The position numbers were made by a program, and so were the translations under genes. Below the pieces are notes generated by a model. The model worked only from the letters and a program-made list of their open reading frames with translations. It was not told the origin of the DNA and made no database searches. Positions 1 to 64,000 of a stretch of 64,000 nt of DNA are shown here, piece after piece; position 1 is the first letter of the stretch, and every line of letters begins with the position of its first letter. This stretch comes from Methylophilaceae bacterium LSUCC0401 (GTDB taxonomy: Bacteria; Pseudomonadota; Gammaproteobacteria; Burkholderiales; Methylophilaceae): the NCBI GenBank assembly GCA_024919035.1, contig CP103442.1, positions 310,001 through 374,000 on the forward strand, given 5' to 3'.

Positions 1-31
1 TCAAATATTAATCAATTATCATTTCAAAATT

Positions 32-1354
32 ATGAGAATACTATCGACATTTATTGGAATTTTTTTATCATTTACCATTCTTGCATCCACCAATGAATAT
101 AAACTTGATAACGGCTTACGTTTGATTGTTAATGAAGATCATCGTGCCCCTGTGGTTGTTTCTCAAGTGTGGTACCAAGCAGGCAGCATTGATGAAGTTA
201 ATGGAAAAACCGGGGTTGCACATGTCCTCGAGCACATGATGTTTAAGGGTACTAAAACTTCAAAACCAGGAGAATTTTCAGAAATTATTGCTCGCTCAGG
301 TGGGCGGGAGAATGCTTTTACAGGAACTGATTACACCTGCTATTTCCAAACAATGGAAAAATCAAATCTTGAATTGTCTTTCAAGATGGAGTCAGACCGC
401 ATGCAAAACTTGGTCATCACTGAGGAAGAGTTTAAAAAAGAAATCAAAGTTGTCATGGAAGAAAGACGCTGGAGAACAGAAGATAAGCCAGAAGGAATAC
501 TTAATGAGACGTTTAATGCACTGGCCTTTAAGGCCCATCCATACAGTCGTCCTATTGTTGGCTGGATGAACGACCTCGAGTCTATGACCTATGAGGATGC
601 CCTTGAGTGGTATCAAAATTGGTATGCTCCGAATAATGCAATTATCGTGGTTTCTGGGGACGTGATTCCACAAGAGGTTTTTCAATTAGCTCAAAAATAC
701 TTTGGATCCATTCCACAAAAAAAATTACCCCAACGCAAACCTCAGCTTGAACCATCTCAAAAAGGAACCATCCGTGCTGAATTAAAAGCTCAGGGTAGAC
801 TGCCAATGATTCAAATGGGATATAAAGTCCCGTTACTAAATAAAGACCCAATGAAAACAAATACCGAGGCATACGCTCTAGAAGTTTTGGCAGGTGTTTT
901 ATCTGGAACATCCACTTCAAGAATTCAGAAAAAACTGATTCAATCTGGAAAAGCGCTTAGCGCTTATGCTAATTATCCGATGCTCTCCCGCGGGGATGTT
1001 GGAACTTTTGAATTTGTAGTGACTTTAAACCAAGGCTCTGACCCAGCTGATATTGAAAAAAATATTAAACAAGAAATTCAGAATATTGCGAAAGAGGGCG
1101 TCACTCAAGAAGAGTTAAATCGAGTGAAAGCAAATGTGATTGCAGGTGACGTTTATGAAAAGGATTCTATGTTTTATCAAGCAATGATCATAGGACAGTT
1201 GGAAACAATGGGATATCCGTATGAGATGAAAGATGGCTATATCGCAAATATTGAAAAGATTAATTCAGATGATGTTAAAAAGGCGGCACAAACATTTTTT
1301 AGTGATGACGGTTTAACGATTGTTCATCTCGTTCCCGAGAGTACAGACAAATAA
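32..1354 (+). CDS. Exported M16 family zinc peptidase (active subunit)
   Basis: A 440-residue pitrilysin-type (M16) metallopeptidase. The inverted zinc motif HxxEH is seen at His64-Val-Leu-Glu67-His68, with the third ligand expected about 76 residues later, where Glu143-Glu144 sit. The hydrophobic N-terminus (residues about 2-19) looks like a signal peptide, so it probably acts in the periplasm on peptides. The length fits the bacterial two-gene M16 type, in which an active subunit pairs with an inactive one. The next gene, 14 bases downstream, encodes that partner. No clear Shine-Dalgarno precedes the ATG. The substrate cannot be told from sequence. Confidence 0.93.
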   Translation: MRILSTFIGIFLSFTILASTNEYKLDNGLRLIVNEDHRAPVVVSQVWYQAGSIDEVNGKTGVAHVLEHMMFKGTKTSKPGEFSEIIARSGGRENAFTGTDYTCYFQTMEKSNLELSFKMESDRMQNLVITEEEFKKEIKVVMEERRWRTEDKPEGILNETFNALAFKAHPYSRPIVGWMNDLESMTYEDALEWYQNWYAPNNAIIVVSGDVIPQEVFQLAQKYFGSIPQKKLPQRKPQLEPSQKGTIRAELKAQGRLPMIQMGYKVPLLNKDPMKTNTEAYALEVLAGVLSGTSTSRIQKKLIQSGKALSAYANYPMLSRGDVGTFEFVVTLNQGSDPADIEKNIKQEIQNIAKEGVTQEELNRVKANVIAGDVYEKDSMFYQAMIIGQLETMGYPYEMKDGYIANIEKINSDDVKKAAQTFFSDDGLTIVHLVPESTDK

Positions 1355-1368
1355 TATTAAGGAAATAT

Positions 1369-2658
1369 ATGAAATTTATTTTTTTACTCATTGGATTAGT
1401 ATCAACATTTATTGCTCATGCAAAAATTGATATTGATTTTTGGACAACAGACAATGGGGTGAGGGTCTATTTTGTAGAGTCTCATGAATTACCCATTGTA
1501 GATATCAACATTAATTTTGACGCTGGAGCCGCAAGAGATCCTGTTGGAAAATCCGGTTTAGCAAATTTAACAAATTATTTAATGTTGCTTGGTGCAGGAC
1601 AGTTTAATGAAAATCAAATTAGTAATCTTTTTTCTGATATCGGATCTACCCTCGGTGGAGGGATTGATCACGATCATGCCAAGTTAAATGTCCGAACTTT
1701 ATCAAAAAAAGAGACCCTCAATCAGACAATAGAGACATTCAAACTTGTCATTACTGCGCCTAGGTTTGATCCAGAGACTTTTGAGCGTGAGAAAAAAAGT
1801 ACAATATCTTTATTGGAACAATCAAAGACTCAGCCGGATTCATTGGGAACAAATGCTTTTAAAAAAGCATTATTTGGTAATCACCCTTATGCATTTCCTG
1901 AACAAGGAACAGTTGAAACTATTCAAAAATTAGATCGTAAAGATCTTATAGGTTTTTATAATGACTATTACTCTGCACAAAATGCTTCAATTGTGATTGT
2001 CGGGGATGTCAATAAAACTGAGGTTAAAAAAATCGTAGCACAGCTGACTCAAAATTTACCCAAAAAAAATCATCCCTCAATTCCAAGCGTTGATTCTGTA
2101 ACCGCTGAGGAAGTTATAATTACAAATCCAGCGCAGCAGGCTCATTTATTTTATGGGATGCCGTCCATGGTTAGACTGGATGAAGACTTCTATCCGCTTT
2201 ATGTGGGTAACTATATTTTAGGCGGCGGCGGGTTTGTATCACGCCTCACAGGCGAGGTTCGAGAAAAGAATGGCCTGGTTTACAGTGTATATTCTTACTT
2301 TATGCCGATGCACCAAAAAGGCCCTTTTCAGATAGGCTTACAAACAAAAAAAGAGCAAATTGATGACGCGTTCAAGTTAGTGAAAGAGGTTGTTTCAGAT
2401 TTTATTAAAAATGGACCAACTGAAAAAGAACTAAATGATGCCAAACTTAATTTGATTGGGGGTTTTCCTCTCAGATTGGACAGTAATAAAAAAATATCAG
2501 AATATTTATCAATGATGGCCATTTATAATTACCCCATTGATTACCTTGAAACATTTACAAAAAATATTAACAACGTGACTGTTAATGAAGTCAAAGAGGC
2601 TTTCCAAAGAAGGATGGATATGTCAAAATTTTCAACAGTCATTGTTGGAAAAAACTAA
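1369..2658 (+). CDS. Exported M16 family protein lacking the zinc motif (partner subunit)
   Basis: A 429-residue M16 paralogue of the preceding gene. It starts with a signal peptide (residues about 1-18). Where the active subunit has HxxEH, this protein reads LTNYLMLLG, so the zinc ligands are absent and catalysis is not expected. In mitochondrial processing peptidase and bacterial M16B pairs, such an inactive chain forms the substrate-binding half of a heterodimer. The ATG follows an AAGGA-like site (around 1360). Its 3' end overlaps the start of rsmD, which suggests coupled translation. Confidence 0.92.
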   Translation: MKFIFLLIGLVSTFIAHAKIDIDFWTTDNGVRVYFVESHELPIVDININFDAGAARDPVGKSGLANLTNYLMLLGAGQFNENQISNLFSDIGSTLGGGIDHDHAKLNVRTLSKKETLNQTIETFKLVITAPRFDPETFEREKKSTISLLEQSKTQPDSLGTNAFKKALFGNHPYAFPEQGTVETIQKLDRKDLIGFYNDYYSAQNASIVIVGDVNKTEVKKIVAQLTQNLPKKNHPSIPSVDSVTAEEVIITNPAQQAHLFYGMPSMVRLDEDFYPLYVGNYILGGGGFVSRLTGEVREKNGLVYSVYSYFMPMHQKGPFQIGLQTKKEQIDDAFKLVKEVVSDFIKNGPTEKELNDAKLNLIGGFPLRLDSNKKISEYLSMMAIYNYPIDYLETFTKNINNVTVNEVKEAFQRRMDMSKFSTVIVGKN

Positions 2659-3170
2659 AATCGTAAATTCAGTAAAAATTATCTCTGGCTCATTAAAGGG
2701 TAGGGTAGTCAAATTTGATAGTACAGATTCACTCAGACCTACTCTGGGTCGCATCAGAGAGACATTGTTTAATTGGTTATTCGACCATACTCATTCAGCG
2801 AATTGTTTAGACCTTTTTGCGGGGTCAGGCAGTTTGGGATTCGAAGCAATCTCAAGAGGTGCAAGTCATTGTACTTTTGTTGAGCAATCCAAAAAAAATG
2901 TAGATAATATCCAGCAAAATATCAACACCTTTGGGCTTAAAAACTGTGATGTAATTCACCAAGATGCTCATCAATTCATATCCAGTTCTTCAAATAAGTA
3001 CGATTTAATTTTTTTTGATCCGCCATATGCTTCGAAGTGTTACCTCTGGCTTGATGATGTTGCTAAAAAAATACTTGCACCGCAAGGTATAATCTATCTT
3101 GAATCGAGTAAAACAGTGGAATCAAATGTTTTGAAAGCTATAAAACATAAAAAGACAAAATCGCTCTACT

Positions 3171-3196
<26 letters not shown>
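2645..3196 (+). CDS. rsmD: 16S rRNA (guanine966-N2)-methyltransferase RsmD
   Basis: Class I SAM-dependent methyltransferase that modifies G966 of 16S rRNA during 30S assembly. Seen: the family start VKIISGSLKGR, then LRPTLGRIRETLFNWL, the SAM-binding LDLFAGSGSLGFEA, and the catalytic FFDPPYA (NPPY-type motif IV). The frame is open back to an ATG at 2585, but that would overlap the upstream gene by 74 bases and add residues the family lacks. TTG at 2645 (or 2642) gives a family-length protein of about 183 residues. The 3' end overlaps coaD by 26 bases; rsmD-coaD is a common bacterial pair. Start uncertain, function sure. Confidence 0.9.
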
Positions 3197-4301
<1,105 letters not shown>

Positions 4302-4305
<4 letters not shown>

Positions 4306-5438
4306 TCAAAAAAATCTTTTACTTTATCAAGCCAGCTTTTAGATCTTGGACTATGTTTTCCACTGTCAGCTTGGTTTAGATCTTCAAGTTCACTAAGAAT
4401 TTGTTTTTGTCTTTCCGTAAGTTTAACGGGAGTTTCGACCACCACATGACATAAAAGGTCTCCAGTAAAGTTTTCTCGAACGGGTTTTACACCTTTACCT
4501 TTAAGGCGGAATGTCGCTCCAGTTTGGGTTTCAGCAGGTATTTTCATCTTCGCATTACCACCCAATGTTGGAATTTCTACCTCTCCCCCCAAAGCAGCCA
4601 CGGAAAAGCTTATAGGCAGCTCACAATGAAGATCAGCACCATCACGCTCAAATATTGCATGTTTTTTTAAAGCAACAACAACGTAGAGATCTCCTGAAGG
4701 ACCGCCATTGACTCCCGCTTCTCCCTCACTACTTAATCGAATGCGATCTCCCTCATCGACCCCAGCCGGAATTTTCACAGAGAGAGTTTTTGACTCTTTA
4801 ACTCTTCCAGCCCCGCTGCAATCATTACATGGATCATTGATCACTTTGCCGGACCCCTGACATTTTGGACAGGTTTGTTGTACAGAAAAGAATCCTTGTT
4901 GCATTCGAACTTGACCATGACCACCACATGTTCCACATGTGGTTGGTTGTGTTCCTTTTTTTGCTCCCGATCCCGAGCAAGTCTTACATTGTGATAAAAC
5001 GGGAATTCTAATTTTTTTCTCTGTCCCGTGCGCAGCTTCCTCTAGGGATATTTCTAAGTTATATCTAAGATCTGCACCACGGTAAACATTCGATCTACCC
5101 GAACTAGATCTCCCACCACCAAAGATATCTCCAAAAATATCGCCAAATGCATCGCCAAAATCTGAGAAGCCCCCTTGAAATCCACCTCCTGGACCTCCGC
5201 CCATGGATTGATCTACACCAGCGTGTCCAAATTGATCATAGGCAGATTTTTTTTGCGGATCTGTAAGTATTTCATAAGCTTCTTTTACTTCTTTAAAGGT
5301 ATCTTCAGCTTTTGGATTATCTGGATTACGATCCGGATGATATTTCATAGCTAATTTTTTAAAAGCTTTTTTTATTTCATCTGTGGATGCATCTCGGTTT
5401 AAACCTAATACTTCGTAGTAGTCTCTCTTAGAAGCCAT
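4302..5438 (-). CDS. dnaJ: Chaperone DnaJ (Hsp40)
   Basis: A 378-residue type I J-protein that stimulates DnaK ATPase and delivers unfolded substrates. Domains in order: J domain (1-70) with HPD at 34-36; a Gly/Phe-rich linker (about 75-115); a zinc-finger region with four CxxCxGxG-type repeats ([32 protein letters not shown]); then the C-terminal substrate-binding region. It is the last gene of grpE-dnaK-dnaJ. A hairpin lies in the short gap after dnaK. Its stop overlaps gloA on the other strand, and no terminator is visible there. Confidence 0.98.
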
Positions 5439-5457
5439 ATATCCCTATTAATAGATA

Positions 5458-5478
5458 AGGCCTGAATAAATCAGGCCT
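5458..5478 (-). other. Intercistronic hairpin between dnaK and dnaJ
   Basis: A perfect 8-base inverted repeat (AGGCCTGA / TCAGGCCT) with a 5-base loop lies between the dnaK stop and the dnaJ start. No T-run follows in the direction of transcription, so it is not a classical terminator. A role in mRNA processing or in setting DnaK above DnaJ is inferred. Confidence 0.6.
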
Positions 5479-5495
5479 AATTGAAATCATGAAGA

Positions 5496-7445
5496 TTATT
5501 TATCTTCTTCTTTTTTATCGTCTTCTTTTACTTCTTCAAACTCTGCATCGACAACGTCACCATCAACAGTTTTTTCAGAGTTTTCTCCAGAGCTATTTGC
5601 TGATGAGCCGGCATTTGTAGATCCTTGTTGAGCCGCATAAATTTTTTCACTAAACTTTTGTGCAGCTTCTGCTAATGACTTCGATTTGTCTTCAATCTTT
5701 GTTTTATCATCAGAGGAAATGGCTTCTTCTAAATCTTTAATAGCGGCTTCAATTTTTTCTTTATCATCACCTTCAAGTTTATCTGCATGATCTTTTAAAG
5801 ATTTTTTAGTTCCATGGATAAGGGCTTCAGCAGAATTTTTTGCATCCACAAGCTCTTTTAATTTCTTATCTTCTTCAGCATGTTTAGCTGCATCCTCTTC
5901 CATTTTTTTGATTTCTTCCTCACTTAATCCACTATTTGCCTTAATTGTGATTTTGTTTTCTTTCCCTGTGGCTTTATCTTTTGCTGAAACATTTAATATT
6001 CCGTTTGCGTCAATATCAAATGTGACTTCAATTTGCGGCGTACCTCTTGCAGCAGGGGGAATATCAGTTAAGTTAAATTGACCTAAACTTTTATTTCCAT
6101 TTGCCATTTCTCTCTCACCCTGAAGTACATGAATGGTCACTGCACTTTGATTATCTTCAGCGGTTGAGAAGACCTGGGATGCCTTTGTGGGGATGGTTGT
6201 GTTCTTTTTGATAAGTTTTGTACAAATACCGCCTAGGGTTTCTATGCCTAAACTGAGCGGGGTAACGTCTAATAGAAGAACATCTTTTACGTCACCTTGT
6301 AGGACACCACCTTGGACAGCAGCACCGACTGCCACTGCTTCATCTGGGTTGACGTCTTTTCTAGGGTCAACATTAAAAATGGATTTTACTTTTTCTTGAA
6401 CCTTGGGCATTCTGGTCTGGCCACCCACTAAAATAACATCTGATATTTCAGAATTTGAAAGTCCAGCATCCTCAAGGGCTTGGATACATGGCGCAGCAGT
6501 TCTTTCAATTAAATCTTCAACTAAAGATTCAAACTTAGAACGTGTTATTTTAACGACCAAGTGTTTTGGCCCAGAGGCATCGGCAGTAATATAGGGAAGA
6601 TTAACTTCTGTTTGTGTGCTGCTTGATAATTCAATTTTTGCTTTTTCAGCAGCTTCTTTTAAACGCTGTTTTGCAAGCATATCTTGAGTTAAATCAACAC
6701 CATTTTCTTTTTTGAATTCTTCAGCTAAAAAATCAATGATTCGGTTATCAAAGTCTTCGCCGCCAAGAAATGTATCCCCATTGGTTGATAGTACTTCGAA
6801 CTGATGTTCTCCATCGACACTAGAAATTTCAATAATAGAGACATCAAATGTTCCGCCCCCGAGGTCATAAACAGCAATTTTTCGATCACCTTCTTGTTTG
6901 TCTAAACCAAAAGCGAGTGCAGCAGCGGTTGGTTCATTAATAATCCTCTTCACTTCAAGACCCGCAATTCGACCCGCATCTTTAGTCGCTTGACGTTGAC
7001 TATCATTAAAATAGGCTGGAACGGTTATTACGGCCTCAGTGACTTCTTCTCCAAGATACTCTTCTGCTGTTCTTTTCATTTTCTTTAAAATTTCAGCAGA
7101 TATTTGTGGTGGGGCAACTTTCTCGCCATTCACTTCTACCCATGCGTCACCATTATCAGCTTTTGTGATTGAATAAGGCATGAGTTTAATATCTTTTTGA
7201 ACTTCATCTTCTTCAAAGCGCCTTCCAATAAGACGCTTTACCGCAAATAATGTATTTTTTGGGTTAGTAACTGCTTGTCTTTTTGCAGGCGCACCCGTAA
7301 GAATCTCACCACCATCTTGGTAAGCAATAATTGATGGCGTTGTACGGTTACCCTCTGAATTTTCTATGACTTTTGGTTTGCCACTTTCCATAACTGCGAC
7401 ACATGAGTTAGTAGTACCAAGATCAATTCCGATTATTTTTCCCAT
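5496..7445 (-). CDS. dnaK: Chaperone DnaK (Hsp70)
   Basis: A 649-residue Hsp70. The N-terminal ATPase domain begins [14 protein letters not shown] and carries the phosphate-binding [11 protein letters not shown] and the [13 protein letters not shown] motifs. The substrate-binding domain follows ([14 protein letters not shown] linker), then a charged lid ending in FEEVKED..EEDK, the usual co-chaperone tail. A sigma-32-like promoter lies in the 64-base gap upstream, in addition to one upstream of grpE. A ribosome site AAGGGA precedes the ATG by about 10 bases. Confidence 0.99.
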
Positions 7446-7479
7446 TATTTAGTTGTCCCTTAAAATTTTTCTATTGTTA

Positions 7480-7507
7480 ATATGGTGATTCAATTATTTT
7501 TTTCAAG
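7480..7507 (-). promoter_or_regulatory. Sigma-32-like heat-shock promoter of dnaK
   Basis: Reading the minus strand, CTTGAAA (7507-7501) is followed after exactly 13 bases by CACCATAT (7487-7480). The heat-shock sigma factor consensus is CTTGAAA-N11-16-CCCCATnT, so the -35 is perfect and the -10 near-perfect. It would give dnaK its own promoter inside the operon, with a leader of about 30 bases. No CIRCE repeat is present. Confidence 0.75.
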
Positions 7508-7509
7508 TG

Positions 7510-8088
7510 TTAGTCTTTTAATTTTGAAACTACGACCATCGCTGGACGAATAACCCGTTCATTTAATTTATAACCCTTTTGAAGTACATTTAATATAGTA
7601 TTGGCTTCCTTGTTCTCTGATTCAATCATCGATATTGCTTGATGTTCGTTAGGATTGAATTTTTCATCAATTGGGTTTATTTCATCAATATTAAATTTTT
7701 CAAATACTGAATTCAGTTGCTTCAGAGTTAATTCAACCCCATCTTTCAGGGTCGTTAGATCAATAGTTTCAGAGTTGAGGGATGCTTCAAGACTATCTTT
7801 AACTGTAAGTAATTCTTGACTAAATGAATCTAGAGCGTATTTTCTGGTTTTTTCAGCATCCTCAAATCCTCTCCGTCTAACATTTTCAGTCTCTGCTTTT
7901 GCATAAAGAACCTGGTTTTTAAGCTCTTCAATTTGTTGTTCATAATCATTGGTTTGATCTGTCTGACTTTCATCAAGATTTGCTGATGATGAATTTTCAG
8001 ATAGAGAATCCTCATTTAGGTTTAATTCTTCTTGATTTTGAATGTCATCAGTGTCATTTTTTTTTGAGTTTGATTTATTTTTGGCCAT
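7510..8088 (-). CDS. grpE: Nucleotide exchange factor GrpE
   Basis: A 192-residue DnaK nucleotide exchange factor. An acidic, Asn/Ser-rich N-terminus (about 1-50) leads into the long coiled coil (YEQQIEELKNQVLYAKAE..NVRRR), then a C-terminal beta domain with the family signature ending NERVIRPAMVVVSK. First gene of grpE-dnaK-dnaJ. Its start is preceded by a sigma-32-like promoter built like that of dnaK. Confidence 0.96.
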   Translation of the reverse strand: MAKNKSNSKKNDTDDIQNQEELNLNEDSLSENSSSANLDESQTDQTNDYEQQIEELKNQVLYAKAETENVRRRGFEDAEKTRKYALDSFSQELLTVKDSLEASLNSETIDLTTLKDGVELTLKQLNSVFEKFNIDEINPIDEKFNPNEHQAISMIESENKEANTILNVLQKGYKLNERVIRPAMVVVSKLKD

Positions 8089-8119
8089 AACGATTAAAAG
8101 TTATTTATAACATTATTAA

Positions 8120-8147
8120 ATATTGTGATAAAAGTTTAAATTTCAAG
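8120..8147 (-). promoter_or_regulatory. Sigma-32-like heat-shock promoter of grpE
   Basis: On the minus strand CTTGAAA (8147-8141) is followed after exactly 13 bases by CACAATAT (8127-8120). The element and its spacing copy the dnaK promoter with one changed base in the -10. The -35 overlaps the stop codon region of waaC. The -10 is weaker than consensus, so confidence is moderate. Confidence 0.6.
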
Positions 8148-9078
8148 CCAAATCTTCAAATTTTTTTATCACCTCATTAATATGGGGATTTTGAGAATAT
8201 CCTCCAATATTCTCTGCGATGGCGTTTGGATTTTTTATTCCCGTCAAATTTGGATGACTATGCATAAATAATCCTATGGTCGGTATATCAAGAGCTGATG
8301 CGAGGTGCGTTAATCCACTATCGACTCCAATCACAAAATTAGCTTTACTCAGCTGCTGAGCAAGAGCGTCTATGGACATTTTTTCTAAAATTTTTGTATT
8401 ATTAGTTTGATCATAAATACTTAAACAGTCCTCGTATTCAGAATGATTTCCCCAGGGCAAGATCACTTGGTAATTATGTTGTTCTAGGTGCTTCGCACAT
8501 TTAACCCAATTGCTAATAGACCATTTTTTTTGGATATTACTGGTTCCTGTTATAAAAAAAACAATATTTTCTAAATTATTGTTTTTATTGAGATTAAAAG
8601 AAAAATTTGGTTTTTTCAGATCGATTTTAAAGTTAAATACTTTACTTGCTAATAAGCGATTGCGATCAATTGCATGAAGATCTTTTTCTACATGAATTTT
8701 ATTTTTATAAAATAAGGAACCCAGTGGCTCTTTTATCGATTTGAAGTTATAGCCAAAAGCATTTTCTGATTTACATAAAATGCCTGTTCTTAATAAGCCC
8801 TGAAAATCAATTACATAATCATAATCCTGAGAAGAAATTTGGTTACATAAGTCTGTAAATTCTGAAATCATTTTTTTATTAAAAATATTTTTTTTCCAGG
8901 TTCTAAATTTACTAATGATTACATGTTCAATAGGGAAGATGCTTAGTAAACTTGCAAATGACTCTTCAATAAGCCAATGAATTTCAATATCATCAAGATT
9001 TCTTTTAAGATCACTTATAATAGGGTTTGTGTGAACAATGTCGCCTAGTGAGGATGTTTTGATGATTAAGATTTTCAA
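8143..9078 (-). CDS. waaC: Lipopolysaccharide heptosyltransferase I
   Basis: A 311-residue GT9 enzyme that adds the first L-glycero-D-manno-heptose to Kdo of the inner core at the cytoplasmic face of the inner membrane. Seen: the N-terminal MKILIIKTSSLGDIVHTNPI (the S-LGD heptosyltransferase start), VIDFQGLLRTG, and the C-terminal donor site GVDSGLTHLASALDIPTIGLF. Heptosyltransferase I is preferred over II because of this N-terminus and length; the second GT9 gene at 17654-18655 then fits WaaF. It is divergent from the next gene with only 17 bases between starts. Confidence 0.88.
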   Translation of the reverse strand: MKILIIKTSSLGDIVHTNPIISDLKRNLDDIEIHWLIEESFASLLSIFPIEHVIISKFRTWKKNIFNKKMISEFTDLCNQISSQDYDYVIDFQGLLRTGILCKSENAFGYNFKSIKEPLGSLFYKNKIHVEKDLHAIDRNRLLASKVFNFKIDLKKPNFSFNLNKNNNLENIVFFITGTSNIQKKWSISNWVKCAKHLEQHNYQVILPWGNHSEYEDCLSIYDQTNNTKILEKMSIDALAQQLSKANFVIGVDSGLTHLASALDIPTIGLFMHSHPNLTGIKNPNAIAENIGGYSQNPHINEVIKKFEDLA

Positions 9079-9095
9079 AATTTAACTTTTAATAT

Positions 9096-10793
9096 ATGCC
9101 CAAACCAATTTTATCGATAATTATACCTACCTTTAACTATGGAAGGCACATTTCGAATTGTCTATTATCTATTCCAAAGAATAATCACATAGAAACAATT
9201 GTCGTGGATGATGGCTCATTCGATGATACTAGAAAAATTGTCAATAATTTTATAAAGAAAAAATCAAATTATTCATATTTTTACAAGGAAAATGGGGGTT
9301 CATCTTCTGCAAGAAATTTTGGTATAGAAAAAGCAAAAGGAGATTTTTTAATCTTTTTGGATGCAGACGATCGTTTAAATACAAGTGCATTTAAGAAGCT
9401 TATTTCTTTTCTTAACGAGAGAGATTTATCAAGCAAGCCCCTAATTATTTCTGATCATATATCAAAAGAAGAAGATACGTCGAAAGAAAAACAAATTACA
9501 TCTTTTGTAAGAGGGGCGAATAAAGTCAATTTGATAAATGACTATTTGATTTCTAAAAAATTAAAAATGGTTAGCGGGGCTCTTATTTTTCCAAGACATT
9601 TTTTTTATAATGTGAACAAATATCCGGAAAATTATAAAGCTGCGGAAGATATTCCAATAAATATATTGGCTTTATATAGCTTAGAAACAATAAAATTTCC
9701 AGAGCCTTTGATGATTTACAATCATCACAGTGATAGCTTGAGACATCAAGTAAATTTTTTAAAAGTTGATGTAAAAAAATATGTAGATTATTGCTTTTCG
9801 AAAATTATAAATTTAGCATCATCAAAAGACCTGCCAGAAATATTAAGAATAAAAAAACGATTTAGCATTCAAAAAAAATTGTCACTATCAAGATCTTTTT
9901 ATATTGATAAAAACTATCAGCTGGCGATTGAGTATTATGTGCAAGCGATCCTAGAAAATCCTCTTCAGATTTTAAATTTTTCATATTTTCGGAAATTTAT
10001 CTACTCAGTAATAAGTTATTTGCGTCTTAGATTTTTTACATCTGTTGAGATTGATATTCAGTTACCGAATAGTATAAAGGACCTCAATTTTGATCAGATA
10101 TTTAATTTAAAAGGTAATATTTTAAGGTCAGTAGCAAATCGAACTACTGAATTCATAGAGCATAGTGACAGGAGCCAGTCTTTCTATATTAAAAAACACC
10201 GTGAATTAAAATTTCAAGAATGTTTGAAAAGTATTTTAAGTTTAAAATCACCAGTTTTTGGTGCAAAAAATGAATTCATTGCCCTAAAAAAACTTCAAGA
10301 AAATAGATTTTTAACAATAACTCCAATAGCATTCGCAGCGAGTGGATTTATATTTAAAAAATCTTTTTTAATTACCCAGCCTCTAGAGGGTATGGTACAA
10401 CTTGATGAACATCTCCCTAAACTCAGCTTGGTTTGTCAAAAAAGTATTATTAAAAAAGTATGTGCAATAATTAGTGGTATTCAGGCCATGGGAATGTTGC
10501 ATAGGGATTTATATCTCTGTCACTTCTGGATCAAACAAAATTATCATATGGATCATAATAATGAAATCTACTTAATTGATCTGCACCGAGCAGTTTTTAA
10601 ATCGAAAATTTCATCAAAGGACAGACTAAAGGAGTTAGCTGATTTTATTTTCTCAGTTCATCAAGTAAATAAAAAATTAATAAAGATTGTAGATGAGGAG
10701 CTTGGAAAAAATATAACCGACAAAGAAAAAAAATTTATGCATTTAAGAATTGATCAGTTAAATTCAAGGTTTAACAGAAAATTTAAGAAATAA
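9096..10793 (+). CDS. GT2 glycosyltransferase fused to a WaaP-like LPS heptose kinase
   Basis: A 565-residue protein with two unrelated enzymes. Residues about 1-230 are a GT-A family 2 transferase: SIIIPTFNYGRHI, IVVDDGSFDDT, NGGSSSARNFG and the metal-binding DADD. After a helical linker, residues about 310-565 resemble the LPS core heptose(I) kinase WaaP. Seen are GAKNEFIALKKL, the catalytic loop HRDLYLCHFWI (near 468; WaaP has HRDxYxCHF) and LIDLHRA (near 492). Both activities would act on the LPS core at the inner membrane. It overlaps the next gene by one base. The fusion is unusual; the sugar added is unknown. Confidence 0.82.
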   Translation: MPKPILSIIIPTFNYGRHISNCLLSIPKNNHIETIVVDDGSFDDTRKIVNNFIKKKSNYSYFYKENGGSSSARNFGIEKAKGDFLIFLDADDRLNTSAFKKLISFLNERDLSSKPLIISDHISKEEDTSKEKQITSFVRGANKVNLINDYLISKKLKMVSGALIFPRHFFYNVNKYPENYKAAEDIPINILALYSLETIKFPEPLMIYNHHSDSLRHQVNFLKVDVKKYVDYCFSKIINLASSKDLPEILRIKKRFSIQKKLSLSRSFYIDKNYQLAIEYYVQAILENPLQILNFSYFRKFIYSVISYLRLRFFTSVEIDIQLPNSIKDLNFDQIFNLKGNILRSVANRTTEFIEHSDRSQSFYIKKHRELKFQECLKSILSLKSPVFGAKNEFIALKKLQENRFLTITPIAFAASGFIFKKSFLITQPLEGMVQLDEHLPKLSLVCQKSIIKKVCAIISGIQAMGMLHRDLYLCHFWIKQNYHMDHNNEIYLIDLHRAVFKSKISSKDRLKELADFIFSVHQVNKKLIKIVDEELGKNITDKEKKFMHLRIDQLNSRFNRKFKK

Positions 10794-12046
10794 TGAATAT
10801 CGAATATAAATTAAAAATTCGTGAGGTTCCCCACAAAAAGACTGTTTATGTTGGTAGCCTAAATAAATCAAGCGCAATAATAAAAATTTTTATTAAAAAA
10901 CAAGATTTCTTAAAAGAACTCAAAGGGGTTTTGCTATTAATTAGCGCTTCTGTAAAAACACCAAGAATACTTTTTCAAGGAAAACAAAAAGAAAACTGGA
11001 TTATTGCATATGAAAAAATAGAGAATGCTCAGACGGCCTTTGAATTTGTAAATTCTGAAAAAAACGAAATAAAAAAAAATAAAGTCATAGCTAAAATTAT
11101 TTTAATTAACGAAGATATGGCACAAAAAAATCTCATTCAAAAAGATAATTATTTAAAAAATTATTTAATTAATAAAAATGGAGATATTTATGTTATCGAT
11201 GGCGAGCAGATAAAAAAAATTAATTGTTTTAATTATCTTATGAAATGGAAGTATCTTGCATTGCTAATTTCAAAACTTGATATCAATCAATTTAACTTTG
11301 TAGTTGAAAAATTTAATTATAAAAATAACATTTTTTTTCGATACTATTATTATTTCTCAAAATATAAAGAAATAATAAAGTTTAAGAAAAAATGTTTAAG
11401 AAACTCAACTGACTTTGAAACATATTATATTGCTAATAAAAAGGTCATTAAAAAGAGAGAATCTTACTTTAATGAAAATATTTTAAAGACTTTAGATAAA
11501 CAAAATATAATCAAAGATGGAAACACTTGTACTGTTTTTCAGTATAAAGATTTTGTGATTAAAAGGTATAATATAAAAAGTGTTTGGCATTTCTTAAGGC
11601 TTCAGTTCACAAAAAGCAGAGCAATAAATTCGTGGCAAGCGTCCAATATTTTTAATTTACTTGGAATAGCTACTGCAGAACCTGTTTGTGTAATTCAAAA
11701 AAGAAAAGCATTTTTTGTCACAGAATCACTTTTTGTAACTAGATTGATTAATGGTGAAAATATTACCGAGTATATGAAAAATTATTATAGAGAAAATAAA
11801 ATGCCATCTAAAATTCTTCATAAAAAATTACAAGTACTTTTATTACAGCTTAAGTTTCATAAAATTTTTCATGGCGATCTAAAGTTTTCAAATCTATTAT
11901 TTAATAAAAAGTTAAATGAACTTTATGTTATAGATTTAGATTCGGTTAAGTTTTTTAGAATGAATAAATTATTTAATTTTTATCATCGAAAAGATTTACA
12001 ACGTCTTAACCTGACTTTGAACAACCAGTGGAGATTTGAGTCTTGA
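10793..12046 (+). CDS. Putative LPS core kinase with two kinase-like halves
   Basis: A 417-residue, very Lys/Asn/Ile-rich protein. The C-terminal half (about 215-417) is a WaaP/KdkA/InaA-type kinase domain with a catalytic loop HGDLKFSNLLF and metal-binding YVIDLDSVKF. The N-terminal half has a decayed copy of the same pattern: KDNYLKNYLIN followed by YVIDGEQIKK, with no His-Gly-Asp. It therefore looks like a tandem kinase with one probably active half. The position between a WaaP-like gene and a carbamoyltransferase recalls the Pseudomonas core-oligosaccharide cluster, where kinase-like genes precede wapO. The actual phosphate acceptor is unknown. Base composition is even more AT-rich than its neighbours. 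Confidence 0.72.
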   Translation: MNIEYKLKIREVPHKKTVYVGSLNKSSAIIKIFIKKQDFLKELKGVLLLISASVKTPRILFQGKQKENWIIAYEKIENAQTAFEFVNSEKNEIKKNKVIAKIILINEDMAQKNLIQKDNYLKNYLINKNGDIYVIDGEQIKKINCFNYLMKWKYLALLISKLDINQFNFVVEKFNYKNNIFFRYYYYFSKYKEIIKFKKKCLRNSTDFETYYIANKKVIKKRESYFNENILKTLDKQNIIKDGNTCTVFQYKDFVIKRYNIKSVWHFLRLQFTKSRAINSWQASNIFNLLGIATAEPVCVIQKRKAFFVTESLFVTRLINGENITEYMKNYYRENKMPSKILHKKLQVLLLQLKFHKIFHGDLKFSNLLFNKKLNELYVIDLDSVKFFRMNKLFNFYHRKDLQRLNLTLNNQWRFES

Positions 12047-13767
12047 AAATACTTGGAATTTCAGGGGTGCTTGGGCATGATGCTTCTGCTGCATTATTGA
12101 TTGATGGAAAAATTATTGCTGCAGCAGAGGAAGAGAGATTTATCAGAGATAAACATGCAAAAAATTTATTCCCGATTGAAGCCACTAGGTTTTGTTTGCA
12201 GCAAGCTAAGATTAGCCCGAATGAAATTGATGTTGTGACCTTTCCTTATGCAAAGATTTCTTTTTTTAGCAAGGCTCGTTGGCATTATGCCAGAAGGTAT
12301 TGGTATGCACCGGATCGCTCTCTCGATGCCATTTTTAATGGAAATCGGCGCTTCAGAAGAAATTATAATAAAGCAAAAGCGTTAATGAATGAAATTGGCA
12401 TAAGAAATGCAAAAATAGTGCCAGTTGAACATCACCTATCTCATGCATCAAGTGCATATCATTTATCAGGATTCAAGGAAAAAACAGCTATTGTTGGGAT
12501 TGATGGAAAAGGCGAGTATGCCACAACGTTTTTTGGATATGGCGAAAATGGAAAAATACATAAAATTAAAGAATTTTATGATCCGGAATCCCTTGGCGGC
12601 CTATACGGAGCAATCACTGAGTTTTTAGGCTTTGATATGCTAGATGGGGAATTTAAAGTCATGGGAATGGCCCCATATGGCGATCCCTCATTATTTGACT
12701 TTTCGAATCTTGTTTCTTTTAAGAATGGGGAATTAAAAGTAAATACTGATTTAGTCAACGTCATAGGGCTCAGACGCTACAAGGAAAATGGTAAAGGCTA
12801 TTATTTTTCTCCGAAATTTATTGATTTGTACGGTCAAAAAAGAGATGGTGATGAAATTGATCATCCCTATATTCATTATGCTGCAGCTATACAAAAAAAA
12901 TTAGAAGACATTGCGCTTGAAATGATCGAGTATTATTTGGGAGATATCATTCGTGAAACTGGAAAAATTTGCATGGCAGGCGGGGTAGCTTTGAACGTAA
13001 AACTGAATCAAAAAATAATAAACTTACCTTATGTCAAAGAGCTCTTTGTTCAACCAGCAGCGGGTGACTCAGGAACGGCTCTTGGCGCTGCAACATATAT
13101 TGCGTCACAAGACAAATCAGATTCAAAAAAACTATCTAAGATGGACCATGTGTATTATGGGCCAGCATTTTCTTCCAAACAGTGTATAGATGCTTGTAAA
13201 AACCATAGCGCAAAACCAAAGTTTACAAAAATAAAAGATCCAGCCAAGGTTGGGGCTGAAATACTCGCTGCAGGAAATCCTCTGGCTTGGTTTCAGGGGC
13301 GCATGGAGTTTGGGCCGAGAGCGTTAGGTTGTCGAAGTATTTTAGGCGATCCAACCACACCAAAAATTTCAGATAAAATTAATGCGCAAATAAAATACAG
13401 GGAGCGATGGAGACCCTTTTGCCCAAGCGTATTAGAGGAAGATGCTGAATCAATCATCGGCTCAAAACATCCATCTCCATTTATGACATTCACATTTAAT
13501 GTGCAACCAGAGTGGATCAAGAGAATACCTGAGGTAGTTCATGAAGATAAAACAATCAGAGTCCAGGTTGTGCAACAAAAAACAAATAAAGTATACTATC
13601 AATTGCTTAGAAACTTTAAGAAATTAAAGGGTGTCCCTGTGGTTCTGAATACTTCCCTCAATAGACGAGGAGAGCCGATGGTCTGTTCTCCAGAAGATGC
13701 ATTAAATATGTTTTTTGGATGTGACCTAGAATTCATGTTGATGGAAGATATCCTGGTAACAAAATAA
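12043..13767 (+). CDS. NodU/CmcH-family carbamoyltransferase (probable LPS core O-carbamoyltransferase)
   Basis: A 574-residue O-carbamoyltransferase that would use carbamoyl phosphate and ATP. The N-terminal Kae1-like domain shows GISGVLGHDASAALL, AAAEEERF and the metal-binding HHLSHASSAY. The C-terminal domain shows FQGRMEFGPRALGCRSIL. The TTG start at 12043 overlaps the upstream stop by four bases. NodU proteins carbamoylate sugars. In Pseudomonas aeruginosa a related gene, wapO, carbamoylates heptose II of the core, and kinase-like genes precede it as here. A role in core carbamoylation is inferred from this context. Confidence 0.85.
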   Translation: MKILGISGVLGHDASAALLIDGKIIAAAEEERFIRDKHAKNLFPIEATRFCLQQAKISPNEIDVVTFPYAKISFFSKARWHYARRYWYAPDRSLDAIFNGNRRFRRNYNKAKALMNEIGIRNAKIVPVEHHLSHASSAYHLSGFKEKTAIVGIDGKGEYATTFFGYGENGKIHKIKEFYDPESLGGLYGAITEFLGFDMLDGEFKVMGMAPYGDPSLFDFSNLVSFKNGELKVNTDLVNVIGLRRYKENGKGYYFSPKFIDLYGQKRDGDEIDHPYIHYAAAIQKKLEDIALEMIEYYLGDIIRETGKICMAGGVALNVKLNQKIINLPYVKELFVQPAAGDSGTALGAATYIASQDKSDSKKLSKMDHVYYGPAFSSKQCIDACKNHSAKPKFTKIKDPAKVGAEILAAGNPLAWFQGRMEFGPRALGCRSILGDPTTPKISDKINAQIKYRERWRPFCPSVLEEDAESIIGSKHPSPFMTFTFNVQPEWIKRIPEVVHEDKTIRVQVVQQKTNKVYYQLLRNFKKLKGVPVVLNTSLNRRGEPMVCSPEDALNMFFGCDLEFMLMEDILVTK

Positions 13768-13783
13768 TAAAAAAGAATAATCA

Positions 13784-15598
13784 ATGAAAAATTCTATATT
13801 AGAACTTGCTGAAAAAATTAAAGAAAAAAGCCGTCCGACGCGAACAGCATATTTAAAAAGAGTGAAAGCCATGCAAAATCGTGATCGAGGTGCTGATCGC
13901 CTTGGATGCGCTAATGTTGCGCATGCATTTGCCTCTTTACCTGTCGATAAAAGACTGACTATCATTGAGGAAAAAAAACCAAACATAGCTGTCGTGACTG
14001 CCTACAACGATATGCTTTCGGCTCACAAACCTTATGAAAATTATCCTGACTTAATTCGATCAGTTGCTCATCAAAATGGTGCCACAGTCCAAGTAGCAGC
14101 TGGAGTCCCTGCGATGTGTGATGGAGTGACTCAGGGTGAGCCTGGAATGGAATTAAGTTTATTTTCAAGAGATACCATTGCCATGAGTACGTCAGTAGGT
14201 TTATCACATGATGTTTTTGATGGATCTCTTCTTCTGGGTATTTGCGATAAGATAGTTCCTGGACTTCTAATTGGAGCCCTGCATTTTGGACATCTGCCTA
14301 GCATTTTTATCCCGGCAGGCCCAATGGCAACCGGAATCGATAATACATCTAAATCAAAAGTACGCGAACAGTATGCGTTAGGCAAAGTTGGACGGAAGGA
14401 ACTCTTAGATTCAGAGTCGAAGGCATATCACGGTGAGGGTACATGTACATTTTATGGCACGGCTAACAGTAATCAAATGTTGCTCGAGGCCATGGGTCTG
14501 CACGTCCCTGGTGCAGCGTTTATTCATCCAAAAGATGATGCCAGAGACTTATTAACTGCGGAGGCTGTGAGACTCCTTATAAATAATATCAAAGATAAAA
14601 AATCATATGCTTTGGGTGAGATGGTCGATGAGAGAGTAATTATAAATGCCATGGCTGCGTTATTGGCCACAGGGGGATCAACTAATCATTTGATTCATTG
14701 GGTTGCCATTGCTAGAGCGGCGGGAATTATTATCGATTGGACTGATTTTCATTATCTCGCAAAAGATGTTCCGCTTTTAGCAAGCGTATATCCAAATGGC
14801 ATTGCAGATGTGAATCAATTTCAAGATGCCGGTGGTCCGAGTTTTGTTATTAGAGAATTATTAGATAATGGATGCATGTTTGATGATGTGCTCACTGTGT
14901 GTGGTCAGGGAATGGAAAAATATGGCCAGAAGCTATCTGTTAACGAAAATAAAATATCATGGAGTAGGTTTCCAAAAAATTCAGGAGACGACTCAATCAT
15001 TAGAACTCATGACAATCCATTCTCATCAACAGGAGGCTTAAAACTTCTTAAAGGAAATGTTGGCCGATCAGTTATGAAGACTTCAGCCATTCCTGAAGAA
15101 AAACATATTATTGAAGGTCCAGCCATGATTTTTGATTCACAAGAAGAATTACTAGAGGCATTCGATGAGGGAAAGTTAGAAAAAGATTTTATAGCTGTTG
15201 TTCGATTTCAGGGACCAAAAGCAAATGGTATGCCAGAACTTCACAAGTTAACGCCGCCTTTATCCGTTCTGCAAAACAAAGGTTTCAAAGTGGCCATTGT
15301 TACTGACGGTCGTATGAGTGGAGCTTCAGGCAAAGTACCTGCTGCAATTCATATGAGTCCAGAAGCTGCCCTAGGAGGTGCTATTGCAAAAATCAAAGAA
15401 GGGGACATGATCAGAATTAATGCGATTGTGGGGTCACTTAATGTCTTAGTCGATGAAGATACCTGGTATGAGAGAAAAATTGAAACATTGTCAGAAAGTA
15501 AAAAACATAGCAATGCCCATGGGATGGGCAGAGAACTTTTTGGTGCATTAAGAAAAAATGTACTTACTGCCGAAGAAGGGGCTGTTACATGGATCTAA
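13784..15598 (+). CDS. edd: 6-phosphogluconate dehydratase
   Basis: A 604-residue [4Fe-4S] dehydratase of the IlvD/Edd family that converts 6-phosphogluconate to 2-keto-3-deoxy-6-phosphogluconate. Seen: AAGVPAMCDGVTQGEPGMELSL with a cluster cysteine, DGSLLLGICDKIVPGLLIGAL, GEGTCTFYGTANSNQMLLE, and the C-terminal VTDGRMSGASGKVPAAIH. The length is that of Edd rather than IlvD. It is followed by eda, 14 bases downstream. zwf and pgl are not in the window. Confidence 0.95.
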   Translation: MKNSILELAEKIKEKSRPTRTAYLKRVKAMQNRDRGADRLGCANVAHAFASLPVDKRLTIIEEKKPNIAVVTAYNDMLSAHKPYENYPDLIRSVAHQNGATVQVAAGVPAMCDGVTQGEPGMELSLFSRDTIAMSTSVGLSHDVFDGSLLLGICDKIVPGLLIGALHFGHLPSIFIPAGPMATGIDNTSKSKVREQYALGKVGRKELLDSESKAYHGEGTCTFYGTANSNQMLLEAMGLHVPGAAFIHPKDDARDLLTAEAVRLLINNIKDKKSYALGEMVDERVIINAMAALLATGGSTNHLIHWVAIARAAGIIIDWTDFHYLAKDVPLLASVYPNGIADVNQFQDAGGPSFVIRELLDNGCMFDDVLTVCGQGMEKYGQKLSVNENKISWSRFPKNSGDDSIIRTHDNPFSSTGGLKLLKGNVGRSVMKTSAIPEEKHIIEGPAMIFDSQEELLEAFDEGKLEKDFIAVVRFQGPKANGMPELHKLTPPLSVLQNKGFKVAIVTDGRMSGASGKVPAAIHMSPEAALGGAIAKIKEGDMIRINAIVGSLNVLVDEDTWYERKIETLSESKKHSNAHGMGRELFGALRKNVLTAEEGAVTWI

Positions 15599-15612
15599 AT
15601 AGAAAGAGATAA

Positions 15613-16236
15613 ATGAATACAATAGATTTAGCGAATTATGGGCCAGTAATCCCAGTGATTGTAATTAATAAAATTGAGGATGCGCTCCCAATGGCGGAGT
15701 CACTTTTAGAGGGTGGAATAAGAGTTCTTGAGGTCACCATGAGGTCAAGTTGTGCCCTTGATGCTATTGAATTAATTTCAAATAAGTTACCCGATGCGAT
15801 AACGGGTGCCGGTACTCTAAGAACAAAAGCTGATGCCATTCAAGCAAAAAATGCTGGATCAAAGTTTGCTGTAAGCCCTGGATTTACTGTTGATTTATCT
15901 AATGAGTGTAAAAGAATTGATCTACCCTTATTACCTGGGGTTTCAACGGGGAGCGAAGTCATGATGGCAGCTGATGAAGGCTACGATTTTTTAAAGCTTT
16001 TTCCTGCAGTTGCAGTAGGCGGAGTTAATCTTCTTCGCGGCTTTGCCGGACCATTTGCTAATATTCAATTTTGTCCAACGGGAGGTATAAAAGTTGAAAC
16101 AGCCATAGACTTTTTATCACTTCCTAATGTTCCAGTTTGTGGAGGTACTTGGTTGACACCAAATGATCTTGTTGAAAATAAAGATTGGGCAGGAATCAAA
16201 AAACTAGCCCAAGAGGCATCCTCAATTAAGGTTTAA
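15613..16236 (+). CDS. eda: KDPG aldolase (2-dehydro-3-deoxy-phosphogluconate aldolase)
   Basis: A 207-residue class I aldolase that cleaves KDPG to pyruvate and glyceraldehyde 3-phosphate. Seen: the GIRVLEVTMRS segment with the catalytic Glu, GAGTLRTKADA, FAVSPGF, and the Schiff-base lysine in FLKLFPA. It forms a two-gene Entner-Doudoroff unit with edd. In Methylophilaceae this route cleaves the hexose phosphate made by the ribulose monophosphate cycle (family knowledge). The downstream HAD gene starts at its stop codon. Confidence 0.95.
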   Translation: MNTIDLANYGPVIPVIVINKIEDALPMAESLLEGGIRVLEVTMRSSCALDAIELISNKLPDAITGAGTLRTKADAIQAKNAGSKFAVSPGFTVDLSNECKRIDLPLLPGVSTGSEVMMAADEGYDFLKLFPAVAVGGVNLLRGFAGPFANIQFCPTGGIKVETAIDFLSLPNVPVCGGTWLTPNDLVENKDWAGIKKLAQEASSIKV

Positions 16237-16892
16237 TGGATTTTTCAAAATATAAAACACTCATCTTCGATTGCGATGGGGTTCTTTTAAATTCTAACTT
16301 CAAAAAATCAGAAGCCTATAAGCTAGCTGCTTTAGATTATGGTGCATCAGAAGATCAAGCTAATGAATTAGTTAAATACCATATCAAACATACTGGCGTA
16401 TCCCGTTACGTTAAATTTAAGTATTTTTTGACTGATATCATGATGCAATCATACGCTGATAAAAATTTTCAATTTTTAATTGATGCATTAAATAAACATG
16501 TACTTCTAGTTTTAAATCAATGTGAAGTGACTAAGGACCTCGATAAGTTAAGAAAATTGACAGCAAATCAACACTGGATGGTTATGAGCGGAGGTGATCA
16601 GAATGAAGTCCGGAATCTTCTAACGCAAAAAAAAATTGATCATTTGTTCGATTATGGAATATATGGAAGCCCTGATTCAAAACATGAAATTATCAATTAC
16701 CATCAAACAGCCAATGATAATTTTATGCCTGCACTTTTTTTTGGAGATTCTGAATACGATATGACCACTGCTGAAAAATACAACTTAGACTTTATTTTTG
16801 TATCAGCATGGACAGATTTTAAAAATTGGAAAGAAATGGTCTTAAAAAAAAATATAAAAACAGTAAGTTTTTTAAATGAGTTAATTATCTAG
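16236..16892 (+). CDS. HAD-superfamily hydrolase (probable phosphatase)
   Basis: A 218-residue HAD-fold protein. Motif I is FDCDGVLLNS (nucleophile and acid Asp), motif II VMSGGDQ, and motif IV FFGDSEYDM. An alpha-helical cap lies between motifs I and II, as in phosphoglycolate phosphatase-like enzymes. The ATG overlaps the eda stop by one base, so it is likely translated with edd-eda. The substrate cannot be assigned. It is not a GmhB, which has a different start. The 3' end overlaps the convergent GT2 gene by 12 bases. Confidence 0.75.
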   Translation: MDFSKYKTLIFDCDGVLLNSNFKKSEAYKLAALDYGASEDQANELVKYHIKHTGVSRYVKFKYFLTDIMMQSYADKNFQFLIDALNKHVLLVLNQCEVTKDLDKLRKLTANQHWMVMSGGDQNEVRNLLTQKKIDHLFDYGIYGSPDSKHEIINYHQTANDNFMPALFFGDSEYDMTTAEKYNLDFIFVSAWTDFKNWKEMVLKKNIKTVSFLNELII

Positions 16893-17672
16893 ATGATCAT
16901 CTTTTAAAATACTGATAATTTCTTTTTTATTCATATAACTAAAATAATTTTTCAATACTTTACCTGCTGACCGAATATTAAATTCAGTATTAATGGCTTG
17001 GGTGGCATGATTAATATGGTTGACATATTTATTTAGAAAATCAGGTTTTAAAAATATCATTTCATAGCCGGCCAGTTTCATTTTTTCATGCAACACTTTT
17101 CCTGCACTTTCGTTACCATCTGAGAATGATGATTTGATAGCTTTAATGAAGCTAACTCGATAAGCCGCACAATGGCTTCTAATGTAGTGGTAATTTTGAT
17201 CAAACCTTTGGCGATTTATTTCTTTATTTAAAAAGATTTTAAAAAAATATTCAATTTTTTTTCCTAAATTTTTTAAAAAACCATCTATTTCAAGCTTCCA
17301 TGAGCCGACTCCTCCTACATTTTTATTTTCAAACGGATGAAGAAGGATATTCAACCAATTCGGATGAATTACAAATGTGTCGGTATGGATAGCGATAACA
17401 AATGGAGTGGTAACTTTTGCAAGAGCTAAATCTAAAGCTCTCGCATGCGACATGGGTCCACCTTCCCCCTTAATCCCTTTTCGCTCAATTAACTCAATCC
17501 ATTTGAGATTTCTCAGATATTTTGTGGAATCATCATTTGAATCATTATCAATCACAATGACATGAGCTTTTTTAAGATCTGTGTTTTTTTTAATTAATCT
17601 TAAACAAACTTTTGTGAGCTTGAGGGTTTTGTAATTAGGAACTAAAACGGTCACTATTTTTTTATTGCACAT
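16881..17672 (-). CDS. Family 2 glycosyltransferase
   Basis: A 263-residue GT2 enzyme with the start VTVLVPNYKTLKLTKVCL, the nucleotide-binding VIVIDNDSNDDS, and the acceptor-site region FVIAIHTDTFV with an HTDT in place of the usual DxD. It has no membrane segment and is probably attached peripherally to the inner membrane. It is the last gene of hrcA-hemH-hldD-hldE-waaF and overlaps waaF by 19 bases, which points to an LPS core role. The sugar is unknown. Confidence 0.78.
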   Translation of the reverse strand: MCNKKIVTVLVPNYKTLKLTKVCLRLIKKNTDLKKAHVIVIDNDSNDDSTKYLRNLKWIELIERKGIKGEGGPMSHARALDLALAKVTTPFVIAIHTDTFVIHPNWLNILLHPFENKNVGGVGSWKLEIDGFLKNLGKKIEYFFKIFLNKEINRQRFDQNYHYIRSHCAAYRVSFIKAIKSSFSDGNESAGKVLHEKMKLAGYEMIFLKPDFLNKYVNHINHATQAINTEFNIRSAGKVLKNYFSYMNKKEIISILKDDHLDN

Positions 17673-18655
17673 ATTATTCTATTAGCTACTTCACTTTCAT
17701 TAATTTGGTTCATACAATTAAAATGATTCAAAGGACATTCTCTTTTGAAACATGGGCTACATTCTAAATTTAAATAATTAATGAATGAATTTTTATTTAC
17801 CGGAGGGGTATGTTTAGGATCTGAAGATCCAAAAAAAGACTCTTGGTTGAGTTTAAGAGCCGCAGCGATATGCATTAAACCTGAATCATTACTGAGGAAG
17901 TATTTAGAGAGACTAAAAATATCAATACAGTCTTTTAACGATGTTTTTCCAGTGATATCGGAACATTGAAAATTTGTGAGTTCATTAATGTGATGATTTA
18001 TTTTTTCATCATTTTTTGAGCCCACCAGGAGAACATGAAACCCTTTTTCTATAAGCTTTATTGCGATATGAGCATATTTTTGTTGAGGTAAAATTTTGGC
18101 GGGTCCATATTCTGCCCCCCCTGCAATAACAACTAATTTATGATGGGGTATTTTTCTTTTAGATAAAAATTTAATCCCGCGGCTTTTATCAAATTTTATT
18201 GATGGGGGAATAATTTTAGGCTCGTAGCTTTTAGATTTTGAAAGTGCGGTAAATTTTTCAATAGTCGGTAAGAGATTATTCTTAAAAGCATTATTAAGAA
18301 ATAATCCGCGCTGCTCTCCGATATAGCCTGTTCGCAGCTTAATTTTTGCAAATAAAATTGAGAATAATGATTTAAAGGTATTTACTAAAAAAATACATTC
18401 ATCATACTTTTCTTTTCTAAGCGATAAACTCAGCTTAACTCTTTTGATCAGGTCTAATTTCCCATGAGAAAAATCTAGCGGGATAGTTTTATTAATTTCA
18501 GGAAATCGATTTGCAATATCAATTGACCATCTTGGCGCAGCTAAATGAATAATACATTTGGGATTTCTTTTTTTTAAATTTGAAAAAAGAGATTTAGCCA
18601 TCATCATATCACCTACCCATGATGGACCAAAGATTAAGATTTTTTCACGATTCAC
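17654..18655 (-). CDS. waaF: Lipopolysaccharide heptosyltransferase II
   Basis: A 333-residue GT9 enzyme that adds the second heptose to heptose I of the inner core. Seen: ILIFGPSWVGDMMMAKSLF (WaaF has the WVGDxxM start), VIAGGAEYGPAKILPQQKYA and the donor-site FLSNDSGLMHIAAAL. Cysteines near the C-terminus (CSPCFKRECP) match the common WaaF CxPCxxxxCP pattern. It overlaps hldE by 11 bases, consistent with one heptose operon. Confidence 0.93.
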   Translation of the reverse strand: MNREKILIFGPSWVGDMMMAKSLFSNLKKRNPKCIIHLAAPRWSIDIANRFPEINKTIPLDFSHGKLDLIKRVKLSLSLRKEKYDECIFLVNTFKSLFSILFAKIKLRTGYIGEQRGLFLNNAFKNNLLPTIEKFTALSKSKSYEPKIIPPSIKFDKSRGIKFLSKRKIPHHKLVVIAGGAEYGPAKILPQQKYAHIAIKLIEKGFHVLLVGSKNDEKINHHINELTNFQCSDITGKTSLKDCIDIFSLSKYFLSNDSGLMHIAAALKLNQESFFGSSDPKHTPPVNKNSFINYLNLECSPCFKRECPLNHFNCMNQINESEVANRIICAIKK

Positions 18656-20108
18656 TTTGGTTAATTTTTTTGATTATATTTGAACTGCTTTGTCCGGGGA
18701 TTAGTTCTATGAGCTTTACTTCGCCCTTCCATTTTTTTATCTCTTTGTGACCAACAACTTCGGATACTTTATAGTCATTGCCTTTGATTAATAAATCTGG
18801 TTGAATCAATTTAATTAGCTTGATTGGGGTGTTTTCGTTAAAAAAAACAATTGCATCAACTGAAGAAAGCCCAGCTAACACTTTTGCTCTATTTTGTTCA
18901 TCAACAATAGGCCTTAAGGGACCTTTGATTTTTTTAATAGAATGATCTGTATTTAAAGCTAATATTAAAAAATCTACCTGTTTTTTTGCCTCTGCAAGAT
19001 ATGTAACATGGCCAGAGTGCAGAATATCAAAACAGCCATTGGTAAAACCTATGCTTTTATGATTTTTTTTGAGAATTTTAACTATTTCCAAGACCTTCTC
19101 TGCAGAAAAAATTTTTTCAGGATTGTCATTTAAGTCGTTTTCGAAAATATATGATTCCAAATCATTTAAATTAATCGCCTCTGTACCAATTTTTTGAATA
19201 ACAATTCCAGCAGTCAGGTTTGCTAATTGAATAGAAGTTTCCATGTCAAGGCCGACATGCAATGCAGTTGCAATTGTTGCAATGACCGTATCACCCGCTC
19301 CAGAAACATCAAACACTTGTTTTGGTGATATGGCTGGAAATTGTTTTTTTGATTTAGCTGTAAAAAGACTAATACCTTTTTCACCATTTGTAACGATAAG
19401 GTTATCAATATGATTTTTTTGGATTAGTTGAATTAAGTGTTTTTCATGTTTGTTGTCATTATTATCGATGCCAGTAAAGAGAAGAGCTTCTTTGTTATTC
19501 GGAGTAATTGCAAATGACTCTCGATACTTATCCATATTACTAGCCTTAGGATCGGCAATCACTTTCACACCGTTTTTATTAGCTTTTTTAATGATTTTTT
19601 GGCTCAAATCAACAGTGAGAAAGCCTTTAGCATAGTCAGATAAAATAATAATGGAAATATTTTTAGTAATTTGATTTATTATTTTTTGCTCATCATTTTT
19701 ATTCAGGGAAATGGAATTACTATCAAAGTCTTGACGAATGAGCTGCTGATTTGAGGCAATACTCCTAACCTTGGTTGTAGTCCGATCACTTTTTTTAAAA
19801 ACCAAATTTGATTTAATTTTCTTTGTTTTTAAGAGGTCTAAAAGGCTTTGGCCATTAGTGTCATTTCCAATTGCTCCAATTAAAGTGGTTTGAACTCCCA
19901 AATTTATTAGGTTATTTGCAACGTTGCCAGCGCCTCCCAAACGATTTTCAATTCTCTTTGCTTTTAAGATCGGAACGGGGGCCTCTGGGGATATGCGATC
20001 GATTTCCCCAAAAATATATTGATCTAACATTAAGTCACCAATCACTAAAATACTTTTTTTTGTGGTCCTAATCTTTGTAATCAACTCATTGTATATATGC
20101 TTGTTCAT
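18645..20108 (-). CDS. hldE: Bifunctional heptose-7-phosphate kinase / heptose-1-phosphate adenylyltransferase
   Basis: A 487-residue two-domain enzyme of ADP-heptose synthesis. The N-terminal ribokinase-like domain (about 1-320) has VIGDLMLDQYIFGEIDRISPE, the glycine turn RLGGAGNVANNL and the catalytic FDVSGAGDTV. The C-terminal cytidylyltransferase-like domain (about 345-487) has GFTNGCFDILHSGHVTYL with the HSGH signature. The full length shows both activities in one chain, as in Escherichia coli. It overlaps hldD by four bases. gmhA and gmhB are elsewhere. Confidence 0.96.
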   Translation of the reverse strand: MNKHIYNELITKIRTTKKSILVIGDLMLDQYIFGEIDRISPEAPVPILKAKRIENRLGGAGNVANNLINLGVQTTLIGAIGNDTNGQSLLDLLKTKKIKSNLVFKKSDRTTTKVRSIASNQQLIRQDFDSNSISLNKNDEQKIINQITKNISIIILSDYAKGFLTVDLSQKIIKKANKNGVKVIADPKASNMDKYRESFAITPNNKEALLFTGIDNNDNKHEKHLIQLIQKNHIDNLIVTNGEKGISLFTAKSKKQFPAISPKQVFDVSGAGDTVIATIATALHVGLDMETSIQLANLTAGIVIQKIGTEAINLNDLESYIFENDLNDNPEKIFSAEKVLEIVKILKKNHKSIGFTNGCFDILHSGHVTYLAEAKKQVDFLILALNTDHSIKKIKGPLRPIVDEQNRAKVLAGLSSVDAIVFFNENTPIKLIKLIQPDLLIKGNDYKVSEVVGHKEIKKWKGEVKLIELIPGQSSSNIIKKINQSES

Positions 20109-21085
20109 AAATATATATCTTCTTGTGATAGATAATTTTGATAGTAATCTGTAACGCCCTCAGATAGATTCATAAAGCTTTTACTGTAGCCAGAATTTCT
20201 TAATTTATCAATTTTTGCTTCAGTGAAATATTGATACTTGCCATTCAAATCTGAAGGCATATCAATAAATTTAATTTGATCTTCTGAGGCCTTTTCATTT
20301 TTAATAAGAGACAAAGCGAGCTCAAAAAAAGTTTGTGCCTTGCCAGTACCTATATTAAAAATTCCACTCTCGTATTTTGCGATTAATAAATGGACCATTG
20401 CACTAACTGCATCTTTGACATAGATGAAGTCTCGTAATTGTTCCCCATCTTTAAATTCCGGATGATTGCTTTTAAATAAATTGATATTGCCAGTATTTTT
20501 TATTTGATTATAAGCATGATAAACGACACTGGCCATACGCCCTTTATGATACTCATTCGGACCATAGACATTAAAAAACTTACAACCCGCCCAATAGGGA
20601 GGGGCGTCATTGTTTTCAGCCATTGATATTGCCCATTGGTCAAAAAAATATTTTGAATAACCATAAGCGTTCAGAGGGAATAAGTCAGATTGAATGTTAT
20701 CTTCATAACCTTGCTTGCCATCCCCATAAGTTGCTGCTGAGCTTGCATAGATGAGGGGTAATTTTTTTTCTGTACAGAATTTCCACAATTGTTGTGAAAA
20801 ACGAATATTATCTTGAATGAGACGCGACATTTTTTTTTCTGTCGTTGCGCTAATGGCCCCCATGTGAATTATCCCGTCAATTTTTTTTTCAGGAATTTGT
20901 TTTATGAAACTGAAAAACTGATTTTTTTGGATGAATTCTTTATATTTTCTTTTATGAAAATTTTTTTCTTGATTATCATTGGCCAGGTCATCACATAAGA
21001 TCAGATGATCTTCCCTGAGAATCTCATTGAAGTGCCAGGCAGTCACGCTGCCAATCATACCTGCTGCTCCAGTGATAATGATCAT
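20105..21085 (-). CDS. hldD: ADP-L-glycero-D-manno-heptose 6-epimerase
   Basis: A 326-residue short-chain dehydrogenase-type epimerase that makes the L,D form of ADP-heptose used by WaaC and WaaF. Seen: the Rossmann start IIITGAAGMIGSVTAWHFNE, YASSAATYGDG with the catalytic Ser/Thr region, and the active-site YGYSKYFFDQW (YxxxK). It is coupled to hldE and hemH by 4-base overlaps. Confidence 0.95.
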   Translation of the reverse strand: MIIITGAAGMIGSVTAWHFNEILREDHLILCDDLANDNQEKNFHKRKYKEFIQKNQFFSFIKQIPEKKIDGIIHMGAISATTEKKMSRLIQDNIRFSQQLWKFCTEKKLPLIYASSAATYGDGKQGYEDNIQSDLFPLNAYGYSKYFFDQWAISMAENNDAPPYWAGCKFFNVYGPNEYHKGRMASVVYHAYNQIKNTGNINLFKSNHPEFKDGEQLRDFIYVKDAVSAMVHLLIAKYESGIFNIGTGKAQTFFELALSLIKNEKASEDQIKFIDMPSDLNGKYQYFTEAKIDKLRNSGYSKSFMNLSEGVTDYYQNYLSQEDIYL

Positions 21086-22194
21086 GAGCTCTGCTTTACC
21101 CTCTGATAAGCTTCTTTTGTTTCTTTAGAGGCTTGTTGAATTTTAGATGGCTTAAATTTGTAATCCAACCAACCTTGAAGGTGTGACTCAGCAATTTCAA
21201 GCATTGCCTTAATCCATTCATCATTGTTATTTAATGCTGGGATGTATCGGTATTTCTTTGGATCACCCCCATGTTCAGCAAAGATTTCACGCCCCTCCAT
21301 GTTGATTTCTTCAAGAGTTTCCAGGCAGTCACTTGAAAAACCAGGACAAATGACATCAAGTTTAAGATTTTTTTCCTGACCCATTGTCTTTAAAGTTTCT
21401 GCAAAGTAGGGTTTTAACCACTCCGCTTTACCAAATCGAGATTGAAAGCAAACGAGTGATTCATTTTCTCTTAGTTTTAATTTATTTCGCAGTAAGCGTG
21501 CAGTTTTATGACATTCGCAATGATAAGGGTCACCTTGCATTAAGGATTTCATGGGCACACCATGGAAGCTAAAAATTAATTTATTTGATTTTCCATTTTT
21601 AATCCAGTGGTTTTGAATAGAATGAGCAATAGCATTGATATAAGAGGGATGATCATGATAATTTCTAATCACTCGTATTTCAGGAATATTTCTTGTTTTA
21701 ATTAATTTCTTAAATAATCCATCCATGGCAGCTCCAGAAGATGAGGAGGCATATTGAGGATAAAGTGGAAAAAATAAGATTTTCGTACAATTTTTTACTT
21801 TTAATTTATCAACCGCACTTGCAATCGAGGGCTGACCATAGCTCATCCCAATTTCCACTTCAAGAGGCTGTTTAAACTTTTTTTTGATTTCTTTTTCAAA
21901 AGCTATTTTTTGATTATTCAGGTTTACATAAAGAGGGGAACCCTTTTTTGTCCAAATGGATTGGTATTTTTTTGCACTGGCGCTTGGACGAAAAACTAAA
22001 ATGATGAAATGGAGTATCCAACACCAAATAAAACGTGGAATTTCAACAACTCGACGATCCATTAAAAATTGTTGCAAATACTTTCTTAATGCTGGAGCAG
22101 TGGGTTTTTCAGGAGTTCCAAGATTGGCAAGAATAATGCCGATTTTAGGAATATCTCCATGGGTATATCCTGGCTCTTTTTGATAATAGCTCAT
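21082..22194 (-). CDS. hemH: Ferrochelatase
   Basis: A 370-residue type I chelatase that inserts Fe2+ into protoporphyrin IX as the last step of heme synthesis. Seen: IGIILANLGTPEKPTAPAL, YPQYASSSSGAA, the metal-site LIFSFHGVPMKSL with the catalytic His, GDPYHCECHKTA and PGFSSDCLETLEEI with the catalytic Glu. It is linked by 4-base overlaps to hrcA upstream and hldD downstream. Confidence 0.96.
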   Translation of the reverse strand: MSYYQKEPGYTHGDIPKIGIILANLGTPEKPTAPALRKYLQQFLMDRRVVEIPRFIWCWILHFIILVFRPSASAKKYQSIWTKKGSPLYVNLNNQKIAFEKEIKKKFKQPLEVEIGMSYGQPSIASAVDKLKVKNCTKILFFPLYPQYASSSSGAAMDGLFKKLIKTRNIPEIRVIRNYHDHPSYINAIAHSIQNHWIKNGKSNKLIFSFHGVPMKSLMQGDPYHCECHKTARLLRNKLKLRENESLVCFQSRFGKAEWLKPYFAETLKTMGQEKNLKLDVICPGFSSDCLETLEEINMEGREIFAEHGGDPKKYRYIPALNNNDEWIKAMLEIAESHLQGWLDYKFKPSKIQQASKETKEAYQRVKQSS

Positions 22195-23198
22195 GTGAAT
22201 TTTTTCTGATTATTAAAGCTTAGCAGTTTAGCAGTAATGTCTACAATTGGAATAACCCTTTCATAGGCCATGCGCGTTGGACCAATTACACCTAATGAGC
22301 CAATAATCTCGCCATCAACCTCATAAGGTGAGGTGATAATGCTACATTCATCAAGACCATGGTAGCCAGACTCCTCACCAATAAATATTTGCACACCAGA
22401 GGAGCTTTGGCTTTTTTCCAGAAGTGCCATGAGAGCATTTTTTTTGTCAAAAAGATTAATAATTTTTTTTAAACCAACAAGGTCTTTCGTTAATTCTTCA
22501 TTATCGATTAGATTTTCTTTTCCGCTAATGAAAATATTTTCATTGGATTCAAGATTAGAAGTATCCATTGCAGATTGCATTAAATCGAACATTCTTTTCT
22601 TGGTATCGATAATTTCATTATTGATTTTTTGATGTGCCTCTTCTATGGTTAATCCAGAATAGTTATTGGTGAAGTAATTTGAAAATTCAATCAATTCACT
22701 TTCGGAGTACTCCTTTTCAGCATTTAAAATCTTATTCATCACTTGGCCGTCACTCGTTACTAATATAGCCAATACTTTATCTTTAGAAAGATTGATAAAT
22801 TCGATGTGTTTAAAAGTAGTTTTTTTTATTTTAGGGATTAGTATTAATCCAGCATGATGGGTAAGGTTAGAGAGTGTATCGGCTATCGTGTTCGTTAAGC
22901 TGGACGAAGAGTTTATTTTTCCTGAAATCATATTTACTTCGTCTTCGGATGGATTTTTAAAAACTAATAATGAGTCAACAAAATATCGATAACCTTTTTT
23001 AGTAGGGACCCGACCTGAGGATGTGTGAAGACTAGAAATAAATCCTTGGTCTTCAAGATTTTTCATAATATTCCTGATACTTGCAGGACTTAAATCAACA
23101 TTTGCATGAGTAGATAAGGTTTTTGAGCCGACAGGTGCCCCATCGCTAATATGCTGATCAATTAAAACTTTTAAAAGTTGTTGTGATCTTTTATCCAT
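22191..23198 (-). CDS. hrcA: Heat-inducible transcription repressor HrcA
   Basis: A 335-residue repressor that normally binds the CIRCE inverted repeat of groESL and sometimes dnaK operons. The N-terminal winged helix shows LLKVLIDQHISDGAPVGSKTL and LSPASIRNIMKNLEDQGF, then SSGRVPTKKGYRYFVDSLL. The C-terminal GAF-like region ends SLGVIGPTRMAYERVIPIVD. No CIRCE repeat is seen upstream of grpE, dnaK or hrcA itself, so its targets are probably elsewhere. It heads an operon running through hemH into LPS genes. Confidence 0.94.
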   Translation of the reverse strand: MDKRSQQLLKVLIDQHISDGAPVGSKTLSTHANVDLSPASIRNIMKNLEDQGFISSLHTSSGRVPTKKGYRYFVDSLLVFKNPSEDEVNMISGKINSSSSLTNTIADTLSNLTHHAGLILIPKIKKTTFKHIEFINLSKDKVLAILVTSDGQVMNKILNAEKEYSESELIEFSNYFTNNYSGLTIEEAHQKINNEIIDTKKRMFDLMQSAMDTSNLESNENIFISGKENLIDNEELTKDLVGLKKIINLFDKKNALMALLEKSQSSSGVQIFIGEESGYHGLDECSIITSPYEVDGEIIGSLGVIGPTRMAYERVIPIVDITAKLLSFNNQKKFT

Positions 23199-23260
23199 CT
23201 GCGTTTATGCATTTTTATGATTAGTAGTTATGATTTAAATAGATTAAAATTAATAACCTG

Positions 23261-23289
23261 ATTATATCAATAATAACCGGATCATTTAA
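23261..23289 (-). promoter_or_regulatory. Candidate sigma-70 promoter of hrcA operon
   Basis: On the minus strand TTAAAT (23289-23284) and a perfect TATAAT (23266-23261) are separated by 17 bases. The -35 is weak and touches the nadK start region on the other strand. It would leave a leader of about 55 bases before hrcA. Confidence 0.4.
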
Positions 23290-23291
23290 TT

Positions 23292-24152
23292 ATGAGTTTT
23301 AAAAAAATTGCAATCATAGGTAAATATAATAACTTAAAAGAAGACCCAAATTTTTCAGGTAAATTAAAAGCTCTAATTGAATTTATCGACTCAAACAAAA
23401 TTCAAGTTTTTATAGAAGAAAAAACTCAACAACAGTTTAAATTAAACTCGTATGATTCCGTTGCTATATCTCAGTGTAAAGATGTAGATCTAATTATTGT
23501 TTTAGGAGGTGATGGAACTATGTTAGGTGTTGGCAGAACCATCTCCCACATGGGTGTTCCAATGGTTGGAATCAATCAAGGAAGATTCGGTTTTTTAGCT
23601 GACATCAGTTTTGATGCAATGGAAAAAGAGTTAACCTCGATTCTTGAGGGAAATTACATAACAGACGAGCGTATGCTTCTCAGTGTCAAAGTTATGCGTG
23701 ATAATAAATTAATTTATGAGTCATTGGCACTCAATGACATTGTTATTAAAAGCGGTTCTAGATTAATTGAACTGGAGTTGAGTGTGAGTCAAAAGCTATT
23801 ACATAATCAAAGATCAGATGGGATTATTGTAGCCACACCGACTGGGACGACTGCATATGCACTCTCTGCTGGTGGCCCAATTTTACATCCTGATTTAGAT
23901 TCTGTAGCGATTGTGCCTATTAGTCCTCATACCTTGAGTAATCGCCCTATTGCAATTAATGCTGAGCAACCTATATCCGTTAAAATTATTGATATGGACG
24001 AGGGTTTCCTTAGCGTTGATGGACAGATTAAATTTCCTTTAGATTTGCGTGATCAAATTTATATTCAAAAATCTTCTAACTGTGTGACTATTTTACATCC
24101 AAAAGATTATTGCTATTTTGAGATGTTAAGAAATAAATTAAATTGGGGTTAG
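23292..24152 (+). CDS. nadK: NAD+ kinase
   Basis: A 286-residue kinase that phosphorylates NAD+ to NADP+. Seen: the diphosphate-binding LIIVLGGDGTMLGVGR (GGDGT), GINQGRFGFLAD, the NE/D-type LALNDIVIKSG, and GIIVATPTGTTAYALSAGGPI. Divergent from hrcA, with recN four bases downstream. nadK-recN is a common pair. Confidence 0.96.
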   Translation: MSFKKIAIIGKYNNLKEDPNFSGKLKALIEFIDSNKIQVFIEEKTQQQFKLNSYDSVAISQCKDVDLIIVLGGDGTMLGVGRTISHMGVPMVGINQGRFGFLADISFDAMEKELTSILEGNYITDERMLLSVKVMRDNKLIYESLALNDIVIKSGSRLIELELSVSQKLLHNQRSDGIIVATPTGTTAYALSAGGPILHPDLDSVAIVPISPHTLSNRPIAINAEQPISVKIIDMDEGFLSVDGQIKFPLDLRDQIYIQKSSNCVTILHPKDYCYFEMLRNKLNWG

Positions 24153-24155
24153 AGG

Positions 24156-25802
24156 ATGTTGGTAAGTTTAAATATTCGTGATTATGTGATTGTTGATCAA
24201 TTAGAGCTTAGCTTTAGTCATGGATTTACAGCCTTAACAGGTGAGACAGGCGCAGGAAAATCGATTTTAATTGATGCATTATCATTATCGCTGGGCTCCA
24301 GAAGTGAGAGTGGTTTAACTCGAAAAGGAAGTGAAAAGTCAGAAATTATTTCTGAATTCGATATATCTAAAAATTCAATTGCTATGGATTGGTTAAAAAA
24401 TAATGATCTTTTTGAGGATGAATCACTTTTATTAAGAAGAATTATTTTTCCTGATGGGCGGTCGAAGGGCTTCATTAACTCTGTTCCTTGTCCGATATCT
24501 AAATTAAAAGAGGTTGGTGAGTTATTAATTGATATCTACAGCCAGAATTCTTTTCATTCGCTAATACAACCCACAACACAATTAGATATTTTAGATCATT
24601 ATGCACAAGCTGGTGAGCTGGTTAATAAGACTAAAGACTTATATGCTGAATGGAAAGTATTGAAAAAAAAGAAAGACGAGTTTGAAAAAAATAAATTACA
24701 TATTGAACAAGAATTTGAAGATTTAAAACTGCTCATCAAAGATTACGAACAGCTAAATTTCAGTTTTTTAAATTGGGAATCAATTCAAGAAGAACATAAA
24801 AAATTAACCAATGCGAAAGAATTAATCACCACCATTCAAAAATGTAATAACCTTATTTCGGAGGATGATGTTTCCATCAATAAACTGCTTAAGGAAATTA
24901 GAAGAGATTTATCTGCTGCCTATCAAGTCGATAAAGGTTTAAAAAACGATTCTGCATTATTAGACGATGTGTTGATTCAGATCAATGAGCTTGAAAGAAA
25001 CCTCAATCATTACTTAAGTCAATTTAGTGATGATGAGGGCAGGGTAATTGAATTAGAAGCTTATATTCAAAGCGTATTTGATTTTTCTAGAAAATATTCT
25101 ATTCAGCCTGAAAACTTTGAATCCGAATATAAATTATGGCAAGACAGGTTTAATGAATTGAATAATGCCTTCGAGGATAATCAGTTTGATCTTCAAGAAA
25201 AATTAGCTTTTCAGAATTACTTTGAATGTGCATCTCAATTATCCGAGCTAAGAATAGACAAGGCAAAAGTATTAGCAGATAAAATCACATCATTTTTAAA
25301 TCAATTATCTTTTAGTAACGCTGAATTTAAAATTGATATCAGTCAAGTTGAACCTCAATTGAGTGGAATTGATCAAGTTATTTTTCAAATAAGAACCTTT
25401 AAGGGAGCCGATTTGGCCCCCATATCAAAAGTTGCATCTGGGGGTGAATTATCACGTATCAGTCTTGCCATTAGGGTCGCCTCTGCAGAGAACACAAATA
25501 TACCAGTGATGATTTTTGATGAAGTGGATGTTGGTATTGGCGGAGGTGTAGCCGAGATTGTTGGAAAATTATTAAAGCAACTCGGTAGTTTTTATCAAGT
25601 ATTTTCAATCACCCATCTTGCCCAAGTCGCTTCAAAAGCAGATCATCACTTTAAAGTTTATAAGGACGAAAAAGAAGAATCAGTTATCTCAAAAATTGAT
25701 CTCTTAAGTGATGAAGACCGGATTCAGGAAACGGCTCGGATGCTTGGCGGTATTGAGATTACGGCCACTACTTTGGAACACGCCAAAGAAATGTTGCATT
25801 GA
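24156..25802 (+). CDS. recN: DNA repair protein RecN
   Basis: A 548-residue SMC-like ATPase of double-strand break repair. Seen: Walker A GETGAGKSILID near residues 29-40, a long central coiled coil (about 150-380), the ABC signature VASGGELSRISLAIRV and Walker B VMIFDEVDVGIGGGVA. The C-terminus has the FSITHLAQVASKADHHFKV segment. It ends two bases from the convergent fur stop. No LexA box is evident upstream. Confidence 0.96.
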   Translation: MLVSLNIRDYVIVDQLELSFSHGFTALTGETGAGKSILIDALSLSLGSRSESGLTRKGSEKSEIISEFDISKNSIAMDWLKNNDLFEDESLLLRRIIFPDGRSKGFINSVPCPISKLKEVGELLIDIYSQNSFHSLIQPTTQLDILDHYAQAGELVNKTKDLYAEWKVLKKKKDEFEKNKLHIEQEFEDLKLLIKDYEQLNFSFLNWESIQEEHKKLTNAKELITTIQKCNNLISEDDVSINKLLKEIRRDLSAAYQVDKGLKNDSALLDDVLIQINELERNLNHYLSQFSDDEGRVIELEAYIQSVFDFSRKYSIQPENFESEYKLWQDRFNELNNAFEDNQFDLQEKLAFQNYFECASQLSELRIDKAKVLADKITSFLNQLSFSNAEFKIDISQVEPQLSGIDQVIFQIRTFKGADLAPISKVASGGELSRISLAIRVASAENTNIPVMIFDEVDVGIGGGVAEIVGKLLKQLGSFYQVFSITHLAQVASKADHHFKVYKDEKEESVISKIDLLSDEDRIQETARMLGGIEITATTLEHAKEMLH

Positions 25803-25803
25803 G

Positions 25804-26250
25804 TTATTTATTATTTTTATGGGGACAGGGCTTCTTCGTACAATCACCATAAAGATACAAAGAATGGTCAATAATATTAAAACCATTTTCTTCAGCTATA
25901 ACCTTTTGTCTCTTTTCGATTTCGCTATCAACAAATTCTTCAACGTATCCACACTGAAGGCAAACAATATGATCATGATGAGATTCCTCATTTAACTCAT
26001 AAACTGCCTTGCCACTTTCGAAATGATGTTTTAATAAAAGTCCAGCTTGTTCAAATTGAGTGAGCACTCTATATATAGTTGCTAGTCCAATATCTTCACC
26101 ATTATTGATCATGATTTTATATATCTCTTCAGCAGATAAATGTTTTTCTCTATTGCTTTCAAAGATATTAAGAACTCTCAGACGGGGTATGGTAGCTTTT
26201 AATCCAGTTTTCTTAAAATCAACATGATCTTCCATATTTTTTCCAGTCAT
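25804..26250 (-). CDS. fur: Ferric uptake regulator Fur
   Basis: A 148-residue metal-sensing repressor. The winged helix spans about 10-85 (LKATIPRLRVLNIFE, LSAEEIYKIM, IGLATIYRVLTQFEQAGLL). The regulatory site shows HHDHIVCLQCGYVEEF with the HHDH motif and CxxC zinc site, plus a second CTKKPCPHK cysteine pair. It is divergent from bamE, an arrangement common in proteobacteria. No clear Fur box was recognised in the 73-base gap. Confidence 0.95.
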   Translation of the reverse strand: MTGKNMEDHVDFKKTGLKATIPRLRVLNIFESNREKHLSAEEIYKIMINNGEDIGLATIYRVLTQFEQAGLLLKHHFESGKAVYELNEESHHDHIVCLQCGYVEEFVDSEIEKRQKVIAEENGFNIIDHSLYLYGDCTKKPCPHKNNK

Positions 26251-26323
26251 TGAATTAATTTATTTATCATCATGGTATATTATTCAACTCTATTATTCAA
26301 AGAAATATTTAAACTTTCAATCA

Positions 26324-27181
26324 ATGCGAACAAAAACCTTTTTTCTAATTTTACTCTCTTTGTTGATTTCTTCTTGTTCTGTAAAAAACCCTATAGATTA
26401 TTTTGAAGCAAAAATATATAAACTTGATGTGCAGCAAGGCAATATCATTACTGCTGAAATGCTCATGGGTTTAAAGCCAGGGATGACTCGGGCCCAAGTT
26501 CGCTATGTTCTTGGAACACCTTTAATTCAAGACTCTCTTCATAAAAATCGTTGGGATTATATTTATAAGATGATAAAAGACGATCAACTAATAGAGGAGA
26601 GACATCTAGTGGTAAAGTTTGAAGATGATGAATTAGTTGATATCAAAGGCGATCTCATAAACAAAGATGATGTCATGATTGGTGCTCAGACTGAAAAGCA
26701 ATCAAAAGTGATTACCCTCACCAAAGAGGATTATGAAGAACAAAAAAAGGATAAAAAATCCATACTCAGTCGTTTAAAGTTTTGGGATGATGATGAAGAG
26801 GTGAAAGAAAATTCGCAAACAATTAAAATTTCTAAAGAGGACTATGAGGATCAGGAAAAAGATCAGTCGCTGTTGAGTCGTTTAAAGTTTTGGGATGATG
26901 ATCCTGAGCCAAGTGTCAATGATATTAAAATGGAGACTTCATCAAAAGAAAATGAAGTAAAAGAAGCAGCGAAACAAATAGACACTTCTGAAGTTGAAGA
27001 AAAAGATATACCAACTAGGAGTAGTGAAGGTGATATTAAAACAAAGACAGTTGAGAAGGAATATAAAATTGACGATGAGCAGTCGGTTAGTCAAAGTGTG
27101 AAGGAGGATATCATTAAGTCTTTACCGGATGAATCCGATCCGGCATATTTTGAGTTACTATTAGAGAAAATTGGATTTTAG
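26324..27181 (+). CDS. bamE: Outer membrane assembly lipoprotein BamE with a long repetitive acidic tail
   Basis: A lipoprotein of the BAM complex. The signal peptide ends in lipobox ISSC with Cys18. The SmpA/OmlA domain (about 25-115) carries the family GMTRAQVRYVLGTPLIQD and RWDYIYK. The family usually ends near here (about 110-180 residues), but this protein runs to 285. Residues about 129-157 and 166-193 are two copies of a module TKEDYE..EKD..LLSRLKFWDDD, followed by an acidic disordered stretch and a final short helix. The copies come from a 108-base-spaced duplication. The tail's role is unknown. Confidence 0.88.
   Translation: MRTKTFFLILLSLLISSCSVKNPIDYFEAKIYKLDVQQGNIITAEMLMGLKPGMTRAQVRYVLGTPLIQDSLHKNRWDYIYKMIKDDQLIEERHLVVKFEDDELVDIKGDLINKDDVMIGAQTEKQSKVITLTKEDYEEQKKDKKSILSRLKFWDDDEEVKENSQTIKISKEDYEDQEKDQSLLSRLKFWDDDPEPSVNDIKMETSSKENEVKEAAKQIDTSEVEEKDIPTRSSEGDIKTKTVEKEYKIDDEQSVSQSVKEDIIKSLPDESDPAYFELLLEKIGF
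26768..26902 (+). repeat. In-frame direct repeat within bamE tail
   Basis: A 27-base identical segment occurs at 26768-26794 and 26876-26902, exactly 108 bases (36 codons) apart. It encodes SRLKFWDDD in both copies. Flanking codons are similar but diverged (TKEDYEEQKKD against SKEDYEDQEKD), so one 36-codon unit was duplicated and its core kept. Confidence 0.85.
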
Positions 27182-27183
27182 TT

Positions 27184-27987
27184 ATGGATAAATTAAAAAT
27201 TATTATTTTGGGTTCGACCGGAAAAATGGGTCAAACTTTAATAAAACAGTTAGTTTCTGATCAATCTTTCGAGCTAGTGGGCGCCCATGAAATAAAAAAT
27301 TGTTCTCATCTTGGAAAAGATGCGGGCTATTTTATTGGGATTGAAACGGGTATTTTAATAAGCAATGACTTAACGGATAACTTTCAACTGGCTGATGTCA
27401 TTATAGACTTTACCCGACCTGAAGCCACAATCAATATGCTTAATTTTGCTGTTCAACATAAAATAGCCTATGTGGTTGGGACAACAGGATTTAACAATGA
27501 TGAAATCAGTCAAATTCAATCTTTAAGTAAAAATATTCCAATTTGTATGGCACCTAACATGAGTGTGGGAATTAATGTCCTCATTTCATTAGTGGAAAAA
27601 GCAGCACAATTTTTACCAGATTATGATTTTGAAATTATTGAATCTCACCACAAACATAAAGTGGATTCACCCTCAGGTACAGCACTCAGATTGGGGCAGG
27701 CTGCTGCAGAAGGATTAAAAATATCTTTAGTTGACCATGCGGTTTATACCCGCCATGGCCGTGATGAGCAACGCGGTAAAAATGAAATTGGTTTTTCAAC
27801 CATTCGCGCAGGAGATATTGTTGGTGAGCACACGGTCATGATTGCCGGTGATGGAGAAAGAATTGAATTAACCCATAAAGCAACCAATCGAGGTAATTTT
27901 GCTGCTGGCGCTTTAAAAGCTGCTACTTTTCTGGCGGACAAAACATCCGGCATTTTTGATATGCAAGATGTTTTAGGTTTAAAGTAG
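27184..27987 (+). CDS. dapB: 4-hydroxy-tetrahydrodipicolinate reductase
   Basis: A 267-residue enzyme of lysine and diaminopimelate synthesis. Seen: the Rossmann motif IILGSTGKMGQTL, VIIDFTRPEAT, YVVGTTGFNNDEI, and the catalytic region IESHHKHKVDSPSGTALRLG, in which the paired His and the Lys act in reduction. It starts three bases after bamE ends, so they are probably co-transcribed. carA follows after a promoter-bearing gap. Confidence 0.97.
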   Translation: MDKLKIIILGSTGKMGQTLIKQLVSDQSFELVGAHEIKNCSHLGKDAGYFIGIETGILISNDLTDNFQLADVIIDFTRPEATINMLNFAVQHKIAYVVGTTGFNNDEISQIQSLSKNIPICMAPNMSVGINVLISLVEKAAQFLPDYDFEIIESHHKHKVDSPSGTALRLGQAAAEGLKISLVDHAVYTRHGRDEQRGKNEIGFSTIRAGDIVGEHTVMIAGDGERIELTHKATNRGNFAAGALKAATFLADKTSGIFDMQDVLGLK

Positions 27988-28008
27988 TTAAATTTTTAAA
28001 CTAAGACG

Positions 28009-28037
28009 TTGAACGGTTAGCTAATTTCTACTATAAT
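28009..28037 (+). promoter_or_regulatory. Sigma-70 promoter of carAB
   Basis: TTGAAC (28009-28014) and a perfect TATAAT (28032-28037) are separated by 17 bases. The transcript would start near 28044, leaving about a 57-base leader before carA. That leader contains a possible long-loop stem AGTTTGA / TCAAACT. No PyrR-type or arginine-box element was recognised. Confidence 0.75.
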
Positions 28038-28100
28038 TCAGTAGTTTGAAAGACAGCATTCTTTTAAACACCCCTTCGATCAAACTAACAGGAGTGTTCA

Positions 28101-29234
28101 TTGTCGGAAACAACACCGGCCTTTCTAATCTTAAAAGATGGAACTCAGTTCCAAGGCAAATCAATTGGAGCAGATTCAAATTCAGTCGGTGAAGTCGTTT
28201 TTAATACATCAATTACGGGATATCAGGAAATACTGACTGACCCCTCTTATGCAGAGCAAATTGTCACATTAACTTATCCCCACATCGGAAATACAGGTAC
28301 AAACTTAGAAGATTTTGAAAGCGCAAAAGTTTTTTGTAAAGGTTTAATTATTCATGATGAATCTCTCATCAGCTCAAACTTTAGAAACGAAACAGATCTG
28401 TCAAAATTTTTGAAAGATCAGGGTATCCCGGCCATAGCAGGAATTGATACACGTCAATTAACAAGACATATAAGAAAATTTGGAGCGCAAGCGGGTGCCA
28501 TTATTATCGGCAATGATTTTAAAGACTCACAAAAATTCGTTGATAATTTTCCCGGCCTTTCTGGAATGGATTTAGCACAGCAAGTGACAACAGATAAAGC
28601 GTATGATTTTCATGAAGGTGAATGGGAGCTAGGATCAGGTTTTGTTGGTGGCATAAATAAAAAGTACAAAGTGGTGGCTTATGACTTTGGGGTGAAAAAA
28701 AATATTTTAAGAATGCTGGTGGCAAGAGGTGCTGACTTAACTGTTGTCCCGGCAAAAACCAGCCCTGAAGATGTTTTAAAACTAAAACCTAATGGAATTT
28801 TCCTATCAAATGGTCCAGGTGATCCTGAGCCATGTGATTACGCCATCAAAAGCATAAAGTATTTTATCGAAAAGCAAATGCCCATTTTTGGAATATGTTT
28901 GGGACATCAGTTGTTAGCTCTTGCATTGGGAGCCAAAACTAAAAAAATGAAATTTGGTCATCACGGAGCGAATCATCCTGTTCAAGATTTATATTCTAAA
29001 AGAGTTTTTATTACCAGCCAAAATCATGGTTTTACAGTCGATGACAATTCATTAAACGACAATATTGTAATTACCCACAAATCTCTTTTTGATCAAACTA
29101 TTCAAGGCATAGAAACCAAGAATAAACTCGCTTTTAGTTTTCAAGGACATCCTGAGGCCAGTCCAGGACCAACTGAAATGGCTTATTTATTTGATCAATT
29201 TTTTTCAATAATGCAAAAATCTGAGGAACATTAA
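28101..29234 (+). CDS. carA: Carbamoyl-phosphate synthase small (glutaminase) subunit
   Basis: A 377-residue class I glutamine amidotransferase subunit that supplies ammonia to CarB. The N-terminal half begins [17 protein letters not shown] and holds [17 protein letters not shown]. The C-terminal half has the nucleophile Cys in [16 protein letters not shown] and the His/Glu pair in GHPEASPGP. The start is TTG at 28101, placed by an AGGAG six bases upstream. Adjacent to carB without a gap. Confidence 0.97.
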
Positions 29235-32200
29235 TTGCCAAAAAGGAGTGACATAAAATCTATTTTAATTATTGGGGCAGGTCCAATCGTGATTGGTCAA
29301 GCCTGTGAATTTGATTATTCAGGAGCACAGGCCTGTAAAGCTCTTCGCGAGGAGGGTTACCGAGTCATTTTAGTAAACTCTAATCCGGCAACGATTATGA
29401 CCGATCCTAATATGGCAGATGCAACTTATATCGAGCCTATCCAATGGGAAATTGTTGAAAAAATAATTGCAAAAGAAACTCCAGATGCACTATTACCGAC
29501 TATGGGAGGACAGACTGCCTTAAATTGTGCACTTGATCTTGATCGTCATGGAGTATTAGAAAAATACAATGTTGAATTAATTGGAGCCTCAAAGCAGGCT
29601 ATTGATAAAGCCGAGGATCGTCAACTGTTTAAAGAGGCGATGACTCGAATTGGCCTTGCTTCAGCACGCTCCGCTATTGCCCATAGTTTAGAGGAGGCTC
29701 AGCAAGTTCAGGCCTCGATAGGATATCCAGCAATTATTCGACCTTCATTTACCATGGGGGGAAGTGGCGGCGGCATTGCTTACAATCAAGAGGAATTTAT
29801 TGAAATTTGTGAGCGGGGTTTGGATGCGTCTCCAACCAATGAGCTTCTAATCGAGGAGTCGTTATTAGGATGGAAAGAGTATGAGATGGAAGTGGTGAGA
29901 GATAGGAATGACAACTGTATTATCATCTGCTCCATAGAAAATCTTGATCCAATGGGAGTGCATACCGGCGATTCAATTACGGTAGCGCCTGCACAAACCT
30001 TAACAGATAAAGAATATCAAATTATGAGGTCAGCCTCGATTGCGGTGCTCAGAGAAATTGGCGTTGATACAGGGGGTTCAAATGTTCAGTTTGCGATTAA
30101 TCCGTTAGACGGTCGCATGGTGGTGATTGAAATGAATCCTCGGGTGTCTCGCTCATCTGCTCTTGCCTCGAAAGCAACAGGTTTTCCGATTGCAAAAATT
30201 GCAGCTAAGTTAGCCGTGGGCTTTACCCTAGATGAGTTGAAAAATGACATTACGGGAGGACAAACTCCCGCTTCATTTGAGCCTTCCATTGATTATGTGG
30301 TAACAAAAATTCCAAGATTTGCTTTTGAGAAGTTTCCCAAAGCGGATAGTCATTTAACCACTCAAATGAAATCTGTTGGTGAAGTTATGGCGATCGGGAG
30401 AACTTTCCAAGAATCATTTCAAAAAGCCTTGCGCGGCCTTGAAACCGGGGTGAATGGATTATCGACAAAAACAAAAGATATAGATTTAATCATAAATCAA
30501 TTGAGACAACCGGGCCCTGAACGCATTTGGTTCTTGGCAGACGGTTTTCGTTTGGGCATGTCCCTGGATGACATCCATCAAGAGTCAAAAATTGACCCGT
30601 GGTTTTTAATTCAAATTCAAGAGTTAATTCAATTAGAAAACCAAATATCTTTATATAAGCTGAATGATTTAGATGCTGCAATTCTTCTTAAATATAAGAA
30701 AAAGGGATTTTCAGATGAGCGTCTGGCAGAACTAATGGGCGTCACCCAGAAACAGATAAGAGATCTTAGAAACCAATTCAAAGTAAAACCTGTTTATAAA
30801 AGAGTGGATACTTGTGCAGCTGAGTTTGAAACATCGACGGCATATATGTATTCCAGTTATGACCAAGAATGTGAAGCGTTGCCGACAAACAACCAAAAAA
30901 TAATGATTTTGGGAGGTGGGCCAAACCGAATCGGACAGGGTATTGAATTTGATTATTGTTGTGTTCATGCAGCATATGCGCTGAGAGAAGAGGGTTATGA
31001 AACCATTATGGTGAATTGTAATCCTGAAACCGTTTCAACAGATTATGACACCTCCGATAGGCTGTATTTTGAACCCGTCACTTTAGAAGATGTTTTAGAG
31101 ATTGTGGATATTGAAAAACCTGATGGCGTTATTGTTCAGTATGGGGGGCAAACGCCTCTAAAATTAGCTAAAGCATTAGAAGCTAATGGTGTAAAAATTA
31201 TTGGTACTAGCCCTGAAGATATTGATGTTGCTGAAGATCGAGAGAGATTTCAAAAGGTTTTAATAGACCTGGGGTTAAATCAACCACCGAACAGAACTGC
31301 AAGAACAGCTGACGAAGCAATTCAATTAGCAGTAGAAATAGGGTACCCCCTTGTGGTCAGACCGAGCTATGTTCTGGGCGGTAGGGCGATGGAAATTGTT
31401 CATGAGGAATCAGATTTGCAGAGATATATGACCGAGGCTGTCAAAGTGTCGCATGAGTCACCTGTCCTGCTGGATCGATTCTTAAACGATGCTCAAGAAA
31501 TAGATGTGGATGCAATCTCAGATGGAGAAAATGTTGTTGTGGGTGGAATTATGCAGCACATTGAACAAGCTGGCGTTCATTCTGGGGATTCTGCATGTTC
31601 ATTGCCTCCTTTTGATCTGTCAGAAAAAATACAACAAGAGCTGATTCAGCAGACAATGCTTCTGGCTCAAGCGTTAAAAGTTAATGGGTTAATGAATATT
31701 CAATTTGCGATTCAAGGAGAGATTATTTATATCCTCGAGGTAAATCCGCGTGCGTCACGAACTGTTCCTTTTGTTTCAAAAGCAATTGGTAAACCTCTTG
31801 CAATGATTGCGGCAAAAGTAATGGTTGGAAAATCACTAAAAGATCAAAATTTTGTGAAAGAGATAGTTCCTAATTTTTATTCAGTTAAGGAAGCTGTTTT
31901 TCCATTCATTAAGTTTCCCGGTGTGGATACAATTCTGGGACCTGAAATGAAATCAACCGGTGAGGTGATGGGATCAGGAAAAACTTTTGCTGAAGCATTC
32001 ATCAAATCGCAACTGGGGGCCGGAACAACATTGCCCTACAAAGGCAAGGCATTTTTGAGTGTTCGCAAGGAAGATCATGAAAGCATTATTGAGATTGCCC
32101 AAGCACTTGCTAAGCTTGGTTTTGATCTTGTTGCCACGGATGGGACAGCAAGATCTATTCAAAATCACGGCATGATCGTCGATCGAATCAATAAAGTGGC

Positions 32201-32429
32201 TCAAGGACGACCCCACATTGTCGATATGATAAAGAATAAAGAAATCGATTTTATTGTGAATATCACTGAGGATAAAAAAGCAATTGCAGATTCATACACG
32301 ATCCGACGCAATGCCCTTATGAATAAAATTACTTACTACACCACCCTTTCTGGAGCGAAGGCAGCTTGTGTAGGCATGTCTTATGTTGACGAACTGGAAG
32401 TCAATAGTATTCAAAGCTTGCATAAGTAA
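29235..32429 (+). CDS. carB: Carbamoyl-phosphate synthase large subunit
   Basis: A 1064-residue synthetase making carbamoyl phosphate for arginine and pyrimidines. It has two ATP-grasp halves (about 1-400 and 550-930), each with an NPRxSRxS/T-type segment ([18 protein letters not shown] and [18 protein letters not shown]). An oligomerisation region lies between, and a C-terminal MGS-like allosteric domain begins at about 935. TTG start at 29235, directly after the carA stop, with a GAGGA site inside carA. Its product is also the donor for the carbamoyltransferase at 12043-13767. Confidence 0.98.
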
Positions 32430-32465
32430 ATTACTATCATTAAAATCCAATGACACCCCACATGA

Positions 32466-32494
32466 TTGTTAGTCAACAGACGTGTGGATATAAA
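32466..32494 (+). promoter_or_regulatory. Sigma-70 promoter of greA
   Basis: TTGTTA (32466-32471) and TATAAA (32489-32494) are separated by 17 bases in the 88-base gap between carB and greA. The leader would be about 17 bases and includes an AAAGG ribosome site. Confidence 0.65.
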
Positions 32495-32517
32495 TTTAAA
32501 TTTCATAAAGGTTACAA

Positions 32518-32997
32518 ATGGCAGGTCAAATTCCAATGACGCGAAATGGTGTCGAGCGACTTAAAGAAGAATTGCAACAGCTCAAAAGTCAAGATCGCCC
32601 AAATATTATCCAAGCTATTGCTGAAGCTAGGGCTCAGGGGGACTTGTCTGAAAACGCAGAATACGATGCTGCAAAAGAGAAGCAGGGTTTTATTGAGGGA
32701 AGAATATCTGAGATTGAAGCAAAACTATCTAATGTTCAAATTATTGACCCTGCGTCACTCAATGCTGAGGGTAAGTGTGTCTTTGGGGCCACCATTGATT
32801 TGGAAGACTTGGATGATGAAAAAAAAGTGACCTATCAAATTGTAGGTGATGATGAAGCTGACATTAAATCCAATAAAATTTCAATTAGTTCACCGATTGC
32901 GCGAGCATTGATTGGCAAAGAATTGGGCGATGTTGTTGAAGTTGAAACCCCGGGTGGTATTAAAAGTTATGAAATCATGGATGTGAAATATATTTAA
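32518..32997 (+). CDS. greA: Transcription elongation factor GreA
   Basis: A 159-residue factor that rescues backtracked RNA polymerase by stimulating transcript cleavage. The N-terminal coiled coil carries the acidic tip in [16 protein letters not shown] (DxxxNAEYDxAK signature). The C-terminal FKBP-like domain begins about residue 82 and ends with [18 protein letters not shown]. The downstream DUF4149 gene starts at the next base. Confidence 0.97.
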
Positions 32998-33432
32998 ATG
33001 AATACTTTTTTAAAGCTTTTAATTGCACTCTGGGTGGGGTCTCTTTGGTGGATGATTGTGGTGGCAAACGTAATTTTTGAAAAGGTCCCCACGAGCTATT
33101 TAGCTGGTTTAATTGCGGGACAATTATTTGAATATTTGAGTTATTTTAGTTTGGTTGTTTTGACTTTTGTGATGTTTCGTCTTTTTAAGGGGGAGGGATG
33201 GAGAGTTGTTAAGAATTCTCTTTTTTGGATCAGCTTGTTCATTCTTTTTATAGTTTTAATGAACCTTTTTGGGATAAAACCTTTTTTAGAAGCTTTGAAA
33301 ATACAAGCACTTCCGAAAGAGGTGATGGAAAGTATTTTTGCTGATCGTTTTTCATTATGGCATGGCATCTCCAGCATTGCTTACTTAATCCATTCTTTAC
33401 TTGCCACTTTTTTAATGCTTAAATGGCGTTAG
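32998..33432 (+). CDS. DUF4149 inner-membrane protein
   Basis: A 144-residue protein with four predicted membrane segments (about 5-27, 40-62, 73-93 and 122-141). The start LKLLIALWVGSLWWMIVVA and the VIFEKVP segment match the DUF4149 family often found beside greA or yhbY in betaproteobacteria. Function unknown. It abuts greA with no gap and overlaps yhbY by four bases at the convergent 3' end. Confidence 0.8.
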   Translation: MNTFLKLLIALWVGSLWWMIVVANVIFEKVPTSYLAGLIAGQLFEYLSYFSLVVLTFVMFRLFKGEGWRVVKNSLFWISLFILFIVLMNLFGIKPFLEALKIQALPKEVMESIFADRFSLWHGISSIAYLIHSLLATFLMLKWR

Positions 33433-33713
33433 ATATTGTATTTATTTTTTTCAGGATTTAATTTAAAAAATGTAGCTTGGTTGCCGATGATCTGAATGAA
33501 TTCAGATTCTGTCAATGATGATATTTCTTGAGCGAGTTGTTGTTTTATCTCCTTTGTTTCTCCCATGATCTTAATCTTTATTAATTCGTGAGCATTGATT
33601 GTCTGAATGACCTCTTTGATAAAATTAGGCGTGATGCCTGAATTACCAAGGCTAATGAAACTTTTCACATGGTGAGCGTGTGCTTTAAGAGTTTTTTTTT
33701 GAGCGTTATTCAT
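33429..33713 (-). CDS. yhbY: CRM-domain RNA-binding protein YhbY
   Basis: A 94-residue single CRM (KH-like) domain protein associated with pre-50S ribosomal particles. Seen: LKAHAHHVKSFISLGNSGIT and the GxxG-type region, followed by HELIKIKIMG and EFIQIIGNQATFFKLN. In most relatives it lies head to head with rlmE; here the SulP-carbonic anhydrase pair sits between. Confidence 0.92.
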   Translation of the reverse strand: MNNAQKKTLKAHAHHVKSFISLGNSGITPNFIKEVIQTINAHELIKIKIMGETKEIKQQLAQEISSLTESEFIQIIGNQATFFKLNPEKNKYNI

Positions 33714-33753
33714 AATAGGGCGCGTTTAATTTTTCAATAATTTCGATTATTGT

Positions 33754-33770
33754 TTGGGAACAAATCCCGA
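33754..33770. promoter_or_regulatory. 17-base palindromic operator upstream of the SulP-carbonic anhydrase operon
   Basis: TTGGGA-ACAAA-TCCCGA, an inverted repeat with one mismatched pair. It is identical at 15 of 17 positions, in the same orientation, to the element at 50762-50778 beside a NarL-type response regulator gene. Its centre is about 59 bases before the SulP start. A regulator-binding role is inferred from conservation and symmetry. Confidence 0.65.
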
Positions 33771-33772
33771 AC

Positions 33773-33792
33773 AATGTATTCTACAATACATT
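33773..33792. promoter_or_regulatory. Second inverted repeat in the SulP leader
   Basis: AATGTATT, a 4-base spacer CTAC, then AATACATT: a perfect 8-base inverted repeat starting two bases after the 17-base palindrome. It may be an operator or the promoter's -10 region (a TACAAT lies inside it, 33782-33787). Confidence 0.4.
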
Positions 33793-33820
33793 CGGTTTAA
33801 ATAAGGTTAAGTGAACATAA

Positions 33821-35356
33821 ATGTTTAAAAATTTAAAGTCAGATTTTTCATCCAGTATCGTTGTTTTTTTTGTTGCCCTCCCCCTGTGCTTAGGGATAGC
33901 ACTGGCATCTAACGCCCCCCTCATGTCCGGTTTATTAGCCGGAATTATTGGAGGTATTGTCGTTGGGTTATTAAGTGGATCTCAGCTTGGTGTGACTGGA
34001 CCAGCCGCAGGATTAACCGTGATTGTTGCCTCATCTATTTTAGTCCTGGGTTCATGGGAAAATTTTTTAACCGCTGTCATTTTGGCTGGAGTTATTCAGT
34101 TTGCTTTTGGTTACTTTAATTTAGGCTTTTTGGCCTACTTTTTTCCCTTATCCGTAATTTATGGGATGTTGTCGGGCATTGGTATTTTAATTATTTTAAA
34201 ACAAATTCCTCACGCGATTGGTTATGACTCTTCTTTTTTCGGTGAGGAAGAATTTGCTCAACTAAATCATGAGAATACATTTTCATCATTACTGAACGCA
34301 TTTAGTAATTTTGATTACTTTTCAGTATTAATTTTTATTGTTTCCATAGCTATCTTGATTTTATGGGAGAAAAAATTAATCAATAAGCTGGATATTTTTA
34401 AAATCATTCAAGGACCAATTGTGGTGGTTTTTTTAGGGGCATTGGTCACCTATTTAAACCAAAAAGGGATTTTAAATTTTAATTTATCACCAGAGCATTT
34501 GGTGAATATCAATGATGGTAAGGCATTTACAGAATATCAATTGTTTAGCATACCCACCGTTGAGAATTTATTAAATATTGAAACCTACAAAATAGCCCTA
34601 TTAATTGCGGTAGTGGCTAGCTTGGAAACTCTACTTTGTCTCGAAGCCACGGATAAACTGGATCCAGATAAAAGAATCAGCCCCCCTAATAAAGAATTGA
34701 AAGCACAAGGGTTAGGAAATGTGTTGTGTGGCTTTGTGGGTGCTTTACCAATTACTCAAGTTATTGTGAGGAGTTCTGCAAATATTAACTTCGGAGCAAA
34801 AAGTAAACTTTCTGCCATTTTGCATGGGGTTTGGCTGTTGGTGGCTATTATATTTTTAATCCCAATCATGTCCCTTATTCCTTTAGCTTCTCTTTCTGCA
34901 GTATTGATTATTGTTGGTTATAAATTAGCTAAGCCTGATTTATTTAAAGAGATGTATCGGTCAGGTATGGAGCAGTTCATACCATTTGCGATTACCATTG
35001 TAGGGATCATTGCGGTTAATTTACTCAATGGTATTATCTATGGACTAATTGCTGGATTATTTTTCTCACTGTATCGAAGTTATAAAAATTCATATGAGTT
35101 AAATGATGCGGTGACCAATAAAAATGGTAACGAATACCATCATATTATTCTTGCCGAAGAAATATCATTTTTTAATAAAGCCAATTTGATAGAAAAATTA
35201 AATGCTATTCCAGAAAATTCTGAGGTGGTGATTGATTTTAAAAATAATAAATACATGGCATTGGATATCAAAAAAACATTAAAAGATTTTAAAACGAATG
35301 CCCAATCAAAAAACTTGAAAATAACTTTTGTTAATAATAAAAATAAGGAGATTTAA
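33821..35356 (+). CDS. SulP-family anion transporter (probable bicarbonate uptake)
   Basis: A 511-residue inner-membrane SLC26/SulP transporter with 10 or more membrane segments over residues about 10-420, starting DFSSSIVVFFVALPLCLGIALASNAP. It holds the family segments GSQLGVTGPAAGLT and GALPITQVIVRSSANI. The C-terminal STAS-like part (about 440-511) is short. Partnership with a beta carbonic anhydrase, whose ATG overlaps its stop by one base, points to bicarbonate rather than sulfate, though the ion cannot be proven from sequence. The pair interrupts the usual yhbY-rlmE junction. Confidence 0.85.
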   Translation: MFKNLKSDFSSSIVVFFVALPLCLGIALASNAPLMSGLLAGIIGGIVVGLLSGSQLGVTGPAAGLTVIVASSILVLGSWENFLTAVILAGVIQFAFGYFNLGFLAYFFPLSVIYGMLSGIGILIILKQIPHAIGYDSSFFGEEEFAQLNHENTFSSLLNAFSNFDYFSVLIFIVSIAILILWEKKLINKLDIFKIIQGPIVVVFLGALVTYLNQKGILNFNLSPEHLVNINDGKAFTEYQLFSIPTVENLLNIETYKIALLIAVVASLETLLCLEATDKLDPDKRISPPNKELKAQGLGNVLCGFVGALPITQVIVRSSANINFGAKSKLSAILHGVWLLVAIIFLIPIMSLIPLASLSAVLIIVGYKLAKPDLFKEMYRSGMEQFIPFAITIVGIIAVNLLNGIIYGLIAGLFFSLYRSYKNSYELNDAVTNKNGNEYHHIILAEEISFFNKANLIEKLNAIPENSEVVIDFKNNKYMALDIKKTLKDFKTNAQSKNLKITFVNNKNKEI

Positions 35357-35979
35357 TGTATAAACATCCGTCAATCGATAGAGATAAGATGACGCCCGCT
35401 GAAGGGTTGCAAATATTAAAAGAAGGCAATCAAAGATTTGTAAATAATTTGAGAGAAAATAAAGACTATCCTTCTTTGCTTGAAAAAACAAAAAATCAAC
35501 AACATCCATTCGTTTCAATTCTAAGTTGTAGTGATTCAAGAGCCCCGGTGGAATTAATTTTTGATCAAGCCATTGGTGATATTTTCAGTGTTAGATTAGC
35601 TGGCAATATTGCCTCTAAAGATGCGATTGGCAGTTTAGAATTTGGAATCAAATATCTGAAAAGTAAACTCTTGGTTATACTGGGACATACCTCATGCGGA
35701 GCAGTAAAAGCGTGTTGTGATCATTTTAAAGACGCCAGCATTACAGATGTTGTGGCAAAGATTACTCCATGCCTTGATCAAGAACAAACAACCGCAGATC
35801 TCAGAAATTCATCAAATGCAGAATTTGTGCAAAATGTCAGCGATTTAAACGTTAAACATCAGATCAATGAGATTTTAGAGCACAGCGAAATTATTGCGGA
35901 TTTATATCAGAAAAATCAAATTTCAATCATTGGCGGCATGTACAACATTGAAAGTGGAGAAGTTCATTTTTTTGAATGA
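35356..35979 (+). CDS. Beta-class carbonic anhydrase
   Basis: A 207-residue zinc enzyme interconverting CO2 and bicarbonate. Zinc ligands and the catalytic dyad are seen in SCSDSRAPVE (Cys, Asp, Arg) and GHTSCGAVKA (His and Cys). An AAGGAG precedes the ATG, which overlaps the SulP stop. No signal peptide, so it is cytoplasmic. With the SulP protein it would load the cell with inorganic carbon. Confidence 0.94.
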   Translation: MYKHPSIDRDKMTPAEGLQILKEGNQRFVNNLRENKDYPSLLEKTKNQQHPFVSILSCSDSRAPVELIFDQAIGDIFSVRLAGNIASKDAIGSLEFGIKYLKSKLLVILGHTSCGAVKACCDHFKDASITDVVAKITPCLDQEQTTADLRNSSNAEFVQNVSDLNVKHQINEILEHSEIIADLYQKNQISIIGGMYNIESGEVHFFE

Positions 35980-36012
35980 TAATATCACTTGAAATCAAAG
36001 TTCAAGGGATAG

Positions 36013-36633
36013 GTGTTGAAAAAAATAAGAACCAAAACAAATTGGATTAAAGAACATTTAAGTGATGAGTATGTTCAAAAAGCGCAACACGATGGCTATC
36101 GATCGAGAGCCGCTTATAAATTCCTTCAAATCCATGAACAATATAAGCTGATCAAGCCCAATCATCGTGTTGTTGATCTGGGCTCAGCACCGGGAAGCTG
36201 GTCCCAGGCCATCAGCTCTCTCTTGTCTGATGAAGGAAAAATTTATGCAATTGATTTACTGCCCATGGATCCGGTAAAAAACACGACTTTTATTCAAGGA
36301 GACTTCAGGGATGAAGCGATTCTGCATGATTTGGAAAAAATCATCGAGAATAAGCCGGTTGACCTTGTAATTTCGGATATGGCCCCCAACATTAGTGGTA
36401 ACAAGGTAAGAGACCAAGCCATGATTAATGATTTAAATGAGTTAACTTTAGAATTTGCTCAAGATTGGTTGAAACCAAAAGGTAATTTTCTAGTCAAGAC
36501 ATTCATGGGTTCAGGTTTCGATGAGTTTGTGAAAAAATTAAAGAACCATTTTAGTAAAGTGATTATAAAAAAACCAGATTCATCGAGGGACAGAAGTGCA
36601 GAATTATTTTTAATTGGGCTTGAAAAACTGTAA
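36013..36633 (+). CDS. rlmE: 23S rRNA (uridine2552-2'-O)-methyltransferase
   Basis: A 206-residue FtsJ/RrmJ SAM-dependent methyltransferase acting on U2552 of the 50S A-loop. Seen: YRSRAAYKFLQI with the first catalytic Lys, VVDLGSAPGSWSQ (SAM site), LVISDMAPNISG with the catalytic Asp, and GNFLVKTFMGSGFDE with the second Lys. GTG at 36013 or TTG at 36016 may start it; an AAGGGA (36003-36008) favours the TTG slightly. It forms the conserved rlmE-ftsH pair. Confidence 0.95.
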   Translation: MLKKIRTKTNWIKEHLSDEYVQKAQHDGYRSRAAYKFLQIHEQYKLIKPNHRVVDLGSAPGSWSQAISSLLSDEGKIYAIDLLPMDPVKNTTFIQGDFRDEAILHDLEKIIENKPVDLVISDMAPNISGNKVRDQAMINDLNELTLEFAQDWLKPKGNFLVKTFMGSGFDEFVKKLKNHFSKVIIKKPDSSRDRSAELFLIGLEKL

Positions 36634-36667
36634 AATAAATTTAAATCACATATTTTAAGGAAAAATA

Positions 36668-38566
36668 TTGAATAACAACACATTAAAGACGATTTTAGTA
36701 TGGCTTTCTATAGGGGCGCTGATGATGATGATATTCAATCAGTTTTCACCCACCAACCGTTTTGAAACGAAGCTAGTGTATTCACAATTCATGGAGCAAG
36801 TAAAATCTGGGAACATTTCCAAAGTCGAAATTGATGGAAGAAATATCAATGGCATTACATCAGATGGCAAAAGATTTTCTACTTATTCCCCAACGGATCC
36901 ATGGATGGTGTCTGATTTACTCAAAAATAACGTGATAGTTGAGGCGAAGCCTGAGGAAAAACAATCCATGTTAATGAGTATTTTCATTTCTTGGTTCCCC
37001 ATGATTTTGTTGATTGGTGTTTGGATCTTCTTTATGAAGCAAATGCAGGGCGGTGGAAAAGGTGGCGGTCCATTTTCGTTTGGAAAAAGTAAAGCGCGCC
37101 AACTTGATCAAGCAACCAATAAAACGACCTTTGCTGATGTCGCTGGGTGTGATGAAGCTAAAGAAGAGGTCAGTGAGTTAGTTGATTTTTTAAGAGATCC
37201 AAATCGTTTTCACAAGTTAGGCGGTCGGATTCCTCGTGGCGTTCTCATGGTTGGCCCTCCAGGAACGGGAAAAACTTTATTGGCCCGAGCTATTGCGGGT
37301 GAGGCCAAAGTTCCCTTTTATACAATCTCTGGCTCAGACTTTGTGGAAATGTTTGTTGGTGTTGGTGCAGCTCGAGTTCGAGATATGTTTGAACAAGCAA
37401 AGAAAAACTCCCCTTGTATCGTTTTTATCGACGAGATTGATGCCGTTGGAAGACACCGTGGTGCAGGCATGGGGGGCGGTAATGATGAACGCGAACAAAC
37501 CTTAAATCAGTTGCTTGTTGAAATGGATGGATTTGACGCAAATTCTGGAGTGATTGTGATTGCAGCAACCAACCGAGCGGACGTTTTAGATAAAGCGTTA
37601 TTACGTCCTGGTAGGTTTGACCGCCAAGTGGCTGTATCTCTTCCTGACATTAAAGGCAGAGAACAAATTTTAAATGTTCACATGCGAAAAATTCCGAGTG
37701 ATGTCGATGTGAAGGCAGATATTATTGCTAGAGGAACACCAGGATTCTCTGGGGCTGATCTAGCTAATTTGGTAAATGAAGCTGCATTATTTGCGGCACG
37801 ACGCTCACACCGAACAGTGACCATGCAAGATTTTGAAGATGCCAAAGATAAAATTTATATGGGACCTGAGCGTAAATCTTTAGTGATGCAAGAAGATGAA
37901 AGAATTAATACGGCTTATCATGAATCGGGTCATGCCATTGTTGCTAAATCTTTACCAAAAGCTGATCCCGTGCATAAAGTGACCATTATGCCAAGAGGTT
38001 GGGCACTTGGATTAACCTGGCAATTACCAGAGTTTGATCGCTTTAGTAACTTTAAAGACAAGATGCTCGAAGAAATTTCAATTTTATTTGGGGGGCGTAT
38101 TGCTGAAGAAATTTTTATGAAGCAAATGTCTACTGGAGCTTCAAATGATTTTGAACGTGCCACTAAATTAGCCCGGGATATGGTCACAAAATATGGAATG
38201 TCCGATAAGCTTGGGACAATGGTTTATAGTGATAATCAAAATGAGTCTACCTTTGGTATGCCATCAAAATCGATCTCTGAGGCGACGCAACAAAAAGTCG
38301 ATGCTGAAGTGAGAAGAATTCTGGATGAACAATATGCGGTGGCTCGTAAAATTCTTGAAAAAAATAAGAAAAAAGTTGAGGCCATGGCAAAAGCTTTATT
38401 AGAGTTTGAGACGATTGATGCAGATCAAATCAACGACATCATGGCGGGTAAAAAAGTAAGAATACCGACACCAAACCTAAGTAATGGGTCATCCACAACT
38501 AACAAAAAAGGATCAGGTTCTGGACCTGCTGTAACTTCTCCACAACCGTCTGCAAAATCAAAGTAA
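36668..38566 (+). CDS. ftsH: ATP-dependent zinc metalloprotease FtsH
   Basis: A 632-residue membrane AAA+ protease. Two N-terminal membrane segments (about 5-25 and 100-120) flank a periplasmic part. Walker A is GPPGTGKT, Walker [12 protein letters not shown], the pore loop FVEMFVG, and the zinc site HESGH lies near residue 418. The Ser/Gly/Pro-rich C-terminal tail is normal. TTG start at 36668 after an AAGGA site. Part of the conserved rlmE-ftsH-folP-glmM order. Confidence 0.98.
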
Positions 38567-38595
38567 AATAAGGTAGTTTTAACACTACCTTATTT
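38566..38595 (+). other. Perfect 12-base hairpin ending at the folP start codon
   Basis: AAATAAGGTAGT (38566-38577), a six-base loop, then ACTACCTTATTT (38584-38595). The 3' arm ends one base before the folP ATG. It begins inside the ftsH stop codon. The only A/T-rich tail is the arm itself, so it is a weak terminator candidate. It could also control folP translation, since folP has no visible Shine-Dalgarno. Confidence 0.65.
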
Positions 38596-39405
38596 ATGTC
38601 ATTACAAAAACTACTGAAGAAGAAAAAGCCTCTGATTATGGGGGTGTTGAATGTCACTCCGGATTCATTCTCTGATGGGGGTCAATTTAATACGACCGAA
38701 AAAGCTTATGATCATGCCCTTCAATTAATTGATGAGGGTGCGGATATCATTGATATTGGGGGAGAGTCTTCAAGACCTGGCGCTATTCCTGTTTCGTTTG
38801 AAGATGAAATGGAGAGAGTTCTTCCAGTGGTAAAGCTTTTAAAAAAGAAATCTTCAATACACATTTCTGTAGACACCTATAAGTCAAAATTGATGCAGTT
38901 GGTTTTAGACGAAGGGGTAGATTTAATTAATGACATTAAAGCATTGACCGGGGAAAATTCCCTGCAAGTTATAAAATGCTATGAACATGCTATGGTTTGT
39001 ATGATGCATATGCAAGGGGATCCGCTTAATATGCAAAATAATCCCAGCTATGAAAATGAGATTCATTTAGAAATCATAAAATTTTTTAAAAATAGACTGG
39101 ATGTATGTTTACAATCTGGCATTAGCCTTGAAAGATTTATATTAGATCCAGGTTTTGGTTTTGGCAAAACGTTTGAGCATAATTGGAAAATATTTCAAAA
39201 TATGGAGACCTTTAACAAACTAAACTATCCCTTATTAATTGGTCTTTCACGAAAGAGCATGTTAAAAAAAATTATGGGTGATCGTGAGGATTGGCTTGAT
39301 GAAGCAACTGGTTTTTTCTCATCTAAGCTCGTAGATAAGTCCCCCATGATTATAAGAACACACAATGTAAAAGTAACTAAAAAATATCTGGAAGATAGAA
39401 AATGA
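38596..39405 (+). CDS. folP: Dihydropteroate synthase
   Basis: A 269-residue TIM-barrel enzyme condensing p-aminobenzoate with the dihydropterin diphosphate in folate synthesis. Seen: IMGVLNVTPDSFSDGG, the pterin-binding DIGGESSRPGA, HISVDTYKS, LILDPGFGFGKT-like segment (ILDPGFGFGKT) and LIGLSRKSM. The ATG sits directly behind a strong hairpin and lacks a ribosome site. It overlaps glmM by four bases. Confidence 0.96.
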   Translation: MSLQKLLKKKKPLIMGVLNVTPDSFSDGGQFNTTEKAYDHALQLIDEGADIIDIGGESSRPGAIPVSFEDEMERVLPVVKLLKKKSSIHISVDTYKSKLMQLVLDEGVDLINDIKALTGENSLQVIKCYEHAMVCMMHMQGDPLNMQNNPSYENEIHLEIIKFFKNRLDVCLQSGISLERFILDPGFGFGKTFEHNWKIFQNMETFNKLNYPLLIGLSRKSMLKKIMGDREDWLDEATGFFSSKLVDKSPMIIRTHNVKVTKKYLEDRK

Positions 39406-40733
39406 GAAAGTATTTTGGAACCGATGGTATCCGAGGACGAGCAGGAAAATTTCCAATTACAGTTGATTTTTTTACTAAGCTTGGATTTGCGGCAGGAAAG
39501 GTATTAACAAAAAAATTCCAATCCGCAAGTAAACCCAAAGTCATTATTGGTAAAGATACCCGTGTGTCTGGGTATATGCTTGAGTCAGCCCTTGAAGCCG
39601 GTTTTTCTGCGGCTGGAGTTGACGTTTACTTAACCGGTCCTATTCCAACTCCCGCAGTTGCCTATTTGACTAAAGCCATGAGAGCACAGATAGGGGTGGT
39701 TATTTCCGCCTCTCATAATCTCTATCAAGACAATGGTATCAAGTTTTTTTCGAGCACTGGCACAAAATTAGATGATGAGATTGAATTAGAAATAGAGGCA
39801 ACCATTAATGCAATCGAGAATCTTGATTCTGAGATTATTGGTAAAGCAAAACGTGTGGAGGATGCTCAAGGCAGATACGCTGAGTTTTGTAAAAATACCT
39901 TTCCAAAAGATCTATCCCTTGAGGGATTGAAGGTTGTGATCGATTGTGCGCATGGGGCAACATACCAAGTTGGACCAAAAGTTTTTAATGAATTAGGTGC
40001 TGAAGTGATCGCGATTGGGGTCAGTCCTGATGGAAGCAATATTAACCAAGACTGTGGTTCAACGGATTTAGATTTATTGATTACAGAAGTTCGAAAAAAT
40101 AAAGCAGATTTGGGCATAGCATTTGATGGCGATGGAGATCGTGTGTTGATGGTGAGCGCTCAAGGACAAATTATTGATGGCGATCAGCTTTTATATATTA
40201 TTGTGAAAGCTGAACTCATTTCAGGCTCATTCCAAGGCGGTGTTGTTGGGACTTTAATGACAAACTTAGCGATGGAAGAGAATCTTAAAGCTAATCATGT
40301 GTTATTTGAACGATCAAAAGTGGGCGATCGCTATGTTTCTGAATTAATGGAAGAACGACACTGGGATTATGGCGGAGAAAATTCTGGCCATATCTTATTA
40401 AAGAAACATCACAGTACCGGAGATGGAATCATCTCTGCGTTACAGGTGCTCAAAGCCATTCAACAGCGCCAAATAAGCTTTGATGAGGCCGTTGCTGAAA
40501 TAGAATTGTACCCACAAATCTTATTAAACATTGCCATAAATGAAGCAGTTAATCTGGATGCTGAGCATGTACAAGAGGCGGTAAAAAATGCTGAGAAAAT
40601 CATGCATGATCAGGGAAGAGTGTTGTTAAGAAAATCAGGCACAGAGGCAAAGATTAGAATTATGACAGAGTGTGCTGATCGAGACCTTGCCATGAAAGCG
40701 GCTGAGGCTATTAAAAAATCAATCTTTGGCTAA
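39402..40733 (+). CDS. glmM: Phosphoglucosamine mutase
   Basis: A 443-residue alpha-D-phosphohexomutase that makes glucosamine 1-phosphate for peptidoglycan and LPS. Seen: the start KYFGTDGIRGRAG, the phosphoserine loop VISASHNLYQDNGIKFF, the metal loop FDGDGDRVLMV, the sugar loop GGENSGH and the C-terminal phosphate-binding LLRKSGTEAKIRIM. Last gene of ftsH-folP-glmM, and convergent with pstB, two bases away. Confidence 0.97.
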   Translation: MRKYFGTDGIRGRAGKFPITVDFFTKLGFAAGKVLTKKFQSASKPKVIIGKDTRVSGYMLESALEAGFSAAGVDVYLTGPIPTPAVAYLTKAMRAQIGVVISASHNLYQDNGIKFFSSTGTKLDDEIELEIEATINAIENLDSEIIGKAKRVEDAQGRYAEFCKNTFPKDLSLEGLKVVIDCAHGATYQVGPKVFNELGAEVIAIGVSPDGSNINQDCGSTDLDLLITEVRKNKADLGIAFDGDGDRVLMVSAQGQIIDGDQLLYIIVKAELISGSFQGGVVGTLMTNLAMEENLKANHVLFERSKVGDRYVSELMEERHWDYGGENSGHILLKKHHSTGDGIISALQVLKAIQQRQISFDEAVAEIELYPQILLNIAINEAVNLDAEHVQEAVKNAEKIMHDQGRVLLRKSGTEAKIRIMTECADRDLAMKAAEAIKKSIFG

Positions 40734-40735
40734 TA

Positions 40736-41515
40736 TTAACCAAATTTACCGGTAATATAATCTTCGGTTTCTTTTTTAGAGGGGTTGGTAAAAATGATAT
40801 CCGTCTCATCAAATTCAATCATTTTGCCCAAATACATATAGGCCGTGTAGTCAGAAATCCTCGCTGCTTGCTGCATATTGTGGGTCACAATTAAAATGGT
40901 TAATTTTTTCTTTAACTCACTCATGAGCTCTTCAATATTAACGGTTGCGATTGGATCCAAAGCTGATGTTGGCTCATCAAATAACATGATTTCAGGATCA
41001 GTGGCTAGCGCCCTGGCAATACATAATCTTTGCTGCTGACCGCCTGAAAGGTTATAAGCCAGGTCTTGCAGTCGATCTTTTACTTCATTCCACAGTGAAG
41101 CTCCTTTTAAGGCTTCTTCCACCTTATCATCAAGCAGACGTTTATTGTTTTCACCGCGAACTCTCAGGCCGTAGGCCACATTTTCATAAATAGACTTAGG
41201 AAAAGGATTTGGTTTTTGGAAGACCATACTGATCCTCATCCTGACCTCAATGGGGTCAACTTTTTTGTCGAGAATATTTGTATTGTCGGGGTATAAGATA
41301 ATCTCACCGGCATATTTATTCCCGGGATACAGGTCATGCATTCGATTAAATGATCTGAGGAACGTTGATTTGCCACAGCCAGATGGACCAATCAGAGCAG
41401 TAATCCTTTTTTCATACAAAGGGATGTTGATATCTTTAAGGGCGTGTGTTCCGTCTGCGTAATGAAAATTAAATTCTTTTGATTCAGCTTTTATTATTTC
41501 TTGTTTTTTTACCAT
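40736..41515 (-). CDS. pstB: Phosphate ABC transporter ATP-binding protein PstB
   Basis: A 259-residue ABC ATPase of high-affinity phosphate uptake. Seen: Walker [18 protein letters not shown], the PstB-typical [11 protein letters not shown] and [25 protein letters not shown] signature [16 protein letters not shown] and Walker [14 protein letters not shown]. The frame is open to an earlier ATG at 41578, but that lies inside pstA. The ATG at 41515 has an AGGAA seven bases upstream and is chosen. Last gene of pstSCAB; phoU is not adjacent. Confidence 0.96.
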
Positions 41516-41525
41516 AGCGAAATTC

Positions 41526-42464
41526 CTACCATTTAATTTTCTTTCTGATGTTGTAACGTAATTTAATTGCAATACCATTCATCAGTAAAGTGAGAATGAT
41601 AATCACGGCTCCCGTTGCTGCAGCATTAATATGAAACGCATGTTCAGGTCGGGAGATCCAATTGAACATTTGAATGGGGAGGACCGTAAAACCTGCATCA
41701 AGCCATGCAAAGTTAATAAAAGGTACGACATCAGTCACAGGCGACGGAGGTAAAAAGGCAATAAAAGTCAGTGCCCCAATCGTTATCACAGGTGCTGTTT
41801 CTCCAATAGCCCTGGCCATTCCAATGATGATTCCAGTTAACACTCCCCCCATCGCATATTGTAATACATGGTGAAGAGTGACCTGCCACTTCGTTGCACC
41901 GACAGCATAGGCTGCCTCACGAATATGCACGGGTATGGCTCGAATCGCTTCTCGGGTCGAGACAATTACAATGGGGAGCATGAGTAAGGATAATGTAAGA
42001 CCTGCGGTTAAAATACTTTGCCCTAAACCAAATTCATACACAAATAAGCCGAGAGCCAGTAAGCCATAAATAATTGATGGAACACCCGCAAGATTTGCGA
42101 CATTGATTTCAATCAGATCAGCAAACCAACCTTTTTTTGCATATTCTTCAAGATAGATGCCAGCGGTGACACCCATGGGGACGGCGACAAAAAAAGTAAC
42201 AATTAAAACCAGGCTTGACCCAACCCAGGCAGATAAAATTCCTGCACCCTCAGCTTTTCGAGATGGAAAATTAGAAAAAAAATCTAAATTCATTTTTGGG
42301 TACCCATCAATGACTAGGTCTAAAAATAAGACAAGAAGGGCCACGGCTAGGGTAGCGATAACAAATAAACCGACCCCCGCAAAAATACTGTCATTTTTTT
42401 TATGTTGCTTTATTAACTTACGAATAGCATTTAAATCTTTTATGTTTTGATCGTTAATCGCCAA
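41526..42464 (-). CDS. pstA: Phosphate ABC transporter permease PstA
   Basis: A 312-residue inner-membrane permease with about six membrane segments. The binding-protein-dependent transport signature is seen around [20 protein letters not shown] (the EAA loop that contacts PstB). Ends in [12 protein letters not shown], typical of PstA. It lies three bases after pstC and its stop is ten bases before the pstB start. Confidence 0.95.
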
Positions 42465-42467
42465 GAT

Positions 42468-43391
42468 TTAATACCTTTCTGTAAATTTTTTTCGAGTCCA
42501 TTGACCCAAAATATTTAAAGATAAAGTCATAATAAATAATACGATACCAGCTGCAAAGATACTTTGGTAACCAATCCCACCATGCTCCAAATCTCCAAGG
42601 GCAACTGAGACAATATAAGCTGTAATTGTGGCGGCACTCTCAACGGGATTGAAGGTGAAATTAGGTTGCTGCCCAGCCGCAATAGCGACAATCATGGTCT
42701 CACCAATACCCCGACTGATGGCTAGAATATATGCAGCAATAATTCCGGACAAGGCCGCTGGCATGACCACCGTTTTAGCAGTTTGAAATCGAGTCGCTCC
42801 CATGGCGTAGGATCCCTCTCTCATCGCCATTGGGACAGCCCGCATGGCATCTTCAGCAACCGAAGCAATGTAAGGGACAATCATAATTCCCATGACAATT
42901 CCCGGTCCAAGCATATTGAACGTTGGTAAATCCGGATAAATTTTTTGCAATAAAGGCGTGACCAGTAAAAGAGCGAAATAGCCAAACACAACGGTTGGAA
43001 CTCCTACTAAAAGTTCCAATATCGGTTTAACGGTTTCTCTTAATCTATGCGAAGCGAATTCAGAAAGGTAGACTGCGGTAATGGTTCCAAGCGGTATAGC
43101 AACCAAGAGCGCTATTCCAGTAATGGTCACTGTTCCTGCCACTAGCGGGAGAATGCCATAATTTTTAATCTCAAAATTTGGGGTCCAAATGGTTGAGGTT
43201 AAAAATTCTTTGATTGAAACGGCTTCAAAAAAGGGTATAGATTCGGTGACAAGAATAAAAACAATTCCAAAGGTGATTAATATGGCAATCAGCCCTGACA
43301 ACATTAAGGCCCATTCAATTAATCTTTCAACAAAATTTCGTCGAATATTTTTTGCCAGAGCCTTACTAACTGTAGATTTTGTTTTGGACAT
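42468..43391 (-). CDS. pstC: Phosphate ABC transporter permease PstC
   Basis: A 307-residue inner-membrane permease with about six membrane segments. The EAA loop is MREGSYAMGATRFQTAKTVV, and ISRGIGETMIVAIAAGQQPN is a PstC-type segment. Partner of PstA in the channel. Separated from pstS by 115 bases containing a strong hairpin with a T-run. Confidence 0.95.
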   Translation of the reverse strand: MSKTKSTVSKALAKNIRRNFVERLIEWALMLSGLIAILITFGIVFILVTESIPFFEAVSIKEFLTSTIWTPNFEIKNYGILPLVAGTVTITGIALLVAIPLGTITAVYLSEFASHRLRETVKPILELLVGVPTVVFGYFALLLVTPLLQKIYPDLPTFNMLGPGIVMGIMIVPYIASVAEDAMRAVPMAMREGSYAMGATRFQTAKTVVMPAALSGIIAAYILAISRGIGETMIVAIAAGQQPNFTFNPVESAATITAYIVSVALGDLEHGGIGYQSIFAAGIVLFIMTLSLNILGQWTRKKFTERY

Positions 43392-43455
43392 GTTTTAAAT
43401 AAAACTATTAAAAGCGCAAATAATTATTACACATAAATGGATCATCAGGATTAAA

Positions 43456-43481
43456 AAAAAAGGGGAAATTTCCCCTTTTTT
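43456..43481 (-). terminator. Terminator or attenuator between pstS and pstC
   Basis: A perfect palindrome whose arms are AAAAAAGGGGAAA and TTTCCCCTTTTTT, followed on the minus strand by two more T residues. It lies 25 bases after the pstS stop. Partial termination here would make more PstS than PstCAB, as needed for a periplasmic binding protein. Confidence 0.85.
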
Positions 43482-43506
43482 AATATGTCCACAAATCGAT
43501 AAAATC

Positions 43507-44496
43507 CTAGTCCGTTGCTTTGTCTAGGATTTCTTTGACTGATAATCCGATGGCAGGACCATCTTTAAAAGCGGTTCCTGTTTTTAAAGATTTGTAATGA
43601 GCATTGATCGCGTCATACTCTGCTTTTGAGAAAGGAACATAGCCGACTTCTTTGGATAGTTTTCCTGCATTTTTGAGGTAAAACTCAACAAATTTTTTCA
43701 CTTTAGGATCAAAGGCCGCTTTGGCTGCATTTAAATAAATAAACAAAGGTCTTGATAAAGGGTTGTAGGATCCATCCATAACCGTCTCTATTGATGGCTC
43801 GATAAACTTACCCTCCTTATTTTTGATTTTAACGGCATCGAGCTTATCTTTATTTTCAACATAGTACGCAAGACCAAAATAACCGATACCACCTTTGTCA
43901 CCCGCAACCCCTTGAACTAAAACGTTATCATCTTCGGATGCGGTAAAATCGCCGCGAATTGATTTAGATTTTTCAATAATGGCTTCGGTGAAATAATCAA
44001 AGGTCCCTGAATCTGCACCTGGGCCATATAATTTCAGGGGTTGATTTGGAAAACCTTCACGAATTTGATTCCAGTTCTTGATTTTTCCTTGAGCGTCAGG
44101 GCCCCACATTTTTTTTAACTCAGCTGGAGACATTTCTTTGGCCCAATCATTACCCTTATTTACCACGACCGTAAGCGCATCAAAAGCTACTGGGATTTCA
44201 ATGAAAGATATGCCTGCCTCACTACAGGCTTTCGCTTCTTTATCTTTAATTGGACGGGATGCATCAGAAATCACTGTTTCCCCACGGCAAAATTTCTTAA
44301 AACCACCACCGGTGCCGGAAACGCCTACCGTAACTTTAATACCTGTTTCCTTTTGAAACTCTTCAGCAACAGCTTCAGTAATCGGATATACGGTTGATGA
44401 ACCATCAATGGCAATAATGTCAACGGCCAAAACTGATGAAGTGAATGCGCTAGTTGCCAAGGTTGCTAAAACTGTTTTTTTAAGGGTTGAGACCAT
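43507..44496 (-). CDS. pstS: Phosphate-binding periplasmic protein PstS
   Basis: A 329-residue periplasmic binding protein with a signal peptide ending near Ala23 (SSVLA-VDI). Phosphate-binding segments seen: IDGSSTVYPITEAVAEEF, GVSGTGGGFKKFCRGE, ISDASRPIK and GADSGTFDYFTEAI. The type is the longer PstS found in many marine proteobacteria. The start is 53 bases from a Pho box, so it is expected to be induced by phosphate starvation through PhoB, which is not in the window. Confidence 0.95.
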   Translation of the reverse strand: MVSTLKKTVLATLATSAFTSSVLAVDIIAIDGSSTVYPITEAVAEEFQKETGIKVTVGVSGTGGGFKKFCRGETVISDASRPIKDKEAKACSEAGISFIEIPVAFDALTVVVNKGNDWAKEMSPAELKKMWGPDAQGKIKNWNQIREGFPNQPLKLYGPGADSGTFDYFTEAIIEKSKSIRGDFTASEDDNVLVQGVAGDKGGIGYFGLAYYVENKDKLDAVKIKNKEGKFIEPSIETVMDGSYNPLSRPLFIYLNAAKAAFDPKVKKFVEFYLKNAGKLSKEVGYVPFSKAEYDAINAHYKSLKTGTAFKDGPAIGLSVKEILDKATD

Positions 44497-44533
44497 TCAT
44501 AACTCCTGATAAAGATTAATAATAATTTCGCTC

Positions 44534-44567
44534 ATTATATTGTTAAATTATGACAGATTTATGACAA
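44534..44567 (-). promoter_or_regulatory. Pho box and -10 of pstSCAB
   Basis: On the minus strand TTGTCAT-AAAT-CTGTCAT (44567-44550) matches the 7+4+7 PhoB site. A perfect TATAAT (44539-44534) follows after exactly 10 bases, the spacing of PhoB-dependent promoters in which the box replaces the -35. The same design precedes the porin gene at 47333. Confidence 0.9.
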
Positions 44568-44626
44568 TTCTCCCTTTAACAAAAACAGGTTAAAATAACG
44601 CAAATTATTATATTTAGATTAAAAAA

Positions 44627-45731
44627 ATGGATTCAGAACAACTCAATCAATTAAAACAATCACTCACCGAAATCAGTGACCGATTCTCAGCCTTGCGGAG
44701 CTATCTTTGACCTTGATCATAAAAAAAATCAATTAAAAAAATTAGCTGAGCAACAAGAAGATCCAAAAATCTGGGAGGATAATGCACTGAGCCAGAAAAT
44801 TGGAAAAGAAAAAAGAATTCTTGAGGACACCATTCAGGAGTTTGAAAAATTAGATACAGCCATTGGGAATAACCAGGAATTGTTTGAATTAGCTCAAGCT
44901 GAGGATGATGATGCCACCTTGCAAGACCTGTTGAAGGATGCAGAAAAACTGGAGAAACAGCTCAATCAATTAGAATTTAAACGAATGTTCTCTAATCCGC
45001 TGGATCCTAATAATTGTTTTATTGATTTTCAATCAGGCAGCGGTGGGACTGAGGCACAGGACTGGGCCAATATGTTGTTACGCATGTATCTTCGATATAG
45101 TGAAGAAAAGGGATTCAAGGTGGAGGTGATGGAAATTACCGAGGGTGAGGTGGCAGGGATTAAAGGGGCGACCATCAAAGTCATTGGCGATTACGCCTAC
45201 GGTTACTTTCGTACCGAAACTGGCATTCATCGATTAGTACGAAAATCTCCATTTGATTCAGGAAGTCGAAGACATACCTCTTTTGCTGGGGTAAACGTCT
45301 ATCCTGAAATCGATGAGTCTGTGGATATTGAAATTAACCCTGCTGATTTAAGAATTGATACTTATCGGGCTTCGGGCGCAGGGGGACAGCATATTAACAA
45401 AACTGATTCTGCTGTTAGAATTACGCATGAACCCAGTGGTGTGGTTGTGCAATGTCAGAATGATCGGTCACAGCACAGAAATAAAGCACAGGCGATGGAT
45501 ATGTTGAAGTCACAGCTCTATCGAATTGAGATGGAAAAGCGGAATCAGGAAAAAAAGGCGCTAGAAGACGCCAAGTCGGATATTGGTTGGGGGCATCAAA
45601 TTAGAAGCTACGTGTTAGATCAATCGAGAATTAAAGATTTACGTACTGGGGTCGAGGTAGGAAACACACAAGGGGTGTTAGATGGGAATCTGGATCCTTT
45701 TATTACAGAGAGTTTAAAACAAGGGGTATAA
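44627..45731 (+). CDS. prfB: Peptide chain release factor 2 (programmed +1 frameshift)
   Basis: RF2, recognising UAA and UGA, 367 residues after frameshifting. The first 27 codons (44627-44707) begin [10 protein letters not shown] and end at an in-frame TGA (44708-44710) in the classic CTT-TGA-C slippery site. A GGAG lies just upstream as the internal Shine-Dalgarno. Reading resumes in +1 frame at GAC 44709 and runs to 45731. The catalytic [16 protein letters not shown] (GGQ) is present, as is the SPF-type anticodon-like tripeptide region ([15 protein letters not shown]). The frameshift autoregulates RF2. Followed by lysS, a common pair. Confidence 0.95.
44704..44711 (+). promoter_or_regulatory. 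Programmed frameshift site of prfB
   Basis: TAT CTT TGA C with the in-frame stop at 44708-44710, preceded by GGAG (44694-44699 region) at the short distance typical of RF2 frameshift sites. Low RF2 lets the ribosome slip from CTT to TTT. Confidence 0.92.
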
Positions 45732-45732
45732 G

Positions 45733-47244
45733 TTGGAAAATAATGACATTCAAGCGGTAGACGAAAATACCATTATTCAAGAAAGACGAGCCAAGCTTCA
45801 GGAGTTGAGACAGACGGGAGTCGCTTTTCCAAATCATTTCAAGCCGGAGCATCTTGCGCAAACGTTACATCAGGATTATGACGCCATCGATAAGCCGGGT
45901 TTGGAAGAAAAAAATATTCATGTCGTTGTTGCGGGACGCATGATGCTAAAACGGGTGATGGGTAAAGCAAGTTTTGCCACCATCCAGGATGGTTCGGGAC
46001 GCATTCAATTATATGTCGCACGTGATCTGGTCAATAATGAGCAAAATCCAGAACTCTATTCTGCATTTAAAAAGTGGGATATGGGTGACATTATTGGGGC
46101 AAAGGGCAAGTTATTTAAAACCAACACCAATGAATTAACCATTGAAGTGACGGAGATTATCCTGCTCACAAAATCATTAAGACCACTTCCCGAAAAGTTT
46201 CATGGACTGCAAGATCAAGAGATGAAGTATCGTCAGCGCTATGTCGATCTGATGGTGAACCAGGACACCAAAGATACCTTCTTAACCCGGTCCAAAGCCA
46301 TGCAATCGATTCGAGAATTTATGGGGAACAATCATTTTCTCGAAGTTGAAACACCAATGCTCCATCCCATTCCAGGAGGTGCAAGTGCAAAACCTTTTAA
46401 GACTCACCACAATGCGTTGGATATGGAAATGTTTTTACGCATCGCACCAGAACTTTATCTAAAGCGTTTGGTTGTCGGTGGATTTGATCGTGTTTTTGAG
46501 ATCAATCGAAATTTTAGAAACGAGGGATTAAGTGTGCGACATAATCCTGAATTTACCATGATGGAGTTTTATGCGGCTTATGCTGACTATCAGTGGCTCA
46601 TGACTTTTACCGAGGATTGTATTCGTGCCTGTATCCAAAGCTGTGGTCTAGATCTCAAACTCACTTATCAAGAAAAAGAAATTGATTTTGCTAAAGATTT
46701 TGATCGGCTAACACTGGTTCAGGCCATTGAAAAATATAGCCCTCAATATAAAGAGCAGGATTTGCAAAATGTTGAATTTCTATCCAAAGAAGTGCAGCGT
46801 TTAGGTGAGGATTTACCAACCAATGCAACACGGGGGTCATTACAACTGGCTTTGTTTGAAGCGGTTGCCGAAGAGCATTTGTGGCATCCAACCTATATCA
46901 TTGATTATCCGACCGAGGTATCACCATTGGCTCGTGCTTCAGATACTGATCCAAGCATCACAGAGCGATTTGAATTATTTATTGCGGGTCGAGAAATTGC
47001 TAATGGATTCTCAGAATTAAATGATCCGGAAGAGCAAGCAGCTCGATTTAAAAAACAAGTCGAACAAAAAGAAGCGGGTGATGATGAAGCCATGTTCTAT
47101 GATGCTGATTTTATTCGTGCGCTTGAATATGGTCTGCCGCCAACGGGTGGATGTGGTATCGGGATTGATCGTTTGATTATGCTCATTACCAATAAACCAA
47201 GCATCCGAGATGTTATTCTCTTCCCCCACATGAGGCCTGAATAA
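45733..47244 (+). CDS. lysS: Lysyl-tRNA synthetase (class II)
   Basis: A 503-residue class IIb synthetase. The N-terminal OB-fold anticodon-binding domain (about 60-150) shows [29 protein letters not shown]. The catalytic domain has motif 1 ([16 protein letters not shown]), motif 2 ([20 protein letters not shown]) and motif 3 ([12 protein letters not shown]). TTG start at 45733 behind AAGGGG inside prfB's last codons. Confidence 0.97.
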
Positions 47245-47269
47245 TCTTTAATTTTATCATTTTATAAAA

Positions 47270-47303
47270 TTGTCATAATAATGTCACATTTGATCTCCAT
47301 AAT
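47270..47303 (+). promoter_or_regulatory. Pho box and -10 of the phosphate-type porin gene
   Basis: TTGTCAT-AATA-ATGTCAC (47270-47287) fits the PhoB 7+4+7 site, and CATAAT (47298-47303) follows after 10 bases. The arrangement is the same as upstream of pstS. An additional inverted pair around the ribosome site (ATCTCCAT / ATGGAGAT, 47293-47328) could fold the leader over the GGAG. Confidence 0.88.
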
Positions 47304-47332
47304 TCATGTTAAGAATTATATGGAGATCTTAA

Positions 47333-48703
47333 ATGAAACTTAAAAAACTAACTACGGCATTGATGTTGACTGGTTTAGCCGGTCTTCCTTTAGCGTCATT
47401 TGCTGACTCAACCGAAGATTTAGTGAATGCGCTGGTTACAAAAGGTGTGTTAACTGAAGAAGAAGGCGCCTTACTCGCAAAAAACAGAACCAAAGAAAAG
47501 AGTTCTGAAGCAAAAGTCAAAATGAGTAAAAAAGGTATTGAAATTTCAAGTGCTGACGATGCCTTTACCATGCAAATCGGCGGACGTTTACATGCAACGC
47601 TAGCTGAACATTCTTATGGTTCCTTGGGTAATAATGAAGAAGATCCTATTGATGGAACTGAAATCAGACGAGCCCGACTCTATGCCAAAGGTAAGCTCTA
47701 TAAAAAGTTTGGCTACATGGCTGAAGTGGACTGGGGTGGCGATAAAGTGGGTGTGAAAGATTTTTTTGGTACCTATAATCCAAACAAAAATTGGGAACTT
47801 ACATTTGGTAACCAAAAACACGCCTTCAGTATGGAAGTTCAAGAGAGTTCTAACGATATTATGTTTGCTGAGAGATCTTTAGTTTATGGTATATCCGTTC
47901 CACATTTTGACCGAGCGGTGGGTATTAACTTAAAAGCGATGGGTGAGACTTGGAACGTACAAGGTGGTTTATACGGTGATGGGGTAACTGCATCAATTGA
48001 TAAAGATAGTTCTAGCGATCAGCGCCATGAAGGCAAAGGTGCGGCAATCAGAGGTACCTGGAACCCAATCCTAGAAAAAGATCGTATGGTAATGGTTGGG
48101 GGTAGCTTAGGGTACCGTAAAGCAAGTGATAGCAACGAGGTAAATAACGGTAAGGATCATAAATTTGCTTATAAAACAACCAACTTTTCTGAATTAAGTG
48201 TGGTCAGTTCAGGAACTAGTTTAGAGCGCGGAAATAGTTTCAAGATGGGAATCTTAGAACTTGCCGCCATGAATGGCCCTTTCTCATTCCAGTCTGAAAT
48301 CAGCAGAGGAACCGTTGAGCGTAATGATGGGAAACCTGACTACGACGTAAGTGCCTACTATGCACAAGTGGGCTGGGTGTTAACGGGTGAATCCAGAACG
48401 TATAAAGCGACTGATGGTGAATTTAAGCGTCTCAAGCCATCAAAAAACTTTGACCCTGATAAAGGAACGTGGGGTGCTTGGGAGGTTGCTTTAAGACATG
48501 ATGGCATTGATCTAGACGATGCAAACATTTCTGGAGGTGAAGCTAAGCGTATGACTCTAAATCTAAACTGGTACCTCAATGAAAACATGAGACTGCTTGC
48601 GGGTTATGAAAGATTCTATGATCTTAATAAGCTGAAGAGTGATGATGGAACAGATTTAGATCATATGGATGTATTCCAGGTTCGTGCGCAGTGGGCGATC
48701 TAG
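47333..48703 (+). CDS. Phosphate-selective porin (OprO/OprP family)
   Basis: A 456-residue outer-membrane beta-barrel with a signal peptide cleaved near Ala24 (ASFA-DST). A short N-terminal helix with Leu/Lys/Glu repeats (about 27-60) precedes the barrel. MQIGGRLHATLAEH, ADWGG-like EVDWGGDKVGVKDFF, FGNQKHAFSMEVQESS and the C-terminal VRAQWAI (aromatic-poor but barrel-like end) match the porin O/P family. The Pho box upstream and nearby pst genes support anion or phosphate diffusion under starvation. Selectivity itself is not provable here. Confidence 0.88.
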   Translation: MKLKKLTTALMLTGLAGLPLASFADSTEDLVNALVTKGVLTEEEGALLAKNRTKEKSSEAKVKMSKKGIEISSADDAFTMQIGGRLHATLAEHSYGSLGNNEEDPIDGTEIRRARLYAKGKLYKKFGYMAEVDWGGDKVGVKDFFGTYNPNKNWELTFGNQKHAFSMEVQESSNDIMFAERSLVYGISVPHFDRAVGINLKAMGETWNVQGGLYGDGVTASIDKDSSSDQRHEGKGAAIRGTWNPILEKDRMVMVGGSLGYRKASDSNEVNNGKDHKFAYKTTNFSELSVVSSGTSLERGNSFKMGILELAAMNGPFSFQSEISRGTVERNDGKPDYDVSAYYAQVGWVLTGESRTYKATDGEFKRLKPSKNFDPDKGTWGAWEVALRHDGIDLDDANISGGEAKRMTLNLNWYLNENMRLLAGYERFYDLNKLKSDDGTDLDHMDVFQVRAQWAI

Positions 48704-48738
48704 TTTAGATGTAAATAAAAATTCTCCTATAATTTTTA

Positions 48739-48770
48739 AAACCTGACTTTTTTAAGTCAGGTTTTTTTTT
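48739..48770 (+). terminator. Rho-independent terminator of the porin gene
   Basis: A perfect 11-base stem (AAACCTGACTT / AAGTCAGGTTT) with a TTTT loop, then a T-run to 48770. It overlaps the last codons of the convergent histidine kinase gene. Confidence 0.92.
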
Positions 48771-50079
48771 GTACTTTTATAGTCAATCTAAATTTATTAT
48801 TGAGGGTGTGATATTGCAAAACGCCATTGTATTTCTTTATCCTTTGTTCAATACCAATTAAACCAATCCCCTTTTTGTGAGCAGTGTTTGGCTTTTTTAA
48901 CAACCCATCGTTTTCAATTTTGTAGGTTATAAATTTTCGGTCATGATCGAGACTGATACGAACATAGGTGGGCAGTGAATGCTTTTTGATATTGGATAGG
49001 GTCTCTTGAGTGATGCGATAAAAATCGGTCTGCATTTTTTTTGGAATACTTTTTACATTGATTTTGTAATCAATATTTTGAATGTTGACGTTGGCTAATG
49101 ATTGATTAATTAAATGTTCAAGCGCTCCCTCAAAACCAAGCTCATCAATCATGGATAAATTCATTTTTTTGATCAACTCTCGGATCGATTCATTGATATT
49201 CTGAGAAATTTTAATCACCTCAGAAAATATTTCGTTTTTTTTCTTTGTTGACTTTGTAAGCTGCCCCGTGCGTGAATGTATTTGAATCGAGGCTAAGTCT
49301 TGCGCCAGGTGATCATGCAGGTCATGTGAGATCATGATTTTTTCTTGTTCTTGAACGTCGAGTATTTTTTGATTTAACTGATTAATGGCCTTGTCATTGG
49401 CCTTTAATTTATGGATCACTTTACTTAAATGAAAACGAATGGTTTCAAACTCACTGATGGATATTTTTTCTAGCTTGATGTTGAATTGTCCTGAGCTCAC
49501 ATTAGTGAGTGCATGAATAATATTATCTATGGGTACTAATGTCTGAGTAAAGATCATGAGAATGGATAAATTAATAAAAATGACAACAAAGAAAACCACT
49601 TCTAAAAAAGCTAAAAACTCAATCCAAATGATTTGGTGGTCATAGTCTAAATTACTTTCAATGACAATAGACCCAATGTTGCTTTGGGTGTTTGAGACAT
49701 TGACAATTCTTAAGAAATTTTCAGCTTTATCATCAAATCCATAAATGCTTTTAAACCAACCTGGTGGGGAGATTTTTAAATTTAAGTTATCACTACTCTT
49801 GCTTAATACCTCACCTTTCGTATTCAGAACTTCAATTTTAAGGTGATGGAGTTTTTTTAAATTATTAAGGTCTTTGACAAATGCAAACTCGGTGAGATTA
49901 TCAAAACTTTTGCGATTACTTAAAGTGGATATGATCGCAAATTCTGCCAGATCAATCGATGAATTGATATCCTCGCGAATATTTTCTTTGGTTTGAAAGT
50001 AACTCAAGAACAGAGCAATTAAAAAACCCACTAAGATAATTAGGTTTAAGTAGATGAGTAGTTTTTTCTTTAGGCTCAT
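48757..50079 (-). CDS. NarL-family sensor histidine kinase
   Basis: A 440-residue membrane sensor kinase. Segment 1 (about 7-27) and segment 2 (about 155-178) flank a periplasmic sensor of about 125 residues with no recognised fold. A HAMP-like linker and coiled coil follow, then a HisKA_3 box SHDLHDHLAQDLASIQIH with the phospho-accepting His, and an HATPase region (ITQETLSNIKKHS, GIGLIGIEQRIKKY). This is the NarX/DegS/UhpB type, not PhoR. It starts directly after the response regulator stop. The signal is unknown. Confidence 0.9.
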   Translation of the reverse strand: MSLKKKLLIYLNLIILVGFLIALFLSYFQTKENIREDINSSIDLAEFAIISTLSNRKSFDNLTEFAFVKDLNNLKKLHHLKIEVLNTKGEVLSKSSDNLNLKISPPGWFKSIYGFDDKAENFLRIVNVSNTQSNIGSIVIESNLDYDHQIIWIEFLAFLEVVFFVVIFINLSILMIFTQTLVPIDNIIHALTNVSSGQFNIKLEKISISEFETIRFHLSKVIHKLKANDKAINQLNQKILDVQEQEKIMISHDLHDHLAQDLASIQIHSRTGQLTKSTKKKNEIFSEVIKISQNINESIRELIKKMNLSMIDELGFEGALEHLINQSLANVNIQNIDYKINVKSIPKKMQTDFYRITQETLSNIKKHSLPTYVRISLDHDRKFITYKIENDGLLKKPNTAHKKGIGLIGIEQRIKKYNGVLQYHTLNNKFRLTIKVQKKT

Positions 50080-50712
50080 CTAAATGACGATATTATTTTT
50101 GAGGGTTAATGAGAACAGTTCATAGTCTGTTTCAATATCAAGCTTAGATTTGATGATGGCTAAATTATTAGCCACCGTTTTTTTTGATATAAATAAAGTA
50201 TCCGCAACTTTCTCCATTTTGTCACCAGAGGCAATCATCTTTAAAATATCTAGTTCGCGCGAGGTTAATGAGGCTAGTTTTTTATCATAACTTTTTTTAT
50301 TTTCAATATTGGCTTTTAATTTTGGGCTTATAAAAATACGTTTATTTAAGGCAAATTCGATCGCAGCAAATAAATCTTGAGTTAATGCATTTTTTGAAAC
50401 AAATCCAAGCACACCAATGTGAATAGCTTGATCAATTAAAACTGGATTGTCATGCATGGTCATAATAATAATTTTTTGTTCAGGATTTCTTTTGAGAATT
50501 CTTTTTGAGGCTTCTAAGCCTCCATAGCCTTCCATGGTGATATCCATCAATATAATATCAATCGGCTGCTCGAGACGGCTTGTATAAAATCGATACGCTT
50601 CCTCACCGCTGGAGACATTGTCAATAACTGTATAGGAGACTTTAGTTTCAAGAAGAGTTTTGATCCCTTCACGAATAATGTCGTGATCATCCACAATTAA
50701 AAAATTTACCAT
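50080..50712 (-). CDS. NarL/FixJ-family response regulator
   Basis: A 210-residue regulator. The receiver domain shows LIVDDHDIIREGIKTLL (acidic pocket), the phosphorylation Asp in DIILMDITMEGYGG and the switch Lys in GFVSKNALTQDL. The C-terminal LuxR-type helix-turn-helix shows LTSRELDILKMIASGDKMEKVADTL followed by SKKTVANNLAIIKSKL. First gene of the pair with the kinase. A 17-base palindrome 50 bases upstream of its start is the likely self-binding site (inference). Confidence 0.93.
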   Translation of the reverse strand: MVNFLIVDDHDIIREGIKTLLETKVSYTVIDNVSSGEEAYRFYTSRLEQPIDIILMDITMEGYGGLEASKRILKRNPEQKIIIMTMHDNPVLIDQAIHIGVLGFVSKNALTQDLFAAIEFALNKRIFISPKLKANIENKKSYDKKLASLTSRELDILKMIASGDKMEKVADTLFISKKTVANNLAIIKSKLDIETDYELFSLTLKNNIVI

Positions 50713-50738
50713 AGTGTCATTCTAATAAGGATTATCAA

Positions 50739-50757
50739 AAATATGAAATACATATTT
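50739..50757. promoter_or_regulatory. AT-rich inverted repeat upstream of the response regulator gene
   Basis: AAATATG, a 5-base spacer, then CATATTT, a perfect 7-base inverted repeat between the 17-base palindrome and the response regulator start. Possible promoter or operator; no partner protein can be named. Confidence 0.3.
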
Positions 50758-50761
50758 TGCC

Positions 50762-50778
50762 TCGGGACCAAATCCCGA
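50762..50778. promoter_or_regulatory. 17-base palindromic operator between response regulator and secreted-protein genes
   Basis: TCGGGA-CCAAA-TCCCGA, a perfect 6-base inverted repeat with a 5-base spacer. Identical at 15 of 17 positions to 33754-33770. Its centre is about 72 bases before the secreted-protein ATG and about 57 bases before the divergent response regulator ATG. A -10-like CATAAT lies at 50800-50805. Confidence 0.7.
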
Positions 50779-50841
50779 TACATTGGATTTGTTATTTTGC
50801 ATAATGCTCTCACTAACATATTTTTTTAAGAGGAGAAAATT

Positions 50842-51195
50842 ATGAAAAAGTTAATCTTAGCAACATCAATTTTATTTGCAGGCGTCGCTTCTGCTGAAAA
50901 TTTTAAATGTAATGAAGTACTCGGTCAAAGTTTCTGTGAGGATGCCGATCATAAACTGGTTTACAAATTCAGCTTGAATGAGAAAGACCAGAATGTCGCG
51001 TTATTAAAATACGACACTCAAAATGAGCTCGTGGATAAAGAAAATTTAAGAAACTGTAATGTGATTAACAACAGCAACTGGTCTTGTGAATATCATGTTA
51101 AAGGACGTAAATTACACAAGTCCAACTTCTCAGCGGTGAAGAAGATTGTGATTCAAATGTCTGAAGGAACTCAGCTAGCTTCTTACATGAAGTAA
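50842..51195 (+). CDS. Small secreted protein with four cysteines, unknown function
   Basis: A 117-residue protein with a clear signal peptide (KKLILATSILFAGVASA, cleavage near residue 18). The mature part of about 99 residues has four cysteines (FKCNEVLGQSFCED, RNCNVI, WSCEYH), suited to two disulfides in the periplasm. No family is recognised. AGAGGAG precedes the ATG. It stands alone between the two-component pair and tadA, has its own strong terminator, and shares a 17-base palindrome with the SulP operon. That context suggests it is an output of the two-component system. Confidence 0.8.
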   Translation: MKKLILATSILFAGVASAENFKCNEVLGQSFCEDADHKLVYKFSLNEKDQNVALLKYDTQNELVDKENLRNCNVINNSNWSCEYHVKGRKLHKSNFSAVKKIVIQMSEGTQLASYMK

Positions 51196-51214
51196 ATCTA
51201 GAGTTTAGGAAACT

Positions 51215-51694
51215 TTAAGAGGTGCTCTCGTCTTTAGACTGAGCGCCTCTTTTTTTTATAAAAAAATTATTCAGTATATGAGCGCATTCCACGTTCATAA
51301 TCCCAGCTTCAAATGTTGTGTGATGATTTAAAGTTTTATTGTTAACCAGATGATGACTTTCATGACAGCTGTTAAATTTATGATCCATAGCTCCAAAAAA
51401 AACGTTTTGAATTCTGGCTTGAAAAATTGCTCCCAAACACATGATACAGGGCTCAAGAGTCACATAAAGGGATGTTCCAGGAAGTCGGTAGTTTTTAAAA
51501 TATTGAGATGCCTGTCTAATGGCTAAGATTTCTGCATGGGATGTTGGATCAGAGTGACTAATCACTTGGTTAAAACCTCTGCCAATAATTTCATTGTTGT
51601 AAGTAATCACCGCCCCAATTGGAATCTCGTCTTGATTAAGGGCCTTGTGAGCTTCCTTAATAGCCTCTTGCATAAAATTTATGTGTTCTGACAT
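51215..51694 (-). CDS. tadA: tRNA-specific adenosine deaminase
   Basis: A 159-residue zinc deaminase converting wobble A34 of tRNA-Arg(ACG) to inosine. Seen: the catalytic HAEILAIRQA (His-Ala-Glu) and the zinc site PCIMCLGAIFQARI (PCxxC). A typical TadA N-terminus precedes (MQEAIKEAHKALNQDEIPIGAVI). Its last codons are shared with the terminator of the opposite gene. Confidence 0.95.
   Translation of the reverse strand: MSEHINFMQEAIKEAHKALNQDEIPIGAVITYNNEIIGRGFNQVISHSDPTSHAEILAIRQASQYFKNYRLPGTSLYVTLEPCIMCLGAIFQARIQNVFFGAMDHKFNSCHESHHLVNNKTLNHHTTFEAGIMNVECAHILNNFFIKKRGAQSKDESTS
51217..51258 (+). terminator. Rho-independent terminator after the secreted-protein gene
   Basis: Stem AAGAGGTGCTC / GAGCGCCTCTT (one G-T pair) with a 13-base loop, followed by T residues. 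It overlaps the 3' end of the convergent tadA coding region. Confidence 0.88.
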
Positions 51695-51766
51695 AAGTTA
51701 ATTTTTTTGAATTAATTTGTTTTTCTATAATCACAATGATGGTTTATTTATTCTAAGGTAATTTTT

Positions 51767-52333
51767 GTGAAAAAGTATGTATTCATTTTAGCGTTCTTCG
51801 CTTCGAGCTTATTTGCTCAATCTGGATATTACAAAATTGATCCAGAGCATAGTTTTGCAAATTGGAAAATTCGCCATGTTGTTGCTAAAACTTCCGGCAC
51901 CATTCCAAACATGACAGGGGGCATGCAGATTAATTTAGAGGATATGAATCAAACCACTGTTCAGGTGGAGATGAGTCTATCTGATATTAACAGCGATCAT
52001 AAAAAACGTGATAATCACATCCAAGAAGAAAAATTTTTAAACACAGCGTTAAATCCTAAAATTCAGTTTGTGAGTCATCAAATTACAATGAGTGATAACA
52101 CTAATGGAATAGTTTCAGGAGTTTTAACCCTGGGTGGTGTGGAAAAAAAAATTGATATCCCATTTATAGTCTTAGGCTTTGGTGAAGATCCATGGGGCGG
52201 CTATAGAGTTGGCCTTGAAGGCAACATCACCCTACAGGCATCGGATTTTGGATACACCTGGGGGGTTAAGGAAAACAGTGCATTAGGTGATAAAATTGAA
52301 ATCAATTTACTTCTAGAAGGAATCAAACAATAG
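51767..52333 (+). CDS. YceI-family periplasmic protein
   Basis: A 188-residue lipocalin-like protein with a signal peptide (KKYVFILAFFASSLFA, cleavage near 17). The mature part begins SGYYKIDPEHSFANWKIRHV, the YceI signature, and ends in LEGNITLQASDFGYTWG. Family members bind isoprenoid-type lipids or quinones. GTG start at 51767 with an AAGG site upstream. The nitroreductase gene begins at the next base after its stop. Confidence 0.9.
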   Translation: MKKYVFILAFFASSLFAQSGYYKIDPEHSFANWKIRHVVAKTSGTIPNMTGGMQINLEDMNQTTVQVEMSLSDINSDHKKRDNHIQEEKFLNTALNPKIQFVSHQITMSDNTNGIVSGVLTLGGVEKKIDIPFIVLGFGEDPWGGYRVGLEGNITLQASDFGYTWGVKENSALGDKIEINLLLEGIKQ

Positions 52334-52915
52334 ATGGATAAAAAAGCGGATACAAATTTTCCAATACATGATTTACTCGCCAATCGTTGGAGTCCTCGAT
52401 CGTTTGACCCTGAGTATATTCTAGACGATCAACAAATCAATTCACTGATGGAAGCGGCACGATGGGCGCCTTCATGCAGAGGCGAGCAACCTTGGAAATT
52501 TATTTTATTTAATAAAAGTGATGCGACTATGTTTAGCCAGGCATTGAATTGTTTATCCGTTTCTAATCAAGACTGGGCAATGGATACCGCACTCCTGGTG
52601 TTAACTTGTACCAACCGTTTTTATCGTCATAATCAACAAGAAAACGGTTATGCGCATTACGATTGTGGAGCCGCTGCCGAAAATATTTGTCTACAGGCAA
52701 CATCTATGGGGCTTGCAGCACATCAGATGGGTGGTTTTAGTAAGGACAAAGCTCGAGAATTAACGCAAGTTCCAAGTAATTATGATATTCTCTCGTTTGT
52801 TGCCATTGGCAAACCTCTAAACTTAGACGAAACACGAGACGAATTAAAAGAGCGGGAGTCTGCTGAAAGAAACAGATTGCCTTTGCAAGAAATATATAGC
52901 TTTAACAAATTTTAA
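52334..52915 (+). CDS. Nitroreductase-family flavoprotein
   Basis: A 193-residue FMN-dependent NAD(P)H oxidoreductase fold. Seen: LLANRWSPRSFDPEYILDD with the FMN-binding RWSPRSF, ARWAPSCRGEQPW with the phosphate-contacting Ser/Asn-like region, and a C-terminal FVAIGKP. The substrate is unknown. Immediately downstream of yceI. Confidence 0.88.
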   Translation: MDKKADTNFPIHDLLANRWSPRSFDPEYILDDQQINSLMEAARWAPSCRGEQPWKFILFNKSDATMFSQALNCLSVSNQDWAMDTALLVLTCTNRFYRHNQQENGYAHYDCGAAAENICLQATSMGLAAHQMGGFSKDKARELTQVPSNYDILSFVAIGKPLNLDETRDELKERESAERNRLPLQEIYSFNKF

Positions 52916-52939
52916 TACATTTTATTTATAGGAAATACG

Positions 52940-53317
52940 ATGGCAAAAATACTAGAATTAACAAAAGATAACTTTAAAGAAACGATTGAGAATAATAAAT
53001 TTGTCATCGTCGATTTTTGGGCTCCTTGGTGTGAGCCTTGCAAAAATTTCACTCCAATTTTTGAAAAAGCTGCGGAAAATAATAAGGACATTGTTTTTGG
53101 GATGGTCGATGTAGAAAAATATCCGGAAATAGGAGAGTATTTTGAAGTAGAAAAAATCCCTGGTATTTTGGTCGTGCGTGAAAAGGCGGGTATACATGCT
53201 CAAGTGGGTGAAATTGGCGCCCCTGCGTTTGATGAGATCATTAAGTGGGCCCGCAATTATGATATGACGGCGGCTCGTGACTATATGGAAAAACAAGAAC
53301 GAGGCGAATTTAACTAA
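52940..53317 (+). CDS. Thioredoxin-family protein with a CEPC active site
   Basis: A 125-residue cytoplasmic thioredoxin fold: VIVDFWAPWCEPCKNFTPIFEKAA with CEPC in place of the classic CGPC, and the cis-Pro region EKIPGILVV. The C-terminus is about 15 residues longer than standard thioredoxin. Redox potential and partner are unknown. AGGAAA lies upstream of the ATG, and it overlaps the convergent nlpD-like gene by four bases. Confidence 0.88.
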   Translation: MAKILELTKDNFKETIENNKFVIVDFWAPWCEPCKNFTPIFEKAAENNKDIVFGMVDVEKYPEIGEYFEVEKIPGILVVREKAGIHAQVGEIGAPAFDEIIKWARNYDMTAARDYMEKQERGEFN

Positions 53318-54180
53318 GATTTAGATTTGAAATAATCCATAGGATTAACTGATAAACCTTTTTTGCGGATTTCAAAATGAAGCATCACTTGTTCTTTGTC
53401 AGTTTGTCCCATGGTTGAAATAATCTCTCCCGCATTAATTTGCTGACCTTCGGTAACCAATAACTCCCGGTTATGACCATAGACACTTAAGATGTCGTCA
53501 TCGTGTTTGATAATAATAAGCTTTCCATAACCCTTTAAATCTTCACCCGCATAAATGACACGTCCTTTAGCAATCGATTTAATTTCTTGACCTAAGGTGC
53601 CTTGAATTCCAATACCTTTCTTGCCCTCATCGGGATTAAAATTTTCTAACACCTCACCTTCCGTTGGCCAGACAAAGCGATTTGCCAATGACTCAGTATT
53701 TTGAGCAATAATTTCTTTTGTTTTCTTCACTGATTTTGGGTTATAAATTTCACGGGTAGCAATCGGTTCGTTAATTTGAACCGGTTTTCCTATGTCTTCT
53801 TGAGTCACCTTTTTTTTGTCTTGAGTCACAATGTCATTCTCATCATCAAGGATTTTTATTTCTACATCAGCTGAATCATTCGTTGGTGTTGAGCTTGCAT
53901 TTTGGTTTTTGTTACGCAGTAAATCAAAACGTATTTCTTCACCTTCGCTGATTTTGTATGGCTTTTTAATATTATTCACAGCAGCGACTTCTTTGTAATC
54001 AAAGCCACATTTATTACTGAGGCTAAAAATAGTATCGCCTTTTACCACTTTATAGACATCAGGACATTTTTGAATTTTATTCTGGGAATTATCCACTTGT
54101 ACCGTTTCCGGATACTTGGTTACACAGCCTGAAATAATCAAGAATGTAATCAAGATGATGCTGGTTTTAATGATACTCAT
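53314..54180 (-). CDS. nlpD: NlpD-like LysM/M23 lipoprotein
   Basis: A 288-residue outer-membrane lipoprotein with lipobox ISGC (Cys19). A LysM peptidoglycan-binding domain (about 42-86, YKVVKGDTIFSLSNKC) is followed by a linker and a C-terminal LytM domain (about 172-285, FVWPTEGEVLENF to LHFEIRKKGLSVNPMDYF). Zinc-binding positions of active M23 enzymes are replaced (GIGIQG in place of the HxxxD segment), as in NlpD, which activates the amidase AmiC without cutting itself. It overlaps surE by four bases, the usual surE-nlpD order. Confidence 0.9.
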   Translation of the reverse strand: MSIIKTSIILITFLIISGCVTKYPETVQVDNSQNKIQKCPDVYKVVKGDTIFSLSNKCGFDYKEVAAVNNIKKPYKISEGEEIRFDLLRNKNQNASSTPTNDSADVEIKILDDENDIVTQDKKKVTQEDIGKPVQINEPIATREIYNPKSVKKTKEIIAQNTESLANRFVWPTEGEVLENFNPDEGKKGIGIQGTLGQEIKSIAKGRVIYAGEDLKGYGKLIIIKHDDDILSVYGHNRELLVTEGQQINAGEIISTMGQTDKEQVMLHFEIRKKGLSVNPMDYFKSKS

Positions 54181-54911
54181 ATTAGATGTTGTTTTAATAA
54201 ATCAATTTTATTGTGATTGGTTAAGTCAGATATTATAGGGGAAATTGAAACACTTTGATTTTTGATTGCAAAAAAATCTGTCCCTTCACCCCCATCGTTT
54301 GGCTCCCCAGCAGCTCCCACCCAATACATAATTTTATTGTTCTGATTTGGATGATGAATGATGGGTTCGGCTTTATGTCTTTTCCCTAAACGAGTTATTT
54401 CAAAACTCTTTATAGCATTGTAAGAGCAATCAGGAACATTAACATTTAATAAAATTGATTGTTTTAAACTCATCACCTTTGGAATTAATTCTAAAGTGAC
54501 TTGGCAAGCGGTGAGATAATGCTGGGGATCATATTGCGACATTGAAATAGCCATCGAGGGAATCTCCAACAAATAACCTTCCATGGCAGCTGCTACAGTT
54601 CCTGAATAAATCGTATCGTCACCCATATTCGGACCGTCGTTGATGCCTGAAATGACCATATCAGGTTTAAATTTTAAAAAACCAGACAAGGCGATATGCA
54701 CACAATCAGTTGGTGTTCCATTGATGTAATAAATATTTTTTTCTGCTTCTGTAATGGTTAATGGATTTTTTAAGGTTAAAGAGCTACTTGATGCACTTTT
54801 ATTTTCTTCGGGAGCAACGATCACCACATTGCCGATTTTCGCAAGGGATTTGGCCAGTTCACGAATCCCTGGTGCTTGGTAGCCATCGTCATTGGAAAGT
54901 AAAAAATTCAT
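54177..54911 (-). CDS. surE: 5'/3'-nucleotidase SurE
   Basis: A 244-residue metal-dependent survival protein phosphatase. Seen: the N-terminal LLSNDDGYQAPGIRELA with the metal-binding Asp pair, VVIAPEENKSASSSSLTL, NGTPTDCVHIALSG, VSGINDGPNMGDDTIYSGTVAAA. It overlaps the DUF2069 gene start-to-stop by four bases and feeds into nlpD. Confidence 0.96.
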   Translation of the reverse strand: MNFLLSNDDGYQAPGIRELAKSLAKIGNVVIVAPEENKSASSSSLTLKNPLTITEAEKNIYYINGTPTDCVHIALSGFLKFKPDMVISGINDGPNMGDDTIYSGTVAAAMEGYLLEIPSMAISMSQYDPQHYLTACQVTLELIPKVMSLKQSILLNVNVPDCSYNAIKSFEITRLGKRHKAEPIIHHPNQNNKIMYWVGAAGEPNDGGEGTDFFAIKNQSVSISPIISDLTNHNKIDLLKQHLI

Positions 54912-55222
54912 TTTTTAAAAATTAATAAACTGGTTAGAAAAAAAATAAAAGTGAACAATACTTCAGTCAAGGCAAATAATTGACTGGGTAGAGGATCTGA
55001 CCAAGCCCTGACGACACCCTCAATAAAAAAGAGAATGATTATAAAATTCACCCATTCCAAGGCGTATAAATTTTTATGCAATATTTTTTTTAATGGTAGT
55101 AAGAGAATTAAAGCCTTAATAACCAACCAAGAGGGTTCCCCTGTTAAGGTAAAGAATAATTCCCATAAGAGCGTTATAAAAATAAGAAAAATATAGGCGA
55201 GCTGGTTGATGATAAAAATCAT
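54908..55222 (-). CDS. DUF2069 inner-membrane protein
   Basis: A 104-residue protein with about four membrane segments. The pattern LPLKKILHKNLYALEWVNFIIILFFIEGV followed by WSDPL matches the DUF2069 family commonly next to wrbA in proteobacteria. Function unknown. Overlaps wrbA and surE by four bases each. Confidence 0.75.
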   Translation of the reverse strand: MIFIINQLAYIFLIFITLLWELFFTLTGEPSWLVIKALILLLPLKKILHKNLYALEWVNFIIILFFIEGVVRAWSDPLPSQLFALTEVLFTFIFFLTSLLIFKK

Positions 55223-55779
55223 GATTGCATTTTTAGAGTTAATTCCGCAAGTCGTTTACCTTGGGCATATGCAATTTTTTCTTCATCCTGAGACAATGTC
55301 TCAGCTCCGGTATGGCTTGACCCATAGGGGGTCCCCCCTGTTTTTGTTAAATTAAGTTCTTTAACAGAATAGGGAATGCCCATGATAATCATTCCAAGGT
55401 GTTGCAATGGAATTTGCATAGAAATTAATGTAGTTTCATTCCCGCCATGAAGAGAGTGCGAAGAGGTGAATACGGTACCTATTTTATTTTCCAGGCTGCC
55501 TTTTAGCCATAAAGGAGTCAGTTGATCAATAAAGCTTTTCATGGTTCCAGACATGTTGCCAAAATGCGTGGGACTACCTAAAGCTAGTCCATGACAACTT
55601 TCGATTTCTGAGAGTTCTACTTCGGGAGCAAAAATTGATTGTTTGGAATTTATGGTATGAGGCACTGTCCTCAATACAGCCTCAGTACCATTGACTGAAT
55701 TAATTCCTCGCGAAATTTGCTGTGCTAACCGATGAATGGCACCATCTTGCGAATAATAGAGGACTAAAATATTGAGCAT
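55219..55779 (-). CDS. wrbA: WrbA-like NAD(P)H:quinone oxidoreductase
   Basis: A 186-residue flavodoxin-fold FMN protein. Seen: the phosphate-binding LVLYYSQDGAIHRLAQQI, GLALGSPTHFGNMSGTMKSFIDQL, and SSHSLHGGNETTLISM. WrbA reduces quinones with two electrons. It is four bases after purB and followed by the DUF2069-surE-nlpD run. Confidence 0.9.
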   Translation of the reverse strand: MLNILVLYYSQDGAIHRLAQQISRGINSVNGTEAVLRTVPHTINSKQSIFAPEVELSEIESCHGLALGSPTHFGNMSGTMKSFIDQLTPLWLKGSLENKIGTVFTSSHSLHGGNETTLISMQIPLQHLGMIIMGIPYSVKELNLTKTGGTPYGSSHTGAETLSQDEEKIAYAQGKRLAELTLKMQS

Positions 55780-55783
55780 AAGG

Positions 55784-57151
55784 TTAAGATTTTTTGGCTA
55801 AGCGGTTTGCCAGGCCAATGTAAGTTTCTGGTCTTAGTTGGAGCAGAGTTTTTTTAGCATGAGCTGGAATTTTTAATTCATTGATAAATACCTTTAATGT
55901 TTCTTGGCTAATATCTTTACTGCCTCGCGTTAGCGCTTTCAACTTTTCATAGGGCTCAGGAATTCCATAACGTCGCATGACCGTTTGAATGGGTTCAGCT
56001 AAAACTTCCCAAGAATTATTTAAATCGCTGGCAATGACAGCATGATTGATTTCAAGTTTATTTAAACCTTTGATACATGAATTGACTGCCAGGGTATGGT
56101 ATCCAAAACCACTACCAATATTTCTTAATACGGTAGAGTCGCTCAGGTCTCTTTGCCACCTTGAAATAGGTAATTTTTCACTTAAATGATTTAAAAGGGC
56201 ATTGCTTAATCCCAAATTTCCCTCTGAATTTTCAAAATCTATCGGATTGACTTTATGCGGCATGGTTGATGAACCCACTTCATTTTTCTTAAGCTTTTGT
56301 TTGAAGTACCCCATGGAAATGTAACCCCATAAATCACGATTAAAATCAATCAGAATGACATTAACACGAGCTATGGTATTAAACAGCTCAGCAAGAAAGT
56401 CATGCGGTTCAATTTGTGTTGTCATAGGATTGTATTCAAGGCCTATGGAGTTAATAAAATCTTTGGTATGTTGTTGCCAATTTATTTCCGGATAGGCAAC
56501 TTGATGGGCATTAAAGTTTCCCACAGCACCATTCATTTTTCCTAAAAATTTTTGCTTTTTTAATTGTGAAATTTGTCTTTTTAAACGCGCAGCCACATTT
56601 GCAAATTCTTTTCCCATTGTCGTCGGACTTGCAGATTGCCCATGGGTTCGAGCGAGCATGGCAACATCAGCATACTTTTTTGCTTGAGTGTAAATATTCT
56701 CAACCAGCGCTTCAAGCTTTGTAAGGATGACATCCTGGGTCGATCTTTTCACCATGAGGGCATAAGATAAATTGTTAACATCCTCTGAGGTGCAAGCAAA
56801 ATGAAAAAACTCTAAATAGGGTTTTAAATCTTTATTTTTTTTAAATGTTTCTTTCAGCCAATATTCAATGGCTTTTACGTCATGATTGGTTGTTTGTTCA
56901 ATTTTTTTAACTTCGGCGGCTTGTTTTTCTGAAAAAGACTCAGCCACCATCTTTAATGCTTTTATGGTTGTTTTGCTAAAACCTGGCACCTCTTTGATTT
57001 TTTTATTTTCACTCAAGCTGATAAACCAGAGTATTTCTATTGTAATTCTGTGCTTGATCAAGCCAAACTCACTCAGGTAGGGTCTTAACTCATTCAATTG
57101 AGCATCATAACGTCCATCTAAGGGAGAAATGCTGGATAACATTGAGGCCAT
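55784..57151 (-). CDS. purB: Adenylosuccinate lyase
   Basis: A 455-residue fumarase/aspartase-superfamily lyase acting twice in purine synthesis. Seen: LSPLDGRY-type start (SISPLDGRYDAQLNELRP), TSEDVNNLSYALM, the catalytic His region ARTHGQSASPTTMGKEF and the signature GSSTMPHKVNPIDFENSEGN. First gene of purB-wrbA-DUF2069-surE-nlpD, divergent from acnB. Confidence 0.97.
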   Translation of the reverse strand: MASMLSSISPLDGRYDAQLNELRPYLSEFGLIKHRITIEILWFISLSENKKIKEVPGFSKTTIKALKMVAESFSEKQAAEVKKIEQTTNHDVKAIEYWLKETFKKNKDLKPYLEFFHFACTSEDVNNLSYALMVKRSTQDVILTKLEALVENIYTQAKKYADVAMLARTHGQSASPTTMGKEFANVAARLKRQISQLKKQKFLGKMNGAVGNFNAHQVAYPEINWQQHTKDFINSIGLEYNPMTTQIEPHDFLAELFNTIARVNVILIDFNRDLWGYISMGYFKQKLKKNEVGSSTMPHKVNPIDFENSEGNLGLSNALLNHLSEKLPISRWQRDLSDSTVLRNIGSGFGYHTLAVNSCIKGLNKLEINHAVIASDLNNSWEVLAEPIQTVMRRYGIPEPYEKLKALTRGSKDISQETLKVFINELKIPAHAKKTLLQLRPETYIGLANRLAKKS

Positions 57152-57234
57152 GGTTATTTTTCTTTCAACAATAAAATATTCAAATAATATTTTACATCAG
57201 TTACCCCTGCATGAAAGCAACCCTGTAAAAGTTT

Positions 57235-57263
57235 TTGGGAATTTATTTTTTTTGCTCTAAAAT
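57235..57263 (+). promoter_or_regulatory. Candidate sigma-70 promoter of acnB
   Basis: TTGGGA (57235-57240) and TAAAAT (57258-57263) are separated by 17 bases in the 144-base gap between purB and acnB. The leader would be about 25 bases. Confidence 0.5.
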
Positions 57264-57295
57264 AAACCTTAAATATTAATTAATTTTTCAAAGAA

Positions 57296-59863
57296 ATGAT
57301 TATTCAAGACTACATATCCCACACAAAAGAGAGAGGAAAAGAGGGCCTCCCCCCTCTACCATTGACGCCAGAGCAAACCGCTGAGCTTGTTACATTTTTA
57401 AAAGATGATAAAAAACAAGATCTGGAGTATGCATTAGAGCTGTTAATTAATAGAGTGCCCGCAGGTGTTGATCAGTCTGCTTATGTGAAAGCAGCATTTC
57501 TTAATGACGTTGCTCAGAAAAAAATAAACAACAGTTTAATTTTGCCTAGTAAAGCCGTTGAGTTATTAGGGACGATGTTAGGTGGCTACAATGTTCAAGC
57601 GTTAATTCCTTTATTGGATTCTGATCTTGCAGAAGAGGCAAGCCAGGCTCTATCGAGTACCATTTTGGTTTTTGATGCTTTTCATGACGTTGTCGACAAA
57701 CATAAAGCTGGAAATGTATATGCCACTAAACTGCTTCAGTCTTGGGCGAATGCAGAATGGTTTACTAATAAAAAAGAAATTGATCATGAAATCAAATTAA
57801 CTGTTTTTAAGGTTGATGGTGAAACAAATACAGATGATTTATCCCCTGCGCAAAATGCGTGGTCTCGTGCGGATATTCCTCTTCATGCTCAAGCGATGTT
57901 AATTAATAAAATGCCAAATGGCCTCAATATTATTGAGGATTTGAAAAAATTAAATAATCCTTTAGTTTATGTGGGAGATGTGGTTGGAACAGGCTCATCA
58001 AGAAAATCAGCGATCAATTCACTGCAATGGCATATGGGAAATTCAATACCGTTTATTCCAAATAAAAATACGGGAGGCTTTGTTTTTGGTGGAAAGATTG
58101 CACCTATTTTCTTTAATACAGCAGAAGATTCTGGAGCATACCCGATCGAATGTGATGTGTCGCAAATGAATATTGGCGATGTCATTACCCTAAAAGCACA
58201 TGAAAAGATTATTTGTAATGACAAGGGTCAAGTAATTTCGACTTTTGCTCATAATCCCTTAACAATTTTAGATGAGGTTCGTGCCGGGGGTCGAATCCCG
58301 CTAATTATTGGACGTGGTTTATCAGATCGATCGGCAAAGGCTTTGGACGTCAATAAATCAAAAGTTTTTTTAAGTCACGTTACTGAAACAATCAACAAAA
58401 AACAAGGCTTTACCTTGGCCCAAAAAATGGTTGGCAAGGCGTGTGGCGTTGAAGGGGTGTTGCCTGGAACTTATTGTGAACCAAAAATTACGTCAGTTGG
58501 GTCGCAAGACACGACTGGTGCGATGACCAGAGATGAGTTAAAAGAGTTAGCATGTTTGGGTTTCACAGCAGATCTTGTCATGCAAAGTTTTTGCCATACC
58601 GCAGCCTATCCAAAACCTGTTGACATTGAGTTACAACATTCATTACCTGACTTTATCAGTAGCAGAGGTGGTGTATCGCTAAAACCTGGAGATGGAGTGA
58701 TTCATTCATGGCTTAATCGAATGATTCTGCCGGATACCGTAGGAACTGGTGGCGATTCCCATACCAGATTTCCTATAGGAATTTCTTTCCCAGCAGGTTC
58801 CGGATTGGTAGCTTTTGCGGCCGCCATGGGGGTGATGCCGTTAGATATGCCAGAATCTGTGTTGGTCAGGTTTAAGGGGGAGATGCAGCCAGGAATCACC
58901 TTAAGGGATCTTGTGAATGCCATTCCTTATCAGGCCATTCAAAATGGAGAGTTAACAGTTGCAAAGCAAGGTAAAAAAAATGTATTCAGTGGCAGGATCC
59001 TAGAAATAGAAGGTTTGCCTGATTTGAAAGTTGAACAAGCATTTGAATTTGCCGATGCTTCAGCGGAAAGATCCGCAAATGGGTGTACGGTCCGATTAAA
59101 TAAAGAACCCATTATTGAATACCTGCAATCCAATATTACTTTAATGCAAAATTTGATAGAACAAGGCTATGAGGATAAAAGAACTTTACAACGCAGAATT
59201 GAAGGAATGCAGAACTGGCTCAATAACCCAGAACTCATGGAACCCGATGCAAATGCTAAGTACGCATCAATCATTGAAATTGATTTGAATACGATTACCG
59301 AACCACTTATCGCATGTCCAAATGATCCAGATAACATTAAAACTTTATCAGAGATTTCTGGAAATAAAATTGATGAGGTATTTATTGGAAGCTGTATGAC
59401 AAATATTGGTCACTATCGAGCCGCAGGAAAAGTGTTAGAAAATCAAGGCGACATCAAAACAAGATTATGGATAGCGCCGCCGACTCGGATGGATGAATCC
59501 CAACTGAGAAAGGAAGGTTACTATTCCATATTTGATCAAGCGGGAGCTCGAACAGAACTGCCGGGATGCAGTCTATGCATGGGAAACCAAGCCAGAGTTG
59601 AGAATGAAGCTCACGTATTTTCAACCAGCACCCGTAATTTTGATAACAGAATGGGGAAAGATGCCCAAGTATATTTGGGATCAGCGGAATTGGCTGCTGT
59701 CTGTGCCTTGTTAGGAAAAATTCCAAACGTCTCTGAGTATCATCAGGTTGTAAAAGAAAAAATTGCTCAACACGAAGAGAATATTTATCAGTACTTAAAT
59801 TTTCATCACATGGATGACTATGTAAGTGAAAAAAAGGTTATTGGAATTAGCCCCGTTAGTTAA
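57296..59863 (+). CDS. acnB: Aconitate hydratase B
   Basis: An 855-residue [4Fe-4S] citrate-isocitrate isomerase of the TCA cycle. The N-terminal HEAT-like domain starts [21 protein letters not shown], typical of AcnB. The swivel domain precedes the catalytic domains, the reverse of AcnA order. Cluster cysteines are in [15 protein letters not shown] and [33 protein letters not shown] is also seen. The family-5 glycosylase gene begins nine bases after its stop. Confidence 0.98.
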
Positions 59864-59872
59864 GCTTGATTG

Positions 59873-60502
59873 ATGGAGTTTAAGCCTGATTGCAGAGAGT
59901 GTCCAAGGTTGGCTAAATTCCTTGACACCGTCAAGGATAAAAATCCTAATTATTTTTGCAAACCTGTTCCTGCTTTTGGGGTCTCTAATCCTAAGTTATT
60001 GATTGTTGGTTTAGCACCCGGAATGCATGGGGCAAATAAAACAGGCAGACCTTTTACGGGTGATTTTGCCGGTATTCTTTTGTATCAAACACTTTTTAAA
60101 TTTGGATTTTCATCAGAGGCAGTCTCAATATCTGTAGATGATTCTCTATCATTGATTGATACACGTATTACTAATGCAGTTAAATGTTTACCCCCTGAAA
60201 ATAAACCTAAAACAACAGAAATCTTGCAATGTAATAAATTTTTATCTCATGAGATAAGGTGCATTCCAGATAAGGTCATTATCTTATCATTAGGTAAAAT
60301 AGCTCATGATGCAATATTAATGGCATTAAATTTAAAAAAAAGTCACTACAAATTTTCTCATGGTGCTCGACATGAGTTGTCGAGTGAACAAATATTGTAT
60401 GATAGTTATCACTGCAGTAAATATAACACTCAAACAAAGCGGCTCACCGTGGACATGTTTGAGAATATTTTTTTAAATATTAAAAAAGAAATGGAGAAAT
60501 AA
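59873..60502 (+). CDS. Family 5 (UDGb-type) uracil-DNA glycosylase
   Basis: A 209-residue base-excision repair enzyme. Cysteines for a 4Fe-4S cluster are in CRECPRLAKF plus later Cys in the family pattern. Motif A is GLAPGMHGANKTGRPFTGD, which lacks the catalytic Asp of families 1 and 4, as in UDGb. NAVKCLPPENKP and the C-terminal SYHCSKYNTQTKRL replace the HPSPLN motif. It removes uracil and other deaminated bases. A TTG at 59870 is in frame; the ATG at 59873 is preferred. One base separates it from the tautomerase. Confidence 0.88.
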   Translation: MEFKPDCRECPRLAKFLDTVKDKNPNYFCKPVPAFGVSNPKLLIVGLAPGMHGANKTGRPFTGDFAGILLYQTLFKFGFSSEAVSISVDDSLSLIDTRITNAVKCLPPENKPKTTEILQCNKFLSHEIRCIPDKVIILSLGKIAHDAILMALNLKKSHYKFSHGARHELSSEQILYDSYHCSKYNTQTKRLTVDMFENIFLNIKKEMEK

Positions 60503-60503
60503 T

Positions 60504-60683
60504 ATGCCTTACATCAATGTAAAACTCGCAGGTTCCTTAAACAAAGATCAAAAAGCTGAAATTGCAAAAGAAATTACTGACACGATGTCCCGCATTGCTC
60601 ACAAGCCCGCATCTTATACATACATTGTGTTTGATGAAGTCGCCACTGAAGATTGGGCTATTGGAGGAAATTTACTTGGTTAA
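60504..60683 (+). CDS. 4-oxalocrotonate tautomerase-family protein
   Basis: A 59-residue protein beginning Met-Pro-Tyr-Ile-Asn-Val-Lys, so Pro1 would be the catalytic base after Met removal. It ends near DWAIGGNLLG, the usual family end. The small tautomerase fold forms hexamers or trimers of dimers. GGAGAA precedes the ATG. Its TAA shares a base with the uvrC ATG. The substrate is unknown. Confidence 0.85.
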   Translation: MPYINVKLAGSLNKDQKAEIAKEITDTMSRIAHKPASYTYIVFDEVATEDWAIGGNLLG

Positions 60684-62485
60684 TGAATGTGGAAAATGTT
60701 AAAGATTTTCTTAAAACTCTACCTACGCACCCCGGCATTTATCGAATGCTGGATAAGCAAGAAAAAGTTATCTATGTTGGTAAAGCTAAAAACATAAAAA
60801 AAAGAGTAGCAAGTTATTTCAATAAAAACCTTGCGAGCCCTAGAACAAGGTTAATGGTTTCACATATCGCAAATATACAATTTACGGTAACCAATACAGA
60901 GGCAGAGGCGCTCATTTTAGAAAATAATCTGATAAAAGATTTAATGCCTCGTTACAATGTGATTTTTAGAGATGATAAATCATATCCTTATCTAATGATG
61001 ACGGCGCATAAATTCCCGATGTTACGTTTTCATCGTGGGGTTCAAAAAAAAGGGAATCGGTATTTTGGACCCTTCCCAAATTCCAACGCTGTGCGTGAGA
61101 GCATCCAGCTTTTACAAAAAGTTTTTTTACTCAGAAATTGTGAGGATTCAGTATTCTCAAACCGTACTCGGCCTTGTTTGCAGCATCAAATTAAAAGATG
61201 TACTGCGCCTTGCGTAGGATTGATTGATGAAAACCAATATGCACAAGACTGTCGACAAGCAGAATTATTTCTTCAAGGAAAAGATAATGAAGTGGTCGAG
61301 CAGATGACGGTTGCGATGAATGTGGCAGCTGAAAATGAGGAGTTTGAAAGAGCGGTTGTTTTTCGGGATCGCATTCAGAGTTTAAGACAGGTACGCTTAA
61401 AACAATTTGTCAGTGATTTTAGTGAGCATGATGCAGATATCATCGCTTTTGCTGAAGAGGATGGATTGGCGTGTATTAATTTGGTCATAATTCGTGGAGG
61501 AAGACATCTGGGAGATAAAACTTTTTTTCCAAAAAATCACCCAGATGACGATTCTAATATTATTGAAATTTTTCTTTGTCAGCACTACATGGATCACTCA
61601 CCCCCACCTGTAATTGTTGCTGAGGGAGTTTTTGATCAAGAGCTTATTAAATCTTTTTTTAATCTTCAGTTTTCAAAACAAAAAATAAAGATTATCACCA
61701 AAGCCTCAGGTGACAAAAGAATGTGGTTAAAGATGGCTAAAAGAAATGCAATGATTAACGTCAGACAAAAGAATTTACTAGAAGCAGGCAAAACAAACAA
61801 ACTCGACTCATTAAGAGCTTTGATCAATATGCCAAATTTAAACCGAATCGAGTGTTTCGATATCAGTCATACCATGGGCAAACAAACGGTTGCATCTTGT
61901 GTGGTTTTCGATGATTTAGCCATGCAGGGTAAAGAGTATCGCAGATTCAATATCAATAATATTACTCCAGGTGATGATTATGCGGCGATGCGTCAAGTGT
62001 TGGAGCGACGGATCAAAAGAATAGTTAATGAGGAACAAACAAAGCCAGATTTGATGTTAATCGACGGTGGCAAGGGGCAGTTAAAGATGGCAATAGATAT
62101 TTTTGATGCATACAATATTGTTGGAATTCGCCTCATTTCAATTGCTAAAGGCGAAAATAGAAAATCAGGCCTAGAAACATTGATCTTTGATGATGGTGAA
62201 ATTATTTCTGATATTCCTAATAATAATCTCGGTTTTCATTTACTTCAGCATATTAGAGATGAGGCTCATCGTTTTGCAATTACCGGACACCGACAAAAAA
62301 GAGCAAAAGTTAACCTATCCTCATCTTTGGAAGAGATTGAGGGGATTGGCCCAAAGAAAAGAAAATCATTACTGGTTTATTTTGGTGGTTTAGAGGGAGT
62401 TAAAAATGCATCGATTGAAGAATTAACTCAAGTAACGGGTATAGATCTAAAGCTTGCTGAGATCGTGTATAACTTTTATCATTAG
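60683..62485 (+). CDS. uvrC: Excinuclease ABC subunit UvrC
   Basis: A 600-residue nuclease making both cuts in nucleotide excision repair. The GIY-YIG domain (about 1-95) shows HPGIYRMLDKQEKVIYVGKAKNIKKRV. A Cys-rich region (RPCLQHQIKRCTAPCVGL), a UVR motif near 200 (NEEFERAVVFRDRIQSL), the RNase H-like nuclease (FDISHTMGKQTVAS, LMLIDGGKGQL) and C-terminal helix-hairpin-helix (EEIEGIGPKKRKSLLVYFGG) follow. The frame is open to 60653, but ATG 60683, joined to the tautomerase stop, gives the family start. Confidence 0.97.
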   Translation: MNVENVKDFLKTLPTHPGIYRMLDKQEKVIYVGKAKNIKKRVASYFNKNLASPRTRLMVSHIANIQFTVTNTEAEALILENNLIKDLMPRYNVIFRDDKSYPYLMMTAHKFPMLRFHRGVQKKGNRYFGPFPNSNAVRESIQLLQKVFLLRNCEDSVFSNRTRPCLQHQIKRCTAPCVGLIDENQYAQDCRQAELFLQGKDNEVVEQMTVAMNVAAENEEFERAVVFRDRIQSLRQVRLKQFVSDFSEHDADIIAFAEEDGLACINLVIIRGGRHLGDKTFFPKNHPDDDSNIIEIFLCQHYMDHSPPPVIVAEGVFDQELIKSFFNLQFSKQKIKIITKASGDKRMWLKMAKRNAMINVRQKNLLEAGKTNKLDSLRALINMPNLNRIECFDISHTMGKQTVASCVVFDDLAMQGKEYRRFNINNITPGDDYAAMRQVLERRIKRIVNEEQTKPDLMLIDGGKGQLKMAIDIFDAYNIVGIRLISIAKGENRKSGLETLIFDDGEIISDIPNNNLGFHLLQHIRDEAHRFAITGHRQKRAKVNLSSSLEEIEGIGPKKRKSLLVYFGGLEGVKNASIEELTQVTGIDLKLAEIVYNFYH

Positions 62486-62487
62486 GC

Positions 62488-63048
62488 ATGAACCTTCCTA
62501 ATTACATCACCTTCTTCCGCATTCTAATAATACCTTTTCTTATTATGACTTTTTACGTGCCTGAGAATGTTTTAGGAGGTTTGGGTAGAAATTTTCTGGC
62601 AACATTTTTTTTTATTCTTGCTGGCATCAGTGATTGGTTGGATGGATATTTAGCGAGAAAGATGGGTCTTGAATCTAAGTTTGGTGCTTTTATTGACCCA
62701 GTCGCTGATAAATTAATTGTTATTTCCTCATTAGTTTTGCTTGTTGAATTAGATCGTGTGAGTGCAATTATCGCGATAATTATTATTGGGCGTGAGGTTG
62801 CAGTGAGTGCTTTAAGAGAGTGGATGGCTGGCATTGGAGCATCTAATCATGTCGCCGTAGCTTTTATTGGTAAACTCAAAACAACGCTACAATTTATTGC
62901 CATTGCTTTGTTATTATTTTTTGATGATATCTTTTTTATTCCGATTTATTTTCTGGGTCAGATCACCATATGGATAGCTGCATTATTAACTATTATTTCA
63001 ATGCTCTATTATTTAAAACAAGCATTTACCTTAAAGCAGTCAAATTAA
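62488..63048 (+). CDS. pgsA: CDP-diacylglycerol--glycerol-3-phosphate 3-phosphatidyltransferase
   Basis: A 186-residue inner-membrane enzyme making phosphatidylglycerol phosphate. The start NLPNYITFFRILIIPFLI and the CDP-alcohol phosphotransferase motif SDWLDGYLARKMGLESKFGAF..DPVADK (D-G-xx-A-R-x8-G-x3-D-x3-D) are present. About five or six membrane segments. Two bases after uvrC; uvrC-pgsA-tRNA is a well-known proteobacterial order. Confidence 0.96.
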   Translation: MNLPNYITFFRILIIPFLIMTFYVPENVLGGLGRNFLATFFFILAGISDWLDGYLARKMGLESKFGAFIDPVADKLIVISSLVLLVELDRVSAIIAIIIIGREVAVSALREWMAGIGASNHVAVAFIGKLKTTLQFIAIALLLFFDDIFFIPIYFLGQITIWIAALLTIISMLYYLKQAFTLKQSN

Positions 63049-63073
63049 AATAATACATTGGGTAAAGCTGTCA

Positions 63074-63101
63074 TTGACATCACTTAAAAAAAAGCTAAAA
63101 T
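63074..63101 (+). promoter_or_regulatory. Sigma-70 promoter of the tRNA operon
   Basis: A perfect TTGACA (63074-63079), a 16-base spacer and TAAAAT (63096-63101), ending 13 bases before tRNA-Gly. The strongest -35 in the window, as expected for a tRNA operon. Confidence 0.85.
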
Positions 63102-63114
63102 ACTGCTTCTGTTT

Positions 63115-63190
63115 GCGTGAATAGCTCAGCTGGTAGAGCGCAACCTTGCCAAGGTTGAGGTCGCGAGTTCGAACCTCGTTTCACGCTCCA
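63115..63190 (+). tRNA. tRNA-Gly (GCC)
   Basis: A 76-base tRNA including an encoded CCA. Acceptor stem GCGTGAA / TTCACGC, discriminator T, anticodon GCC in CTTGCCAAG, and a T-loop GTTCGAACC. Reads GGC and GGU. Confidence 0.97.
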
Positions 63191-63198
63191 AATTTTTC

Positions 63199-63224
63199 AA
63201 AAGGGGAGAGTAAGCTCCCCTTTT
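63199..63224 (+). terminator. Hairpin between tRNA-Gly and tRNA-Cys
   Basis: A 10-base perfect stem (AAAAGGGGAG / CTCCCCTTTT) with a 6-base loop and only four T residues, in the stem itself. Either a partial terminator or a processing signal in the tRNA precursor. Confidence 0.6.
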
Positions 63225-63232
63225 ATGTTTTT

Positions 63233-63306
63233 GGCGCGTTAGCAAAGTGGTTATGCAGAGGCCTGCAAAGCCTTAGACGCCGGTTCGATTCCGGCACGCG
63301 CCTCCA
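63233..63306 (+). tRNA. tRNA-Cys (GCA)
   Basis: A 74-base tRNA with encoded CCA. Acceptor GGCGCGT / ACGCGCC, discriminator T (an identity element for Cys), anticodon GCA in CCTGCAAAG. Confidence 0.96.
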
Positions 63307-63344
63307 TTCTTTTTTACCAAGGATGGTGATAAAATGACGTCTTT

Positions 63345-63431
63345 GCCCGGGTGGTGAAATTGGTAGACACAAGAGACTTAAAATCTCTCGATCTTGCGAT
63401 CGTGCCGGTTCGATTCCGGCCCCGGGCACCA
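63345..63431 (+). tRNA. tRNA-Leu (TAA)
   Basis: An 87-base class II tRNA with encoded CCA. Acceptor GCCCGGG / CCCGGGC, discriminator A, anticodon stem AGAGA / TCTCT around loop CTTAAAA (anticodon TAA), and a long variable arm (GATCTTGCGATC). It reads UUA, a heavily used codon in this AT-rich genome. Confidence 0.96.
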
Positions 63432-63441
63432 CATTTTCATA

Positions 63442-63579
63442 ATGAGCGATAAAGAATTAAAAAAAATTAATGACACACTTCAGGCAATTCTAAAAACTTT
63501 AAAAATAGTTTTTATATTGATTGCTGGATTTGCTTTTCTATATTTTGCGCTCTTGATTTATTTGTTTGTAATTGGGTAA
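63442..63579 (+). CDS. Small single-span membrane protein, unknown
   Basis: A 45-residue protein: charged N-terminal helix (MSDKELKKINDTLQAILKTL) followed by one hydrophobic segment (about 22-43, KIVFILIAGFAFLYFALLIYL). The frame is open further upstream through tRNA-Leu, but the ATG at 63442, ten bases after the tRNA, is the sensible start. No family recognised. The next gene starts right after its stop, suggesting co-translation. Confidence 0.55.
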   Translation: MSDKELKKINDTLQAILKTLKIVFILIAGFAFLYFALLIYLFVIG

Positions 63580-64000
63580 TTGAAAAATTCTCTCATCATT
63601 AAAAATCCAAGTTTTTCATCCCTTAATTTACTGAAAAAATGGCATCGTCACTTTAGAGCTCGTAAATTAAATTTATCCTATCATGATCTCCTGGCGACAT
63701 TTTTAAATAACTCCAATGATGCATTTCCAGATGGGGTGATATCTCAAGATGAAATAAAAAATAATCATTGGCTTTATTCAGTGCATATGGCGGATTTTCA
63801 GCTTATGCGAGATTATTATTTATTTAATGGTTTAAAAAGTGTTGATCAGCAACAAATTAAGAATTTATGTAAATTATTGAACAAATATCTTCTTGAAGAT
63901 CATGGATATTTTTCATGCAATGATAATTTCATTTTTTTTCAAAGTCGAAACCAATACATATTCAGTTATACCTCAATTCATGATTTGTTAAATCATCCAG
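63580..64000 (+). CDS. Conserved hypothetical protein, possibly COG4255/RpfE-like (cut by window end)
   Basis: An open frame of at least 140 codons from TTG 63580, right after the preceding stop, to the window end. Seen: AFPDGVISQDEI, then HWLYSVHMADFQLMRDYYLFNG, and later LCKLLNKYLLEDHGYFSC. This pattern (a WLxADPVHLxxxRD-like segment and a following LNxxF region) resembles a betaproteobacterial family often near recJ and sometimes labelled RpfE or phosphoglycerate-mutase-like. The match is from memory of motifs and is weak. No membrane segment or signal peptide. Confidence 0.5.
   Translation, partial: MKNSLIIKNPSFSSLNLLKKWHRHFRARKLNLSYHDLLATFLNNSNDAFPDGVISQDEIKNNHWLYSVHMADFQLMRDYYLFNGLKSVDQQQIKNLCKLLNKYLLEDHGYFSCNDNFIFFQSRNQYIFSYTSIHDLLNHP

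Follow-up and report, generated by a model that had tools for sequence, protein, structure and literature searches.

Two palindromes of 17 bases, one upstream of a sulP-carbonic anhydrase operon and the other beside the gene for a response regulator, RR(c), behave like operators of a NarL/FixJ-type response regulator, as supported by comparison among related genomes. Probably both are operators for dimers of such a regulator, the likeliest binder here being RR(c), with the kinase encoded at 48757-50079 as its partner. The window, that is, the whole stretch of 64,000 nucleotides that was analysed, belongs to the genome of Methylophilaceae bacterium LSUCC0401 (here G000, 1.31 Mb).

The two palindromes and their promoters

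The features on which the analysis bears are as follows (coordinates in the window, strand, description).

33754..33770, plus: palindrome of operator-like form upstream of sulP, TTGGGAACAAATCCCGA; arms GGGA and TCCC invariant in 4/4 sulP promoters
33782..33787, plus: putative -10 box TACAAT, 11 bases past the palindrome; gap kept in 4/4 genomes
33821..35356, plus: SulP-family anion transporter, bicarbonate presumed (PF00916, 1.5e-59)
35356..35979, plus: carbonic anhydrase, Pro_CA family, beta class (PF00484, 4.7e-39; PDB 1ddz)
48757..50079, minus: sensor histidine kinase, HisKA_3 type, presumably membrane-bound (PF07730, 2.8e-06)
50080..50712, minus: RR(c), NarL/FixJ-type response regulator, recognition helix SKKTVANNLAIIKSK (PF00072, PF00196)
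50719..50724, minus: TAGAAT, putative -10 box for the regulator operon; ATTCTAAT conserved in 3 genomes
50762..50778, no strand: operator-like palindrome between the regulator and secreted-protein genes, TCGGGACCAAATCCCGA; kept in 3/3 genomes with RR(c)
50800..50805, plus: CATAAT, putative -10 box for the secreted-protein gene; kept in 3/3 genomes
50842..51195, plus: small, presumably secreted protein of 117 aa; no Pfam family match

The preliminary description of the two palindromes held in its main points. They have the coordinates and the common orientation given there and are identical at 15 of 17 positions; the symmetric arm pairs are 6/6 in TCGGGACCAAATCCCGA and 5/6 in TTGGGAACAAATCCCGA, and the distances of 59 bases to the ATG of sulP and 72 bases to that of the secreted-protein gene are those from the palindrome centres. 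The second copy does lie between the response regulator gene and the small, presumably secreted-protein gene, in all three genomes with RR(c). The part conserved in both palindromes is GGGA-N5-TCCC.

It had also been said that no other copy was noticed. This is true of the exact string genome-wide: with no mismatch allowed, the pattern TYGGGANCAAATCCCGA matched only the two 17-mers when G000 was scanned, and with two mismatches it matched two further places. The degenerate core TNGGGA-N5-TCCCNA, however, has a third copy at G000:C1:1221647. This copy lies between two converging gene ends, and a promoter was looked for there and none was seen; it was therefore treated as chance, which is the probable explanation. 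The flanking genes, named by eye, are dps-like and peptidase-like, and other palindromes from that search lie inside genes or are without explanation. Within the window, four matches were found at up to three mismatches, and 11 of 100 shuffles also reached four, so that a plain count of copies in the window is by itself weak support. The strength of the case lies instead in conservation and in the family-wide association described below.

The sulP palindrome occupies the -35 place of its promoter, where a search for a sigma-70 hexamer pair found none. The arms are constant among the four close orthologues, and the spacer and flanks vary. At the secreted-protein gene the gap between palindrome and -10 box is 21 bases in 3/3 genomes, roughly one helical turn longer than the corresponding gap at sulP. 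A candidate promoter of the regulator operon, TTCATA-17-TAGAAT, was found once, against a shuffle mean of 0.9. Two other kinds of site were considered and rejected. An extracytoplasmic-sigma promoter at sulP (GGGAAC followed by a TCTAC-like -10) was dropped because the secreted-gene site, with the same arms, has 10 more bases before its -10 box. A LysR-type box has the form T-N11-A, and the arms of the palindromes do not fit it. As to the gene products, the transporter matched the SulP-type structures 6ki1 and 5da0, both labelled sulfate transporters in PDB, and the structure predicted for the secreted protein was of low confidence (mean pLDDT 55).

Association of the motif with NarL-type regulators

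Scanning relatives for the motif and for its co-occurrence with the regulator, the check named in the preliminary description, found it kept at both places in the 3/3 genus genomes that have RR(c). The GGGA and TCCC cores of the site between RR(c) and the secreted-protein gene are kept in these same three, and the secreted protein occurs in 3 of 31 genus genomes, exactly those holding RR(c). Among more distant sulP loci (79 besides L174, a contig of G023, in a set of 80 of 554 confirmed SulP relatives), none had GGGA-N4 to N7-TCCC in the upstream stretch, which for some was shorter than 300 bases; a single poor match with one mismatch was seen.

Across 187 genomes of the family, 19 of 41 exact TCGGGA-N5-TCCCGA sites lay within 1.5 kb of a NarL-type regulator of the RR(c) kind, with about 0.5 expected, and another 19 had no listed regulator of this kind within 3 kb; a reversed-control pattern gave 18 matches in the same genomes. 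Conversely, GGGA-N5-TCCC was present in 20 of 24 loci of RR(c)-kind regulators outside the genus, many of these loci being near copies from one genus, and the other four had none in the stretch examined. The spacing is narrow: 23 copies in the 24 loci have a spacing of 5, and no other spacing in the range 2 to 11 is found more than twice. Elsewhere in the family the motif was found upstream of kinase operons and of PepSY-like and TonB-like genes.

The neighbours of RR(c)-kind regulators in relatives resemble PQQ alcohol dehydrogenases, PQQ-type beta-propellers, PepSY proteins and TonB receptors, the family scores of the PQQ-type genes being below curated cut-offs. The two-component system, at first called unassigned, is thus narrowed by its relatives' surroundings, but PQQ genes of this sort were not seen beside RR(c): between 30000 and 55000 of the window, no PQQ alcohol dehydrogenase or lanthanide gene was observed.

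On this comparison rest the operator class and its link to regulators of the RR(c) type; binding, the exact paralogue, activation over repression and the signal are what we infer. Once phosphorylated, RR(c) would occupy the site that separates its operon from the secreted-protein gene and the site that covers the -35 position at the sulP-carbonic anhydrase promoter. Because this promoter has a good -10 box and no -35, activation would be the most likely effect. The sensor would thereby be tied to bicarbonate uptake, to CO2/HCO3- interconversion, to the small secreted protein and to synthesis of the system itself. Two clear operators in the genome make a very small regulon, which we counted against the operator reading, together with the lack of the site at the more distant sulP loci, the family sites with no listed regulator nearby and the reversed-control matches.

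Paralogues and other candidate binders

The palindrome had been taken as the operator of the adjacent LuxR-type regulator. Its operator-like form and its clustering at such regulators bear this out, but the site is not exclusive to RR(c). An operator read by RR(c) only should be absent where RR(c) is absent, and presence of the site in a genome without the regulator had been named beforehand as refuting the assignment; G002 is such a genome. It has the sulP site (TAGGGAACAATTCCCTA) but neither an RR(c) orthologue (best match 38%) nor any protein matching the secreted one, in an assembly that is 94% complete with a relevant contig of 1.30 Mb. The only GerE-domain proteins of G002 are RR(a) and RR(b). 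Since the genome retains a paralogue with the KTVAN recognition helix of RR(c), a handover between paralogues could explain its sulP site.

The paralogues differ in their association with the motif. GGGA-N5-TCCC was found beside RR(c) at 3/3 loci and beside RR(d) at 2/2; in G003 and G029, which hold RR(d), two sites each precede the adjacent TonB-like gene. In the tree, RR(c) groups with RR(d) at support 99/95, a join that may be a long-branch artefact. At the loci of RR(a), another NarL-type regulator, whose recognition helix reads RTVGT, the motif was found in 0/27 in the genus. RR(b) of G000 (C1:465397-465975) has as neighbours a kinase gene and a gene for a TonB-like receptor, and three GGA-N5-TCC sites lie in the interval separating the PepSY-like from the TonB-like gene beside it. 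With 1.5 kb covered on each side, the GGGA form was present at only 2 of 16 genus RR(b) loci; regulators with a KT-x-A-N helix thus do not all show the motif.

It is conceivable, but unlikely, that RR(b) is the main binder at sulP, or that both paralogues bind there, and that the adjacent regulator is linked to the site through indirect cross-talk. That G002 keeps the site with RR(a) and RR(b) alone would fit, as would the KTVAN helix that RR(b) has in common with RR(c) and the equal spacing of the presumed RR(b) sites, some with one TCCC arm. In G000, however, these presumed sites read AGGA/TCCT (two) or AGGA/TCCC (one), against GGGA/TCCC on both sides at sulP and RR(c), and the site beside the secreted-protein gene exists wherever RR(c) is found (3/3).

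We consider it improbable that a transcription factor from another family binds the palindrome and that the regulator gene is merely another of its targets. A palindrome does not name the family of its binder, a position over the -35 would suit a repressor too, and the 19 family sites distant from listed RR(c)-kind regulators also speak for such a factor; but the motif clusters at one regulator kind and is absent at RR(a) loci, and the DosR motif is a documented case of GGGA/TCCC arms for a LuxR-family regulator (PMC2275270). We give hardly any credence to a chance repeat, or to an RNA hairpin or terminator instead of a DNA operator. The raw count in the window is not significant and one more copy lies between converging genes, yet the sites are conserved in four genomes (sulP) and three (RR(c) locus). 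An intrinsic terminator or hairpin was rejected at both, neither having a GC-rich stem followed by a T run. Moreover, the sites are upstream of conserved -10 boxes and should therefore be outside the sulP and secreted-gene transcripts.

Comparison with known systems

RR(c) shares its DNA-binding domain family (PF00196) with NarL, but the NarL heptamer and other NarL-family operators have half-sites unlike GGGA/TCCC. The arms resemble those of the DosR/DevR box of mycobacteria (TTSGGGACTWWAGTCCCSAA), where a LuxR-family response regulator, as is proposed here, recognises GGGA...TCCC arms (PMC2275270, in the text available). By sequence, RR(c) matched the DevR structure 3c3w at 7.6e-16. In the DosR/DevR box, GGGAC-N4-GTCCC, GGGA and TCCC are 6 apart, against 5 at both sites here; a spacing of 6 occurs twice in the 24 family loci. 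The bacteria, the sensor and the target genes also differ, and likeness of the arms does not mean the same system. Likewise, in Pseudomonas fluorescens the LuxR-type response regulator CrbR has as its site the ACTU motif, an imperfect inverted repeat that spans -52 to -36 in the acs promoter and is required for activation, but the targets of CrbR are acetate-use genes, and the matched sequences in Table 4 centre on GAC-N4-GTC, a core present at neither site here (PMC5715377, in the text available).

In titles and abstract openings, with most subscription journals outside this scope, we found no paper on such a motif and no experiment on RR(c)-kind regulators. The lanthanide switches MxaY/MxaB and PedS2/PedR2 consist of a sensor kinase and a response regulator, LuxR-type or orphan, and the available text of the papers on them gives no DNA motif for these regulators (PMC5018670, PMC12997753, PMC11845868). 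A further likeness may lie in the PQQ alcohol dehydrogenase-, beta-propeller-, TonB- and PepSY-like neighbours of RR(c)-kind regulators in relatives; the targets in the window (sulP, carbonic anhydrase and the secreted protein) are unlike those of such systems. According to a review of the field, the mechanism governing the PedH/PedE switch remains unknown (PMC11845868, in the text available). If RR(c)-kind regulators belong to the lanthanide-switch kind, the motif beside their genes makes that question testable.

Tentatively, and with more doubt than confidence, we suggest that in the methylotrophs of this family regulators of the methanol/lanthanide kind may read a shared code, GGA-N5-TCC, in which the next outward base (G or A) separates paralogues; one paralogue would have been rewired from alcohol or metal genes to inorganic carbon supply in a small-genome lineage, coupling outside sensing to bicarbonate uptake. 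For the SulP-carbonic anhydrase operon, the motif also provides a candidate regulator in a methylotroph with a small genome, which could tie growth on methanol to carbon supply. Bound as proposed, RR(c) would bring the bicarbonate-uptake operon under a switch of the kind that in relatives lies beside genes for alcohol oxidation and metal uptake.

Conservation of the two palindromes in the genus

The palindromes TTGGGAACAAATCCCGA (33754-33770) and TCGGGACCAAATCCCGA (50762-50778) were confirmed as described, and are identical at 15 of 17 positions. The preliminary description had noticed no other copy, and this was borne out for the exact pattern TYGGGANCAAATCCCGA, which has only two matches in the whole 1,307,234-base genome; two further places appear at two mismatches. 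Within the window, four places matched with up to three mismatches; shuffled sequences gave 1.75 on average, and 11 of 100 shuffles reached four. This window-only count is unimpressive, and significance therefore had to rest on genome comparison. Judging from genome size and gene content, the family is presumably Methylophilaceae and the genus compared (31 genomes) the marine OM43 group.

The first palindrome precedes the operon of sulP and a carbonic anhydrase gene. Close SulP orthologues were found in four of the 31 genomes, namely the one holding the window (G000), G023 (96%), G002 (81%) and G012 (78%); leaving aside one at 47% in G006, the remaining matches were weaker (23-43% identity). 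A SulP-carbonic anhydrase pair at 47% lies on contig C129 (L111) of the G006 bin among genes that by eye resemble those of another phylum, and this contig is probably a contamination. All four close orthologues have the palindrome upstream (TTGGGAACAAATCCCGA in G000; TTGGGAACATTTCCCGA, TAGGGAACAATTCCCTA and TAGGGATCAATTCCCGA in the others), with invariant GGGA and TCCC arms and variable flanks and spacer. In each, exactly 11 bases separate it from a TACAAT or TACAGT box. The palindrome takes up the place of the -35 element, and no sigma-70 hexamer pair was found at the sulP promoter.

The second palindrome belongs to the locus of RR(c), a NarL-type response regulator, which has orthologues in G023 (93%) and G012 (74%), all other genus matches being at or below 43%. 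The neighboring secreted protein was found in the same three of the 31 genomes (G000, G023 and G012). In all three, the palindrome lies between the two genes (TCGGGACCAAATCCCGA in two, TCGGGATGATATCCCAT in G012), and the CATAAT box of the secreted-protein gene follows 21 bases past it, about one helical turn more than at sulP.

The palindrome had been read as an operator of the adjacent regulator. G002 speaks against an exclusive relation of this kind. This genome (94% complete, three contigs, the relevant one of 1.30 Mb) keeps the sulP site, and neither an RR(c) orthologue nor a secreted-protein match was found there, a situation that the preliminary description had itself named as refuting. 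The only G002 proteins matching the GerE domain are two other NarL-type regulators, RR(a) and RR(b), the latter a paralogue of RR(c). The G002 sulP-carbonic anhydrase genes directly follow lysS-like and porin genes (L103:2348-8110), a place occupied in the window by the kinase-regulator pair. A further G002 site, TAGGGAATAATTCCCGA (L104:5125-5141; G002:C3:607624), also has the form GGGA-N5-TCCC, and a TATAGT box follows it after 11 bases, as at sulP; it lies upstream of a short open frame that by eye resembles a small secreted protein, with a tRNA gene on one side and another SulP-like gene on the other.

Association with regulators across the family

RR(d), a NarL-type regulator of G003 and G029, was used in its G003 form as query over 187 family genomes; excluding four genus copies from the 28 new loci listed left 24. 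At least one GGGA-N5-TCCC copy was present in 20 of these 24 listed loci, many of which are near copies from one genus. There were 23 copies at spacing 5, whereas none of the other spacings between 2 and 11 had more than two, and five control words gave at most four at any spacing. At the genus loci, the motif was found at RR(c) (3/3), RR(d) (2/2) and RR(b) (2/16), and at none of 27 RR(a) loci. Nine loci of other weak matches had none either.

Scanning for the longer TCGGGA-N5-TCCCGA gave 41 sites in 31 of the 187 genomes, and 18 with the reversed control. At least 19 of these sites are no more than 1.5 kb away from such a regulator, counting the RR(d)-type matches listed and one in L304; generously estimated, 0.5 would be expected. 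Another 19 have no regulator within 3 kb among the matches listed. For twelve of the 19 regulator-near sites, the distance to the regulator is 1414 to 1427 bases, and in seven of those loci a kinase gene was observed just behind the site (G061, G064, G065, G072, G073, G074 and G139).

GGGA-N5-TCCC sites precede kinase-regulator operons, PepSY-like genes (G052, G053, G056) and TonB-like genes (G003, G029, G180), and others lie near beta-propeller-like genes. In G138, the kinase operon comes after a partial gene; the best NCBIfam match of this partial gene, the PQQ methanol/ethanol dehydrogenase family, scores 378.6 bits against a curated cut-off of 480. Beta-propeller, PepSY and TonB scores are also under their curated cut-offs, the one exception being a generic model of the beta-propeller repeat. 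At G052, the PepSY-like protein encoded behind the site is similar to PDB 9vy3 (4.5e-84), one of eight entries with that sequence; from the entry name and a review (PMC11845868), we infer that this entry is the lanthanide-binding Lanpepsy of Methylobacillus. Among the gene contexts viewed, several exact sites showed no clear functional tie (e.g., G033, G059, G060, G183, G184).

TNGGGA-N5-TCCCNA palindromes were also seen near genes that by eye are thiS/thiG-like in G002, G011, G016 and G026 (L102:4101, L112:2657, L113:2610, L119:2399); in G002 a short frame there runs the opposite way. A cobalamin riboswitch (RF00174) precedes a TonB-receptor-like gene in G000 (L101:301-480, C1).

Palindromes and recognition helices of the paralogues

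Beside RR(b), between divergent genes that by eye are PepSY-like and TonB-like, G000, G001 and G013 each carry three GGA-N5-TCC palindromes:

L323:2632-3020 (G000:C1:461131-461519), RR(b)-side triplet
L324:2425-2803, RR(b)-side triplet
L327:2786-3153, RR(b)-side triplet

Five of the nine are exactly TAGGA-N5-TCCTA; after dinucleotide shuffling, the average count was 0.02 to 0.04 and the highest 2. These palindromes are likely the own operators of RR(b). In seven TonB-side stretches, AGGA-N5-TCCT occurred 11 times at spacing 5 versus once when the other spacings between 2 and 9 were pooled. GAGGAAAAATTCCTGA lies upstream of the G002 TonB-like gene; in G003 and G001, the palindrome TAGGATATATTCCTA (L335:1501, L347:1501) precedes a beta-propeller-like gene, and its string occurs once each in G005 and G013. 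The spacing is shared and the arms are AGGA versus GGGA, so the paralogues seem to use one palindrome geometry and to differ in one outer base. Exact TAGGA-N5-TCCTA was not enriched genome-wide (3 versus 3 control in G000, 15 versus 14 over seven genomes) and some copies are intragenic; it is the clustered copies alone that support such a code.

In a comparison of 59 regulators, all those with GGGA-N5-TCCC at their locus had a KT-[VAI]-A-N helix (SKKTVANNLAIIKSK in RR(c), SPKTVANKLALIKEK in RR(d), SQKTVANYYTMIKQK and similar in the family); RR(a) has RTVGT. RR(b) proteins lacking the site also carry KT-[VA]-[AS]-N, and the helix alone is therefore no predictor of the site. RR(c) and RR(d) form a clade in the tree (support 99/95), at a point where the program flags meeting long branches, and the genus RR(b) group is their sister.

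Possible mode of action and known operators

The favoured interpretation is that RR(c) would bind the two half-sites as a dimer. Counted from the -10 boxes, the palindrome centre is near -42 at the secreted-protein gene and near -32 at sulP, and both would place the regulator near polymerase. Because a -35 element is missing at sulP, the promoter layout suggests that RR(c) may act there as an activator.

No literature on a GGGA-N5-TCCC motif was found, as judged from titles and the opening lines of abstracts. The nearest documented operators found were the DosR box, GGGA-N6-TCCC (PMC2275270), and the CrbR ACTU motif, whose listed matches are GAC-N4-GTC (PMC5715377). The former has similar GGGA/TCCC arms but a spacing of 6 rather than 5, whereas the latter differs in its core. 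GGGA-N5-TCCC is thus unlike each in spacing or core, and we regard it as a new operator that goes with a known type of regulator.
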